Source: Chalara sp. BL73
Lineage: Eukaryota; Ascomycota; Leotiomycetes; Helotiales
Reading direction: 5' to 3'
DNA: 64,000 nt
Assembly (NCBI GenBank): GCA_918026815.1
Contig: CAKJVC010000062.1
Span: forward strand, 1 to 64,000
Position 1 is the first letter of the stretch; the number at the start of each line of letters is the position of its first letter. Below the pieces are notes generated by a model that worked only from the letters and a program-made list of their open reading frames with translations, was not told the DNA's origin and ran no database searches. Shown piece by piece: positions 1-64,000 of this stretch. The translations under genes were made by a program, and so were the position numbers.

Positions 1-2540
1 TTTGCTGCCGTTTGTTACTTTGATTTGCTTTCCGCTAGCTTTTGCTTATCTAATCATTTTCAACATTATGCGATCTATTCGATCGCACTTTCGCAAATAT
101 TTACTCCAAATCCACAATTCTATTCTTTTTAAAATATTTCTTAATATTACTTCGTGATTAATATAATCATTTTTTTACGAGCAATCAATTTCCTTTCGTG
201 CGGCGTGTCGTAATCCGTCCCGCGATTGTTGATGTTTATGCTGCTTTTTACCAGCTTTTTTACTTTTATTTTATATATTTCAACAACTACTATTTCAAAC
301 TTTGCAAAAAAAATGTTTTCCGATGCTTTATTATATGTTTAATCACCGGGAATTTTAATACGCGACTTTATTTTGAACAACATAACCAATTCCACTTCTT
401 ATAAATGCTTTTGCCGACCGCGTCTGATTGTTATAATTATATAATTTTAGCACGTTTTTTACTTGCGTAATTCTAATTCTTCCAAACTAAATCTACTGCG
501 GAATAAATTGCAGTAAAAAAATTAAAATGCTTTTCTGAATATTTGATTACTGTTTTTAGTGTTTTTTTTTTTTTCTATAAACCTATTTAAATCAAAACCG
601 TCGTGTCGATGCTAATGCTTGCTTTTCGCCGCAATATCCACATGCTATTTTTCAAATACTTCTAACTTAAATTGCTTGAACTGTTTTGCAACGTAATAAT
701 TTTTACTTTTAGCCCGCCGGATTTGTTTACTGGCGTTTCGTGTTGCTAAGTCCGGGTTGCTTATAAGAAATATATCTTGTAATAGTTTCTAACTTTTTTC
801 TTTTTCTTTTTTTTTCTTTAATTAACTTTACTTTTAATATGCTACTGGCCGGCGGCGACAGTAATGAATAAATAAAATAACTATTGAATACTTTTTTTAA
901 ACATTTTTTTTTTTGCCGAGCGCGCTTAATGCAAACCGGTTCGGGCTATATTCTAATTTCTTTACATAAAATACTCGGCCGATAACATATTTTACGCTAT
1001 TTACAAAATACTTACCGGAAACTAATTCTTTATTTTATTATTTTCATTTCTTTTTTTTTTGCCCGGCGCTTAATACGGCCGGGTTCGGAGAAGCAATTAT
1101 TTGGTTCGATATTATTATCAGTGTAATTTAAATCAGTTTTAATTACATATATTCTTAAATTAATTATCGAATTAACAATTAAATTATAATTCTAAAGTTT
1201 CGACTATTTTACTTTTAAAAATATGTTTTTCTAAAACAGCTAAATAAAATTCTTTTGTTTATTGATACTTATATTGTACACTAGCTTTATTTCGCCCGTT
1301 AGAACTTTATTGCGTATACATCGAATGCTTTAACTGCTCGAATCCGATGCTATTTTTTTTTAGTGTTACGCTTATTAAACTAACGCTGCAACTGTGCAAT
1401 TTTAAACTTAACTTAATATTTTTTTCGAATAAGCCATTGTTGGATCTAGCTACGGCTATGTAAAATAAAAAGCACCGGCACAATCACATTTTTATATAGA
1501 CAACTAATACAATTCAGCGAATCGCGAGTTTTATACTGTGCAATGACTTTTTTGCACTACTAGTATGTGCTTCGCCGGAATCGGTTTATTTCGGCTTGCT
1601 ATTTTAAACACTCGGCATATTTTAAAAAGTCGGCGATTCTTTTAAACCGGAAGCACGTTTAATACTAGTATGAACAATAATTCTGCGGCGTTTCGGTAAC
1701 TTCGCAGTAAATGCAATGTTGACCGAACTACTGAATAACTCGTAGTTGTTGACTAACAGCACAATCCGTGATTGCCGCCGCCGGTGTTACTAATAAGACT
1801 ACCGCGATAGTTGGAGCTACTTTTTCAGTAAAAACTTTCGTGCTACTTTTTTCTTTGTCGGGCAGTTGTATAACTCGTTGCTTCGGTTGCTTTTGCTGCA
1901 GCATAGTCTAAAAAAGTCACATTCTATTGCTAACGACCGTTTTTTGAACTTTTTGTCGAGCTCGTAAACTAAGCTATTTTTCGTATGCTTTAATAGTTAG
2001 TCTCGAATATTCTTTTCGAATTATAACAGCTAGAGCAGCGAGAAATGAAAACCAGCTGAACTACAAGCAAGCGGCAACTCCGCTTTACTAGTATACTTGT
2101 TGATGCTTAATTCTTTTGCAGATGTGCTAGCTTACACTGCATTTCCAGCAATTACGACATCGTCGATCGAGTCGAATTTAATTTCGTAAAAGTTTTTGTT
2201 GCTCGATATTTAGCTTGTCGGTTTTGCTGCACGTATTAGTTGCATGTTGTGCGTTCGTAGAACTATACATTGTTTAACAAAATCTACAGTGTTGCTGAAC
2301 TTCGTTTATTTAGTCTTTAAACCGCTGCAGTTCGCGAGCGGTCCGAACTTGGCTGGCAGTCTAATTTGAAATTTTACCGCCGCAGCAATCGTACAGCCGG
2401 CCACCGACTTCTTTACAAGTTTGCTCGTTTTCGTCGAGATATTCGCTTATAGCAAACCGTCGGCAGTCGCGCGTTTGAATAAATCGTTGCATTGCTAGCT
2501 CGTTTACTGTTAGCGCAGCGGCATTCTGTTGCACAAGCCG
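1..2540. other. AT-rich, gene-free degenerate DNA (left end)
   Basis: No open frame here has a recognisable protein pattern. The sequence is dominated by T and A runs and the short frames look random. The composition matches the neighbouring block that carries a decayed helicase, so this is probably the same RIP-damaged repeat territory. Some of it could be the eroded 3' part of that helicase element, since the relic is on the minus strand and its last recognisable motif ends at 2541. I see no RNA gene in it. Confidence 0.6.
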
Positions 2541-5500
2541 CTAATATTTCGAGTTTTTCAGTAAAATAATCGAATCGACATTTTTCTCGGCACGACCGCT
2601 ACGCTTAGTTTCTTGCGCAAAATCAATTATGCTATACGGAACTCCGATATGCACAACGTATACAATTCCGGAGTAGTTTCCGCCCGTCCCGAGTGCTTTA
2701 GTAGCGGCAATAAATCTTTTTTGCTGCAACTACTTTTCAACTGCTGCATTTTTTTTATCGACAAGTAAATAGTAAAATAAACATTCTAAAATCTGTTTTA
2801 CTTTTTCGGTTCGGTTTCGACTAGTACAATAAAAAATCTTCCGTTCTCTTTTCGCAAGTCTGCGCAATCGTGCTATTTCGCGGACTACTTTTAGTGTACT
2901 TTAATTAGAACATCGTCGAACCGAATATCGAATATTCGGGCGAACCGTACGTATGCGAATAAAACGAAAGTCCGAAATATGCATCACGTCGCGCAACTCA
3001 TCAAGTCGGCTAAAAGGAAGTGTCGCCGTCAGCAAAATCATAAGACACCGCAGCACTTAAAGATGACCGAGCTGTCGAAGCTTGAATCGGTAGTTATTAG
3101 CCGTAAATGAAAAATGACATTCATCGAACACAGCACGACGCAGCAGCTTTCGCTTTCGCAATATAGTCTCGTACGTAATGAAATCCGTCGATGCAGCCCG
3201 GTCAGCGCTGACTACAACTACGGGAGCATACCCGGCTTCTTTATGGTGCCAGACAAAATGCTGGATATTTGCAAGCCGCAAACGCCGAACGTAGTCTCGT
3301 TCGAGTGCATTGAATAGTGCTACGACAATACTGACTCCGAAATCTCGTAGTACCGCTGAGACCGTGAATGTCAGCGTTTTTTTTCTACCGGTGAGTAACA
3401 CGACAATCAATAAAGTCTGTTAATTAAGCGCAGCGAAGACCGCCGCTTTTTGTTCGTCCGAACAGAAATTGAGCTTTTTTTAATTAAGCACCTTTTTGAG
3501 TTTTTCATGGATTTCGGTTGCTGAATATACGGAAACAGTATTAAGTAGTAGCACGCTAGTGCTTGCTAATTCAAATCGTAGCCGGCTGAAAAAAGCTATA
3601 CTTTCCGGTGCTAGTAATGCATCTCCCGCTAAATATAAACTGAGTAAAAAAAATAGTTCCGCCGGAGAACTACTGAATACCGGCGGCGTCTAAACTACTA
3701 ACTGCAGTTAGCCGAATAAAAATCTCGACTTTTTCGAAATAAAACTAAGCGGAAGCGTTCTATAAAACAGCCTCCGTTAGTGCTTAGTTGATAGAAATAG
3801 TCGTTTACTGTCGAGCTTTAATAGCTAATACTACTGCGAACTAATAGCTTTAAAAATCCGAATGCTTTCGTTACTTAAATTCCGAATAATATTACTACGA
3901 ACTTTATATCGCTCAGCAATCTTTTTTTTATAAACAGCAGCAAGATCAACTGCATTTACAATTACATTTGTGTTTTTATATAGCATGTTTTCGGTTATAA
4001 GTTGATTTTTCATAAACTCTGCGCCGATATATTCACGGCTTATTTCAATAGCTACGTTCCGATAATTTTGCGTAGTTAACTGGACTTTTAATTGAATAGC
4101 AGTTTTCTGCGTTAACACTTTAGTTAACTGCTTACGAGTTTATAAGCCATTTTTATTATGCTACAAATAGTTACTTCGAAGAAACTTATTAGTTTTCTGG
4201 TCGAGTGTTTCTGAAAATAGCTGCACGCAAGCAAAATACATAGCTCAGATCTGTGCTATTCGCTATAAAAGAAATCGTAGAATAATTTTAAGCACGCCAA
4301 AAAGTGCCTGAAACTTATAATACCGCGTAACATATACTATTCGGCCGCTAATTATATAGATATTTCGCTTTTGAAATAGTTCGTTACAGAATCGAATCGG
4401 AGTGATTTTTTCTTTTCGAGCGAGCGGACTACTAGTCGTATGTCCCAGTATAAGCATTAACTCTTTTAGACGTTTTTGCAGCTGTCGATACTCGCGAATT
4501 CTAGTTATACGCTATGTGTTTTTTTTCCGATCCTATAACTGCTGGTTTTTAGAAACTTTCAGCATTTGATTTATTATTTATTGCTGTTTTTCTTTTATTT
4601 TATTGGCTTTATTTGTTACTTATAAAGCTTTTCGTGTAGCTAATAATAAATCATTCTGGATCTTGTTTAAATCAATCTTAAAGCGGTTTTTTTTTTAACT
4701 AACTTATATAAAATTTTTTTATAAAATATTTTCAGTTTTACGGATTATATTATAAATTGAATTTTTAAACCGCCGAATTAGCAATAGCTTTTTATAGAAC
4801 TCCAAAACATTTCTATTCGGTCGATTCGTTTCCGACTAAGTTTAAGTAATACTAAGTTAGTTGATTTTCTGCATGCTTATAGTTTTGCTATATTCAAGCA
4901 TTTTAATCAAAAAGCTGTATAGGCTATAACTTCCAACAACAAAATACTTTTTCCGCAACGCAAAAAAACGATTAATGTCGTTAGCCGTTTGCTTTTTTCT
5001 AGTAGCTGCTAGCAGTATATACTCGACAAACAAAACGCGGACACAATACATAAAACTAGCAAGCATATACGAATACTTATCGCTACGTTTTAAACGGTTC
5101 TTTTTTTTTACAATGCTTAAAACTGCAGCAAAATAAATAACGAGACTATCAAATCGGTTATATTTTTTTAGACTTTGCAGAATTATCGACATTAAAAGTC
5201 TACTTATTTTTTGAGTTTGAATACTGTCGTTTTTTTCTAGTTCGAGTAACTTTACTATTTCTTCCAGCCGTTTTTTTTGCTTTAAGCTAAATTTAGTTAA
5301 TTCGCAGCAGTTTTTTATTACATCAATCTTTTCACTACTTGCAGTCTGCGGAGTTTTACTTTTTTTTTTACTTTTAATTTTACTAACAAAATCATTTTCA
5401 TTATCGTGTATCGATTTTTCGCCCTCGCTGTCGGATTCGCCGCTTTCACGCATTTCTTTTTTTTTCTGCGCTACGTACACACGCAACAAATAGCACGCAA

Positions 5501-6314
5501 ATCGCCGAAAATAAGCAATATAACGATTTAAACTATTTTCATTTTGCAAACGCACTATAAAACGGTTTTTTACTCGCTCGGTCGAATTCGCCGTTCGTAA
5601 CTAATACGGAGTGTCGTTGTGTAAGCTACTTAACTTTTCGACTGCCTGCTTAATTATCAGACTAACAATATTGCTAGCACGTTGCAATTGCTTATTTTTT
5701 CGGTCGGGTAACTTACTTGCATAAGCAATACGTCTAATGTTGCAGTTGCCGAAATGTAGTCGCTATTGCACAAAGCTCCACTAACCAGTATTGTTACTTT
5801 TTTCGGTTTTTAGATTTGCAATTTCGAATTTTTTCCGGTCCTGCTCGTCTGCGTTATCGAATTCCCGGTGCAGCTGATTTCGTAGCAGTGTATCTTCGTT
5901 ATCTTTCTTTAATTCTGCTTCTTTTTGGCTTTTTTCGCTAGCTACGATAAAGTATCGCTGAAATTTAACGCTAAAAAACGTTTGTACTCTAACTTTGGTC
6001 CAATAAGTTAGCTCGGCTTTTGTTACTTGCTAATTATGCTTTTTATTGCAATGTCCACGCATAAACTTGTAATTAACGGATATGTAACTACAGCTGAAAT
6101 CAGAACACTACTAACCCTTTAATAGCTTTTCTAGTGCGCTAAACGGAGCGCAATTATATAGTAGTAGTCGAACATTTTTAAGGTCCAGCTTAACTAGCGA
6201 AGCATACTAGTTTAAAATCGACTGTCGCTCTTTCTTTGTTTTTAATTCATAAGTATCTTTTAAATGCCTCTCAAGCCTTTTAATACTTGTTTTATGCTTT
6301 TTGCAAAACAACAC
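2541..6314 (-). pseudogene. Decayed RecQ-type, telomere-linked-helicase-like protein with OrsD-type N-terminal finger
   Basis: Four islands in transcription order on the minus strand match one fungal protein architecture. (1) At 6314-6210 a finger-like segment shows CxxH, then ERHLKDTYEL and KERQSIL, as in OrsD-domain proteins. (2) At 5555-4857 a 232-residue frame contains FAAVLSI, YSYMLASFMYCVRVLFVEY, the conserved middle of these helicases. (3) At 3410-3057 there is a motif I remnant (VVLLTGRKKTLTF), SIVVALFNALERDYVRRL and a DECH Walker B box. (4) At 2729-2541 motifs V and VI appear (ATKALGTGGNYSGIVYVVHI, QETKRSGRAEK). Between islands the frame is broken by stops. In motif I the P-loop proline reads L and the GKS reads KKT, both compatible with C-to-T and G-to-A change, so the ATPase would be dead. 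Related intact genes lie near chromosome ends in other fungi. The family call is secure; the exact extent is not. Confidence 0.75.
6210..6314 (-). pseudogene. OrsD-type finger remnant of the helicase relic
   Basis: Translated on the minus strand this segment gives a Cys-Lys-Lys-His pair, then RLERHLKDTYELKTKKERQS and a TAG stop at 6207-6209. Family-like residues (YASLVKLDL) continue in the same frame past the stop. In OrsD-domain proteins this finger precedes the helicase part by several hundred residues, and that is the spacing seen here relative to 5555-4857. A single in-frame stop inside a conserved run shows decay by point mutation rather than rearrangement. Confidence 0.55.
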
Positions 6315-6542
6315 TTAGTAGTCCGAATTGTACTTAAAGTCGTTCATGTTGCTGGTTTCTGCTTGAACTTCGGCCTGATTTAACCCCAAGCGATTCTAAA
6401 CCCGATAAGTACCTTTATACATTACTTTTTTTGTTGCACATTGGAATAGTTTGGCACGTAACAGATACTTATTGAAGTTGATTAAAGCGTAATTTCAGAT
6501 ATTTCATATTATATGAAGTGAATAAATTTAAGTTTTCACACC

Positions 6543-6628
6543 GCCCATTGACGTGCCTATTGACGGACTCGCTAACCCTATTTTAGCGAGCTAGGCCCAA
6601 AACGGACTGCCCAAAGACGTCAATGGGC
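6543..6628. repeat. 86-bp nested inverted repeat
   Basis: GCCCATTGACGT at 6543-6554 is exactly inverted at 6617-6628 (ACGTCAATGGGC). Inside it, CTCGCTA at 6568-6574 is inverted at 6584-6590. The unit lies in AT-rich DNA but is itself of normal composition. It lies about 230 bp upstream (in transcription direction) of the helicase relic's N-terminal remnant, so it could be part of that element's 5' region, a small foldback element or an end repeat. Confidence 0.6.
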
Positions 6629-8124
6629 ACCCCGCCTTATGTAGAGGCTTTTTGGAAAAAGCGGCTAAAAGCTATTAAAAGCTTAAGCAACAAAAACTTG
6701 TCGACTAAAGCCACAGTCATTTTAGACATAATAAATACAAAATAGTAAACTTTCGTTGTTTTCTATTTGTAATACAGCTCGAAAAAAGGCGAAAAATAAA
6801 TCGAGTTTAAAAAAGCAATATAATTTGTCCGCTAAAAAAATGCTTTTATAGCTTAAGTGAAACAAAGCTTTGTGCCGGGATTGCATTAAGGGCGCATAGC
6901 AAGTTGCTTAAAAGGCAGCCGGGGTATATACAAACATATAAACAGCACTTTTCTTTTTTTAAAAATTTCGAAATTTTTGCTGTTTTTTTCGCATTTGCAA
7001 GCTTGCTTAGCAGTTTACGTTTAACTTACTTTTCGCCCTTTACTTTAGTGTGTCGCTCTTTTCGCTTTTATTATGCAACAACTACGCTAAAAAAAGAATC
7101 CAGCTTACTAAATAAGAAACATACCTGCTTTTAACGTGTTACTTAATTCTAATTGAAAGTTTAGGAACACAGAAGCTGAGTAAGTTTTTTTTTTAAACTA
7201 AAGCTAACCGGATTTGTAAGTAATGTAACTTCTGTCAAACTAGTTCTTACTCCACAACAAAAAAAGCATGTTATAAAAGCACAGCTATAAGCAGCTTTTT
7301 TAGTGCTTGTTTTAGAAAACGGAAATTTTTATTTAAACAGTTCACTTTTAAAAGAAAATTTTATCGGAAGGCCGCTTTAGTCAGCTTTCGTGTCAAACTA
7401 CGACATCGGCGCTTTCTTAGACTATAGCGGAAGTGTAGCAACTTAGCAAATACTTTTTAATTTACTTTTTACTTTACAGCAGCTAGTTCTTTTTTAAAGC
7501 GAAAACAATGTTACAAAAAAACAGCTTTAAGCAACTCTTTTCGTGCCAGACTTTAACATAAGCGACTTTTTAGCTTCTAGCGGAAATGTAATAATCTAGC
7601 AAGCACTTTTTAGTTTACTTCCTGCTTTTCAACAACCGCCGTTTCTTTTTTTACGAAGCTTTCTTTGCGCCGCCCAATTCGACTGTACTAAAAACTTTCG
7701 ACGCGATTCCGACCGCATTCGCCACCAGAACACTGTTTATAATGCTAAACAAAAACGTTACTTTTGCCTAGTTCTTGGTTGCTTTAAAAGCCATAAAGCG
7801 AAATATAGCCGTGCCGATAAAGTAACGGAGCACTTGTAAAAAAAGCACGCTGATTTAGAATATACAAAAAAAATGTAATATTTAAAAAACAACTATAAAA
7901 GCTTTAAGTACTATTGCAAGCTTTTAAGCTTACTATTTAGCTTAAGCGAGTTTATAGTTTCTAAAGCAGAAAGTAGTAGCTAGACTTTAGGATTATTGTA
8001 TTTACCTGTCTTTACTTATTAGAAATATTTGGAGTTTTGTTTTTACTTAACCTGAAATTTTACAAATTTTCTTACTTACTTTATTTCCGACTTTTATTGG
8101 CGATTTCTGCAAAAAAGCTTTCAT

Positions 8125-8246
8125 GCCTTATAGGGCGCAAGATGATTATAACAAGTTCCTTAACATACCTGAGAATGTATTTATGCCCCATGGGGCGTGA
8201 AGTGTTTTGAAATTTTATCCTGAAAAAGATTTACGCCCCATGGGGC
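8125..8246. repeat. Three spaced copies of a GCCCCATGGGGC palindrome
   Basis: The 12-bp palindrome GCCCCATGGGGC occurs at 8185-8196 and 8235-8246. A third copy, GCCTTATAGGGC, at 8125-8136 differs only by C-to-T and G-to-A transitions. Copies start 60 and 50 bp apart. Flanks are also partly shared (TTATG or TTACG before the palindrome, GTGAAG or ATAAAAG after). Confidence 0.6.
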
Positions 8247-8257
8247 ATAAAAGCTGA

Positions 8258-8271
8258 CCCTAACCCTAGGG
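8258..8271. repeat. Short interstitial telomere-like motif
   Basis: CCCTAACCCTAGGG contains two fungal telomere units, CCCTAA and CCCTAG. It lies directly after the palindrome cluster and in the same block as the telomere-linked-helicase-like relic. Two units are too few to prove telomeric origin. Confidence 0.35.
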
Positions 8272-8950
8272 CTAGAAGCCGGTTTACCGACCCCAATAAT
8301 TTCTTAATTATTATTTTTACTGTTATTATTATAATTGCTGTTATTTTTCCGGTTATTATTATAGCCGTTATTTGCTTAGTTAACTAAATTAGTACGTAAT
8401 TATACTAGTTAACTTAACTGTTAACTTTTATTTACAACTTAATAACGTTTTTTTTTTTTAAACTATAACTGCAGTTTAACGCAATTAAATAAATTTTTAT
8501 TTACAACTTTTTTTTTATTGTAAGTTTTGTTTTTATGCTTTTTAGCATTGCTGCAGTTTTGTGTTTTTTTAAATAAGCAATATTTGCACTAATATTTATT
8601 TACAATTTTAATTACTAGCTGTAAAACGAATTTATTTAGTAGTAATTAAACTGTCGAATAATTATATTTAAATAAAAAATTTTTAATATATCGATTTATT
8701 TATTTGCGAAACTTAAACTTTACTTAATGTTGCTTGCGCAAATAGTTAATTATAATCGCCGGACTTACTACGCAACAATACTTTATATTTAAACAAAACA
8801 GTAAACTATAACTTTTGTTTAATTTTATTAAATAACTTAATATTTCAAAAATGCGCTTTATTTAAGTAAATTATAAATCTGCTATGCTAGTTATATAATT
8901 ATCGACCGGCGTAGTAGGTTTTTAATAAAGTTAAAATTGTTGGAGTAAAA

Positions 8951-9038
8951 TCGGTTAACAGTCAACCGGGATTTTTGCATATATAATCACAAGCGGTCAC
9001 TGTTACACCAAAATATTTCCCGGTTGACTGTCAACCGA
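8951..9038. repeat. 88-bp element bounded by 20-bp inverted repeats
   Basis: TCGGTTAACAGTCAACCGGG at 8951-8970 is inverted at 9019-9038 with one mismatch, which is a transition (A versus G). Each arm itself contains GGTT...AACC dyad symmetry, so the arms can fold individually and with each other. A tiny non-autonomous foldback element or the ends of a deleted transposon would explain it. Confidence 0.55.
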
Positions 9039-12000
9039 GCATTTTTTACGGGAGATAATGTTAGTAAGCATTAGTAAAGTTTATTTTTATAAATCGTTTT
9101 AAGCAACAAAGCTTATTTAGCGTTTTACTAATTAAAAACAACAGCGTTTTATTTTTGATCGTAACTTTATTTAATTTTTTATAGTTTACGCATAATTTAA
9201 AAAACCCGTTTTTTTTAAGTACAAATAAAATCGGCGTTTTTATAAAACTAGTAAATCGGCGGATTTATTTTTTTAATAAAAAAAATTCGAAATATTTTTT
9301 TAGTATTGTTAATTTTTTTTTTAAAAACAAGTAAACGAAACTTTATAGCAGTACTGTTTTCGGCTCGAAATTAATTCGGTGTTTTATTGAATAATACTTT
9401 AGTAAAATACTTACGGAAATGTCGTTAAATATATTAGTATAGTTTGTATGCTTAAAAAAAAGCAATACTAAGCTTTTTTTTATTTGCTATAAAACTAAAC
9501 AATAAATTATTTAATTTTTGCTACTTTTGCGAAAGTTTTTAATATTAAACACTTTAATTTAAAACGTTTTGAAAAAATATTGCTAGCTTTTTGTAAAAAA
9601 ACATATAATTAAGTCGATTTGTTTTAACTAAAAGTACTTTAATATAAAAAAAACGTTTAGTATATTAAAGTCGCACGCTATAAAGTCGTATTAGTAAAAT
9701 TTTGTAATACTTTTAAAATCAGTAATTACTAGCTCGATATTGTTAATTCTGTAAATAACAACTTTTTTTTATTTTATTATAACTAGTTAAAATTAAGCGT
9801 TTTTCGATTTTTAATTATACTGTATAACTAAAAACTGTTTTATACAGTTTTATTTTGTACTGCTGTTAATAAACGCTTGTACTTTTTTTGTTTTTTTTTT
9901 GGTACTAAATACTTGTACCGAAATAATTATTCGTTTTTTTTTTGCGTTTTTTTTTGTTTTTTTTAGCAAAAAAAATATTAAAAACGAGTTTTTTTGTTTT
10001 TTTGTTTAAGTTTTAAACAATTAGTAAAAATATAACTTTTTTTTTTGTAATTGTAACATTTTATATTAAAGCATTTAAAAAATAAATAACTTTTTTTATT
10101 GTACCGATAGTATCGAATAGTATTACGTTTATTTTTTATACTAATACCGATAAAAATGCGATTCGTTTTACTTAAAATGCTTTTTGTGTTTTTTTAAGTA
10201 TTTTTTGCTGCAAAACGTTAAGTCGGCGTTTTTAATTCGGCTGTAAACGCAAAAATATTAACGCTTTTCTGCAGGTTTTTTGTAGCTTTTTTATTTGAGC
10301 TACTAAAATTGCCAATAATTTTTTTTGCGCTTTTTATTTTTCGGGCTAAAAATATTAGCGCTTTCCGGTTTTTAAAAAATTTTTTATAGTGTAATATATT
10401 TGTTTTTAAGTTATTTTTAAACTTTTCGAATAACGTATGTTAACAGTGCGTATTATTTACAATTTTCAGCTTTTTTTCGAGCGTTTTTAAGTGTATTACA
10501 AAAGTTTTTACCGACTAGTTTTTTTGTTGTTTAGCGTTTTTTAACTTGTTAGTTGTATTTAGTTTTCGATTGTTTTTATTTGTAAGCAAATTATAAAAAA
10601 AAGCTATAAACTTTTTTTATATAGTATTGCCGACTTTTATTTTCGATTTATAGCCGTTTTATTTTTATTTCGTTATTTTATTAAAAACGAAAACATAATA
10701 GTTTATTTTTCGCGTATTATTAAAAAAGTAGTAATTTTCGTTTATTTTAAAACAGTGTTTTGCAGCTAATACAAAAAACTGCATTTTTAATAAAGTTTTT
10801 TTTTTGAAATTAAATAAATTTTTAAGTTTTAGTAGCGGTTGTTAAAAAAATAACTAGTATTTAAGCTTTTTTTTAAATTTTATTTTGTTTAAAAGTATTT
10901 TACCGGTATGCCGGCAACGTTTCGTTTTAGTTTTTTTTCGGCTAGTTTTTGGCTTTTTTCGAAATTATTTAAACTACGCAATTGTTTTTTTAAAAAAAAA
11001 TTCTGTTTTTTAACTTTTTTAAGTTTTTTAGTAGTATTGTTTGCTTTCGTAAATTTTTGCTTTTTGCGTTGTTTCGCTTAACGTATTTTTTTTTGAAACT
11101 TTGTTATAATAAATAGTTTGCGAACTAATATATTTTGTGTATTTATAACAACGTTGTTTTTTTGCTGTTTTTAAAATATTTCGTTTTTAATTTTTTTCGA
11201 GTATTGACTTTTTTTTGATTTTTTGCGCACACAAGTTGTATTAAATAAGTCAAAACTTAGGTTTTTTGTAAAAAACCGAATAATAAATCGACAAACTGTA
11301 AAAGCAAATTTAGTTGCTTTTTTTTTTTTTTCGACATTATAGCGTTTTAAATGCGATACTTTTCTGACTCGTGCCGAACTATACTTCGTAAAAAAGATTA
11401 AAATGTAAAATGCTGGAATAAAGTGGCACAAGTCAACTGCAATTAATACAAAAACTAATTTTTATTTTTTTTACTACGTCCCGAGTCCTTTACTTATACT
11501 TTCCGAACCCCTGGCGACTCTTTACGTGCCTATACATGCCAAGCCTCAGTGTCTTTACCGAGCCCCTCTCAGTGCCCCTTAGCACGTGACATCCTGGCGC
11601 CTGACATCGAGTTAGTTTATTAAAAACGTTTTTTATTGTCGAAAAAGTAGTTTAGTTTTATTATTTAAAAAAACAATTTTTTCGAGCTTTATTTTTTTAA
11701 GTTTTATATTTTTAAAAGTTTAAAAATAGTCGAAAAAGTTTTTAAATTTTTATAAAGTTTTTCAAGTTCGAAATTTAGTATATTCGAAATAACGATTTGT
11801 TTTTTTAATTTTACAGTGTATATAATAGTCGTTTTTATTGTTTGAATTTTTTTTTTTATTTAAAAACAGTTTAAAGTTTTTTTAGTTCGAATTAGTTTCG
11901 ATTAAACTGTTGTTTAATTTCGAAGTTTAATTGTTTATTACTAAAACAGTAAATATTGTAAAAGTTTTATTAAGCTGTGCTATTTTTAAGTTATGTTTAA

Positions 12001-13416
12001 TATTTATATTTTTTAATAGTTTACTTAACTTAGTTACAGTATAAGTTTTTTTTGTTTTTTTTTAACAAATTAAGTCGAATTAAATTAACTAAGTTTTTCG
12101 TTTTGCGTATATATTATATTTGTATTTTCCGAAAAAGCAAAGTTTTATAGTTGTTGTTTCGCTATATTTTTGTTTTTAGTCGAATAGTTGTTGTAAAAAA
12201 GTCGATGTTTTTAATTTGTGTTTTTTGTTTTTATACGCAATTTTTTTTTGCGTGTAAAAAAGCTTTTAAAAGTTTCAGTATTTTTTTAACGTTATTTTAA
12301 CGATTTTTACTAGCTGCTTTGTACTAAACTAAGTTTTAGTTTATTAATTGTTCGCGAGTTTTTTAGTATTGCGGCTATACAAATTATTTCAGTATTTGCT
12401 TTTATTTTATATCGGATTGTTTTCGATATTAAAATTAATACTTAAAAGTGCTTTAAATAAAATATTCTATTAAGTCGTTTTCGGCGGGATTAATGTTTTT
12501 TATATAATATAACAACGCTAAAACACTACAAGCTAAATAAAAATATATAAAAGTACGTATTTTAAGCTAATAGTAGCATTCTAAAAAGTTTACTACGAAA
12601 AATATAAAAAACATAAAAAAAAAAAAATTTTGTAAATATAAAAAGCGCTTTTTATATCTCTTTTTATATTTTTCCGGAGTCCGTGTCGTACTTAGGTCCG
12701 TAAAGGATATAAGTGCCATGTCCGAAAGGGGTCCGTATGGGCTCTCCCCCATTTTGGGTCCGTACCTTGCCACGTGATCAGGAGTCCATATGCCTTCGAT
12801 TGTTACAAATGTCGTATATGCATAATGCATTATATACTCGATTTCGGCCGCATCCTGGCTCTTCTTGGCGTAACCTTAATAAATCAACTTGACTAAATCA
12901 ACTTGACCCCTCTCAGCAAATCTACGCTAAAATTTGTATGGGGAAATGGGTCGACTTGGATCAAGTTGGTTTTCACATTAAAGATAGGGTTTCTACATTT
13001 TAAATCATATTCTAAGACCCAAATAGAAAGTGTCCTTATAATAACTAATAGAGATTTATAGCCTTTTTTTTGGCCTCTAACGACGTAAAAGGAAGCAAAG
13101 GTTTGAATTTAAAAATTGGTGCATGTAAAAATAAACGATTCTGTTAATATAATTGTTTGAGCTTAATTCTAATGAACATAAACTCTTTCCGACCCGCTTA
13201 GCTAAACCCTTCCCTCATATTCCCTTAAAAGCACTTGATGTTGGATGTAATACCGAGAAATGCATTCATAACATGAAATAACTACTGTTTAAACACGGCT
13301 ATGCAGTTAGCAAAAACGCACTATTAAAACTCGAGCATTTCATGGATAGTTAGAGAGGTCGATGTCTCACCGTGTATATATAACAATATTTTACATAATG
13401 CCATTAACCTCTAGCC

Positions 13417-14316
13417 TCAATTCTGGCATGTATATTTCGAGTTGGAGCGAGATGCTATAGTATTGGAGCGATCTCTAGTGGTATTGAAGCGAGATGTTGT
13501 AGTATTAGAACGAGACCTAGTGGTGTTGGAGCGAGTCCTTGTAGTATTAGAGCGAACCCTAGTGAATTTTTGCAGCCTGTTTGCTATGCGAGTGGCGGAC
13601 CTTCTACTCGATTTTTTAAAGGCCGTAGCATCTACCCTGTTGTAGATATACATAGATGCAAACGTTGCCAAAAGATACGCATGAGCAGCGAATTTGTTGA
13701 CTTTCGAATCATGAACGGCCAACATAGTGCCGAGAAGGGCCGCGCTATTGTATAGCTCTTTGTGGCTTGCTGAAAGGCGGATCTTCCGCGCTGCAAATAT
13801 AATAAGGCGGGTATATATGAAAGAATGACTGCTGATGCGAAGAGATATGTCATGATACGATGTATTTCCATGAAGCATCGAAAGCAGTGTTGCCACCGGA
13901 CGAGCTAGTAGAGGCTGAATGCGAAAGGATATATGCATCGCATCTTTGTAACCAGCTTGCTCTCGCGCGATGTACAGTGCTAAACTTGAAATGCTTTGAA
14001 TCATCGTTAACCCAAAGTCAGCGCGACCAATCTGCAGATTTGGTTTGAGTGCGGTACGGATGTGGTACTGAATGACCTCGAAAAGACTGACGCCGATGTG
14101 GAAAAGAAGCCAGAGGTTGGCTGGTTGGGAGTTCCGTTTAAAGGCACGTCGAATCTGGAAATGCGTATGCTGGAAAATGATAAAAGAGACAAAGTTAAGA
14201 ACAAAGAAAAGATCAATAAAAAGACTGTAATCCGTATCTATAATTTGCTCAGGAGCTCCCTTGTAAAAGGGGGGTTCAGAAAAAGTCTGATTGCCCTCGA
14301 CCGGAAAAGAACTCAT
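13417..14316 (-). CDS. Orphan polytopic membrane protein with heptad-repeat C-terminus
   Basis: A 299-aa protein if translation starts at the ATG at 14316 (MSSFPVEGNQ). The frame is open for 57 more codons upstream, but that stretch looks non-coding. About six hydrophobic segments are visible, including LFIDLFFVLNFVSFIIF, LWLLFHIGVSLFEVI, FIYTRLIIFAA and AYLLATFASMYIY. The last 42 or so residues are six tandem seven-residue units of the type TR-x-RSNT, very basic and Ser/Thr/Asn rich, encoded by a 21-nt minisatellite. I do not recognise the family. It is the first apparently intact gene after the AT-rich block, about 3.7 kb from the nearest cluster P450, so membership of the cluster is open. 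No intron is needed. Confidence 0.6.
   Translation of the reverse strand: MSSFPVEGNQTFSEPPFYKGAPEQIIDTDYSLFIDLFFVLNFVSFIIFQHTHFQIRRAFKRNSQPANLWLLFHIGVSLFEVIQYHIRTALKPNLQIGRADFGLTMIQSISSLALYIAREQAGYKDAMHISFRIQPLLARPVATLLSMLHGNTSYHDISLRISSHSFIYTRLIIFAARKIRLSASHKELYNSAALLGTMLAVHDSKVNKFAAHAYLLATFASMYIYNRVDATAFKKSSRRSATRIANRLQKFTRVRSNTTRTRSNTTRSRSNTTTSRFNTTRDRSNTIASRSNSKYTCQN
13442..13567. repeat. Coding minisatellite, six units of 21 bp
   Basis: Units begin TTGGAGCGAGATGCTATAGTA and recur six times with substitutions but no length change. Read on the minus strand this gives the heptad tail of the membrane protein. Exact preservation of 21-nt length keeps the reading frame, so copy number could vary without breaking the gene. 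Confidence 0.85.
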
Positions 14317-17300
14317 TGATGACGTCCGAGTACGAGCTTGCCTGACAAGTATTCTCTTATAAACCAGAGTTTCGAGAATGCACACTTGCAAAAATGCCCC
14401 TTTCTTATGATAATAAAATAGAATATTGATTTGAAATTGCTTAGCTTTCAACACGCTATAGATTTTGGTATTGGCTGAATTGATCAATTACCCATAGTTG
14501 CGCGTAACTTTTACTTATAGACATGAAAATTTGTAGCCTCCTGAGGCTGCCAACAAACCCCTGCTATACAGCCACATCCTACAGTGACTCATCACGATCA
14601 TTCGTCCCGCTGGTTCATATAGTCGTGTTCCTGCTAGCGGGGTTAAATTATGGGAACTAACAAAATATTGGAGTTTCCATATTAACGCTTTCTTATATCA
14701 TCTTAGGAAGGGCTCTAGAACTTTTAGTCAAACTATAGTACCGAGGTTTAGACGCTGTACTTATATAGTGCAGAACGTTGCATTTGTATTCTGCTGTTAT
14801 GCTGGTCGCAATCCAAAAAACAGGAATTTGAGGTATCAATTAGGGTAGAATTATAAATATTGAATAGATATAAAACAAATAAATAATGGACTATTGAGCC
14901 AATAGTGATGCGAACTTAAATCAGTTTCTTGTTTTAGATAAGCGCTGACGGAATAATCCGTCATTAACCAACAATCCTTTAACAATTTCTAGTCCCTCAA
15001 GTTTTGTCCAAGGAGATAGAGTTATAGCCCTGCTTAGGTACAAATTTTGGGTACAGCAATACGTTATTACATGCAAGAAGAATCTGTAAGAACGATATCC
15101 TGTTTTTTCATTTTGCTCATCCAATGACTTTGGTATCACATCGAAAGCATGGCTAGGCGGAATGGCACGTAAGGACCCCAGTGGATATCCGGACAGTGTG
15201 GAGCCGTGAAAAGCCTATGGGGGTGTGCTGTTGGCCATCCACACGGAAGAAGGATCCGTGGTATCCTTCTATCTGTGCCTTCCGGCCACAGCACTATCAA
15301 CACGATCTATTTCCTAAGCATGGATTCTGTCAAATAGTGGATCTGCTATATAAAGGAATTAATTAGAGGATCTGCGGGGGTATGCAACAACAGTATATCC
15401 GCCATTTAGGAGTGTTGCGGATGATATATTCTACATTGGGTACGAGATTTTCTAGCCCCTTGGCCTACTTAAATAAGCCAATCCTTGGCAGATTCATGGA
15501 GTAAGGCGTCTGCATGAGGCACATCATGTCGACAATGAATCACATCTCTTGGTACTACGCTACATTTTATTGTAATTCCTTCCTCCAGCGAGGCTGCAAA
15601 ATTTTTTTGGACAATGTGCGAGGAGCAGCGTCTGAATCAGAGGTTTTAGGAAGAATCAATGATGGGCCTTATCTTCATCTCCCCCCCATCTACTGTACAT
15701 TCATGAGATCTTCACATGTGGGGATGGGCTAGTTAAATTATCGAGCAACCGTCCATTGGGGCTCCTTATGCGCCAAGATGGCGGGCAGACCAGCCACCCG
15801 CCTACGCTTGGGCGTGAACGGAAGCCAAGAAAGTTCATGTTTCGTACTTTCCCATTATCGTCATCCTTGTCAGCATCCTCGTCTTTTTTGATATCTTTTC
15901 CCCCGTCCTACTCATCAAAATCAGCGCCTCTTTCCAAAGGATTGCGTCCCGATCCGGCTTTAGACTATTGCCAGAGTAGTTAACTCTGCTCCATTCAGTC
16001 GCTGCTAACCCTTCTAGATAAAAGCAGTACCTATCAGTTGTTAAGATAGCAAAATGAGAGCACCATTACTGACAAAGAATTTAATCGCAGCAAAGCATCA
16101 TTAGAAGAACTAAATCAAAACGCCACAAGAACTACAGCTTGCCTGATCTACAAACACAAAATCATAGGGTTATTCACTGTTCGGAATAGCGCATTCTATT
16201 TAACTCAAGACAGGATAAGTCGAGATGTCCAAATTGGTGCCAAAATTGGCAAGGATTGAAACGATTCGGGGGGTGGAATTACATATACAGACATTGCAAA
16301 GGTGATCAACCTCTAGAGTATACTAATATTGCTATGATATCCCACGCTCAAAGGGGAGCACCCTATTCCTGTTTTGTCAACCAGACAGCGCTATCACGCT
16401 CTCTATTCATTCTAACTTCGAGTGATTTCGGGGTTTTCTGCCGCTTTGATGGCACTATTCCATCTGTTTCAGACTCCTCAAGGAACACAAGCGGGGGTTG
16501 ACCGTCGATGTTTTTATTAACGAAGATAGATGGCGTATTTAAGGATGAATCAAAACTTTAAGGATTTAGTGGTTGTCCGTGGATTCGATGTAAGACAAGA
16601 GATTCGAAATCATTTGCTAGGAAGGCCGCGTGAGCGTATATGGACGAATTTATGAGCAAGTGAAGGCAAGCGGGAGGAGAGATATGATTTGTTGGGCCGT
16701 AACTCGAGGTAAGGTTCTGTACGGTAAATGATAAGAACCCTTGTATCCATGGCATCCTGCACCCATTCCGTACTAGTGCTGATATATGGAAGTAGAACAC
16801 CTTGACTGCTCCCCCCCGCCCCCGCAAAAATACAGAGCTATCTGTTATAAAGCGGTGAACCCAGCCCTTGTGTTATGAACCGTACAGAAACAGAATGGCC
16901 AGGACATACAAATATGGTATATTCAATATCTACTACTTCCCTGGTGTTGTAGAGTTTAAAGCCTGATTCTTCAAATTCGCATGTGTATTCTAGTCCATCA
17001 ACGTCCTCAATTAGCCCAAAATGCTCATAAGTGGCAATCGCGTGCTTGCGTAAAAGCAAATAAAAACGAGCAAAACGACATAAGCATGTGCCACCCTCGC
17101 TTAATATAACCTTTTTTTCTAATTCGGCTAGTATTTAAGCTGCCTTAATCTCATTTAATAAAAAAAGCTGGATATGATATAAGAATAACGTAAGCCAAAG
17201 GAATTCGAAAGTTGCGGTCGGTTTCTCTTTCGACCAAATATTGAAAAGCTTGCTTTTCAATATAGGCGTGGAAAAAACACTACGTGAATGACAGGGATTG

Positions 17301-18083
17301 TGATTGGGCTGTGATTTGTTGGAGGAAAAGGCTCTTTCCGGGATTCCTCACAATCTCGGGACATCCCCACGTCCTGGGGCATATGACCGTCATACCAAAA
17401 CAATCCCGAACGTTACGATTCCATTAAAACCTCTGATTCGATTAGGCTGTAGGTTCGGTTGGGTTGGAGGGAATATATGTTAACATTTCGCCACAAAAAT
17501 CGACTGGGAAGGCCTCGCTTACACTGTAGCAGCGCCGGACGTTGAACTGGCAAGTAAATAAAATAATCTAGCCAAGTGTCTGTCAATTCATTTTCCCTGT
17601 ATTGCAAGCCGAAGTTATATTTCTAAAACTACATTTTACGAACTTGGTAGCTCAAGAAATATCTTTGGAATTAATTAATTAAGCCAAGGGTCTAAAATAA
17701 GGTTAATTTAGTTCCTTGTTATTTTATTGATTATAAATCAACCAAATAAACAAGACTAACAATCACCATAACTTGAAGCCTTGAATGACCAACAAGTGAA
17801 CCTGTAATCAATGTTTGCTAAGTAAATTAAATTGTTTCGCTTGACATCAAGGATGCAATGCTTATGCGCGCTCGAAGTTCACGCTAAAACACTATGGTGA
17901 AATCACATTTGCCCTAAGGAACTTTTGTCAGCTGCCGTTTAAATATAATTACATTTCATGAGCCTCGACCTAACTCGTCCTCTTTTTTGTTCCACATTTG
18001 CAAAACCATTTAGCACACGGCTTTTTCCAGATCTACGCGCTATTACGCTTTAACTAATGCTTGAATGGCAGTTAAACTTCACG
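14317..18083. other. Intergenic region without a supported gene
   Basis: Several short frames (for example 15514-15732 and 15756-15983 on plus, 16558-16827 and 16838-17059 on minus) lack family motifs, and I found no splice sites linking them. A perfect hairpin lies at 17238-17263. Composition is ordinary, so relics of old genes are possible but none can be named. Confidence 0.5.
17238..17263. repeat. Perfect 11-bp-arm hairpin
   Basis: ATATTGAAAAG and its exact inverse CTTTTCAATAT are separated by CTTG. It lies about 820 bp upstream of the first cluster P450. It is AU-rich and could be a chance dyad, a transcription end or a protein site. Confidence 0.4.
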
Positions 18084-19733
18084 ATGGCGATATATTCTTG
18101 GCTTGATAAACACTCTAATTATATCGCTGCCCTTCTCCTTGCATGTGTTATTCTGTCATATCTTTTTCCGGTTTGTGACTTTTCTGTCGCCATAACACCG
18201 AATCGATTTAATCATTGTCACAGCCTTTTTACATTGTTTCGCCTCTCCGCAACATCCCTGGTCCAGGCTACAGCCGTTTCACCAACCTTCCTCTTAAGCT
18301 TGCTGTAATCAGGGGCCGGCGACTCTACCATATCCATAATCTCCACAAAGTCCACGGTCCGGTAGTGCGGATCTCGCCAAATGAAGTCAGTATCGCTGAT
18401 GCTGACGCTTTTCGGACAATTCATCGTGCTGGCGCCGAGTTCAGAAAAAGCGATTTCTATGCACGGTTTGTCAATCAACCTGTGCCAGCCATGCTAGATA
18501 TGTCAAACCCGAAGCAGCACGCTGCACGGCGAAAGTTGTTTGCACGCCCATTCCAAAAAAGTGAATTGAGAACGAGATGGGAGAGTATGATAAGAAGTAA
18601 AGCAGAGTTGGCAATGCATAAAATTAGCATCGATATGGCTCAAGGTAAGGCTGACATATTGAAGTGGCTTTTCTTTATGGCGACAGACGTCACTACGCAT
18701 CTTCTATTTGGTGCCTCGATGCAGATGCTGGAAAATGGTAGAGTAGGCTGTCCTTGTCACCTCCATTACTCCTTTGATTGTTTAGCACAGTGATGCTAAT
18801 ATCTTCCAGGACAACCAATATTCTGATACTATCCAAGTTGCCAGAGGAGGTGCCATTACTGCCGAATTACCCTGGATCGGTTTCATTAGCTCAATGCTGA
18901 GACTTCCCATTCCATTGTTTCGCTCAAAAGATATAATCTTCATGTTTGGACAACTTACCATGTCGTTGACAAAAGGGCCTGATAGCGACCGCACCAGTAT
19001 TTTTGCTCAATTGATGAATGACCCTGACTCAAAAGAAAATAAAAGCCATTGCCTTTCGGATCTAGACATGGCCACTGAAGCTGGTAGCTTCACTATCGCT
19101 GGTACTGGGCCGGGGTTTGCAGTAACATATCTGATTTGGGCTGTTTTATGTCAGCCGACCGTACGCTGTGAACTTGAAGCCGAAGTTGGCAAACTAGATA
19201 GTGAATTTCGTGATGCAGATTTAGAAAAGCTCCGGCTTCTCAACGCAGTAATCAACGAAACAATGCGAATGTATGGAGTTGTTTCCGGTAGTATACCACG
19301 TATTGTGCCCCAAGGAGGATTGGAAGTTGGTACTCATTTCATTCCGCAAGGTGCCATTGTCAGCACACAAAGTTGGACATTACATCGAGATAAAGAATTG
19401 TGGCCAGATCCAGATGAGTAAGTTCTTCCTGTAAAATTGCCTCTCAAACGAAGACTGAAATCTTATTTTGATAGATTCAAACCCAGTCGCTGGTTGGCTG
19501 ATACAGCACTCGATTCTGAAAAGGCAATATTTGCTCCCTTCGGGACCGGTTCACGTATGTGCCTCGGTATTCACCTGGCGATGATGGAGATCCGTATAGC
19601 GACTGCACTGTTCTTCCGTCGATTCAAGGGCGTGAGACTAGCACCCGAGACAGCGGCACAGGAACTAGAATTCGAGAATTTTTTCTTAGTGAAGCCCAAA
19701 GCATCAGCATGCTTTGTTATGGCTGATTCATGA
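18084..19733 (+). CDS. Cytochrome P450 (cluster P450-1)
   Basis: Predicted 498-aa membrane-anchored monooxygenase from four exons: 18084-18170, 18224-18742, 18786-19417, 19475-19733. The total is divisible by three. An in-frame ATG at 18057 would add nine residues. Residues 8-28 form the N-terminal anchor, followed by the proline-rich hinge NIPGPG. ExxR is NETMR near residue 359, and the haem loop FGTGSRMCLG places the axial Cys near 442. The I-helix near residue 307 reads AGTGPG, lacking the acid-Thr pair of the usual AGxDT motif, so oxygen activation may be unusual. Intron 2 has two candidate donors; GTAGGC at 18743 was chosen because it alone keeps the frame. Its place at the edge of the PKS cluster suggests oxidation of the polyketide product. 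Confidence 0.93.
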
Positions 19734-19814
19734 TGAGAAATTAAGGAAAACAGTTTGTCTGACGCGTAACAGAGAATCTTTTGTGCTCTACTCTATTTAA
19801 ATGTTGATTCTATT

Positions 19815-21369
19815 TTATCTGATATTGTTTCCACCACATAACGCTTGCAGTCGCTCCAAGATGTGATCAGTGTTATGGCCGCCATGGTCATTATTATGAA
19901 GCAAGCATCCCATTATCGGATTCAGAAGTCGAAGAAAGCTTGTAGTATCGCGATGGTTGGCAAAGCAATCATAGGCGACCAACTGCAAATCATTTAATGT
20001 CACAGTGGTATCTCTTCTACGGATTTTGTTAGCTATATTGACTGAGGAGTTAGTTGAGAAACGTACACCAACTTTGCAAGTTGTGGACTGCAGAGAAATA
20101 GAATACTTGGCCCTAGACTAGCTACCAGAATTGACCACCGCTTGCCATAGCGTTTCTCGTCATGAAACTTTGTTCGAAGCTCGGATTTTTGTTGACTCCC
20201 AAACATATCCCAGCCTGGATGCATGTTGCTGAGAATATGATCAATCATAGCACTGGCATCTCCCCTCCCGATGCTCTTGGGTTGTTTGTATTTTTTGGGC
20301 TTTCCGGATTTCCATTCTTCCAGAGCAGCCTTGTAATGTGCATCAAGGAGGACTAAAGCAGCACGCCTTCGAATCGGATCGTTATCTTTTCTCACGTCAA
20401 GTTCACACACACATGTGTATATGCTCTCCAAGCTCTCATAGCCCGATTTTCCCCGATAAGGATTGGAAAGTGGCGACTGAGACCACAGACCGCTCTCTTT
20501 CCAGTACGGGAGATTTGTTGTTGTAAATTTCAGGAAATCTTCTCTGAGATAGCTTAATAGACTAGTTTGCTCTATGCCGTTAACGCTCCGAGCAGAACAA
20601 GGCTTCTTTGAGGATCGAGCACCCTTGAGCCTAGATGGAGAGGGAGGAGTTAAGGGTTCGATATTGCTTCTTCCTGTCTCGGAACATGATGGAGTAGGAA
20701 GGAGTGCAGGGGATCGCCCCTTCAAGCGTGATGCCTCGTCTAGCTCGTCATTCGGATCGCGAAAACTGATGCTAGGTGAGTCAATTGTACCCAATGAAAA
20801 ATCCATTTCGAAGGAATGGCTCGAAGGAGAAGCAAATGCTGGAGGACCTGTCATAGTAAAACTTCAGCGAAAGTATCTGAGTGACTAGAACATGCAGGAT
20901 AACCAAAATCACATACTACGGAAAATGTCATCCGCTCCAGCAGCCAACTCATACTCAAGATCAAATATATCATTTGTCATTCCAAAAAGCTGAGAACAAT
21001 GCATCGAGTCTATAACATCATTCCTAGTGCCGATATTTGGCCCACCGTCCGGCGACGCGGTTGACGTGCTCACACTCACTTGAGATCGAGACTCTGTATC
21101 GCATCTATACCGACGCTCTCATTAGTGCTATGCATTAGCTGAGATGACGAGCTCAAATCTTACCCCATCGCTGTCTCATTTTCAAGAATCAAAATTTGGG
21201 TGTACACTGTATTGCTACCAATGTTGACTTCACGCAGTTCAATCCGATATGGCTGCAAGCGAGCGGATAATTCATTAATTAAGTTGGCATTATTCTCACT
21301 CAGAGAAGACTTTAGGGCTTCTGCAAATTGGGCCGCATATGAGGGAGCGGGAGTTGACATGCTTAACAT
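19815..21369 (-). CDS. Unknown 456-aa protein of the cluster
   Basis: I do not recognise a characterised function. Four exons (21369-21164, 21104-20917, 20847-20073, 20016-19815) splice with consistent phase to 456 aa. If the second intron is not used, a stop at 20909-20911 ends a small protein and the 20854 ATG would start a second gene. The N-terminal part has an amphipathic stretch (SYAAQFAEALKSSL) and an ELREVNIGS segment. The middle is Ser/Pro rich with PLTPPSPSRLKG and a basic SSKKP patch. The C-terminal half is compact, with HPGWDMFG, KFHDEKRYGKRW and a hydrophobic LVASLGPSILFLCSP. The two halves look like a regulator or scaffold rather than an enzyme. It is convergent with P450-1, with 81 bp between the stops. 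Confidence 0.65.
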
Positions 21370-23986
21370 CGGTGACCCCAAAAACGCAACAGCTTCAAGG
21401 TGATTTAAATACACTTATGTGAGCGCTAATATAAAAAATCAGCAAGGCGCTAATCAGTAGGCTATGACAAGTGCTTAAATCATACTGCATGCTAACGAGC
21501 CAAAGAAGGATGATTTGAGAGACAGGGGCATGAGAGAGACTCCATAACACTGGCCCCTTCGTATTTTGACACTAACTCTCTCTGATCTGCTGCCTACCCA
21601 CTCACGGACTCTCTGCAAGTTGAAAGGTGAACAATACTTAAGGGTTGGCTCTTAGGATTTAATTAGTGTTACCATTGATACGTTATATCTCGAAGTGAAT
21701 ATAGACCGGCTCCACTACAAAGAGACACACCTTATATAAACTTAAGTTAAAGTCAAAAGGTACGGGGCGACCCTTCAACCGTCAGCCACCGCCGATCCTT
21801 CCAGGGTTTCTCCAAACAATTTGAAAACCTGGGGATATCCCCACACCACTGAGGCTCTCAACAAGTCGAGTAATACATGACCTCCCCCCGCTCTCTTGTC
21901 GTCGTCAACTTTTTGCTACAATATACTCTAATCTGGGGTCAGACACCCCCAGAACCCACAAAAACCCACTTTCACGTGACTAAATACCAACACTAACCAT
22001 TTACTTTATATACTTGGCAGCTAAAATTGTAACTTAAAAAAAATTAAAAAAAAAATCACACGACACTTTGCAAAGGCAAGGGTGGGGAGAGGTCGTGTAT
22101 CACTCGCCCTCAACAATAGGGTTAAAGATGTGCCGTAAGCAATAAATGGGCCGAAGAAGAGTTGCATTTGTGGAGAATGATGCACGAGCATCCCCTTTTA
22201 CTTTACGAAGCCCTCCCCCCCCTTCCCCCCTCCCCCCAAAAAACCCCAGGGTCTGTACTTAAATTTGTTGCTTGATAGCATTTCGACTTGTTATCGATGT
22301 CTCCCTGTCTCTCTGTTTTTTACCTCGGTTTGTTTCGCTAACGTAAGCTTAACGCTTTAGGGGCGGTTTTGATGTCAAAATTCTTTTCTTTATTTATGCA
22401 AAGCGATTTCAACTTGCATAACAACTTTTTTAGTTTTAGGCAAGTTCACCCAAAATTTGTTTTGTAAGATTTTGAAAAAAAAACCCCCCGAATTTAAATT
22501 TCTCAATGTGAAACATGCTAGCAAGCTGGTAAATACAAAACTAAAATTAAATATCAGCATTACATAAAAAAATATAACAAAAACTGTCACGAACCCAGCT
22601 TTTAGCAATAATAGTACAACTAATAAAGTGGTTTTATTACAAGAATACTAAACTAAAAGAGAAAGTTGTTGTACGGGAGGATCGAGATATTAGGTATTTG
22701 TGTGAAATATATAATATGCGTGTCACAATTGCAGGTCTTACGGCACGCTACTGTCCTATCACGACAGATAATCCTAATAAGGAAGTTCTAAAAGCGCTAC
22801 AAGTCTCGGGAAGTGACTTTTAAAAAGAATTAATGCTGAAACCAAAAAATGTAGAACATGTTTAAAACTAGGTAAGGAATTAGATTTAAACCGATTATTA
22901 CAAGCCTTATTACACAGCCGACAAAATTTGTTATACTTCAATTTCGACGTATAATTTGAAGTGTATAGAAAGCTGTACCGGAGAATTCCATTTAAAAGCT
23001 TGTAGATAGTTTGTGCAAGCGCTGTCAGCCTGTAATTAATACTAATAAAGGGCTATTAGAATCTATCCCTTTTTCTCGATTCTCTCGATCCTTGATTCTA
23101 CTGGCTATAGCTCCTTGTACGCTCCCTTGTACGCTCCCTTGTACAAACCCTTGTTCCGACCCTGGGATGTGCTGATTATTAGTAACTGATAGCAGAATCG
23201 ATATTCTACAAAGTGGGGGGAGGGGCTTGCGTATTATACTTTGCGGATGTTCCGCTCCAACAATTGTCTTATTTGCATACGAGGCCAATAAGAATTTATT
23301 GCCCCATGAACGGAATAGGAGGCATTTTGTTGGCTATTCTTTCACTACTCTGCAGTATCGATTTGATGCGTCATAGAGGCACATTCATGGCGACTCACCG
23401 CCAATTTGTATCCTGTAGCCCTTGTATAGTATGGCCGATCATTTTTTTGGCTCTCGAAAGTGTGACCGTCTAGTTATAAGCTGACCTTTTGACAGTACAC
23501 AATTGAGATTAGATCCATTTATTTACACTTATAAAAAGGCATGAATGCGAGGGATATGAAAAGAAGCGCAGCGTCAGTTGTTAATTTCTGATCCTACGAG
23601 ATCTTTCCGTGTGAACGTGTAATTATTGTAACAGCCAGCCCCAGCTGGATATGCTGATGGTTCATCAGCGGGGAAAGCGCGTTCTTTATTGGAGCTCAAA
23701 TGCCTGTTATATCATCCGGCAGAGTAACTTACTATAGATTGTATTGATTGGCTGCTGTATGACGCACTGAAGGCCGTGCACTAGCAGGGGTTCGGCCGCG
23801 TGTTACGGCAACGGGTGGCTTGCATATGGCGACAACAGTCCGCTCCGCATTCGAAGTTCAGTCATTATCCAGACGCATTTGTTGAGTTCCTCGATTCTCA
23901 CTTTCTGCATTGTTCTAAATAGCTCAACGGCACACTTATACTTTGCGTAGTAACAACGACCTGTCCATATACCTGTGATCAGTATC
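21370..23986. other. Intergenic region between unknown protein and GST
   Basis: No supported gene. Contents include a hairpin CTGGGG...CCCCAG near 21,932, a C-rich tract near 22,208-22,238, an AT-rich stretch at 22,380-23,020 and a 12-bp tandem repeat at 23110-23144. The AT-rich part could be an old transposon fragment, but no ends are visible. Confidence 0.5.
23110..23144. repeat. Tandem repeat GCTCCCTTGTAC
   Basis: Two exact 12-bp units at 23121-23144 are preceded by one unit lacking a single C. It lies about 840 bp upstream of the GST start and has no coding context. Confidence 0.7.
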
Positions 23987-24885
23987 ATGTCATCATCCCT
24001 CATCACCCTTTACTGCAATTCCGATCCCAACAGCTCGAAAATAAAAATAGTTCTTGAGGAACTCGGTATACCTTACGAGGTGAGGATGATAGATATTACG
24101 GCAAATGAGCACAAGGAAGAGTATGATTTCTCCTGAATACACGCTTTTCAAGTCACGGTTCTAAAGTGTTAACTTTATGATTAATCAAGATGGTTTCTCA
24201 AATACAACCCCAATGGGCGCATCCCTGCCGTTACGGATGGTGACCAGTGCATATTTGAGAGTGGTGCGATCATGCTATATCTAGTAGAGAAATATGATAA
24301 AGACCGAAAACTAAGTTATTCTCTGAATGACCCAGAATATGGTCAAGAGTTGAGTTGGCTGATGTGGCAAATGGGTGGTCTAGGGCCAATGCAAGGTAGG
24401 TGCCTCATATTTGTTTATACGTCCTGTTGCTAGAGATTAATCCTTCACATCTTAGTCATGATCTGTTCATATTTCAAGAAAGCTAATTAATGCACTTATC
24501 ACGATTGGCAGGACAAGCTCACAATTTCGTGGCGTTCGCGCCCGTGCGTTCAGACTACGGAATAGAACGATACACTCAGGAGACAAAGCGACTGTACTCT
24601 GTTTTAGATAAACGCTTGCAGATGTCCCCTTTCGTGGCTGGCGAAAAATACACTATTGCCGACATCGCTAGCTTTACCTGGGTACGGATTGAGCCACGAA
24701 CAGTGGGCATTGATCTAATGGAATGGCCAGCAGTAAGAAAATGGCATGACATCATTCTTCGAAGAGATGCGGTTCAGAAAGCATTGGATCTTCCAGCCAC
24801 AGAAGCGGCGGATGAGCAGTTTGCACAAATGGTTGCTGGGTTGAAGCTGAAGATGGCAGCAAGGGAGAACACGGATAAGCAATGA
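23987..24885 (+). CDS. Glutathione S-transferase, Ure2-like
   Basis: Predicted 237-aa cytosolic GST from exons 23987-24120, 24190-24395 and 24512-24885. The N-terminal thioredoxin-fold domain starts SSLITLYCNSDPNSSKI and carries the glutathione-site pattern NPNGRIPAVTD and FESGAIMLYL. The all-alpha C-terminal domain has LGPMQGQAHNF, ETKRLYSVLDKRL and YTIADIA, typical of the fungal Ure2/GTT class. GSTs in NR-PKS clusters have been linked to isomerisation, conjugation or C-S bond formation, and also to self-protection; the sequence does not decide. The stop lies only 89 bp from the convergent PKS stop, so the two transcripts probably share a terminator zone. Confidence 0.93.
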
Positions 24886-24974
24886 ACTTCCCTTTCTCGA
24901 GCTTACAGTCTATGTACATCTTTCAGGCGAATGCTATATCCAAAAGGATAATCTAAGCTCATCCACCCACTGGC

Positions 24975-27900
24975 TTACCTGTTCAATTGGTTAGCCATCA
25001 ATAAATATAAAATATCGAGCGCACTCACGTATGGGTCCTTCATTATGTTGAAATGATTTCCTTTAACGCAGAAGACGTGAATATTTTCTTTCCCCAGTAG
25101 CATATCCCATCCACCGTTGCCAAAGGCAGCAGTGCGATCATCTAATAGCCATGTCATGACTTTCTGGTCCTTGTCCGAGGCGACAGGTCTTGTCACAGAG
25201 GTTTGGTTATCCACTCCATGCTTCGCAACATAATAAGTAGTGCGAGGTGAAAGAGATTTGTCGGGAAACGGTTTTGGAACATAGTTCTCGAGGCTCAGCA
25301 AGGTTTGAGTAACATGTAAAGAACCCATTGGCTTGGGCGCATCTTCATTCGCTTTCTGGACTCCCTGGTTTTTTCCAGTGAAGCGATCAATTGAATCGAG
25401 GAAGTCTAGAAGCTTAAGAGGCATCGGAGGGATGACTAGTGGACATGGCGAGTCGACGAGGTAAAGTCTATCGACAATTTGCCCGTCAACAGTCAGTTGC
25501 AATGCAGCCTCATATGCAATTATTCCACCGACGGAGTACCCTAAAAATGAGTAGGGACCATGAAGTTGTCGCCGCCGGACTTCAGCTACATACAAGCTAG
25601 CCATTTCTGGTATACTGACAGTAAAGTCTTCAGGTGCGTTCACAAATGCACTATTCAAACCAAAGACGGTAATATCCTGGCTGATGTTAGGCATTGATGC
25701 AAATGAAGAAGCCGTTCCAAATCCGCCAGGGAAGAGGAACAATATTCCCTTCGTTGTACTTTTCTTTCCCTGCAACATAACAGAAGTGGCTTGATGGCGA
25801 AAAGTAGTGGCTATTTGCTGCTCTGCGACTGAGAGTACTTGGTTAACACTTCCGGTGGGAGCTACACTCTGGGGTGAATGCCCGCTGGTGAATTCTGCGG
25901 ATGCAGAGAGTTTCCTTGAACTCTTGATGTCACTAGTTGCTTGGGAGCCGTTCTCGAGAAACCGAACAAACTCCCCGACTGTGTTGCACCTCTGAAATAT
26001 TGTTGATGATAGATCTAGGCCAAGGGATTCTCGAAGGCGACCGAGTATCATTAACGACATCAAGGAGTCAATTCCCATGTCAGAAAATCTGGCGTCTTTC
26101 TCAAATTTCTGCTTCGTAGCGCCTAACTGCTCACAAAGTATGTCAAGAACTGCGTTGACCAATGGCGGACCCTCAAAACTTTCAATCCTTGCTACTTCGG
26201 AACATCCATCGAGTATTTTGGCAGATGATGAGGTTGTAGTGTCCCACATCTCAAAAGATGAGTCCGAATCTAAGCTTGCTCTGTATAATGCAGCACCCTG
26301 GGTATTTCTAGTTAGAAGATTAGATTCCCTTGCCATTTTAGAGGTCGGAGCCAATAGAAATTTCAGAGCCTCTCGTTTCACGAACTGAAACCTGATGCCT
26401 ATAGATACCCCGATGATCTCTTCATTGTCCAGGACGTATAAATCGCCACTGTACGTGCTGCCCAAGCTTGGTTGCATTTTGACGTAGATGGTGTAGAATT
26501 TATTCGCTGACAATGAAGAAGCAAATTGCATCGTTTCCCATCCGTTAGAGATATAAACTGCCTTTTTCGTGTCAATAACCTCATTAGCATTCATAACAAA
26601 GCCCGACAGCTGCGTAAGGGTGTCAATCCAGTATGGGCTGCGGTAAAAGTTTCCCATACTCTCACCAGCCTTGAATGAGACTCGCGCAACGGCTTCAAAC
26701 TGTTCGCTATGAAGAAAAACCTCGTCCATTCCATGAAAATTCTCCGAATAATCTACAACAGTCGCGAAGATCTTATAAGCCATCTGTCGGTTTAACTTGT
26801 TGACGTTTTTCATACCCTTGATATGAGTGATGCGTGAAATTATCAAGTGCTTAGATCGCCGCCATTGTTTGAGAATCTCACCGGCATCTCTCAACAGAAC
26901 TGTGCATTCTGCATACAGTTTTGGTGTTGGGGCTCCGTTGCCTGTATCCGAGAAGTGAATACTGACCTTGCCGTCAGCCAGGGTAGCTGTAATCCTGATG
27001 TGCTGCTGTTCATGTCCGTCGGACAAGTCTAAGATCACGGGAGCTAGGATTTCCATATCTACAACATCCATGCTAAGATGAACAAAGTCTGGTATCGTCT
27101 GTTCATAAAGATACTTTGCGGCTGTAAAGGCCATGTCGGCGTATACAGACTTTTCGTGTCAGCTTTCGCTCAATAGGCACTGTAAGATAGGCTCCCTTAC
27201 TGATTGGCAAAGCCCAACACCATTAATAATGTGGCCCTTGATTACCTCGCGCAAGGCGCGATCGGTCAGGTTTGACTCAAATTCCGCCATCACTGTAGAT
27301 GAGTTCCTGCTCTCTCGAACAAGGCGCTGGATGGACGCCGTAGCAGGGCCTTTTTCTCTCGCAGCATCAGGTAACCTATGACCAGTATCCCCCTTATGTA
27401 GAGTCCAATCATTCTTATAATCTATCCAGTAGTTATGTTCGTCAAAAGCGTAAGCCGGAAAATCAAGTACTGAGCGTGTTGAATCAAGGTCTCGGTTATA
27501 CTCTATCCAGTCAATCTCCAATCCACGCTTGTAGAGAAGGCTCAGACTTGTAGAGATGACCGCCCACGAATCGTCGCCTCTTCGCATGGACGGAGCTGTA
27601 GAATGGTTCAGAATATTTCTGATCATTCCTGAGCAGATAGGGTGAGGTCCTAGCTCCAGAAACTGTAAATTCTCCCCATCCGCGATCAAGCTCAAGCTTT
27701 TCAAAGCTGTAAGGAAGTCTACGCGCTCCCTCAGGTGCCTGCATAGATACTCATCGTCTATTGTCTCTCCTATATGTATTTCTCTTTCAAGAAGGGGCGA
27801 AAGGAGAGGAATGGTTGCTGGTAAAAACTGGACCCTTTTTGCAAGACTTTTGTAAGGTTGTATGATTGGATCAAGCTGCGAAGAATGACATGCGTAAGGC

Positions 27901-30900
27901 ATATCGAGCCGGACGGATGAGATTCCCATGCTTGATGAGATGCTCGCTGCTAACATTATCCTTTTTACAGACCCACTGAGTACAACATCATTAGGACCAT
28001 TTATGCAAGCTATTTCTGTCTGCGTCTGGCACAACAAGTCATCTATACTTTTATAATTAGCTTTAAGTGCCAGCATGGCATGCGTACCTGGAGTGCAATG
28101 CTGCTCCATCATTTCCGCACGTCTACCAACCAACAAAATTGTATCGGCTGCTGTCATAACTCCACAGGCATAAAGCGCTGCATATTCCCCAAGGCTGTGA
28201 CCGATCAACCTATCTGGGACGACACCCCAAGCCCGATATAAGCGACAGAGAGCCATTTGAATACAAACTTGTCCAAGCTGTACTTGGACAGTGGAAAGTG
28301 ATTTCAGATCGACCGTAGTGTCTAACAGAGGAAGAAAGGATGCTAGACCTTCAGTCTGTGCCAGACTATTGAAATGTAGGATGTCTTTGCGGAATTGATG
28401 GGAAGTTGCAAACAGTTCCTTCCCCACTCCCGTATAAATACCACCTTGGCCAGTAAATGCAAAAACAATTTTAGGCTTTTCCATAATGGTAGCCTCTTCT
28501 ATGCTCATTAATGCTACTTGCAGATCATGGATATTCGAGACAGCCGCCATAAATCGGTAAGGATAGTGAGCTCGCCTGCCCGTGGTGGTGTAAGAGAGAT
28601 CTGCCAATGATGTTGCCAGATTATTCTCGAGATACATTCGCAATCGCTCTTTATTCATTCTCAATGAGTTTGGGGACTTTGCTGAGATTGCAATAAGATA
28701 AGTTGAGTTATGTAAAATGGAGTCGGGCATCGTTCTTCTCGGAGGCTCTTCCACCAACAAGGCTGAATTCCCTCCTGCGGCACCGAAATTGTTAATGAAA
28801 ATTAGCCTTGTGCGATCTTCAGAACTCTGAAATGATTTAATAACGCGTGGGATTTCAATTCGCCTCTTGTCTAGCTCAGGGAATTTCTGGTTGATTATTC
28901 CCTTAATGCCGATATGAGGTGGAATTTCCTGGTTTTGAAACATGAGAAGGGATTTTATCACCGCTGTGACACCCGCTCCTGCTTCGCTGTGGCCAATATT
29001 TGCTTTCAAAGATCCAACGTAGAGTGGGTTTTCTGACCTTCGACTTTTTACTGGTGCGAAAACATTACTAACCGAGCTCATCTCCGTGCTGTCGCCAATT
29101 TGTGTCCCTGTTCCATGCATTTCAATATAGTCAATGTCGAGAGGATCTACCCCTGCTTGTTTCAGAACGGTCTTGTATAGATACTCTTGAGTTGGGCCAT
29201 GTGGCTGAGTGATCGAGGACGCTAGAGAGGAATGGTTGGTGGCGGATCCAAGTATAACACCAAGTACGGGGTCATTATCGGCTAACGCATCCTCTAGGCG
29301 CTTCAAAATAATGGTCCCTACTGCATCTGCGCGGCAATAACCATCGGCAGTGTCATCAAAGGTCTTGCAAGGACCTACCTTTGACAAAAAGTGTCCTTGG
29401 CTAAGACCTGCATACATATCAGAGCCTGTAATGATGTTCATTCCACCTGCAATAGCAGTATCGCAATCTCCACTCCACAGAGAATTACAAGCAACTTGGA
29501 TTGCTGCTAAACTGGATGAGCACGCAGTGTCGATAATAAAGCTTGGACCAGAAAACTTGTAGTGGTAGTGAATTCGGCCCTATGTATTCAGTAAGTAGTA
29601 TACCTTTCAGTTGTCACGTTTACTTACCGGCCCGAAAGGTCGCAAACCGCCTGTAACATAAAATGCATCAATTTTTTGGGACGCATTGACTTCTCGATAA
29701 TCATCTAAAGTTTGACCGTAAAAAGTCCCGACTCTATGCAACATCGACGAAGGTGTCCTGTTTGGTACGAACCCAGCCATTTCGAGCGCTTCGTGAGCCG
29801 TTATCAATGCGAGCCGCTGCATGGGATCTGTTATTGAGGCTTCGTGGGGAGACATACGGAAGAACGAGGGATCAAAGAGACCTGGTTCGTCTATAAAACA
29901 GCCATATGGGGTAGAACTCGTATTATTCGTCTTCCCACTAGGATCAACATGGGTCGTAACATCGAAACGATCTTTAGGGATCTGTGGAGACGCACTTAGT
30001 ATGTTTGGGCGTTTCTATTGGGTGAGCACATACTTCCTTGTGGAGATCCAAACCTTTCGCAAGCACGTCCCACAGCTCCCGAGTATCTTTCGCACCTGGA
30101 AATCTTCCTGCCATCCCAACAATTGCGATCCTAGATCTCTGTGCAATTTTAAGGTCACCATTTCTAGATTCAGCGCTCACAATACTCTCTGCTGCAGTCT
30201 TTAATGATGCCTGAACTCTTCCCTGAGAGTGTAGTCTGCTAACCAGGCTCTTACCAAACCCTAAATGACCAATAACAATCACTTGAGCTTCCGAAGTTGC
30301 CATGCCATCTACTTCATGTAGAAGGATATCCCATCGTAGAGTATCTTTCAATATCTCATTAATAACGGCTCTGAGCAGAGTGATCATGTCAGGTGCTTCG
30401 ATTGGTTTTCCGGTCTTCGTTGAGAGCAAGGGTGAACGACTCTCATAGCGAGCAAGGATTTCTCTCACAGAGAAATCGTGGACCCCAATAATCCAATCAA
30501 TGTCCGCGGAGTGATGAAGATGTGGCGCATGATAAGGGCCAAACACAGGAATGGTAACATGAGAGCATCCGGTTTCTCGAAAATTGCTCGACCTGTGGAA
30601 CTTTCTCAGCATGGGTGGAGGACCTGAGATTGTGGTTGAAGTTGGAGTTACTGCGCTAATGTAAACTCGACATGCATTGGGTGGATCCTTCACTGCCGTC
30701 AGTTTCTTGAGATAGATGGCTGAGCAGTGTAGGTAAGCACACGAGACCTACCGTGTCTTCATGAAATGCAGCTAAGACATCCGCCTCAAGCCTTCCTTGT
30801 ATAACGTTCGACCAACTCTCACTGGCGCTAGCATCGCCTCCGAGACTGGTAGCAACCAAACTTGTATGGACGCCAATACGGAGAGCAATGCAGACAATTT

Positions 30901-31360
30901 GTAAGGCAAGCGGTATTAGATCTTTGGTATGAGATGCGTGTGCTGTAACTGCTGCTGCTGGGAGGAGGCCGGTACACAACCCTAATATGTGGTATTTTGA
31001 AAAGTCTACATCATTTCCAACGTCGTCCATATATCTATATTCTCAGGTTAACTAGAGCTCTAACAGTGCGAATAGTGTCACCAACCCAAAAAGCTCCACA
31101 AACTGGGATATGGCTGTCAGAATCGGTCTCAAAACAGGATCCTCGACCGGCCATTTTCCGAATGTTTCGAAAGGTTCTGGAGAGAGCAGTATACCTGGGA
31201 GTAAGTCTTGTTCAAGTCGAGGCAACAAATGGATCTGTTGACGAAGAGCAGTGTCGACTTGGCTTAAGAATTGCTGTACAACGTGCCGTTTTAAGAATTT
31301 AGGATTCCGGATTGCCTCAAACGTTTCACTTGATTGATCCCCAAAAATGAGGAAGTTCAT
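24975..31360 (-). CDS. Non-reducing polyketide synthase (SAT-KS-AT-PT-ACP-TE)
   Basis: Core enzyme of the cluster: builds an unreduced polyketide on the ACP and folds it into an aromatic. Six exons (31360-31086, 31034-30752, 30705-30034, 29981-29628, 29579-27201, 27149-24975) give 2045 aa in frame. The SAT domain has the nucleophile motif GLCTG. KS starts near residue 375 ([12 protein letters not shown]) with [10 protein letters not shown] (Cys near 547), HGTGT and [12 protein letters not shown] has FTGQG and [10 protein letters not shown] near 990. PT has the catalytic His in [11 protein letters not shown] near 1309 and the Asp region [16 protein letters not shown] single ACP has MGIDSLMSL near 1677. 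TE has GYSVGG near 1850, with VDSPCPL and a GNHF His. No KR, DH, ER or methyltransferase domain is present. Chain length and cyclisation mode cannot be read by eye. Two introns use weak signals (GTTGGT donor, AAG acceptor). Confidence 0.96.
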
Positions 31361-32148
31361 CTTGTCTGGCCACAACCAACGTTCTGTAGTATCAAGTGAT
31401 TGGACAAGGGGATAGCACACGCGATGTGCTGAAACTAGTGGCGGAGGTGCGAATCCTTGATTGATTGAACTGCAATGGTGTAATTCCTCTAGAATATGGC
31501 GAGATTTTTTCCTCGGGTAAAGCCGTACTTATACCACTCCTCCTGCCCTTCCTAGCTGCTTAAGCACGTCCTCTACCTATTTCATGTGACATCATGTAGT
31601 TGCAGGATAGAGAGTCTCATCAAACTAGGCAAACAAAATTTTCATTCTAGCTACGGAGCAATTGGAAATTTAGGTATATATTCCTTACTCATCCCGCTAA
31701 GTTTATAGACCTCAAGTCTTCAAAAGTATTTGGCGGCACCAATATTCCACGATGCCCTATGAAAAGTAGTATGTTGATTGCATGAGAGAAATCTTTGCAC
31801 TTCAAGATATATGTTCTAAATCACGGAGTGCTCGTGAAATACTTCAAACGAGACTGTTCTAGTCGGTGAGAGGATTTACCACGTCTTCAATGTGGCTGAA
31901 GGCGCTGGCTCTCGCAGCCATGGGAATGTTATAGGCTATGAATGAAGAAAATATTCTTAAATTTCTCTCTAAGCTCGATGCCAGCCTACCAAGACTCGCT
32001 ATCCCAATTTTGAAGAGGTTCAACTGTCTGAGACGCAATATCTGGTGGAGAGCATATATCACTATTGAATGACTACGCGTTTATTTATTTATTTATTTAT
32101 GCATTCCTGTAAGTATGTCGCCTCTCATATTTTGTTAGGTGTAATAAT
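31361..32148. other. PKS upstream region
   Basis: About 790 bp between the PKS start and the kynureninase stop on the same strand. It holds a (TTTA)5 microsatellite at 32080-32100 and a small open frame at 31859-32062 (minus) without family motifs. The PKS promoter must lie here. I saw no convincing TATA box or regulator site. Confidence 0.5.
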
Positions 32149-33769
32149 TCATATTGCAGACGCTGATAGAGCGCCGTGTAAACCCTCCACAAATTTCCAT
32201 ATATCCATGAAGGTGTTGTACATGGGAACAGGCGCGACTCTCATGATATTCTTCTTTTGTGCAACTACAATACCATTCTGTCTTAGCTTCGGTATCACGC
32301 TATCTAAAACTTGCTGCTCAAAGCGAAGGCTCAATTGAGCACCACGCTCAGACTCATTTGAGCTTGTCATCAGCTCAAAGAGGTGACATGTCGGCATTTG
32401 AAGCAAGAGATACTCAAGGTATCCTGTAAGGAGAGCTGATTTTTGCCGGAGAGCTGACATACTAGTTAGGTTGAAGACTTGGAGGGATGAGATCAATGCC
32501 ACTGTATCTAGGATGGAGGGATTAGAAACTTGATAGCCTGTTGCTCCAATGGCCGGCTCAAAAGCTTGTAAGATCTGGTCAGTAACTAGGCCGCAGTGAT
32601 CTAGGTCGCAAAATCATGAGTACTCACAGTTTTTCATCTCAAACCGATTTTGCACATCATTCCCCCACCACCCCGCAAGTCTTGGACGATACCCATCCAT
32701 CCCCATTGACTTGTCAACGTGTCCATATTTCTCGTGTACAAATATGCTACCAATAGCTCCAGGTCCAGCATTCATATATTTATAGTTGCACCATACAGCA
32801 AAATCGACATTCCAGTCATGGAGGTTGAGCTCAATGTTCCCCACGGCATGGGCCAGATCCCAACCAACTAGAATGCCTCTCGAGTGTGCGAATGTGGTAA
32901 TTCTTTCGATCTCCAGTACTTGTCCACTAAGGTACTGAACCCCAGACAAAATTACTAGAGCCACGGACGACGCATTCGCCTCGATAATTGAGAAAATATC
33001 TGACGTCGAGATGGATAATGTTCGATCACATCTCGGTTCAATGAAAACCATGTTTTCAGCAACATTAAATGCATGCCATTGGACCTGAGATTGTATAGCA
33101 TACTACTCCCTCGTGTTAGCAAACGAAAATTTCCAAGTAATCAACCGCAATTACGACCAATTACTCACATAATCACTTGAAAATGTCTCTCGTTCAACAA
33201 TGATCTTACTCCGTCCCACAGAAGGCTTATAGAAGCTAGCCATTAGAAGATGTAAATTGGTTGTCAGACTCCCCATCACTGCCACCTCCTGAGGATGTGC
33301 TCCTACAATCTTGGCCATAAGCTCTGCCGCAACTCGATCGGTTTCGCCCCAGTTTGGTAGTGGAGAATCTTTCATCTTCTTCCCCAAGCCATACATACCT
33401 TGCGTTGCCCATGTGCGCAAATATTCATTGATGAGTATGGGTGTCTGCAATGGCAGGAGCCCTATTTGGTTGCCACACAGGTATATTCCCGGGTCATGAT
33501 CCTGTGAGGTACCTGCACTCAATGTCAGCTCGAGTAAGTTTCAATATGAATACATTGCAGCGACATCCTTAGCTACCTGGAAGCGATAATGTGCTGCTAT
33601 TAAGCGATACTCTACTTGGTAATTGAAATTTCTCCCGTAAATAAGAGAGAGGATCATTTTCGTCTTGAAGTTGCGCGAACTCTCGCTCATTTGAGTATGA
33701 ACTTATTGAAACTTGGAAAAGCTCATTATTTGTGATCTCATCAGTGATCTCTTCAGAATGTATGGCCAT
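32149..33769 (-). CDS. Kynureninase (PLP-dependent)
   Basis: Cleaves kynurenine or 3-hydroxykynurenine to alanine plus anthranilate or 3-hydroxyanthranilate in the cytosol. Exons 33769-33577, 33512-33169, 33102-32628 and 32564-32149 give 475 aa, the usual length for fungal kynureninases. Family marks include IYLCGNQIGLLP, the PLP-phosphate region MGSLTTNLHLLM, DLAHAVGN with the PLP-contacting Asp near 261, and the Schiff-base lysine in CNYKYMNAGPG near 287, then ARLAGWWG and FEPAIGATGYQVSNPSI. All catalytic residues I can identify are present, so the enzyme looks functional. Its place between PKS and methyltransferase genes, in the same orientation, argues for a dedicated cluster copy that supplies anthranilate-type units. 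A resistance or housekeeping copy is the alternative. Confidence 0.94.
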
Positions 33770-34318
33770 CTCTGCGAAGTTAAGCCCAATTGGAAGCAGA
33801 CCACATTAATCTTCTCCTAAAAAGCTGGAACTGTGTCTCTGCAATGGCGACATGGAGGTTTATTAAAAACGCTTCGTTCTTATGAATGGAAAAACATGAT
33901 TGCGAGCTATGCCCACAAATGCTAAATACTTCTGTAGGACCTGAGGGATCACTCTAGTTTAAAAATTATCTCTAGGTGAGGACATTCTTCGACACCTGAG
34001 GTCATGCAAGTGACAAAGAGTAGAATATAAACATCGGAGCTCGAATCAATTGCTCCTCGTGGTAGCCATGAAACCCCCCACATATACTTCAAGGTAGACC
34101 AACATCAAAGAGGAGCATCAGTAGCGCTTTTGTGATACAGACCGTCGAAAGTTCTACATGATAAAGCCATGTATTGTAATACACAAAGATCCAAATCGAC
34201 TCGCCCATGGCTGAACTGTAGAAATATTTACATTCAATTAAGATTTTCAATATCCTCCGACCACTGATTACGCTATCTTTTTGCAAGGATTGTATAGATT
34301 TGCAATTAATTGGTTCGT
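33770..34318. other. Spacer between methyltransferase and kynureninase
   Basis: About 550 bp holding the kynureninase promoter and methyltransferase 3' region. A small minus-strand frame at 34089-34286 has no family motif and is treated as non-coding. Confidence 0.5.
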
Positions 34319-35416
34319 CTACATAGGACGCTGTGCGACCGTTACGTAGTGCAGCTGTTCGATAGCCACGCCAGCTGAAACCTCTTGCCGTACATCCTGA
34401 ACTCTCTGGCGAAGCTGTTGCCCAGTGCCAAGTATAGGATGAGATCCCATCTTGTCCAATACAGTATAGCTAAACTCTTCCCATCCTCCAATTGCTAGAT
34501 ATGTGGACATCGGGCGTAGTGCTGGAATGGGTTTAGGTCTAAATTGTTTCACGTTGACCATACCCAAAGCCTCACAACTGGTCGGCAGCTCCTCCAACCA
34601 ACTATGACCCCACTGAATTAGCGAAACCGAACAGTTTAGGTAGATGCTTGCGAACTTTATTTTAGTGGGATGGACATACTCGTGAGTGACCCCTAAAGTC
34701 GGTAACGCTGCTTTTCCAGTGTCATTAAAATCTGATGTTGCTATACTGGGAGTATCTGAGGTGACTGAAACGACTGATTGCTTCTGTATATTGACCTCTA
34801 CCCATTGAAGGTATCCACCAGGTTCTGTGCTACACGTCAGTATCCTCTACTGATGAAAATATGCTAGCTATGCCATACTCAAAAGGGAAATGAGGCTCTT
34901 TAATAGACCAAGGTGATCGCTATTCCTGATGGAGAGTGCAAAATATCTAATATTCACAACATCATATTTTCCTAAAAATTGATCTGGAATTGGCCCCAGG
35001 ATGTCCAGTGTATCAAGTGTCACATTAGCGGGTAGCCATTTCTTCGGCGGGAACTGGGCGTCACTTATGTCGAAGCCGTCAATTTGAACTGTTGAGGCTA
35101 GGCTTCTGGATAATGCGAGTGGCCATATGCTAGATATTGTTATGAACAAATTTCTACATTTCCAGGAGAATGTTCCAAGGTATTACCCGGTCCCGGTTGC
35201 TATGTCTGCAATTCTTGCATGAGCATCAAATAAAATGTCTGGATGCATCTGATATCCCAATGACAGCTGGTTCCAGAAATGTTGAAGGTTAAGCCTTGGT
35301 AAGAACAATCTCAGTATACGAGTCATAAAGAATAGCGAGGAGATTGAATACCGTGCGCTTGCGTGGCTACTTGTTTCTAGCCAATACTCGTTCTCGTCTG
35401 GCGGCATGCTTTTCAT
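34319..35416 (-). CDS. SAM-dependent methyltransferase
   Basis: Predicted 328-aa class I methyltransferase from exons 35416-35187, 35129-34879 and 34824-34319. SAM motif I is built across intron 1 as IADIATGTGIWPLAL. It is followed by IDGFDISDAQFPP, DVVNIRYF and the post-motif KPGGYLQWVE that spans intron 2. The N-terminal NEYWLETSSHASARY matches the LaeA/GliN-like group of fungal secondary-metabolite methyltransferases, whose substrates are O or N atoms of pathway intermediates. The region after KPGGYLQWVE is less typical, and another small intron there cannot be excluded. It is co-oriented with kynureninase and PKS, so a role in tailoring is likely. Confidence 0.88.
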
Positions 35417-35952
35417 AATTTCGCAGTAAATAAAAATAATTGAAGGCGTGTTGGCGCTTGTAATTCTTCTAATAGATCATTATTTGGGCTGACAAGGTAA
35501 CTATCGTTCGCATCCGCTGAAGCACCTCAAAAAGTAGATACCCGATATTATTATATCCTTCGTGAATGAATTGTGTCTCAAAGTGACCGCAATCCTAGAA
35601 ATATTGCGTTTGAGATCCTAAATTGTCGCCAAATTCCACAGACTAAGTAAAAGACCACCTTTCCCAAATTATAGACTTGAAGTCCTTTCGTACCTGACTA
35701 TCATGCCAGCGAAAGAGATGCATTTTATTATTTTAAGTAAGTTATCCTTTTCAGCGCTAACGCGATACAAGCCCATTTCTAGTTCGCGGAGGGTTTCGTT
35801 GATGCTAAATCAACCAAACATAGCCGAGCCAAGGCTAAAACTTCCCTTGTAAGACTAGGGTCTTCTCCTGCGAGTCTCGTACTTGTCCAACGACAACCGT
35901 CCAATGTCCTATACACAAAGTGGTGGAAATGGCCTCACAGCGTCTATTCCAA

Positions 35953-36183
35953 TCAATACACGCATGCCACATTCAACATTAGTGTCAGCTTTTGACACGG
36001 TTGCGTATTGTTCTGCGTGATGGGGATGAGCGGCTTTTCCATCCACACAATGTACATCAAGGGAAAATCATGGCCATCAGCAATTAATTCTTCGATGCGC
36101 GACCAACCTGGTTCGTTGCAACTCAGAGACTGATCAACGGTTTTAATGACACTCCACAGCTTAAAGAAGGTAGACGGTAGCAT
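35953..36183 (-). CDS. Small hypothetical protein (76 aa), doubtful
   Basis: An uninterrupted ATG frame with balanced composition (WSRIEELIADGHDFPLMYIV) between two cluster genes. No family recognised and no signal peptide. It may be a real small protein, an exon of an unrecognised gene or chance. It lies about 540 bp upstream of the methyltransferase on the same strand. Confidence 0.25.
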   Translation of the reverse strand: MLPSTFFKLWSVIKTVDQSLSCNEPGWSRIEELIADGHDFPLMYIVWMEKPLIPITQNNTQPCQKLTLMLNVACVY

Positions 36184-36348
36184 CTATAACAACTCAGGAA
36201 TAGAAGATTTCTGGCGGCCGCCGCGCCTACCTATAGGGAGTGACCGCTGAATACTGCTCACCAATCATCCTCTTCGCCTACTTCAGAACCACAGGTGAGC
36301 AATTCTTTTGACCTTGCTCCTCGGCATTATATATTTTTTTCTTGAATG

Positions 36349-36356
36349 ATATAAAC
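36349..36356 (+). promoter_or_regulatory. TATA-like box upstream of the prenyltransferase
   Basis: ATATAAAC lies 75-82 bp before the ATG at 36431, preceded by a second TATA-rich run near 36,327. The spacing suits a fungal core promoter. Confidence 0.35.
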
Positions 36357-36430
36357 CCAGGTCATTTGTCAGGCACTTCGTAAAGGGAAATCGAAAATCA
36401 ACTCTGCCGTATCTTATTCTTTCCTTCATA

Positions 36431-37354
36431 ATGGTATCTATTGCTGATTTCTCTGTTTTCTCTTCATCACAGTTCTTACAAGACATAAAAAAGACTGCTC
36501 AGTCTGTTGGTGCTCCTTACTCGGAGGCTGCAACTCTCACGGTCATCAAAACCTTCGAGGATTGCTTCAAAGAAGGAGCGGTAATATGGCGCACAACAAA
36601 CCGGCCCGACGACCGTTTAAACTACCGATTCTATGCCCGTAAGCGGATTGATACAATATCCATATCCACTCAAGCGGGTTTTCTTGAGAAAGACAATCAT
36701 ATGGCACGACTAGTGACCTCGTGGAGCACGCTTTATAACGGCGATACAGAACAGTGGTGCGATTTCGACGCTGAGACAGGGCTTGCAAAGAATTGGGTCA
36801 ATCTAAGGGGTCGACGACAGGTGGATGATATATTGGCCGCAAAGGAGGTGCCAGAAGCTGTTCGTGCTAATGGGCCAACTTTCCACAACCTGGGTTTAGA
36901 GCTCGTCCGATTCCTTGCGGTCGACTATGCTTCCAGCACATTAAACCTTTATTTCACAGCACCAGGACCAGTGTCTGAGCAACAGGCTACCCAGTATGTG
37001 GAACTAGCACAGTCGCCCCCTCCTACGAAGGAAGAGTTCCAGGATATGTGTGACTTCTTAAATCCGAAGGGCTATGCTTTTGCTGTCACTATGGAATACG
37101 CGACTGGCAAAATCACCAGAGTGGCCTTTTATGCTTTGGATATGCCTTCAAAAAAGCTTCCTACTGTGAACGACAAAGTTCGCAAGTTTTTCTCGGAAGC
37201 CCCATCATATGATCAAGTACAGACCAGAAACATTGCTTGGTCATATGGGAAAGGAGGCAACAAATATATGAAAGCTGAATGCAGTTATTGTGGAGGACTT
37301 GCTGCTCTTTTGAAGGATGTTGGAGCCCCTACTGGTGCTCATGTGACTTCCTGA
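36431..37354 (+). CDS. ABBA-type aromatic prenyltransferase (NphB/CloQ family)
   Basis: A single-exon 307-aa soluble enzyme that transfers a prenyl group from a prenyl diphosphate to an electron-rich aromatic ring. Co-linear features of the CloQ/NphB (Orf2) family include IGAP-like SVGAPYSEAAT, GAVIWRTTNRPDDRLNYRF, DFDAETGLAKNWV, LELVRFLAVDY, NLYFTAPGP, RVAFYALDMPSKKLP and NIAWSYGKGG...YMKAECSY. These proteins are Mg-independent and lack the (N/D)DxxD motif; none is seen here. The family is mainly bacterial, and a few fungal members are known to prenylate dihydroxynaphthalenes and other phenols in vitro. The aromatic product of the neighbouring NR-PKS, or an anthranilate-derived ring, is the natural candidate substrate. 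The start is fixed by the ATG after a short leader. Confidence 0.93.
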   Translation: MVSIADFSVFSSSQFLQDIKKTAQSVGAPYSEAATLTVIKTFEDCFKEGAVIWRTTNRPDDRLNYRFYARKRIDTISISTQAGFLEKDNHMARLVTSWSTLYNGDTEQWCDFDAETGLAKNWVNLRGRRQVDDILAAKEVPEAVRANGPTFHNLGLELVRFLAVDYASSTLNLYFTAPGPVSEQQATQYVELAQSPPPTKEEFQDMCDFLNPKGYAFAVTMEYATGKITRVAFYALDMPSKKLPTVNDKVRKFFSEAPSYDQVQTRNIAWSYGKGGNKYMKAECSYCGGLAALLKDVGAPTGAHVTS

Positions 37355-38068
37355 GGTGAGGCAGAATCTTGTCACATATTCACCGCTTGTTTTTTTAGAT
37401 GTTCGAAATGCTATAAGGTTGATACCTTCAATTATCCTTGGTAGAGTTTGAACATGTGAATCCTCTAGGCTAGACAGCTAAAGCAGTTGACCTTAGAAAG
37501 CATGATACTCGCCATAGACCAATGTTACTATAACTCAAGTAATCTAAAATCGATCTTTGCCAAAGATATTTCCAATCTAACTGTATTTTATGCTTATTTA
37601 GTTAACACACGGTGTAGAAGAGTCAGAATCCACAGGCGGATGAATTTACTCTGTTCCTCTCAAAAACATTGAGTTTTGAAAATTCTTCAAGATGTAGATT
37701 ATTACCCACGAGATATACTTGGCCAGGTCTCTCGAGCCATAAATGCTAAATGTCAGAGTTGTGTAAGTTCTGTAGCTTAGAATTGACTATATAGCTACTT
37801 GTGGACAAGCTTGGGTAATCACCTTCACGATATCTCTATAATTTTTACTTATGAAGGATCAATAATGTTGTGGAGTACTATTATCAGACCATATCCTTAT
37901 TCGCTGCAAAGAAAGCTGAACCCAAGGACCTGGCACCCGCATCATCGCTTGCATGCTTGCGCAATGTGCAGGACGTTAGCGAAATCTCTGCCTAGCCCTG
38001 CAACTTGTTGAATGCCATTTTTGTACTAAATTCATTTAGTGATTTCCTGTTTGTTGTTAGTACGGGTA
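37355..38068. other. 3' region of prenyltransferase up to the MITE
   Basis: About 700 bp with no supported gene. Short plus-strand frames near 37,487 and 37,799 carry no motif. The target TA of the transposon insertion is at 38067-38068. Confidence 0.5.
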
Positions 38069-38738
38069 TAACGACCAGCCTACAGCAACGCAAAATCGGG
38101 TAATAAAATATAACAATTAATCAAATTTCAAATCGCAATTAGAAATCAGCTATCAGTTTACAAAAGTACTTAATCAAAAAATATTAAAGTAATACGTTTT
38201 TAGCTGATTTTCCTCGCCGACTAATTTAGCTAGTATAACTAACATTTCCGGCTAACTTTTTTTTAGCGAACCGCTGTAGTTATATTAAAATACAGGTGCG
38301 TTGTAAAAAGCTGTTGTATTGTAATAACAAAAATCAAGATATTTTGGAAAAGAAAAGTAATATTTACAAAAAATAAAAAAAATGCATATAAAAAGAGTTA
38401 TGTAAAGAAAAGCTATGTAAGGAAAAGTTATGGAAAAGAAAGTCATGTGGAGCTTTCCTTTACTTTCTGTACATATTACCCCTTTTTCGAAATTATTTCT
38501 TTTATATTTTTATTGTTACTTAACTGCAATACAACTAGCTAGAAACGTTAGCCAAAAGTGTTATAGAAGCTAAATTAGTCGGCCAGGAAAGTCAGCTAGA
38601 AACGTATTGTTTTAATATTTTTTGGTTAAATACTTTTTGTAAACTAATAACTGATGTCTAATTGCGATTTGAAATTTGATCAATTGTTATATTTTATTAC
38701 CCTATTTTGTGTTGTTGCACGTTGCACGTTGGTCGTTA
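38069..38738. mobile_element. 670-bp MITE with long terminal inverted repeats and TA target duplication
   Basis: The element starts TAACGACCAGCC and ends with the inverse GGTCGTTA. Aligning the left arm with the inverted right arm shows about 200 bp of similarity on each side, for example GGGTAATAAAATATAACAAT on the left and the same on the inverted right. It is flanked by TA on both sides (38067-38068, 38739-38740). It has no open frame. TA duplication and arm structure point to a non-autonomous Tc1/mariner (pogo/Fot1-like) element. Arms differ mostly by transitions. It sits about 260 bp upstream of the second P450 ATG and may affect its promoter. Confidence 0.9.
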
Positions 38739-39001
38739 TATCATGCTATATTAGACACAATATTGACTTTATATCTTTTAAGTCATGATGCAAAAGAAAT
38801 ATCATTCGTGGAACTTTTGCTCTGTCGGCTACTTGCATCACGCGTCACCATGACCTCTGCTATAAGTACGTCTGAGTTTATCAAAGAGTTACACTCCAAC
38901 ACCAAAGCAGTATTCATATATTGAGATTCCGAGCGACGCGGGTCGGGACAATAAGTAATTATTCCAGTTGGCGGGCACAGGCTGCCCTTGGAAAGGACAT
39001 C

Positions 39002-40710
39002 ATGTTCTCTTTGACAGCTGATCTATTATCTCTTGCAAACTTTCAACTCTTAATGCCACTTGGGCTTCTCGCCTACATCGCCAGCGTTGCAATTTACCGA
39101 CTCTACTTCAGTCCTATTGCACATATTCCGGGTCCGAAGCTTGCTGCACTCACCCAGTGGTATGAGGCGTACTATAACCTTTATCTTGATGGGCAATTCA
39201 CATTTCACATCACCAAACTCCACAAAAAATATGGTAATGTCTTCCTGAAGTAAAAATTACAAAATATCAATAAAGTCGTCACAGGTCCAGTAATTCGCAT
39301 CAACCCATGGGAAGTTCACATTAATGATCCCGAATACTTTGAGACCATTTACTCTGCGAAACCTTTCTCCAAGGTCAAATGGCATTCAACTTGGAACATG
39401 TCCCCGAAATCTAGTCTTTCCACAATAGAGCACTCCCACCATCGCGCTCGCCGTGCAGCTTTTAATCCGTTCTTCTCGAAGCTTGCCATTAACCGGTTCG
39501 CCCCTGAGATTCAAGCTCGAGCTTCTGCGCTCTGCAAAAAGATTAACTTAGACTTCAGTGGGAGGTCAATAAATTTGGGTTTGGCTCTGGGGGGTTTCGC
39601 CACAGATATCATTTTAGAATACTGCTTTGCGACCGACTCCAATTGCTTGGACGCAAAAGACTTTGATGCGCCGTTTCCGAAAGCTATAGAAGCATTGTCA
39701 TCCAAGAGTCATTTCACCATGCATTTCCCTTGGATCGCAAATTCCTTGACAAAACTGCCAGACTGGCTAATGAACACATTAAATCCGGGCTTAGCATCAT
39801 TTTTCAATTTTCAAAAGGTCCGTTAATCAAGAGTTGATAGTTCAAATAAGGTAAGCTAATAATGACCAAAAGAACATGAACCTACAAATCAAAGGAATCA
39901 TGTCGAATAGCACTCATACCAGTAAAAGAACTACGATATTCCAAGAAATCTTGGCTAGTAATACTCTTCCAGCTCAAGAGAAAACACTTTCACGCCTCCA
40001 AGATGAAGGAGTCACACTCGTAGGAGCGGGAATTCATACAGTCAGGTGGTCAGTCAGCCTAATGTGTTTCTACATCTTGAGTGAGCCAGAAATCTTCCAG
40101 CATCTTCGGGAAGAGCTGGATGTAGTCTGGCCGGACATTGAAAACCCACCGACCCTGAAGGAGCTCGAGCAGTTACCTTATCTGACAGCCCTAATTCAAG
40201 AAGGTGAGTGTTCCAGGATTATCTGAATATGTACTTTAGATTGACTAAGAAATCACTATAGGACTTCGTCTTTCTAATGGTGTGGCCTCTCGAAGTCCTC
40301 GGACAGCGCATCAGCATTTGTGGTACAAGGCATTCAAAATACCACCCGGAACTCCTGTTTCTCTGACTTTCTATCACATACATCAGAACGAAACTATCTT
40401 TCCTTCACCAGAAATTTTTATTCCTAATCGTTGGCTCCCAGATACAGTCACCGGGGAAATGCCTGTTGGACCAATAGACAAAAAGCTATTGACAAGATAC
40501 CAGGTTGGATTTGGAAGAGGTGCCAGGCAATGTGCGGGCCTAAATCTGGCATACGCAGAAATTTACATCTTGCTTGCCAATCTGTTTCGTTGTTGCGAGA
40601 TGGAATTATTCGAAACGAGCGAGAGAGATGTGAGATTTTACCGCGATCATGTTGTAGCTGCCGCAAGGCCCGGGTCTAGCGGCTTACGTGTCTTCATAAA
40701 AGAAATATAA
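39002..40710 (+). CDS. Cytochrome P450 (cluster P450-2)
   Basis: Predicted 514 aa from exons 39002-39233, 39285-39817, 39873-40203 and 40262-40710, in frame throughout. The N-terminal anchor ([21 protein letters not shown]) is followed by [19 protein letters not shown], which is typical of the trichodiene-oxygenase-like fungal P450 group, then [14 protein letters not shown]. ExxR is EGLR near 365 and spans intron 3. The haem loop [10 protein letters not shown] places the axial Cys near 456. The I-helix near residue 306 reads GAGIHTVRW: the Thr is kept, but the usual acid (AGTETT) is His. It is a probable ER membrane tailoring oxidase of the cluster. The ATG lies just downstream of the MITE. 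Confidence 0.93.
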
Positions 40711-43287
40711 TATAATAGCTTCAAAATGTGGTGTTGTTACTACAAAATCATGAAAAAAGCGGCGAAAATCATCATGTACAATAAAGAATGTTTGGCCTTG
40801 ACAAGCGACAGGGAGGTCGTGACTTTTTTGCGCTCTACTGTAGCCATCACTGTGATGCCTTCCAGATCCTCTATTTGATCCTCTATACAATGCTTCCTAT
40901 TCTTCACATTTTCGAACAATTCCAAAAGCGGCTTAGTTCGGATCAATAGTTGTCAACTTTAACGACTCCACAGATAACCCTCCTTGCTGGTTAAAGTGGG
41001 GTTTGGCCTCTGGGTCATGCCTGACGAGCTGGAAAGAGAATCGTAGGAAGTACTCACAGATGTGGTTGTAAAGGCCTTGGCAGCTAGAATTGAGGGCTGA
41101 GCGAACCACGCTGTACCAATTTACATGAGATCCCTCTATCCTATCCGCATCCTCTCAAAATGGTTTACAAAAAGCAAAGTATAATTTGAAAGTTATAGTA
41201 TTTTAACTTTGACGGACTTCAGCCGCTTTCCCCCCCCCCCCCCCACGTTCGATGTGATAAAAGTTTGAGTAGTTTGAGTTTTAAGCTTACTACTTATACA
41301 GGAAAGCATCTTTCTATTTATAAAAGTGTAATACTTACACGTGAGTATTATATACAATGTAACGCATACGTTAGTAGATTTATTATTAAGGCAAAAGCAC
41401 GTATGCATCTTGAGCAAGCATGCCTACAGCTTCCCCATTAGGCTAGATAGAGTCCTTAGACCTAACCTGTTCAACACAATAGCTGCTGGAATGTGCATAT
41501 TCTCCCATTTCCGATTCATCGCAGAATATTTGTGCGCCACCCCAATTTGTCCTAGTGATCCCAAAGGCGATAGCAATCTTTCTTGTGTTGGGCTATTGGA
41601 TCTATATCACTCAATCTTCAAAGAAGCCCGAATCAGCAGCCATAGCAATGCCTTGGGGGGAAAGGATATACAATCTGAACAGGAACGTGCTAGGCGTCAA
41701 AGACAATCACACCTAGGGACTTGCCGATACCGCTGCAGAAAGCTCTGAATCTCTCTCTGTAATCACAATTATTCGGGCTTCGCATAGACTACGACATTGG
41801 GTAAGGTCTTTAAGGTCTCAAGACCAGAGAAAGAGTAATGGCATGTCGCCAATGGCTTAAGCTTTGATATTTTTTTCGCTCGTCTGAGGAGCTTCATATT
41901 TCGTAGGGTTAGGGGTCAATGAATATTGTATTTATGGCTATGACTACTGTTCATATTTAAGCAGCAGCACCACGCGAACCTCCTGTCACAAACCAACCAA
42001 TACTAAACAAGGACTAGCACCAGGCACTACGACTCATGATCTAGGATCACTATTCTCTGCTCCCGACGTACTCGTTTTGATTCCTAGGCCCAATCTCTCT
42101 TAACTTCCAATCACGTTCCGCTCAAAAATCATAGCATTACTTTGACCAACTGCCCGGATTTGGCTACTCCCCGTGCTAAGGCGGGAGAATTGCTGTGGGG
42201 ATGATGGATCATCGACCGAAATAATGACTGAGATGATGACTGAGAGTAACCAAACATATATTTCATCCTGATGAGGCTATACAAAGAAATGTAAGCTTAA
42301 TATAGAAAATATTTAAAGCAAGAACTAATTGGTTTAAGCAGTTTTGAAACTTAAGATTGAAGTGCGGAAGATTCGACCTCCCTTTTACGAACAAGCACGG
42401 AAATTTATATCTCGACTCGTAGCTCTGCATCAACTCACTAGGTTCAACGCTAGTTCCATCCGCCAAATCAAAATCCACCAAGTACTCAAAGAGTTGTTGA
42501 AGTGGAGCTATGCACTAAGGCACGACGAACGCTGGATTCGAGAGCGATCCCAACAATTGCTAAAGAGGCTGAACTGGACAGTTCACGCCTACTAGCGGCG
42601 TTGTACCTCTAATGTAGGACGTCAGATATGGCACTCGAGATGATATTATTCTTGAAAGGCCGGGTATTCCACTTGATGAACGAGGGGGGATGAAGACGTG
42701 TTATCAAGGCATCAAGGCATGGGCGTCAAAACTAAGTGTTGTATGGATGAAAGGAGTTGGGCTGAAGGCTAATGAATAGTCGGTTAGGTTACAAGACTTT
42801 ACGACCGTGGAATTAGCTTCATAGGAAGTATCTGCGTGCCTTTGAGGCCTAAAAACTATGAACATTATGCCATTTAATCGCCCTTAAGTGGCGCCCGAAA
42901 TTATTCAAAGTCGTGTGGTTGAGGTACACAAAGGGGCTATTGAACCCTTGATTATCCTTTTAGGTCTTTTGGAATCGCGACTTAGCTTAGGAACATTACG
43001 CCGGATACCCTCGGCTATCTTCTTGCGTTTCTTGCAAAGGGGACTTGGCTGGAGAGCGTTGGCCATAAGCGCTATGCGTTTCTACTAGAGCTAGAGCTGC
43101 ATATTTAAGAAGTTATTTAAGACGTTTTTCGCAGGGCCCGGTAGTCGCTGCTATCACTGAATGTGAAAGAGGTGGTGTAGAAGCGACGTCTTGCGCGCAG
43201 CAGCACAAGTGCAGCGTTATAAAGCAGATCGAGCTGAACATGGAATAGTGGAAATCTAGCCTTGCGATCTGAGTAGGCTCCTGCCCC
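40711..43287. other. Gene-poor gap between the PKS cluster and the regulator group
   Basis: About 2.6 kb. It contains a homopolymer of roughly 16 C near 41,229-41,245 and a possible gene fragment at 42344-42595 (listed). Other short frames have no family motif. Composition rises toward the GC-richer block to the right, so this may be the right border of the polyketide cluster. Confidence 0.5.
42344..42595 (+). pseudogene. Possible fragment of a TFIIS-N/PWWP-type chromatin protein
   Basis: The frame reads ...IRQIKIHQVLKELLKWSYA then RHDERWIRERSQQLLKRLNW. This resembles the helical TFIIS-N-like segment of fungal PWWP proteins, where a TKI-x-KVLK-x-hydrophobic run is followed by a charged stretch ending in a Trp. 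There is no ATG at the start and a stop soon after the Trp, so only an isolated domain piece survives. The similarity is judged from pattern alone. Confidence 0.3.
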
Positions 43288-45674
43288 TCAAATAAGGCCC
43301 TGGAAGTGCCGCGAAATCTCATCCATCTCCCACCCGAAAGGACCATGTCCACCCAAGTTGCCCGATACAGCTTCTGACTGCATTGGCTGGGCCGTACCAA
43401 TTGAGCCAAAAGCATTGTATAGGTCCATGAGGTCGTTGCTCAAGTTAAAGACGTCGGGTATCGAAGTTGGAAAGTCTCCGGTCAAGGTTGAGTTATTGTC
43501 TGTCCAAAGGCTGTACGCCTCACAACTAGGCTCTCTGGTGATCCTATTTTGCGGTTGGTCGTGCTCCCATGACTCAGAGCTTTGAGCCGCGGTCTTTGTG
43601 ACACCGCTAGTAATCTTTGCAGAAGTTGCATCTCCTTGACCACCGAGTGACCTAATGACAGGCAAAAGACCACGAATACTCTTCCATAGCCTACGACTAG
43701 CAGAGCTGTGGCGAGAGAAACCTTTGACAAGCTCTACAGCGGACACAAATGAGTCTCTACATGTCTCTGCAAACATACTTGGCGCATGACAGACAGCGAG
43801 AAGCATGATAGCAAGACCGCTCAGCAGGTAGAAGTGATATATAGCTTGTTGGCGAACGTATATATCGCTCGTTCGGTTGAAGTGGACCAACACTTCAATA
43901 CTGTCTTTGGCGATATTAACGACTAGGCGTGCACTTTGCATATCCGCCTTAACGTTGTCAGGATTCAGCACATGGTGTCGATGGATGAGGAGGCGCACAT
44001 AATTGCCGCGGAGATAACACAAGGTCCGGAGACGGTGTAGGATCCGAGGCTGAATTTTCGGTGCAAGCCCTAGGCCGGGATGTCGGAATTGCACTTCTTC
44101 CGGAATCGACAGACGCCAGTTCTGAGTGACAAAGTCCAAGTAGTCCTCCTTCTCTTTCGGTATCCATTGAGACGAGGAACCATATGGTGGCAATGCTTCC
44201 CATACTTTGGAGCAAAGTCTTGCGTAAGTAACCATACACTTGAGATACGAATGCTCGCCGTCAGGTTCGGGCAATTTCGCATCGATGTCGCGGTCATCGA
44301 GTGCGAAGGAAAGGCTGGTGCCGAAACTCCATCGACGGTCGAGCACGTACACTACCCAAAAGACCTGAACGGCAAACTTGCGAGCGTCTGCGTCTTTGAA
44401 GTGATTGACTAGGCTCTGCTTGCGGTGGAGGCCTAACTCTAAACACTGGCGCGCAGCTCGTCCAATAGCACGCCAAGCGAATAGTTCTTCTTCGACATGG
44501 CAGAAGTAGATGCTCTGTGAGGAGTTAGCAGATTCTCTTGACAGCCTCAGAATGGCCAATTGAAGGTTTATTTTAAACATACTAGCATGGCCATGATTTG
44601 TATATCTTTCAGTTCAACTTCAGAAGTACTAGATATACTCCCAACATCCTGTTCCACGGCGGCGATCAATCTGGCACAGAGTTCGCTCTTCCCTTGCGGC
44701 TCAGTGGTGATCGCTGTTGCTATAACTATTCTAAGTATGTGTATGTCCCTGCTATCAATCTTTGGTAAGATGACTTCCTGGCGGTTGGGATGTCTGACCA
44801 GCTCTAATATGTGTGGGAAATTGAGCATCAGCGCCTCGGTATCAAGGATCGGGTGGCAACTGACTACTTCCTCTTGGTATACGGAGACGAGTCGCACAAT
44901 TTCGGCGTCAGAAAAGCTGTGCAGGCAGTCGGGTTCCGAGCATAACATTGCCGCGGTAACTTCTAGAGATGGCCCTGGAGTTGGCTCTCGCGAGGAAGCA
45001 TTTGATGACTGGGCCGTGGGCATGTGTTGATCTGTCGAGATACCCATACGGGTGAGTGTCGTCTGGGCAATATTAAAGCTAAAGGCAGATCGTGTTGGTC
45101 CAACGAATTGCGGCTCCCTTGGTTGCCCGCACCGGAGAAAAGTAGTCCTACTGTGGGCTCGGCATGTAGACTGCGCACACAGAGTACGGGAGTCAGCGAC
45201 AGACAATTGCGCTGGGACTCTTTCCAAGCGAGACTCCACGGTTGTCGTCAGCGTGGTCAGCTGTCGACGCAGTGACGCAATCTCGTCGCTCAGCTGCTCA
45301 TAATGCCTACGCCCAATCAGTTACTAGTCGAATTACATACTCGTGACCTTTCTACCTATCGCCAGAGACGTCTTGCTTCTCCTGTTTATCTTTCATCTGC
45401 ATGGCGGTGTGAGCAACAACGCAGGGGATGTGTATGGTTGCGCAACGCTGGCAATTTACGTCATCATCAAGTCGTATGCACTTGACTTTACACCTCCTGC
45501 ACTCTTTGCTGATCTTGATCAGCGATTGTATATCAACGGTTAGGAACAAGGTTACCATGCGGTGGAGGCGTATTTTGCGCGCTTGGGGCGGTTCGTTCCA
45601 GGTATTTCCTCCGCTGGACGCTTTTGCGAAGAATTGGATACAGCTGGATTGCTGGAGGGTCGTCGTTCATCCAT
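43288..45674 (-). CDS. Zn2Cys6 transcription factor with Fungal_trans domain
   Basis: Predicted 740-aa nuclear regulator from exons 45674-45556, 45508-45356, 45306-44583 and 44514-43288. The binuclear cluster is interrupted by intron 1 inside its first Cys codon: spliced it reads ACKECRRCKVKC...NCQRC...IPC at residues 40-70. A leucine-rich linker follows (YEQLSDEIASLRRQL), a likely dimerisation coil. The middle homology region is recognisable from IYFCHVEEELFAWRAIGRAA and ARQCLELGLHRK to FWVVYVLDRRWSFGTSLSFA. The tail is acidic and Gly/Ser rich, ending in FGWEMDEISRHF. Basic residues in RPKRAKY before the cluster look like a nuclear signal. It is probably the local regulator of the adjacent aldolase and MFS genes; control of the PKS cluster, 2.6 kb away, is possible. 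Confidence 0.92.
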
Positions 45675-46123
45675 GGCTAAGGTGTTGGTAGGTAAACGGG
45701 TTCGAGGCGACGTGCAGCAAGTGAGGTTGATAATCTGAAACAGCCTGCAAGTGGGGTTGCGGGGTGCTTAAATAACCCAGCTCCACTATTTTGCTCGCCT
45801 ACTCCCGTTTTAATGAGCAAATATGCTGGCTACTAGACAAAACTCCCATTCCCAGAGTAAGCATGGCACCATTATATTATCAATTCTGTGCGGTCCAATC
45901 CTGAGGCAGTATTGCTGAGTATTATTTTTGATGCCGAAGAAGTCTTAGATAGGTACTCATTCAAGATGTGTCGAAGCTTCGGTCACCTCGAACGGATGCA
46001 CTGCGGTCCATACAATATGGTAGAGACATGCCCCAGAAAGCCCTTTAGGGACGACAAGGTTTATCTAGCAGTGGATAAAGGCACTTCCGTAATACGTAGT
46101 TTGATTGAATTGCACAGGCGCAC
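45675..46123. other. Regulator promoter and aldolase 3' region
   Basis: About 450 bp separating two minus-strand genes. No gene supported; the plus-strand frame at 45888-46187 mostly lies here and has no motif. Confidence 0.5.
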
Positions 46124-47123
46124 CTACACCGCAGCTGTTCCTCTACCTAGCAGTGACCGCTCACCAAACTCACACTCTGCTACCTGAAATAATGGCAAGC
46201 CTTGGAAGTATCCATTGCCCTTTGTACCAACAGCCTCCCAAGTCGCCTTAGCCTCTTCGTCTCCGATGGCAACAAGCGGTACGCCTCGCCCAGATGCCGC
46301 CGCATCAGCAATTAGCTGAATCCGGCAACACCGTTCGAACAAGACAAACCATGCAACCGTTGCCTCAATAGTTGGGCCAACAGTCAGGATACCGTGGTTA
46401 CCCAGTAGGGCCGCCTTTTTATTCCCAAGACACTTCACGATAGCTTTGCCCTCATCAGGCGCTAATACCAGACCTGCAAAGGTAGAGTAGAGTACGTGGT
46501 CGTTATGGAAGACGCAGAAATCTTGAGTCAGCATGTCGAGAGTTCGACCGGTTGCACACATGGCCCGGCCATATAAGCTGTGCGAGTGGGCTGCGCAAAG
46601 AACATCTGGTCGCGCTCTATGAATTTCTGCGTGGATCGCATATGCGGCTGGTATCCCATGAGTATCTTTCTCTGAGTGGGTAACTCTAACTTGGGCATAT
46701 TGCAAGATACTCACCATAATTCAACCTCTTGTTTTTTCCGCCTTCTACTACTTTACCATCATGATCCACACGGATCAAGTCCTCATCCCGAATTAGGCTG
46801 AAATGTGTGCCAAATGGATTTACCCAAAAGCTATTGGGATCCACAGGATCTCTAAGCGTGATATGGCCCGCAACACCTTCAGCAAGCCCGAATTGTGCGA
46901 ACACTCTAAAAGCGATGGCGAGACGGTGCTTCAAGTATGCGCGTTCTTCGTAGGGATCGGAGAACTTCGGCGGGTTCTCGGCTTCTTCATCCACATAGGC
47001 GAGTGATGGGTGCCCAGATGTGTATTCGGGATGCAAATGCTTCTGGGTCGCAAGCGGATTAGACTGGGTGTTAGAGTATTCTGACGCGACAGTAGCGTCG
47101 TCAAGAATAGCAGGCGGCGACAT
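46124..47123 (-). CDS. Class II aldolase/adducin family protein
   Basis: Predicted 318 aa from exons 47123-46715 and 46671-46124. The family acts on sugar phosphates or small hydroxy-acids through a metal bound by histidines. Visible motifs are FGLAEGVAGHITLRDP, FWVNPFGTHFSLI, AIHAEIHRARPDVLCAAHSH with the metal-binding HSH pair, then YSTFAGLV and LLGNHGILTVG with further His. The N-terminal 60 residues are a low-complexity extension. Fungal members are often annotated only by domain, and the substrate is unknown. It is divergent from the MFS gene with a shared 475-bp promoter. Confidence 0.9.
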
Positions 47124-47598
47124 GATATTGCTGTGGGCTTGAAAGCTGGTGACAAAGGAGGTTCATATCCACGGGTAAGTATCAATGTTGCCCTTTTGGA
47201 ACAACTTTATAGCCTCGTTATAAGTGAGCGGAACAGGTGGAAAACCACAACTAACATGGGGGTAGTTTGTCGTTCTGAAGCGCAAGTATCAGGAAGCGTT
47301 CCGAGCACGTGCGCGGAACCGGAACCGGAACGCCACCTCATCGCGTTGCCAGGCACCAAAGGTCGAGCTTGGTGATACATGCATTGCATTGCAGCCCCGG
47401 CTTATACACGCGGAAATGAAACGTGGCCGCAGTCTAATTGCGCCGTTCTCCACACTCTGGCTTTATGCCCCATGGGTCTCCATATCGAGGGGGTATGACT
47501 CGTTCTTCGAAGTACATATGTACCCGACTGTACCACCTGTACGATGTCCATTCACGGATTCCATTTTCTATCTTTGATCGTCTTGTTTATCAACCAGA
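47124..47598. promoter_or_regulatory. Bidirectional promoter of aldolase and MFS genes
   Basis: The intergenic region holds a dense CGG-triplet cassette at 47298-47331: GTTCCG-A-GCACGTGC-G-CGGAAC, followed by two more CGGAAC units at 6-bp spacing. CCG...CGG everted pairs and tandem CGG triplets are the usual target layout of Zn2Cys6 dimers, and such a regulator is encoded 1.5 kb away. The central GCACGTGC is also an E-box (CACGTG) for bHLH factors. Confidence 0.5.
47298..47331. promoter_or_regulatory. Near-palindromic E-box plus tandem CGGAAC operator candidate
   Basis: Positions 47298-47319 form a 22-bp palindrome with one mismatched pair, centred on GCACGTGC and ending in GTTCCG/CGGAAC. 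Positions 47314-47331 are three head-to-tail CGGAAC units sharing the last palindrome arm. Such order is unlikely in random promoter DNA. Confidence 0.55.
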
Positions 47599-49301
47599 AT
47601 GGACTCAAAGGTCTCCACTGAGACTGTCGAGAAGGTAACCTCCCCGTCCCGGGGCCGTGCCGCGGATTTGGATGACACCACGCGTCGAGCTGAGAGGAAG
47701 CTGCGCACCAAGATCGACCTCTATGTCGTGCCGACAGTTGCCTTGCTCTATCTCATGTGCTTTATCGATCGGGCGAACATTGGTGAGCGAGTGCGAGATG
47801 ATTAAAGACAGATAGTCCTAACCGTGTTGCAGGCAACGCTCGACTTGCTGGCTTTGAAAGGGACCTAAAACTCCAGGGATATGACTACAATACCGTGCTC
47901 TCAATCTTCTATATCTCGTATATTGTCTTCGAGATCCCAGCAACAGTTTGCTGCAAGCTGATAGGTATGGCTTCGGAACCTTGGTATATGGATCATTTTG
48001 GCGCTGACAGCATGGCTCAGGCCCTGGTTGGTTTCTGCCATTGACCACCCTAGGCTTCGGCATCGTCTCAGTCGCGACTGCTTTTGTGCGTACGCGCGCT
48101 CAGGCATGTGCTGTCCGATTCCTCCTAGGTGTATTCGAGGCAGGCGTCATGCCAGGCATTGCATACTACCTCTCGCGCTGGTATCGCCGAGCCGAACTTG
48201 CATTCCGCCTTGGCTTGTACATGACCATGGCACCACTGTCTGGTGCCTTTGGCGGCCTCCTAGCTTCTGGCATTCTAAAGTTGTCGCATTTCGGGTCGCT
48301 GCATAGGTGGGAAATGTACGTCAATATCTAAGCACTGGACTGATTTATATCTCACTGACAACGATCCAGGATCTTTGCCATCGAAGGGCTCATCACCATT
48401 GTTATCGCACTCATTGCCCTTTTTACCCTAACCGACCGGCCCGACACCGCCCGCTGGCTCTCTGAAGAAGAGAAGGAACATGCCATCAATCGCGTCAAGT
48501 CGGAGCGTCTAGCTCAAGCCGTTTTGCTCGACAAGATAGACAGCACGAAGCTGAAGCGCGGCTTCACAAACCCCATCACCATCACTACAGCGTGCGTTTT
48601 CATGCTCAACAACATCACAGTACTCTCCATCTCCTTCTTCCTCCCGACCATCATCAGGAGCATCTACCCCGGTCGCACAACTGTACAACAGCAACTCCTG
48701 ACTGTGCCCCCATACATCGTAGGTGGCTTCTTTGTGCTCTTGATACCGACATTAAGTTGGCGCTTCGATCATCGGCAATGGTTCCTTGCAATCACTGGGC
48801 CCACCGCCATGGCAGGATTCTCGATCCTGCTGGCTACGCTTGATGCGAATGTACGATACGGAGCCATCTTTCTCACGGCAAGTACGGCATTCACGCTTGG
48901 TGCGATGTGTAATGCGCAGGTCAGTGCAAATGTGTTGAGTGACTCGGCAAGGAGCATTGCAATTGGGACGAACGGTATGTGTTTTACCACCCTTTCTCAG
49001 GTGAATGTTAGACCGGAAACTGACAGCTGTCGTAGTCATGTTCGGCAACATTGGTGGCCTCATTGCAACGTGGACATACCTCCCTTGGGATGCACCAAAG
49101 TACCACATTGGTAATGGTGTAAACCTGGCATGCGCCATTCTTTGGACGATCCTTGCTATTCTGACTTTCTTTTGGATGAAGTACGACAACAAGGAGCGTG
49201 AGAAAAGGGCGGCTGGAGCGCAGGAGCAGCTTGCGGGGTTAAGTCAAAAGGAGATTCTTGATTTGGAATGGAAGCACCCAGAGTGGCGGTGGAGACCATG
49301 A
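47599..49301 (+). CDS. MFS transporter, Dal5/anion:cation symporter-type
   Basis: Predicted 493-aa plasma-membrane carrier from exons 47599-47782, 47833-47964, 48021-48315, 48370-48974 and 49036-49301. About twelve hydrophobic segments are present. Family marks are KIDLYVVPTVALLYLMCFID with RANIGNARLAGFE at helix 1, YNTVLSIFYISYIVFEIPAT, RFLLGVFEAGVMPGIAYYLS (the signature of Dal5-like carriers) and SWRFDHRQWFLA. Members import carboxylates, vitamins or amides. The last exon keeps the typical cytosolic tail WKHPEWRWRP. Its promoter is shared with the class II aldolase, so uptake and catabolism of the same hydroxylated acid is a reasonable inference. Confidence 0.94.
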
Positions 49302-51246
49302 TGTGGCGTCCCCAGAAGCATGTAGAGATGCTCTCAACACTTTTGTGAACGCGCCTACATGTAGCGCGAGACTTGGCTCTAGGGTAGTGATAAAAGTACG
49401 GGTCTGTACTGCGGTACTTGAGATGTTGCTTGGTAGGACGGTCGCGTCGCCAGCGTAGCTTGTAAATGCCAATTGTAAATCAGTATGCCAGAACTTCAAA
49501 CCATGAGTAACTAGTCCCCGACCTCTCCATAAATTTCATTCCGCCTTTTCCCATGACTATTGCTCTTCCTAGTGTTTCATCATCGGTGAGTGTAAATGTG
49601 GTTTGGCAGAATCGCAGTTTCAGCATGAGTATAAGCGGATCATGGAGGAGCTCAAGGTGAAAGAAAAGACACCAAAGGACTAAAATACGTCGTTCGGGCT
49701 AGGTCCGTCGTTTGCCGAGGGACATAGAAGTAATTCCTGCACGGAGTGCTTTCTTACTATGGTAGAGGTATGGATATGGGAACGAGGGCTAGGGAACAGG
49801 CCCTAGAGGCAGATGAGAGACGGGCCGTGGAGAATTCCTCTCTAGAATTTGCAAGATGATACTTACCCAATCGTTGGAGAGAATGGCCAGTGATACCATT
49901 GCTTGAATTACTTGATGTTTGCCGTACTGCTTGCGTAGTGAGAGGACCAAGAATTCGTATGCAAAGCTTCAACCTATTGTCTAACTTCGTATTTCTGCTC
50001 CCGCGCATATCTTTCGGTACATCTACCCACCTCGCTTCTTGTTCCATATTCTAAAGTAGAATAATGGTACCAAGTAACTTGCTAGACTAGTTACAGACAC
50101 TCAGTTTTCCTGATCCTAAGTGTTCCCCAGTTAGACCAACCGGAGACAAGGCATTGCTCTTCGAGACATTCGATTTTGTACCCTTTCCATGTCCGAATTT
50201 TTGCTCTACCATCCTATAGCTCAACGTGCCCGTCCTAGTTATAGTCCAAGGATCCTAGATACGTAGATCGGACGGTGGGATAAAGTTACTTGCTAAGGAC
50301 GACAGCAAGCACTTAGAGACTATTCTTTAAAGACATCTTGAGTAGCGGAAAGAGGTAATTGAGTTTCCTGGAAAAGCTTGTTGTCTTCTACGCTAGTCTA
50401 CATCTTCTGCTCACACGCTGATATCAAAGACGGGCCGATGTTTGACAATATCCATGTTTGTATAGTCGACACTACTTGCTTTGCCAGAGGCGCTTTCGTA
50501 CCAGCACGAGATACGGATCCCGGTTCAAATATTTGTGCAATTTGATGCGAAATGCGAAAATGCGAGCGGCTCTGGTTGGGAACATATTGCTTCGACAATT
50601 GTCTGTCTCAGGGAGCGTTGGAAATCGAACGCAAAAGCGGAATTATCTCGGTTGAAGGCATTATTAACCACAACTCGTATGCGGCCAAAGTTCAAGCAGT
50701 CCACCAAGCAGAAACACATGGAAACCCTTCTTGGGCAAAGCCGATAGTTCGTGCCGGTAAGAATGCCACTATGGGTCGGCCGGAGCAACCGCAGATGGAG
50801 CTACCAGCAGCAAAGAGAACCTCCCTAGCTTTTCATGTAGTGGTAGAGGCTGCCTATTGCGGCCAACCTCATTGCCGTCGCGTGGTTGATCTTCTCTTCT
50901 AATTCTAATACACACAGGGAATACGTCAAAGGTCGAGATTACTCATGTAGATCATATTGTCGTGTCCTCTGCTCAAACCCCAGTTTTGCATTGTTACAAT
51001 TAATTAGAGGGTGGGAGAGTTCATGCATTTCAAAGCACTGGTTCTCCGCCGGAAATTGACCGCGATATGTTCCGCCCACCGCGGACACGACGAACATGTC
51101 GCAATCACGTTGATTCCGGTGCCGAAATAGCTCCGGGGATGCGTTCTAGGATGCACATAAAGGAGGGCTCCCACAATTCCGGCATTTTCCCTTGCTACAT
51201 TTCGAGATGCTAGACGAGTCACCATTGCATTCGAAGTTTTACCACC
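49302..51246. other. Intergenic region upstream of the MBL-fold gene
   Basis: About 1.9 kb with no supported gene. Frames at 50481-50902 (plus) and 50525-50788 (minus) are shadows of each other without motifs. CGG/CCG dyads at 51045-51085 lie 160-200 bp before the MBL-fold ATG. Confidence 0.5.
51045..51085. promoter_or_regulatory. Two CCG/CGG dyads upstream of MBL-fold gene
   Basis: TCCGCCGGA at 51045-51053 and TCCGC-CCACC-GCGGA at 51071-51085 are both palindromic with everted CGG triplets, as for Zn2Cys6 dimers. Spacings differ from each other and from the aldolase/MFS site, so a common regulator is only a suggestion. Confidence 0.35.
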
Positions 51247-52374
51247 ATGCGCCCCCCTGTCAACTTCTTGGTCGTGCTCGGTGCCACATATGTGACTGCG
51301 TGCGACCCCTCACGTCAATACTCTCGTCGGCCGGCCTCGGTCTCGAATGTCCCAACACCCTCTCCCGCAATCGGCAGCCTCTCGGTGGCCTTCACAACAA
51401 CCCTAGCGGCACTACCGGCGCCACCAACTCCTATCTCTGGGTTCTTCAACGCTACTCTGTTCCCCTTACAGCAACAACAGAATGTAACCGACTTTCTTCG
51501 ACAAGCTGCTGAGCTAAGCACGGACTGGAGAATCCACCAATTCTTCCAGGATCAGTGCATCACGCAGCAGGTGTTCCCAAGTCTCTTCACGCAACCTGCT
51601 GGCTTCGTCACTCCCTTTTCGCCATTCGATAACTTTTACTTTGTTGGACATGCCTTTGTGTCGGCGTGGGCCTACGATACCGGCGATGGGCTGGTCGTGA
51701 TTGATGCGCTCGACTCCTCGGACGAGATAGAGGCAATCATGATTCCGGCACTCGAGAAGTTCGGCTTCAGTGGGAACGACGTTAAACATGTCATTATCAC
51801 ACACGAACATCTGGATCACTACGGTGGGGCCAAGTATCTCAAAGAGACATACAACTCAACAATCTACGCTTCTGACCTCGCATGGCAAGAAATGGCAACG
51901 TATGCGTACCCTCCTCACTCAACATCTATTCCTCCAAGCAGGGACGTAACGCTGGTAGATGGTCAAATTCTGAAAGTCGGAAATGTATCTATCGAGACTA
52001 TCCTTACACCTGGGCACACCCCCGGTACTCTGTCGCTAATTTTTCCGCTGACTGCGAAGAATGGCACCGAGCAGCATATGGCAGGCCTGAACGGTGGCAC
52101 GGGTATCCCGCAGTCTGCTATCGACCGCACGACCAAAGTGCTGTCGCATAATCGTCTGGCAAGTATTGCATACCTGCGAGGTGTCGATACGCTTATCTCA
52201 AATCACCAGATTGCAGACCACGCGCTATTCAACTCGGACTTGCTTGCTCACTCAAGCGCGGGCACTCCTAATCCATTCGTGATTGGCAAAGACAATTATT
52301 ACAATTATTTGAGCATCTTAGGTCTATGCACCAAGGTGTATGCAGCGAGGCAGGGCATGGATCTTTGGGTTTAA
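51247..52374 (+). CDS. Secreted metallo-beta-lactamase-fold hydrolase
   Basis: Single-exon 375-aa protein starting with a signal-peptide-like MRPPVNFLVVLGATYVTAC, followed by a Ser/Pro/Thr-rich linker. The MBL core begins near residue 130 (NFYFVGHAFVSAWAYDTGDG, VVIDALDSSDE). The metal-binding motif THEHLDHYGG lies near 185-194, with TPGHTPGTLS near 253-262 and a later NHQIADH histidine region. The layout matches a zinc hydrolase of the glyoxalase II/lactonase superfamily with two metal sites. The substrate is unknown; lactones or thioesters of phenolic compounds are possible. Several NxT/NxS glycosylation sites fit secretion. Confidence 0.92.
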   Translation: MRPPVNFLVVLGATYVTACDPSRQYSRRPASVSNVPTPSPAIGSLSVAFTTTLAALPAPPTPISGFFNATLFPLQQQQNVTDFLRQAAELSTDWRIHQFFQDQCITQQVFPSLFTQPAGFVTPFSPFDNFYFVGHAFVSAWAYDTGDGLVVIDALDSSDEIEAIMIPALEKFGFSGNDVKHVIITHEHLDHYGGAKYLKETYNSTIYASDLAWQEMATYAYPPHSTSIPPSRDVTLVDGQILKVGNVSIETILTPGHTPGTLSLIFPLTAKNGTEQHMAGLNGGTGIPQSAIDRTTKVLSHNRLASIAYLRGVDTLISNHQIADHALFNSDLLAHSSAGTPNPFVIGKDNYYNYLSILGLCTKVYAARQGMDLWV

Positions 52375-53296
52375 GCGTGGAGAGAAAAGTAATAAATAAT
52401 CTACTTTTTGTAGCAGCCGAACACCGTGACAATAAATTCCCTCCACTTAATTTCTGACAACGTCCCCAACATTTTCAAACCTTTACTTTAAATTTATATA
52501 TTTTATTATTACTCGCAGTCATCTAGAGTAAGTGATGAGTCAAATTACTCACTCACTAACCATTGACCGTCGGTGTTTAACCCCGGTACCTGGATTTATG
52601 TATGCGCGACTAAGTAGAACTTTAAACTACTCCTTAACACGGCTAAATCTACAAAAGCGAATCCAAGTATTTGTCTTCAAAAGTATCTGCATCTAAAAAT
52701 AGAACCAGTGTCCTCTTTGCCCTGCAACACGAAGTCTCGACCTGAAACCATTCCTAGGCTCTGCCAAGCCTCAGCAACAACTTCATTCAATTCAGCCCTA
52801 CAGCTTCCCGTTAGCTTATGCCACTGAGCTGGCTGACTCTTCACGCGATGTCTCTCTTCAACGCGGAATCTACCGCATCTTACTCAGTTACATGTTTTTG
52901 TGTGGTGTCCAATTGCGTCAGCGAACAACGAGCTGTCTCAACCACGCGCAAGGTTTGTGGCTGTACAAGCTTAAACACTAACAAAGGCCTGTTGAGCCTG
53001 AGGAGTGAATATGGTCAAGGGGAGTAAGTCGGATAGGAGAACTTTCTGTGAGAGTTAGAGGGCCAAGCCGGCCGAGTATTGCTTCTTTACTAGTGGGCTT
53101 AAAAGTTTCCTAGGACCTATAGAAAACATGCTGGTATTAAACCTATGCTAAATGGCTGAAATACCATTGCCATTCGGACATAGGCTCATGCCAGACTCAG
53201 CTTTATTGGAAAGAGGCTCAATCAAAGGCTATCAGGGGAAGCCGCACAACCAGCAGTGCCATGGCTGAAGCCAAACTGGAGGAGAACTGATCATGA

Positions 53297-53671
53297 ATGG
53301 AAGACGAGAGTGTGATTAATCTCGGCGAGTATACAGCCCCAATAGGCGTTGCAGCCTTTTGTGACATCCTTGTTGAATCAGTGTTTAAATTCATGGATTC
53401 AAGGGCTTATGGATTGAGTGGAGATCCTAACCCTCAGCTTCTTGATTGTGAATATTGTGAATCACCTTTTGCTGGGGCGGTGCAAGACCACCACGACAGA
53501 TATCAAGCCATGTTTAGTCATAGTATCATGAGGGTCAAGATTCTTGTAAAGACATCTGGTAGTTTTTCAGTCCTACCGCCCACCACGCCCGCCGTAAGGC
53601 AGTGCTTTGAAGTCTCGGAGAACACTCCTCAACTGCTGCCTATAGTCGGCTTCGTTAATTCGCCAGCTTGA
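53297..53671 (+). CDS. Hypothetical protein, doubtful
   Basis: A 124-aa ATG frame (start MEDESVINLGEY) without signal peptide or recognised domain. It ends about 320 bp before the promoter-proximal ATG of the secreted protein. Amino-acid composition is plausible for a real protein but nothing else supports it. Confidence 0.25.
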   Translation: MEDESVINLGEYTAPIGVAAFCDILVESVFKFMDSRAYGLSGDPNPQLLDCEYCESPFAGAVQDHHDRYQAMFSHSIMRVKILVKTSGSFSVLPPTTPAVRQCFEVSENTPQLLPIVGFVNSPA

Positions 53672-53820
53672 CTCTGAATTGATGCAGCTTTCCGAATGCT
53701 GGATGAATGATAAGACAACTCAAAGGTTCCAGTATGGAAACACATTAACCTGTTTCTAATAATAGGGTAACTGCGGGGGCGAAAAGATTAAGACTTCATG
53801 ATCTAGTCGGTTACTGAAGG

Positions 53821-53829
53821 ATATAAATA
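53821..53829 (+). promoter_or_regulatory. TATA box and CT-rich leader of secreted-protein gene
   Basis: ATATAAATA lies about 165 bp before the ATG and is followed by a long pyrimidine-rich leader (53830-53990), a common layout of strongly expressed fungal genes. Confidence 0.55.
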
Positions 53830-53993
53830 CCTTCTCCTCCCTTTAAATCTCCTGGTTTTTCGCTCCATCTCAATCTTACCTTTACTCGCCTTTCCCTTTC
53901 TCAAGACCTCCAGATCGGCTTCCTTTCACTGCTACTTTCCCATCACTCAACTTACCTTCATCGATCCCTACCTGCACTTTATCCTCGAGAAAC

Positions 53994-54922
53994 ATGCTCC
54001 GTATCCATGCATTTGGGTTCTTGAGCCTCTTGGCCTATTTGATGGGAGCATCCACTGCTCCAACCAATGCCACCGATGGCAATATCACCTTGGGCGACAT
54101 CATCAATATACCCATTGTTGCTGCACCATTGAACCCTGCATTCCAACCAATCCTTGCGGTATCCAACAAGACGGTCGTTGATACCAATCCAAACGTTCAA
54201 TCCAAAATCAACAACCTTCCGTCAGTGATAAGCTCCATCACCGCAGCCGCTGCAGGAGCCCCAGCTGCTACTATTACTAAGGAGGCCAAGGCCAGAGATA
54301 TTATCATCACAATTCCAAACCCTTTTCCGACTGCCCCTCCATCACCTATTTACGTAAGTGCCATACTCCCAAATGTTTAGGATTCCTAATAACATTCGCT
54401 TTTTCTCGTAGGGCAATACCGATTGTGCCTTGGCCAACTCTCCAAGCACCTCCCAATTTCTCTGGAATGCCGCTGCCCTAAGAGCGTGCCACGAATGGTT
54501 TGGCGTCCCAGGAGACACATACCCCTACAATGGTCCTGGGAGCAGTCCCGCAGCCTACCTGTAAGTTTCTGTTCGCAAAAACCACCCAATCTCACTCTCT
54601 ATCAAAACATATTCTAATACTCCTTTTAAATAGTGTTGAAGGTGCCGCATCGCTCATCGCCGCCGTTGGTGGCAACTTTGGCTTCCAGTTCGAGTACTCA
54701 GTTCGGGATGATCCAAACCCGTTCCAGCAATACTACCTCACATCCCAAAATCTCTGCTACGCCGAGGTTCAAGCCCGCATCGCTTGGATGTTCAACAACT
54801 GCCTTGCGGGTGATGTGAGTGGTTTCTCTAGTTACAACGACGGAAACAGTGTTATCAGGTACAAGGCTTGGAGGTACCCAGGTCCCCCAACCGGATTCTC
54901 TCCCGATCCAAGAAATCCCTGA
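53994..54922 (+). CDS. Secreted cysteine-containing protein of unknown function
   Basis: Predicted 265 aa from exons 53994-54353, 54412-54560 and 54634-54922. A signal peptide is evident (MLRIHAFGFLSLLAYLMGAS, then TAPTNATDG). The next 100 residues are Ala/Pro/Thr rich with a possible basic cleavage site (KEAKARD). The C-terminal domain has four cysteines (NTDCAL, LRACHEWFG, NLCYAE, NNCLAG), probably two disulfides, and many aromatics (EWFGVPGDTYPYNGPG, YKAWRYPGPPTGF). I do not recognise the family. The strong-looking promoter and signal peptide suggest an abundant extracellular or wall protein, possibly proprotein-processed. Confidence 0.8.
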
Positions 54923-56277
54923 TTTATAAGGCGATGGTAGCTAGGCTAGCTTTGGAATGTTGCTAAGTAGATGATATGCTTTAATTTCCTTGTTAATGTT
55001 TTATGGGATGACAATGGAGTTGATCTCACATTGTGGATGGTTAAGCAGATGACACTTTTTACTTATTTTGTTATTGGAATTCAATGATTGGTTATGAGGG
55101 CATTTAAGGAAGGTTCACAGGCTTTTGGTCACGTTTTTGGTGTGCGTTTTGGGATTTTCAGACGTTCTTAAATTAGTGGAAATTACCATTCTATGCAAAA
55201 GGACGTTTTAAATGTGTAATGGACGGGATAGAGCAACAAACCTATAATCTCTGATGGCTAGCGTGCCGTGCCAGGTATGCGGAGAAAAGGACTTCTGAAA
55301 TAGGTTTTTTTTTTGGCTCGGAAATTATAGTATCTGAAAACTTAAAATATCTTTGAGAGTTACTTGGACGCCGCACGCCTGTGGCAGGCACTTACTGGTG
55401 TAAGTGAGTTCCTTCAAGTCAGAGATGGCTTTATCTTAATGAAAAAAAGACAGTCTTGCTCAAGTCTGCCTAGAAATGCGAAAAGACGAAGCTAGTCCCC
55501 TTTTGCAACAAGAAATGCCTCACCAATGGATTTTTCCCTACCTAAACCTGGCCACGACACAATTGGAGACTTTTTTGGTTTTGTGGATTCCACCGCGCTT
55601 TTTGACTATGTACTCTGGGCCGTGTATGTGGATGTTTGAGGCATTGGATCAAGCAACGCAATTTGGTTAATAGAATATTATTTAACGTGTTACAGGCATC
55701 ATAAGGTAAAGGGCAGAGGTTTCCCGGTTTAATTTATATGTACACTTTATTTGCAGATGTGTGAAGATAGTAATCGTAGGATCACGGGGCTGGAGAGAAG
55801 TTCCCGGGTAACTCGAGGGTGCACGAGCCTTTATTCTCAAGCAAAGGAAATGACAAGTGCAGTTTGTCCTGCGAGTCTTAAAGTCTATTTCAAATAGTTC
55901 CTTTGTCGACTCAGAATACGCGTCAATAGCCATCCGCTAGACAAAAATAACAAAAATGTGAGAAGCGGGATTCAAAAATAAACTTGACCGCAAAGATTAG
56001 TAGTCGGTTTCACTTCACACCCTGCCACCTATCCAGCCTCAACACCCCACTACTTTATCCCATCCATGCTCGCCTCGACCGCTCTTCAACACTACGCAAT
56101 GAAAACCAGGAAAGTGGTAGTCGCACTAACGGACCCATGTCATTCTAGTTTGGGCGGGCCTTTCTGGAGACCTTTAGCTGATACTACCAGTAGCCGGGAG
56201 ATCTTCCTTCACCTGCAAGTTTCACCTTGTCGGACGCCGCGGTACTCACTGAAATCGAGTTTCAGTTTGCCGAAATC
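54923..56277. other. Intergenic, nothing recognised
   Basis: About 1.35 kb. Frames at 55476-55670 and 55682-55933 lack motifs. Confidence 0.5.
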
Positions 56278-56751
56278 TCACTTACGCAATAGGACCAATA
56301 AGCCAACGCTCGCCACCGGCAACAACAGCACGTCGAGGACACTAAAGAATATGGTGTTGCGAGTGACGCCGATAATGCTCCCGCCATTGCTCAGGCCGAA
56401 CGCAACGGGGTATAACAGCCACAATAGGCTCACCTAGCTGGATAGGATGATATAGTCGCTACCGATACCAATTACTTCCGCCGATTTGCGGCTCTCGTTG
56501 ATAGTGCTCATTGCTAGAATAATGTATGCGACCGTGCCGAAGGAAAAGAAGCCCCACTTATAACTGGCGGTGGTATAAGTAGCAGCAAGGTAGTTGAGGA
56601 TTTGGATCCAGGCGATGGAGATGTGAGGTGATGGCGGTCTACGATATGCCTGAAAGGAGACCGAGCAACAACTATCGCCCGAATGATTAGAAGGATGATT
56701 AAAGGTATTCAATAGCAAATACCTCTTCTCCCTGCCTATCCAACACAACAT
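56278..56751 (-). pseudogene. Broken opsin-like (microbial rhodopsin/Hsp30-type) gene, C-terminal half
   Basis: Read on the minus strand, the segment gives TTASYKWGFFSFGTVAYIIL, matching helix E of fungal opsins, then an in-frame TAG at 56434-56436. The same frame continues as LLWLLYPVAFGLSNGG and NTIFFSVLDVLLLPVASVGL, matching helices F and G. The stop falls where family members usually carry W, a G-to-A type change. The residue at the retinal-lysine position (DxxxK) is Leu, so this copy is of the non-photoactive opsin-related type or lost the Lys after decay. A GTAAGT donor follows helix G. Helices A-D are not found. Confidence 0.7.
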
Positions 56752-57049
56752 TTTGTCCGGTTGTGCATGGGTGGCAGGAGGGGGACTCCTAAACGGGCAT
56801 ATTAGGCTAGATTACCAATCGGCAGCGAGCACGGCACCGTCGATTTATGGCGCAGTCACTTTGGGCCCCCAAAACTCCGCGGAGATTTCGGACTTTAGCG
56901 AATTAACGGATGTACTATGGAAAACATCGGAATATTCAACGAAATCTGGGAAACCCCGTGTTTACTTGTCCTTGACAGACGCAGTTTCCTCAGAGAAGCT
57001 GCTATTCCGCGGCAAAAATATAGACAGGTGGTCGATATGTTGAATTGGG

Positions 57050-59573
57050 ATGGACAGGCAAAATATAGCCCGGAGAGCCAAATGGGGTGCGGCCTGCGCC
57101 CCTTGTGTGGTAGCAAAGGCACGCTGTGTTCGCAGCAATTCTCTGGGGTCAAAATGTGACCGGTGCCAAAGCTTGGAGAAATATTGCTCGGATCAGGTCC
57201 ACGGACCAAGGAAGAAGAGGCATGCCAAATCCTCGTACGTACACACGTGCACACATTCATACCCTCCTGTGCTCATTTCTGCTTGTATTCTGTCTTGATT
57301 TCTTATTAACGATAACCTGTCATATACCATGATGTGCGGGGCGGTAGTGACGCTCCCTATAGCCGCTTCTGGGGATGGAAGCCACTGGCCATACCATTGC
57401 TCGGCCATCGTCATCCGGCTTGAGCAGGCCTTCTAATTTCCAAGCTGTCTTGCATCTATCACTGCCGAATCTGTCTCTTGACCCTGCCCGACCAGTGCTA
57501 ATTTTGATAGGAAAACGGCTCAGCTGGAAGAGAGCTTCAATAGTCTGATTAACTCACTGAAAGCGCCAGAAGAGGGGGAAAGTCCCACCAAACCTGGTAG
57601 TTTGCAAAACAGCAATCAAAGCCAGTCCTTATCGTCGGCCAGCACCATATCTCAAGCTCAAGACACGCCAAGCTGGGGAAAATCTGTTCAGAGTGCCCCG
57701 GTGTCTAGCTTTGGTTTTAGAGTACCTACATTTACACCATGCAGCTGCAGCGAACTGGTGAACAAGGAAGATCTTGTGCCTTTGGAGTCTGACGAGACTT
57801 TGCTGTCCATTTACATGAATCAGCTCTCTAACCGATTCCCTTTCGTCATCATTCCATCTGGCACAACAGCAGTACATCTGGAGGCAACTCGCCCATTACT
57901 CATGAAGGTGATCAGGATGGTAGCATCTGTCCGACATCTGCGGTCGATGAGGGGACAAAGTCGCGCCGTGATCCAATATATTTCTCATGCCATGCTCACG
58001 AGATCCGAGCGCTCCCTAGATCTCCTCCAAGGCATTCTGGTCTTCCTAGGATTCTACCATCATCATTGCATGACTCACGCACAGTTCAATAACCTGAACC
58101 ATTTGGCAGTCAGCCTGATAGGAGATATGGATTTGAGTACATGTCCTAAGTCTCAAGAGAGGGGAAATCCGCTGCCTCTGATACGCCCCCAGGGTCAGAG
58201 ATCCAGGACGAACGAAGAACGAAGGACCCTAGTTGGGGTCTGGTACATGAGCTCAAAGTGAGTCTGACACCGCCTAAAAAGCTCTTTTATAAGGCAACAC
58301 TAACTCCATAGTAGCGCTGCTCTAGTTGTCAAACAGTTGACACCTATGAGGTACACGAAGTATCTAGACCAATGTTTGAAAGCACTTGAGGATGCCGCAG
58401 AATATGAGACCGATCAACTCGCCGTACAACTGGTCCGCATCCAGCATCTCGCTAACAAAATCTTCCATTTCCACAGCAGGGATCAAATGGTGGATGAACT
58501 GCCAGGTATACCGGAAGTATCGGCTACAGTGCGCCTAGAGGCAATACAGATGGAGTTGGACAGACTTCGGAACGCGCTCCCTCCGAATCTCAAATCTGAC
58601 TGTGAGATGACCTCCACCTAAACAAATAATTGTTTTGTCGCTAACGCGGTATGCGAGACTAGACTCCCTATCCTGCCATTATAACAGTGCTTACCTACGA
58701 CTCTTTGAGCCTCTGCTAGAGGGGTCACATCTTCCAGATGCCGAATCTCAATCCCTCGCCTCCCTCTCGTTCTCAGGCTTGTCGATATTCGACATCTTCT
58801 CAGGCTTTACAGCCGCGCTCAAGACCTGGTTCGATGACTGGCTCGCCATTCCCGTCTGCTCTTACTTCTACATGCCCCAGCCTGCCTCCGCCCAGTTCAT
58901 TCACGCCGCCATGATGCTCTCCCGCTGGGTGAGAGTAGCTGGCCCGAGCGCGGTCAGGCTTTCTAGTGCCGGAACTACCACACCCCAAAAAGAAGCGTCG
59001 ATTCCTCGTCAACCCGTGCCGGCTTTCAGCGGCGTCCCAGCATGCCCAGATCTGAGCTTACAGCAACCGCCCTCCTCACCCTCTGCCCCAGCTATCTCCG
59101 CTCAAATACTCGATACTCTCAGAGCCAAAGTCCTGGCACAGCCCAGCCTTCAGGTTAATATCTTTAGCATCGTAGACACCATAGTAATTCGTTTCGAGGC
59201 CGCGAAGAAAGAGATGGCTGCGGCGCAGGGCGGGGTGTGGGAGAACGATACTTGGGATCTTGCTGCGGAGCATATCAAGATGAAGAAGCTCAGGGTCGAG
59301 AAGTGGTGCGAGATCGTCGCGATAGGGGCGGAGAAGGGGAGAAACCGACTGACTGATGCTTCTAATGACGCTGACGAAGGGAGCGGAGGAACTACGAATA
59401 TGCTAGGGAGTCGAAGCATCAACCGCTTTGACTGGCTGGAATCAAGCAATGACCAGGAAAGCAGGCATTGGGAGGGTGATCTGTTTGATGAAATTATGAG
59501 GGACATTCACACGGGAGTTCTCCCTGACACTTCTGGTGACTGGGGTACAGGTGTACTGGACGTATGGGATTGA
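57050..59573 (+). CDS. Zn2Cys6 transcription factor (second regulator)
   Basis: Predicted 710 aa from exons 57050-57234, 57511-58257, 58312-58601 and 58663-59573. The cluster CAPCVVAKARCVRS...KCDRCQSLEKYC lies at residues 16-47, followed by a basic patch (GPRKKRHAK). Intron 1 (276 nt) is long for this window but phase-consistent, with a GCTAAT branch site. After a Ser/Gln-rich linker, the regulatory region starts FPFVIIPSGT and shows IQYISHAMLTRSERSLDLLQ with GFYHHHC, as in many fungal C6 regulators. A HYNSAYLRLFEPLL motif is spliced across intron 3. Targets are unknown; neighbours are an opsin relic, an LTR and a broken monooxygenase gene, so it may be a leftover regulator of an eroded cluster. 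Confidence 0.88.
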
Positions 59574-60283
59574 TGGGCGGATCAGGCATAGAAGGCGTGC
59601 AAAATTGAGACCTTCTCAAATATCCAGTCTTTTTGGCAGCAGCAAGTATTGCTGCTCCCTTGGCGGGCACAAACCCGTGCAAGTATGAGATTATCCGTTG
59701 TGTTGGCCGAATCCGTGGTTCCTGGACAGTGAAAGAACTAGTATCGTGATATTTAGTGATATTTAGTGATATTGAGTCTCGAGTCATATAATATCGACTT
59801 TTTGATACTACGCTAGTATTATATGAAAATTTGATATTATATTATATTAGCAATATACTATAATATTATGCCTGTCACCTCCATCTGGAGCACACGTGAC
59901 CTATATTAGCCGATCTCTCAGAGGCCCCCGTTGTCCACTGTATCTGTAAATGCACAGCGTGTATCGTGACAATGTCAAGGCCGAAATGCGGCTTTGTAGC
60001 TAAAACATACTTGAATTATTAGAGAATCTCCACTCTGTTACCGTTAACTTTTTATTACTATTACAACTTTATTACCAATATTCTTTAATTTTTAAACGCT
60101 ACTACAAAAGCCACTGGTACAATTAAAATGAAAATTATGACTATTAAAAAGTTATACAAAGTAGCTGGCTCGCGAAAAAGCTTTTAAGTAATGAAATATT
60201 AAACTACTATTGCTGTAATGGAACTTATGCTAAAAGCAAAAAACTGCGATAAAATTTAACATTCGGCTTTAAACGTAACATAT
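59574..60283. other. AT-rich spacer left of the solo LTR
   Basis: No gene. It includes tandem TTTAGTGATA units near 59,750 and an AT-rich, transposon-like stretch at 60,040-60,280. The 5-bp target duplication of the LTR ends it. Confidence 0.5.
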
Positions 60284-60503
60284 TGTAACAACTCAAGGCG
60301 AATAGGGATCCCGACCCGTAGATCTCGGGGAGAAAAGCTCAAAAATGTGAACGACTATCAATTGTTATAACGAAAAGAACAAGCTACCGATAGCAGAAAA
60401 GAAGGAAAGCAGCGCTTTATATACAGGAGACTGGCCGGAGGCCAGTGTAAGCGAGTCGCCGAGACCTAGGGGTCATAAGCGAAGTTGGGCCAGGGCTGTG
60501 ACA
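60284..60503. mobile_element. Solo LTR (220 bp) with CATAT target duplication
   Basis: The unit begins TGTAACAACTC and ends GGGCTGTGACA, i.e. TG...CA with short inverted TGT/ACA ends. It is flanked on both sides by CATAT (60279-60283 and 60504-60508). A TTTATATA promoter-like sequence lies inside near 60,416. No retrotransposon coding sequence or primer-binding site follows, so it looks like a single LTR left after recombination. Orientation and superfamily (Ty1- or Ty3-type) cannot be fixed. Confidence 0.75.
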
Positions 60504-62435
60504 CATATATCGAGCATAGCACCGATCCGCTACTTATCCAAAACTTAAACACACTGGTGGGCTAAAGGCGAGAAGAGAAATGATGTAACAGCCAGGATTC
60601 GGCAAACCAGTTCAAGACGCTCAATATGGAATAAAAGTCCTTACGGAAAATATTAAGGTTTCAGCCGCAGTACCTTCTGGGCTGCAAACAGCGTAACCAG
60701 CTCATGACCAGCCACAGGCTTGCAGCTACAACAAGAATGCATGATCTAGACTGTTGTAGGTTTTAGCTGTTGAAGTACTTTTTGGAGATATCTAAATCAC
60801 AGGCTTGGTGGCTATAAAGGAAGAATACAACATAGTCGAGGGGCGAAGGACATAAATGGAAGCCAGAACTTTTTGGAGGAGGGCAAGCTTGAGTCTCTCA
60901 TGGATTCAATAACCTACATTTCATATCAATACAATACTATTACTTTTCCATTGCCAATTACGTGTCTTTGTATTATACGTGCCTTTACCTGCTATATTGC
61001 AATCCCTCCTGTTGCCCTCTATTTGTTACAAATGAGCCCGTTTCTTGCATTGCTCCAAAGTAAATCTCAGCTCAGAATTCGCAGCTATCAAATTACGTAG
61101 ATTGGTCCACGCTAGAAACCGCACTGAAGTCCATCACTAACTCGAGAAAACACATGTTATCAGGTATCGCGAGATTGCTAAACCTTTCGCGTGAAGGCAG
61201 GGTTGTCTCGCCCGTCTTACGGTAGCCGTTGCGAATTTTCTGCCTAATAAGTGCGCCTTGTGCGTAACAGAGCATCTAGTAAGATTTTTTTTTGCGCCAT
61301 AAGTTCGTCAGCAGTGGCCTTCAGCAGAATCGGGAACCTGGCGCCTAACGACGCCACCTAGTAGCATTCATTTACTCCAATCGTGGAATGGCAACCACAA
61401 TCGGCACCACACTTGGAGGCCTCGATAGTGGCTATCAAGGCGCTATTGCCACTCAAATCAGGTTAGTGCTCTTGGCTGCTACTTCCTTTACCTTGATTCA
61501 GAAGTTCAACGTAAGGTCAATATTGCCTATCCACAGTGTGGCCAGTAGTATTACAGCCGTACGGATTCTCAAAATCGAGGCTATAACCGTACGGTTTTTT
61601 GACCACTTCCCACCAAAAGTTGCCATAATTGTACAGGTTTTCAGTGATTAATCATCAAATGGTGCGTATTTTCTGGTCCTCATCACACTACTGGCTACAC
61701 TACCTGTCCAGACTTTTCTGCTGTCTTTACAAGGAAATATGGATTGCACGAGTTACTGAAGCTGCACTGTACCTTCTAGAGTTTTAGTACGAAATTGGAG
61801 GTTGGCGGTTGCTATTTGCTGAATCAGAGTTGCAAAGGTGGTGTAAGTTTGGTCTCTTGTGCGCGAGTGAAAATGAAAAGGCGATCATGCAATTCATATA
61901 ACAAGATAGTATCCACGGATTCTGGCGTCGCCTATAAATTCTTCCTCTTACTGTAAAATTATACGTACTAAGGACAATTGCCCCAATGACAGTGGTATGG
62001 TGCGTTAGCTTCAAATAATGTATAGGTTTAGGGTGGGTACATAAAATGCCAGCCATTCAAGAGTGGTGAAGTATGAAACGGCTATCTAACCCTCCTGCGC
62101 TTAGCTTCGACTTTGAGAAATAGTATGCAATTTCTTCGATAATGAGACTTTAGCTGGTATGAGCACATTTGCCCTAGTTGGCATTACTGTCACAGCCGGT
62201 TGAGTCTTCCAATGCCGCCAGCCTCTCCATCCTTATTACAAAGATATAGTGTTAGAATATCTCCAAGTGCCTTAGGGCTCCCCTCTCTGGCTGTAACAGG
62301 GAGTGATTTTTACACGTTTGCTATGATAGACAATCTCACAGAATGAACATCCGACCCTACTCGACGACGACGACAGCTTCAACTATATTCCCTATATAAA
62401 AGACATAGATAGAATAATTGGATCACACTCCGGAC
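60504..62435. other. Intergenic, no supported gene
   Basis: About 1.9 kb. The frame at 61388-61651 (plus) starts with ATTIGTTLGGLDSGYQGAI but has no follow-up motif. No transposon ends seen. Confidence 0.5.
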
Positions 62436-62735
62436 TCACCAGGTAGCCCCGAAATCGCCACCTTTCTCGATAATGCGGAAGTTATTGATCCCTTGTGCAG
62501 GATCCCGAGAGAAACTAGGCGCATTAGGGTCCTTGATATAATGCAAGATAGAACCTTCTATTAGCCGACACTGGTTAATACCATTATGATGGAGGCGCTC
62601 GTCTCGTTCCGCTGCATGCTTAGCTTTTAGAGCATCAGGATCGAAGCTGAGGCCATCAGGCTTATCTTTTGCTTGCATCAACAAGGGAGGTAGAGTCAAA
62701 GTCTGTGCGGTATTGGGTATAGTGCCGGAAGTCAT
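62436..62735 (-). pseudogene. Truncated Baeyer-Villiger-type flavin monooxygenase, first exon only
   Basis: Starts at an ATG (MTSGTIPNTAQTLTLPPLLM) and follows the N-terminal pattern of fungal BVMOs: LKAKHAAERDERLHHNGINQ, DPNAPSFSRDP, then INNFRIIEKGGDFGATW before a GTGAGT donor. In intact members a Rossmann GxGxxG segment of about 25 residues sits between the RDP region and INNFRIIEKGGDFGGTW. It is missing here without breaking the frame, so FAD could not bind. No downstream exon with the expected YWNRYPG continuation is found. This is a relic with an internal deletion and a lost 3' part. Confidence 0.7.
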
Positions 62736-63099
62736 AGTTTTGTAGCGGCTTTGTGCCTATAGTGATGATTTAGAGCAGTCCTTAAGCTCCTATCTCAGGA
62801 GATTTATACACATGAGCATCGGCACACAGTCTGACTCCATACCGAGATCTTTCATTAGTATCTCGTGGTTCTAAGGACCTGATAGCCCGTCGGGGTCGAA
62901 ACTCCGCGGGGATTGAGATAAATACCGATGTCCCATGTAGGTCTATTTTTCAACGTCAATCATAAATCTCCCAAAGCTCTGCCACCATTCCTCGAGAATA
63001 CTTATTTAATAATTGCACGATATAGAGCGAAAGTCCCAGCTCTCAGATCTCAATACCTCAACTTTGAGTAATCATAACAGCGTCGTGGTTGTTGCCAAG
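62736..63099. other. Divergent spacer between BVMO relic and hydrolase
   Basis: About 360 bp, probably the former shared promoter of two divergent genes. No motif recognised. Confidence 0.45.
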
Positions 63100-64000
63100 A
63101 TGCCCGCATCATCTAAGATCTTTGTAAGCCCCTCCTTCCTCAAAGCATTCTCGTATGCTTTCTCCCTCGGATTCGTCAAATCTCTTTCTTATGTAGGCTC
63201 GACAATTGCTGCATACAAGACAAAGTTCCCACCAACGATCACTAAGAAACTCCACCCTTCGCTTGCTGAAGCACGAATCTTCTTCCCGCCCAACACCGAC
63301 AAGACTAGTTCTCTGCTTCCTACAGTCTTTTCAATTCATGGAGGTGGCTTCTGCATGGGCCAGCCTGCCAATGATGACCACATTAATGCTAGACTGGCAG
63401 CGAACGGAATCCTCGTTATCGCGCTTCCTTATCCTCTCGCACCCGCGAATTCATACCCCGCACCTATCGTTGCTCTTGTATCACAGATGCAAAAGGCTCT
63501 CACGGACTCAGAACTCCCAATTGACGCTTCTAGAATCGGACTCATGGGTTTTAGTGCTGGTGGAAACCTCGCCCTCGCCGTCCAACAGCTTGACGAAGCA
63601 CCCGAGATCAAAGCTACCATGGTCTTCTGTCCACCAGTCTCCTTCGCGCTTACAGTGCCAGAGATGCTTGAAACACGTGCCCCTGCCGCTCGCTCTAAGG
63701 TTGACTTCCTCATCCCATGGGTACCACGGATGGAATGGGGATATATCCCAGCAGGCACATTACTTGAGGATCCGAAGCTCAGCCCTAAATTTTCAAGCCT
63801 AAATGCCCTGAGCGAATGGATGTTCGTGGTAGGTGCGGAGCACGATATACTGTGCGCCGAGGCTGGTAAGATGGTAGCTGAATGGCTTGACGAAGAGTAT
63901 GGAGAAGACGGGCGTGATGAGATGACTGGGAAGGATGGAAAGATCAGATGGCTGCTTGCGAAGGGGCAGAAACATTCTTATGGTAAGTTCTCAGACTTTT
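63100..64000 (+). CDS. Alpha/beta-hydrolase of the HSL/acetyl-esterase (GDXG) type, 5' part
   Basis: From the ATG at 63100 (MPASSKIFVSPSFLKAFSYA) an open frame of 294 codons runs to a GTAAGT donor at 63983; the gene continues beyond the window. The oxyanion motif HGGGF lies near residue 80, the nucleophile elbow GFSAGG near 150, the acid in GAEHDILCAEA near 247 and the base His in KGQKHSYG near 292, so the full catalytic triad is present. HSL-family enzymes hydrolyse small esters and lactones. A short N-terminal hydrophobic stretch (AFSYAFSLGFVKSLSYVG) could be a membrane-association segment. It is divergent from the broken BVMO gene; BVMO plus esterase is a common ketone-degradation pair, so its partner may have been lost. 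Confidence 0.9.
   Translation, partial: MPASSKIFVSPSFLKAFSYAFSLGFVKSLSYVGSTIAAYKTKFPPTITKKLHPSLAEARIFFPPNTDKTSSLLPTVFSIHGGGFCMGQPANDDHINARLAANGILVIALPYPLAPANSYPAPIVALVSQMQKALTDSELPIDASRIGLMGFSAGGNLALAVQQLDEAPEIKATMVFCPPVSFALTVPEMLETRAPAARSKVDFLIPWVPRMEWGYIPAGTLLEDPKLSPKFSSLNALSEWMFVVGAEHDILCAEAGKMVAEWLDEEYGEDGRDEMTGKDGKIRWLLAKGQKHSYGKFSDF

Follow-up and report, generated by a model that had tools for sequence, protein, structure and literature searches.

A candidate polyketide cluster in Chalara sp. BL73 combining a non-reducing polyketide synthase with an altered kynureninase

Why should a kynureninase gene lie next to a non-reducing polyketide synthase (NR-PKS) in a helotialean fungus, with an aromatic prenyltransferase of the CloQ/NphB type close by? 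The question arises from the 64,000-nucleotide stretch of Chalara sp. BL73 analysed here (the window), in which an earlier note had named seven genes and joined them into one biosynthetic cluster. Gene models that combine stop-to-stop ORFs with a scan for introns and the lengths of homologues recover all seven with the expected Pfam domains, and the borders proposed in that note coincide with the start of the first P450 gene and the end of the second. An eighth gene of this stretch, which the note left unnamed, is an ORF without a Pfam match. None of the eight models contains an internal stop. The features, with a neighbouring regulator, are as follows:

18084..19733, + strand: cytochrome P450 a, 490 aa in 4 exons (Pfam p450, 191 bits)
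20033..20854, - strand: single-exon ORF of 273 aa, membership uncertain
23987..24885, + strand: glutathione S-transferase, Ure2p/YfcG-like, 237 aa in 3 exons (Pfam GST_N/GST_C)
24975..31360, - strand: NR-PKS, SAT-KS-AT-PT-ACP-TE, 2039 aa in 6 exons (Pfam, motifs, relatives)
32149..33769, - strand: divergent kynureninase, 475 aa in 4 exons (Pfam KYNU_C and Aminotran_5; TIGR01814)
34319..35407, - strand: SAM-dependent methyltransferase, 325 aa in 3 exons (Pfam Methyltransf_23)
36431..37354, + strand: ABBA aromatic prenyltransferase, CloQ/NphB type, 307 aa, single exon (PF11468, 281.8 bits)
39002..40710, + strand: cytochrome P450 b, 514 aa in 4 exons (Pfam p450, 182 bits)
43288..45674, - strand: transcription factor, candidate member and possible pathway regulator (Pfam Fungal_trans)

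PKS introns 1 and 2 were chosen to preserve the reading frame, and by-eye comparison shows that the joints of the PKS and kynureninase models match the annotated Bisporella proteins P0183 and P0063. The window fungus is close to Bisporella sp. PMI_857; at 1792 aa, P0183 is shorter than the window PKS and stops short of the TE. The glutathione S-transferase matches the structures 4ivf, YfcG and PcUre2p4, and the methyltransferase has no match among PDB structures at E 0.01. Upstream of the transcription factor lies a Cys-rich exon that by eye looks Zn2Cys6-like.

The PKS had been described as intact and ending in a thioesterase, and the domain analysis bears this out. Pfam recognizes SAT, KS, AT, one ACP and TE, together with a weak PS-DH match in the PT region, and active-site motifs are located throughout (SAT GLCTG, KS DTACSSS, AT GHSLGE, PT GHIING, ACP GIDSL, TE GYSVGG). 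The same domain order is found in known fungal NR-PKSs with a TE, such as norsolorinic acid synthase (8cg4), CTB1 and Preu8, with 8cg4 aligning over window residues 6-2027. In contrast to these enzymes, the window PKS belongs to a separate clade of seven rows with a support of 100, in a tree made by FastTree only, where odd composition is flagged in five of the seven rows and two carry long end branches. Relatives P0183-P0188 are 51-92% identical to the window PKS, and the closest ones outside the clade, among the matches listed, reach at most 45%. Such a synthase would deliver an aromatic, probably naphthalene-type polyketide.

Comparison with other genomes offers more than the co-location on which the cluster had originally been proposed. 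Judged by identical contig sizes within one organism, relatives of the PKS and the kynureninase share a contig in Bisporella (24,033), P. odoratum (2,772,374) and a record labelled 'Sphagnum balticum' (211,116). Both enzymes are furthermore contained in a single predicted protein in A. ellipticus (contig 266,275) and A. insuetus (contig 309,308). Counting the window, the pair is co-inherited in six genomes; two more hold one partner only among the matches listed, namely A. sclerotioniger, whose PKS has no kynureninase partner there, and A. heterothallicus, whose kynureninase has no PKS partner. Part of the gene order recurs as well: 86 residues near the C-terminus of the methyltransferase align at 75.6% identity with the N-terminal region of P0064, a protein that joins the C-terminal part of a methyltransferase to a kynureninase. 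Since the PKS and the altered kynureninase recur jointly in moulds that are only distantly related, a single pathway probably uses both.

The prenyltransferase follows this pattern less closely. Its relatives lie on contigs of the same size as those of the PKS and kynureninase in Bisporella and A. ellipticus, but in P. odoratum the relative is on a different contig, and none is found on the A. insuetus, A. sclerotioniger and Sphagnum-record contigs among the matches listed. The earlier proposal of one cluster is supported by the co-inheritance of PKS and kynureninase, whereas linkage of the prenyltransferase varies between genomes. The unlinked P. odoratum gene would suit a chance neighbourhood of genes from separate pathways, as would a promoter search that yielded no common motif: no spaced pair of 4-base half-sites is shared by four of the seven promoter stretches, a count that 3 of 12 control draws reached. 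Four 8-mers, counted without a control, each occur in four of the seven. Against chance stand the contig matches in three organisms, the joined models in two Aspergilli and the matching PKS and kynureninase clades, which together leave this explanation with hardly any probability.

The joined proteins of A. ellipticus and A. insuetus invite a more radical reading. The kynureninase could be a polyketide-coupled PLP enzyme, in which a thiol takes the place of water in cleaving the ketone, to hand an acyl thioester starter to the SAT domain, or a reversed C-C step gives the polyketide an alanine unit; the joined models would then be true fusions and represent a new domain architecture. We consider this very improbable. 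Since in both models the PKS starts with its usual methionine after the usual kynureninase C-terminus, and both match the fungal PT-domain profile in two pieces only, the joins were likely made by the gene caller; fusion is not accepted here as an established fact. A stretch is visibly missing from the A. ellipticus model. The window itself has 788 bp between the two genes.

The kynureninase itself displays both conserved and altered features. It scores 365.1 bits against TIGR01814 (curated cut-off 246.4), which assigns it to the kynureninase (EC 3.7.1.3) family at the level of sequence, and human and fungal kynureninases (PDB 3e9k, 2hzp) match residues 27-470 of its 475 (1.3e-100). Equivalents of human K276, which we take to be the PLP lysine, and of D168, D250, H253 and R434, presumably catalytic or PLP positions, are kept in all seven cluster-type kynureninases, and the alignment shows W305 and N333 kept too; the PLP lysine and the catalytic and carboxylate-binding positions are common to the window enzyme and the human and fungal ones. 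In contrast, all seven cluster-type enzymes carry S75Q, H102L and Y226L at what we assume are substrate-pocket positions, and among 118 other kynureninases S75 is retained in 117, H102 in 117 and Y226 in 115. L76I, V/A99M, P166S and D426A also distinguish all seven from the human and fungal enzymes. The claim that all key residues are present therefore survives for the PLP and catalytic positions but fails for H102. No paper on the roles of S75, H102, Y226 or N333 was found in the literature searched.

These shared changes bear on what the enzyme may do. According to the earlier note, it would supply anthranilate or hydroxyanthranilate. In this view an ordinary additional copy would increase the amount of anthranilate or 3-hydroxyanthranilate for coupling to the polyketide, and the TIGR01814 score and the retained catalytic positions agree with it. 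However, S75Q, H102L and Y226L lie at positions that are near-invariant elsewhere, so anthranilate supply becomes only one option. Anthranilate can in any case be obtained from tryptophan biosynthesis, and no anthranilate-activating (AMP-binding) gene was recognized in the scanned part of the window (of its 28 ORFs of at least 150 aa, 19 were Pfam-scanned as such and 4 within gene models). We regard plain supply as rather unlikely; a modified kynurenine-type substrate appears to fit the residue pattern better.

The phylogeny points to a specialised enzyme. The cluster type forms a clade of seven rows (SH-aLRT 99; 100/99 in the 41-row tree) on a long stem of 0.66 changes per column in that tree. 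The genome holds at least two further kynureninases; two of these retain S75, H102 and Y226, and the cluster copy is 43-50% identical to pieces of the other copies. The idea that the cluster copy is one of the housekeeping enzymes of this genome was rejected, given these other copies and its separate clade. An extra copy with intact catalytic positions and changes at conserved, presumed pocket positions is also the pattern of known resistance copies, which suggests self-resistance: the product would inhibit kynureninase, and the insensitive copy would sustain tryptophan breakdown with no part in biosynthesis. The low identity and long stem, however, do not describe a recent close duplicate; a stand-in should keep the residues that are near-invariant in the 118 others, and the cluster enzyme is tied to one PKS clade. 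Self-resistance is accordingly judged quite improbable.

The prenyltransferase matches positions 1-284 of the 287 in the PF11468 (PTase_Orf2) profile, and CloQ (2xm5), of the same family, aligns over residues 10-294 with 220.7 bits. Unlike CloQ, it sits in an NR-PKS/kynureninase cluster. Fungal members of PF11468 are among the relatives found here. A single further PF11468 match turned up in the genome, and it too adjoins an NR-PKS. That ABBA prenyltransferases have fungal members is also stated in PMC10344970.

Taken together, we find it fairly probable that this is a real secondary-metabolite cluster acting on an altered substrate. Its core, co-inherited in both Helotiales and Eurotiales, would be the NR-PKS and the specialised kynureninase; the methyltransferase would come next. 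The kynureninase may retain PLP-dependent C-beta/C-gamma chemistry on a 4-aryl-4-oxo-2-aminobutanoate, with an aryl pocket remodelled if the changed residues line it as we infer. Because of this remodelling, its most likely substrate would be a kynurenine altered by methylation, prenylation or in some other way, from which it would release a substituted anthranilate-type acid. The acid and the polyketide would end in a single product, decorated in some order by the prenyltransferase, the methyltransferase and the P450s; a nitrogen-containing prenylated polyketide is possible. No described cluster with such a gene set was found in open PMC full texts (MIBiG and most subscription journals lay outside the search).

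Bacterial clusters offer a parallel. Those for antimycin, daptomycin and sibiromycin each have their own kynureninase adjoining an assembly-line enzyme, as in the window, and the sibiromycin enzyme acts on methylated 3-hydroxykynurenine. In contrast to these NRPS-centred bacterial systems, the window cluster is fungal and combines an NR-PKS with a prenyltransferase. Fungal polyketide biosynthesis has apparently taken over an enzyme of primary metabolism, which, it appears, has stayed with a single PKS clade in two classes of Ascomycota. This leaves a defined enzyme whose substrate is predicted to have changed and which can be put to the test; the cluster also points towards a metabolite family and provides a setting in which to seek what a fungal ABBA prenyltransferase naturally acts on.

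The genes that the earlier note had named (an NR-PKS, a kynureninase, a prenyltransferase, a methyltransferase, a GST and two P450s) are all present in the window, as judged from gene models and domain searches. The window lies on contig C56 of the Chalara genome (58.7 Mb, 199 contigs).

20033-20854, 273-aa ORF without a family match in Pfam
24975-31360, minus strand, NR-PKS
32149-33769, minus strand, kynureninase
34319-35407, minus strand, methyltransferase
36431-37354, plus strand, prenyltransferase

Gene models were built from stop-to-stop ORFs spliced at GT-AG introns and, in their final form, contain no internal stops; several options existed for at least two splice sites in the P450s and for two in the PKS, of which the best was taken. 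By eye, the exon joints of the PKS and the kynureninase are consistent with the annotation of Bisporella, in which the PKS model is shorter and stops before the TE. Pfam searches of the window PKS revealed SAT, KS and AT domains, a single ACP and a TE, and the PT region gave a weak PS-DH match; the kynureninase, methyltransferase, GST and both P450s matched their expected families. The prenyltransferase belongs to family PF11468, with CloQ as its top relative of solved structure. Left of the cluster lies an AT-rich block (8001-12000, 24% GC); to its right, GC is near 50% at 44-52 kb, and a class II aldolase/adducin-type gene (minus strand) and an MFS transporter (plus strand) occupy 46124-49301, right of a putative regulator.

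Among the matches listed, the top relatives come from Bisporella sp. PMI_857 (Leotiomycetes, Helotiales), with identities of 97% for the prenyltransferase, 96% for the kynureninase and 92% for the PKS. Coverage extended to all 62 prenyltransferase matches, the best 120 of 7,990 kynureninase matches (8,000 candidates scored) and the best 120 of 2,080 PKS matches. The window kynureninase falls into a clade with those of Bisporella, a 'Sphagnum balticum' record, P. odoratum, A. ellipticus, A. insuetus and A. heterothallicus, supported by an SH-aLRT of 99 in a quick tree of 125 rows and by 100/99 in a bootstrapped 41-row subset. The PKS clade has the same composition with A. sclerotioniger in place of A. 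heterothallicus (support 100, FastTree, 121 rows); five of its seven rows were flagged for odd composition (window, Bisporella, A. ellipticus, A. sclerotioniger and A. insuetus), the last two also for long end branches. In both trees, the window pairs first with Bisporella and the Sphagnum row joins next. The prenyltransferase tree is less resolved, and there the A. ellipticus enzyme clusters with those of A. tanneri and P. odoratum, apart from the window.

Cluster membership, which had been based on co-location only, now also has linkage in other genomes behind it, through shared contigs and joined PKS/kynureninase models. Sharing was judged from equal sizes reported for the longest contig of each match, which implies nothing about gene spacing. 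By this measure, PKS, kynureninase and prenyltransferase share a 24,033-bp contig in Bisporella, and PKS and kynureninase share one of 211,116 bp in the Sphagnum record, whose proteins presumably stem from an associated fungus, and one of 2,772,374 bp in P. odoratum, where the prenyltransferase (215-aa model) is on a different contig. In A. ellipticus, a single predicted protein of 2,398 aa (P0186) comprises a kynureninase followed by a PKS, and its contig size of 266,275 bp is also reported for the prenyltransferase; A. insuetus has a comparable protein of 2,290 aa (P0188; contig of 309,308 bp). These joined proteins are probably merged gene models; a true fusion would represent a new architecture. 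The PKS lies downstream of the kynureninase in both; along the minus strand of the window, the methyltransferase comes first, then the kynureninase and then the PKS. In the Sphagnum record, the kynureninase model has at its N-terminus the C-terminal part of the methyltransferase (75.6% over 86 aa). Length filters may hide partners in three negative results: no kynureninase accompanies the A. sclerotioniger PKS among the best 120 of 7,990 matches, no PKS accompanies the A. heterothallicus kynureninase among the best 120 of 2,080, and none of the 62 prenyltransferase matches is on a contig of the size reported for A. insuetus, A. sclerotioniger or the Sphagnum record.

Alignment of the seven clade kynureninases with 118 others and human KYNU points to an altered enzyme. 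K276, D168, D250, H253, W305, R434 and N333 (human numbering) are retained, whereas all seven members carry Q at S75, I at L76, L at H102 and S at P166 (each conserved in 117/118 others), M at A/V99 (V in 116/118), L at Y226 (Y in 115/118) and A at D426 (D in 118/118). Position 407 is F in all seven, as in human, versus L in 112/118 others. H102 and N333 are, we assume, the residues that decide between kynurenine and 3-hydroxykynurenine. In another kynureninase of known structure, 7s3v, which we take to be an engineered human variant, positions 102 and 333 are occupied by W and T, respectively, and there are further differences. Only one of the 118 others lacks H102, namely P0138 of Xylogone sp. 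PMI_703 (A75, A102, L226), which is placed as sister of the clade (100/98, 41 rows), less surely so on account of its long branch; it is possibly another specialised-metabolism kynureninase. The Chalara genome encodes at least two further kynureninases (contigs C126 and C27), pieces of which show 43-50% identity to the cluster copy and which both have S75, H102 and Y226; contig C11 holds one weak match (26% identity). A self-resistance role for the cluster copy appears unlikely to us. Judged by its residues, the cluster enzyme is a specialised kynureninase.

PKS relatives outside the clade share at most 45% identity among the matches listed. Since they include Preu8 and proteins named BcPKS12, presumably naphthalene/melanin-type PKSs, our best guess for the product is a naphthalene-type aromatic. 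The ABBA prenyltransferase would add a prenyl group to an aromatic intermediate, and the kynureninase may cleave a modified kynurenine-type amino acid into alanine and an aryl acid, the latter to be joined to the polyketide. A domain scan of 23 of the 28 window ORFs of at least 150 aa recognised no acid-activating enzyme.

The other PF11468 match of the Chalara genome (C82:1988931-1989755) adjoins an NR-PKS, identified by SAT matches, and has a DMATS gene nearby. By eye, this PKS ends in a reductase-like region, and together with a P450-like gene, also recognised by eye, these genes form a second cluster of ~15 kb (C82:1975251-1989755), in which two prenyltransferase families stand next to each other.

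No described kynureninase/NR-PKS cluster was found in the open PMC literature, which is no proof of absence because most subscription journals and the curated cluster collections lie outside that scope. As a fungal cluster type, the locus is ordinary; its unusual part is the co-inherited, changed enzyme of primary metabolism, the kynureninase.
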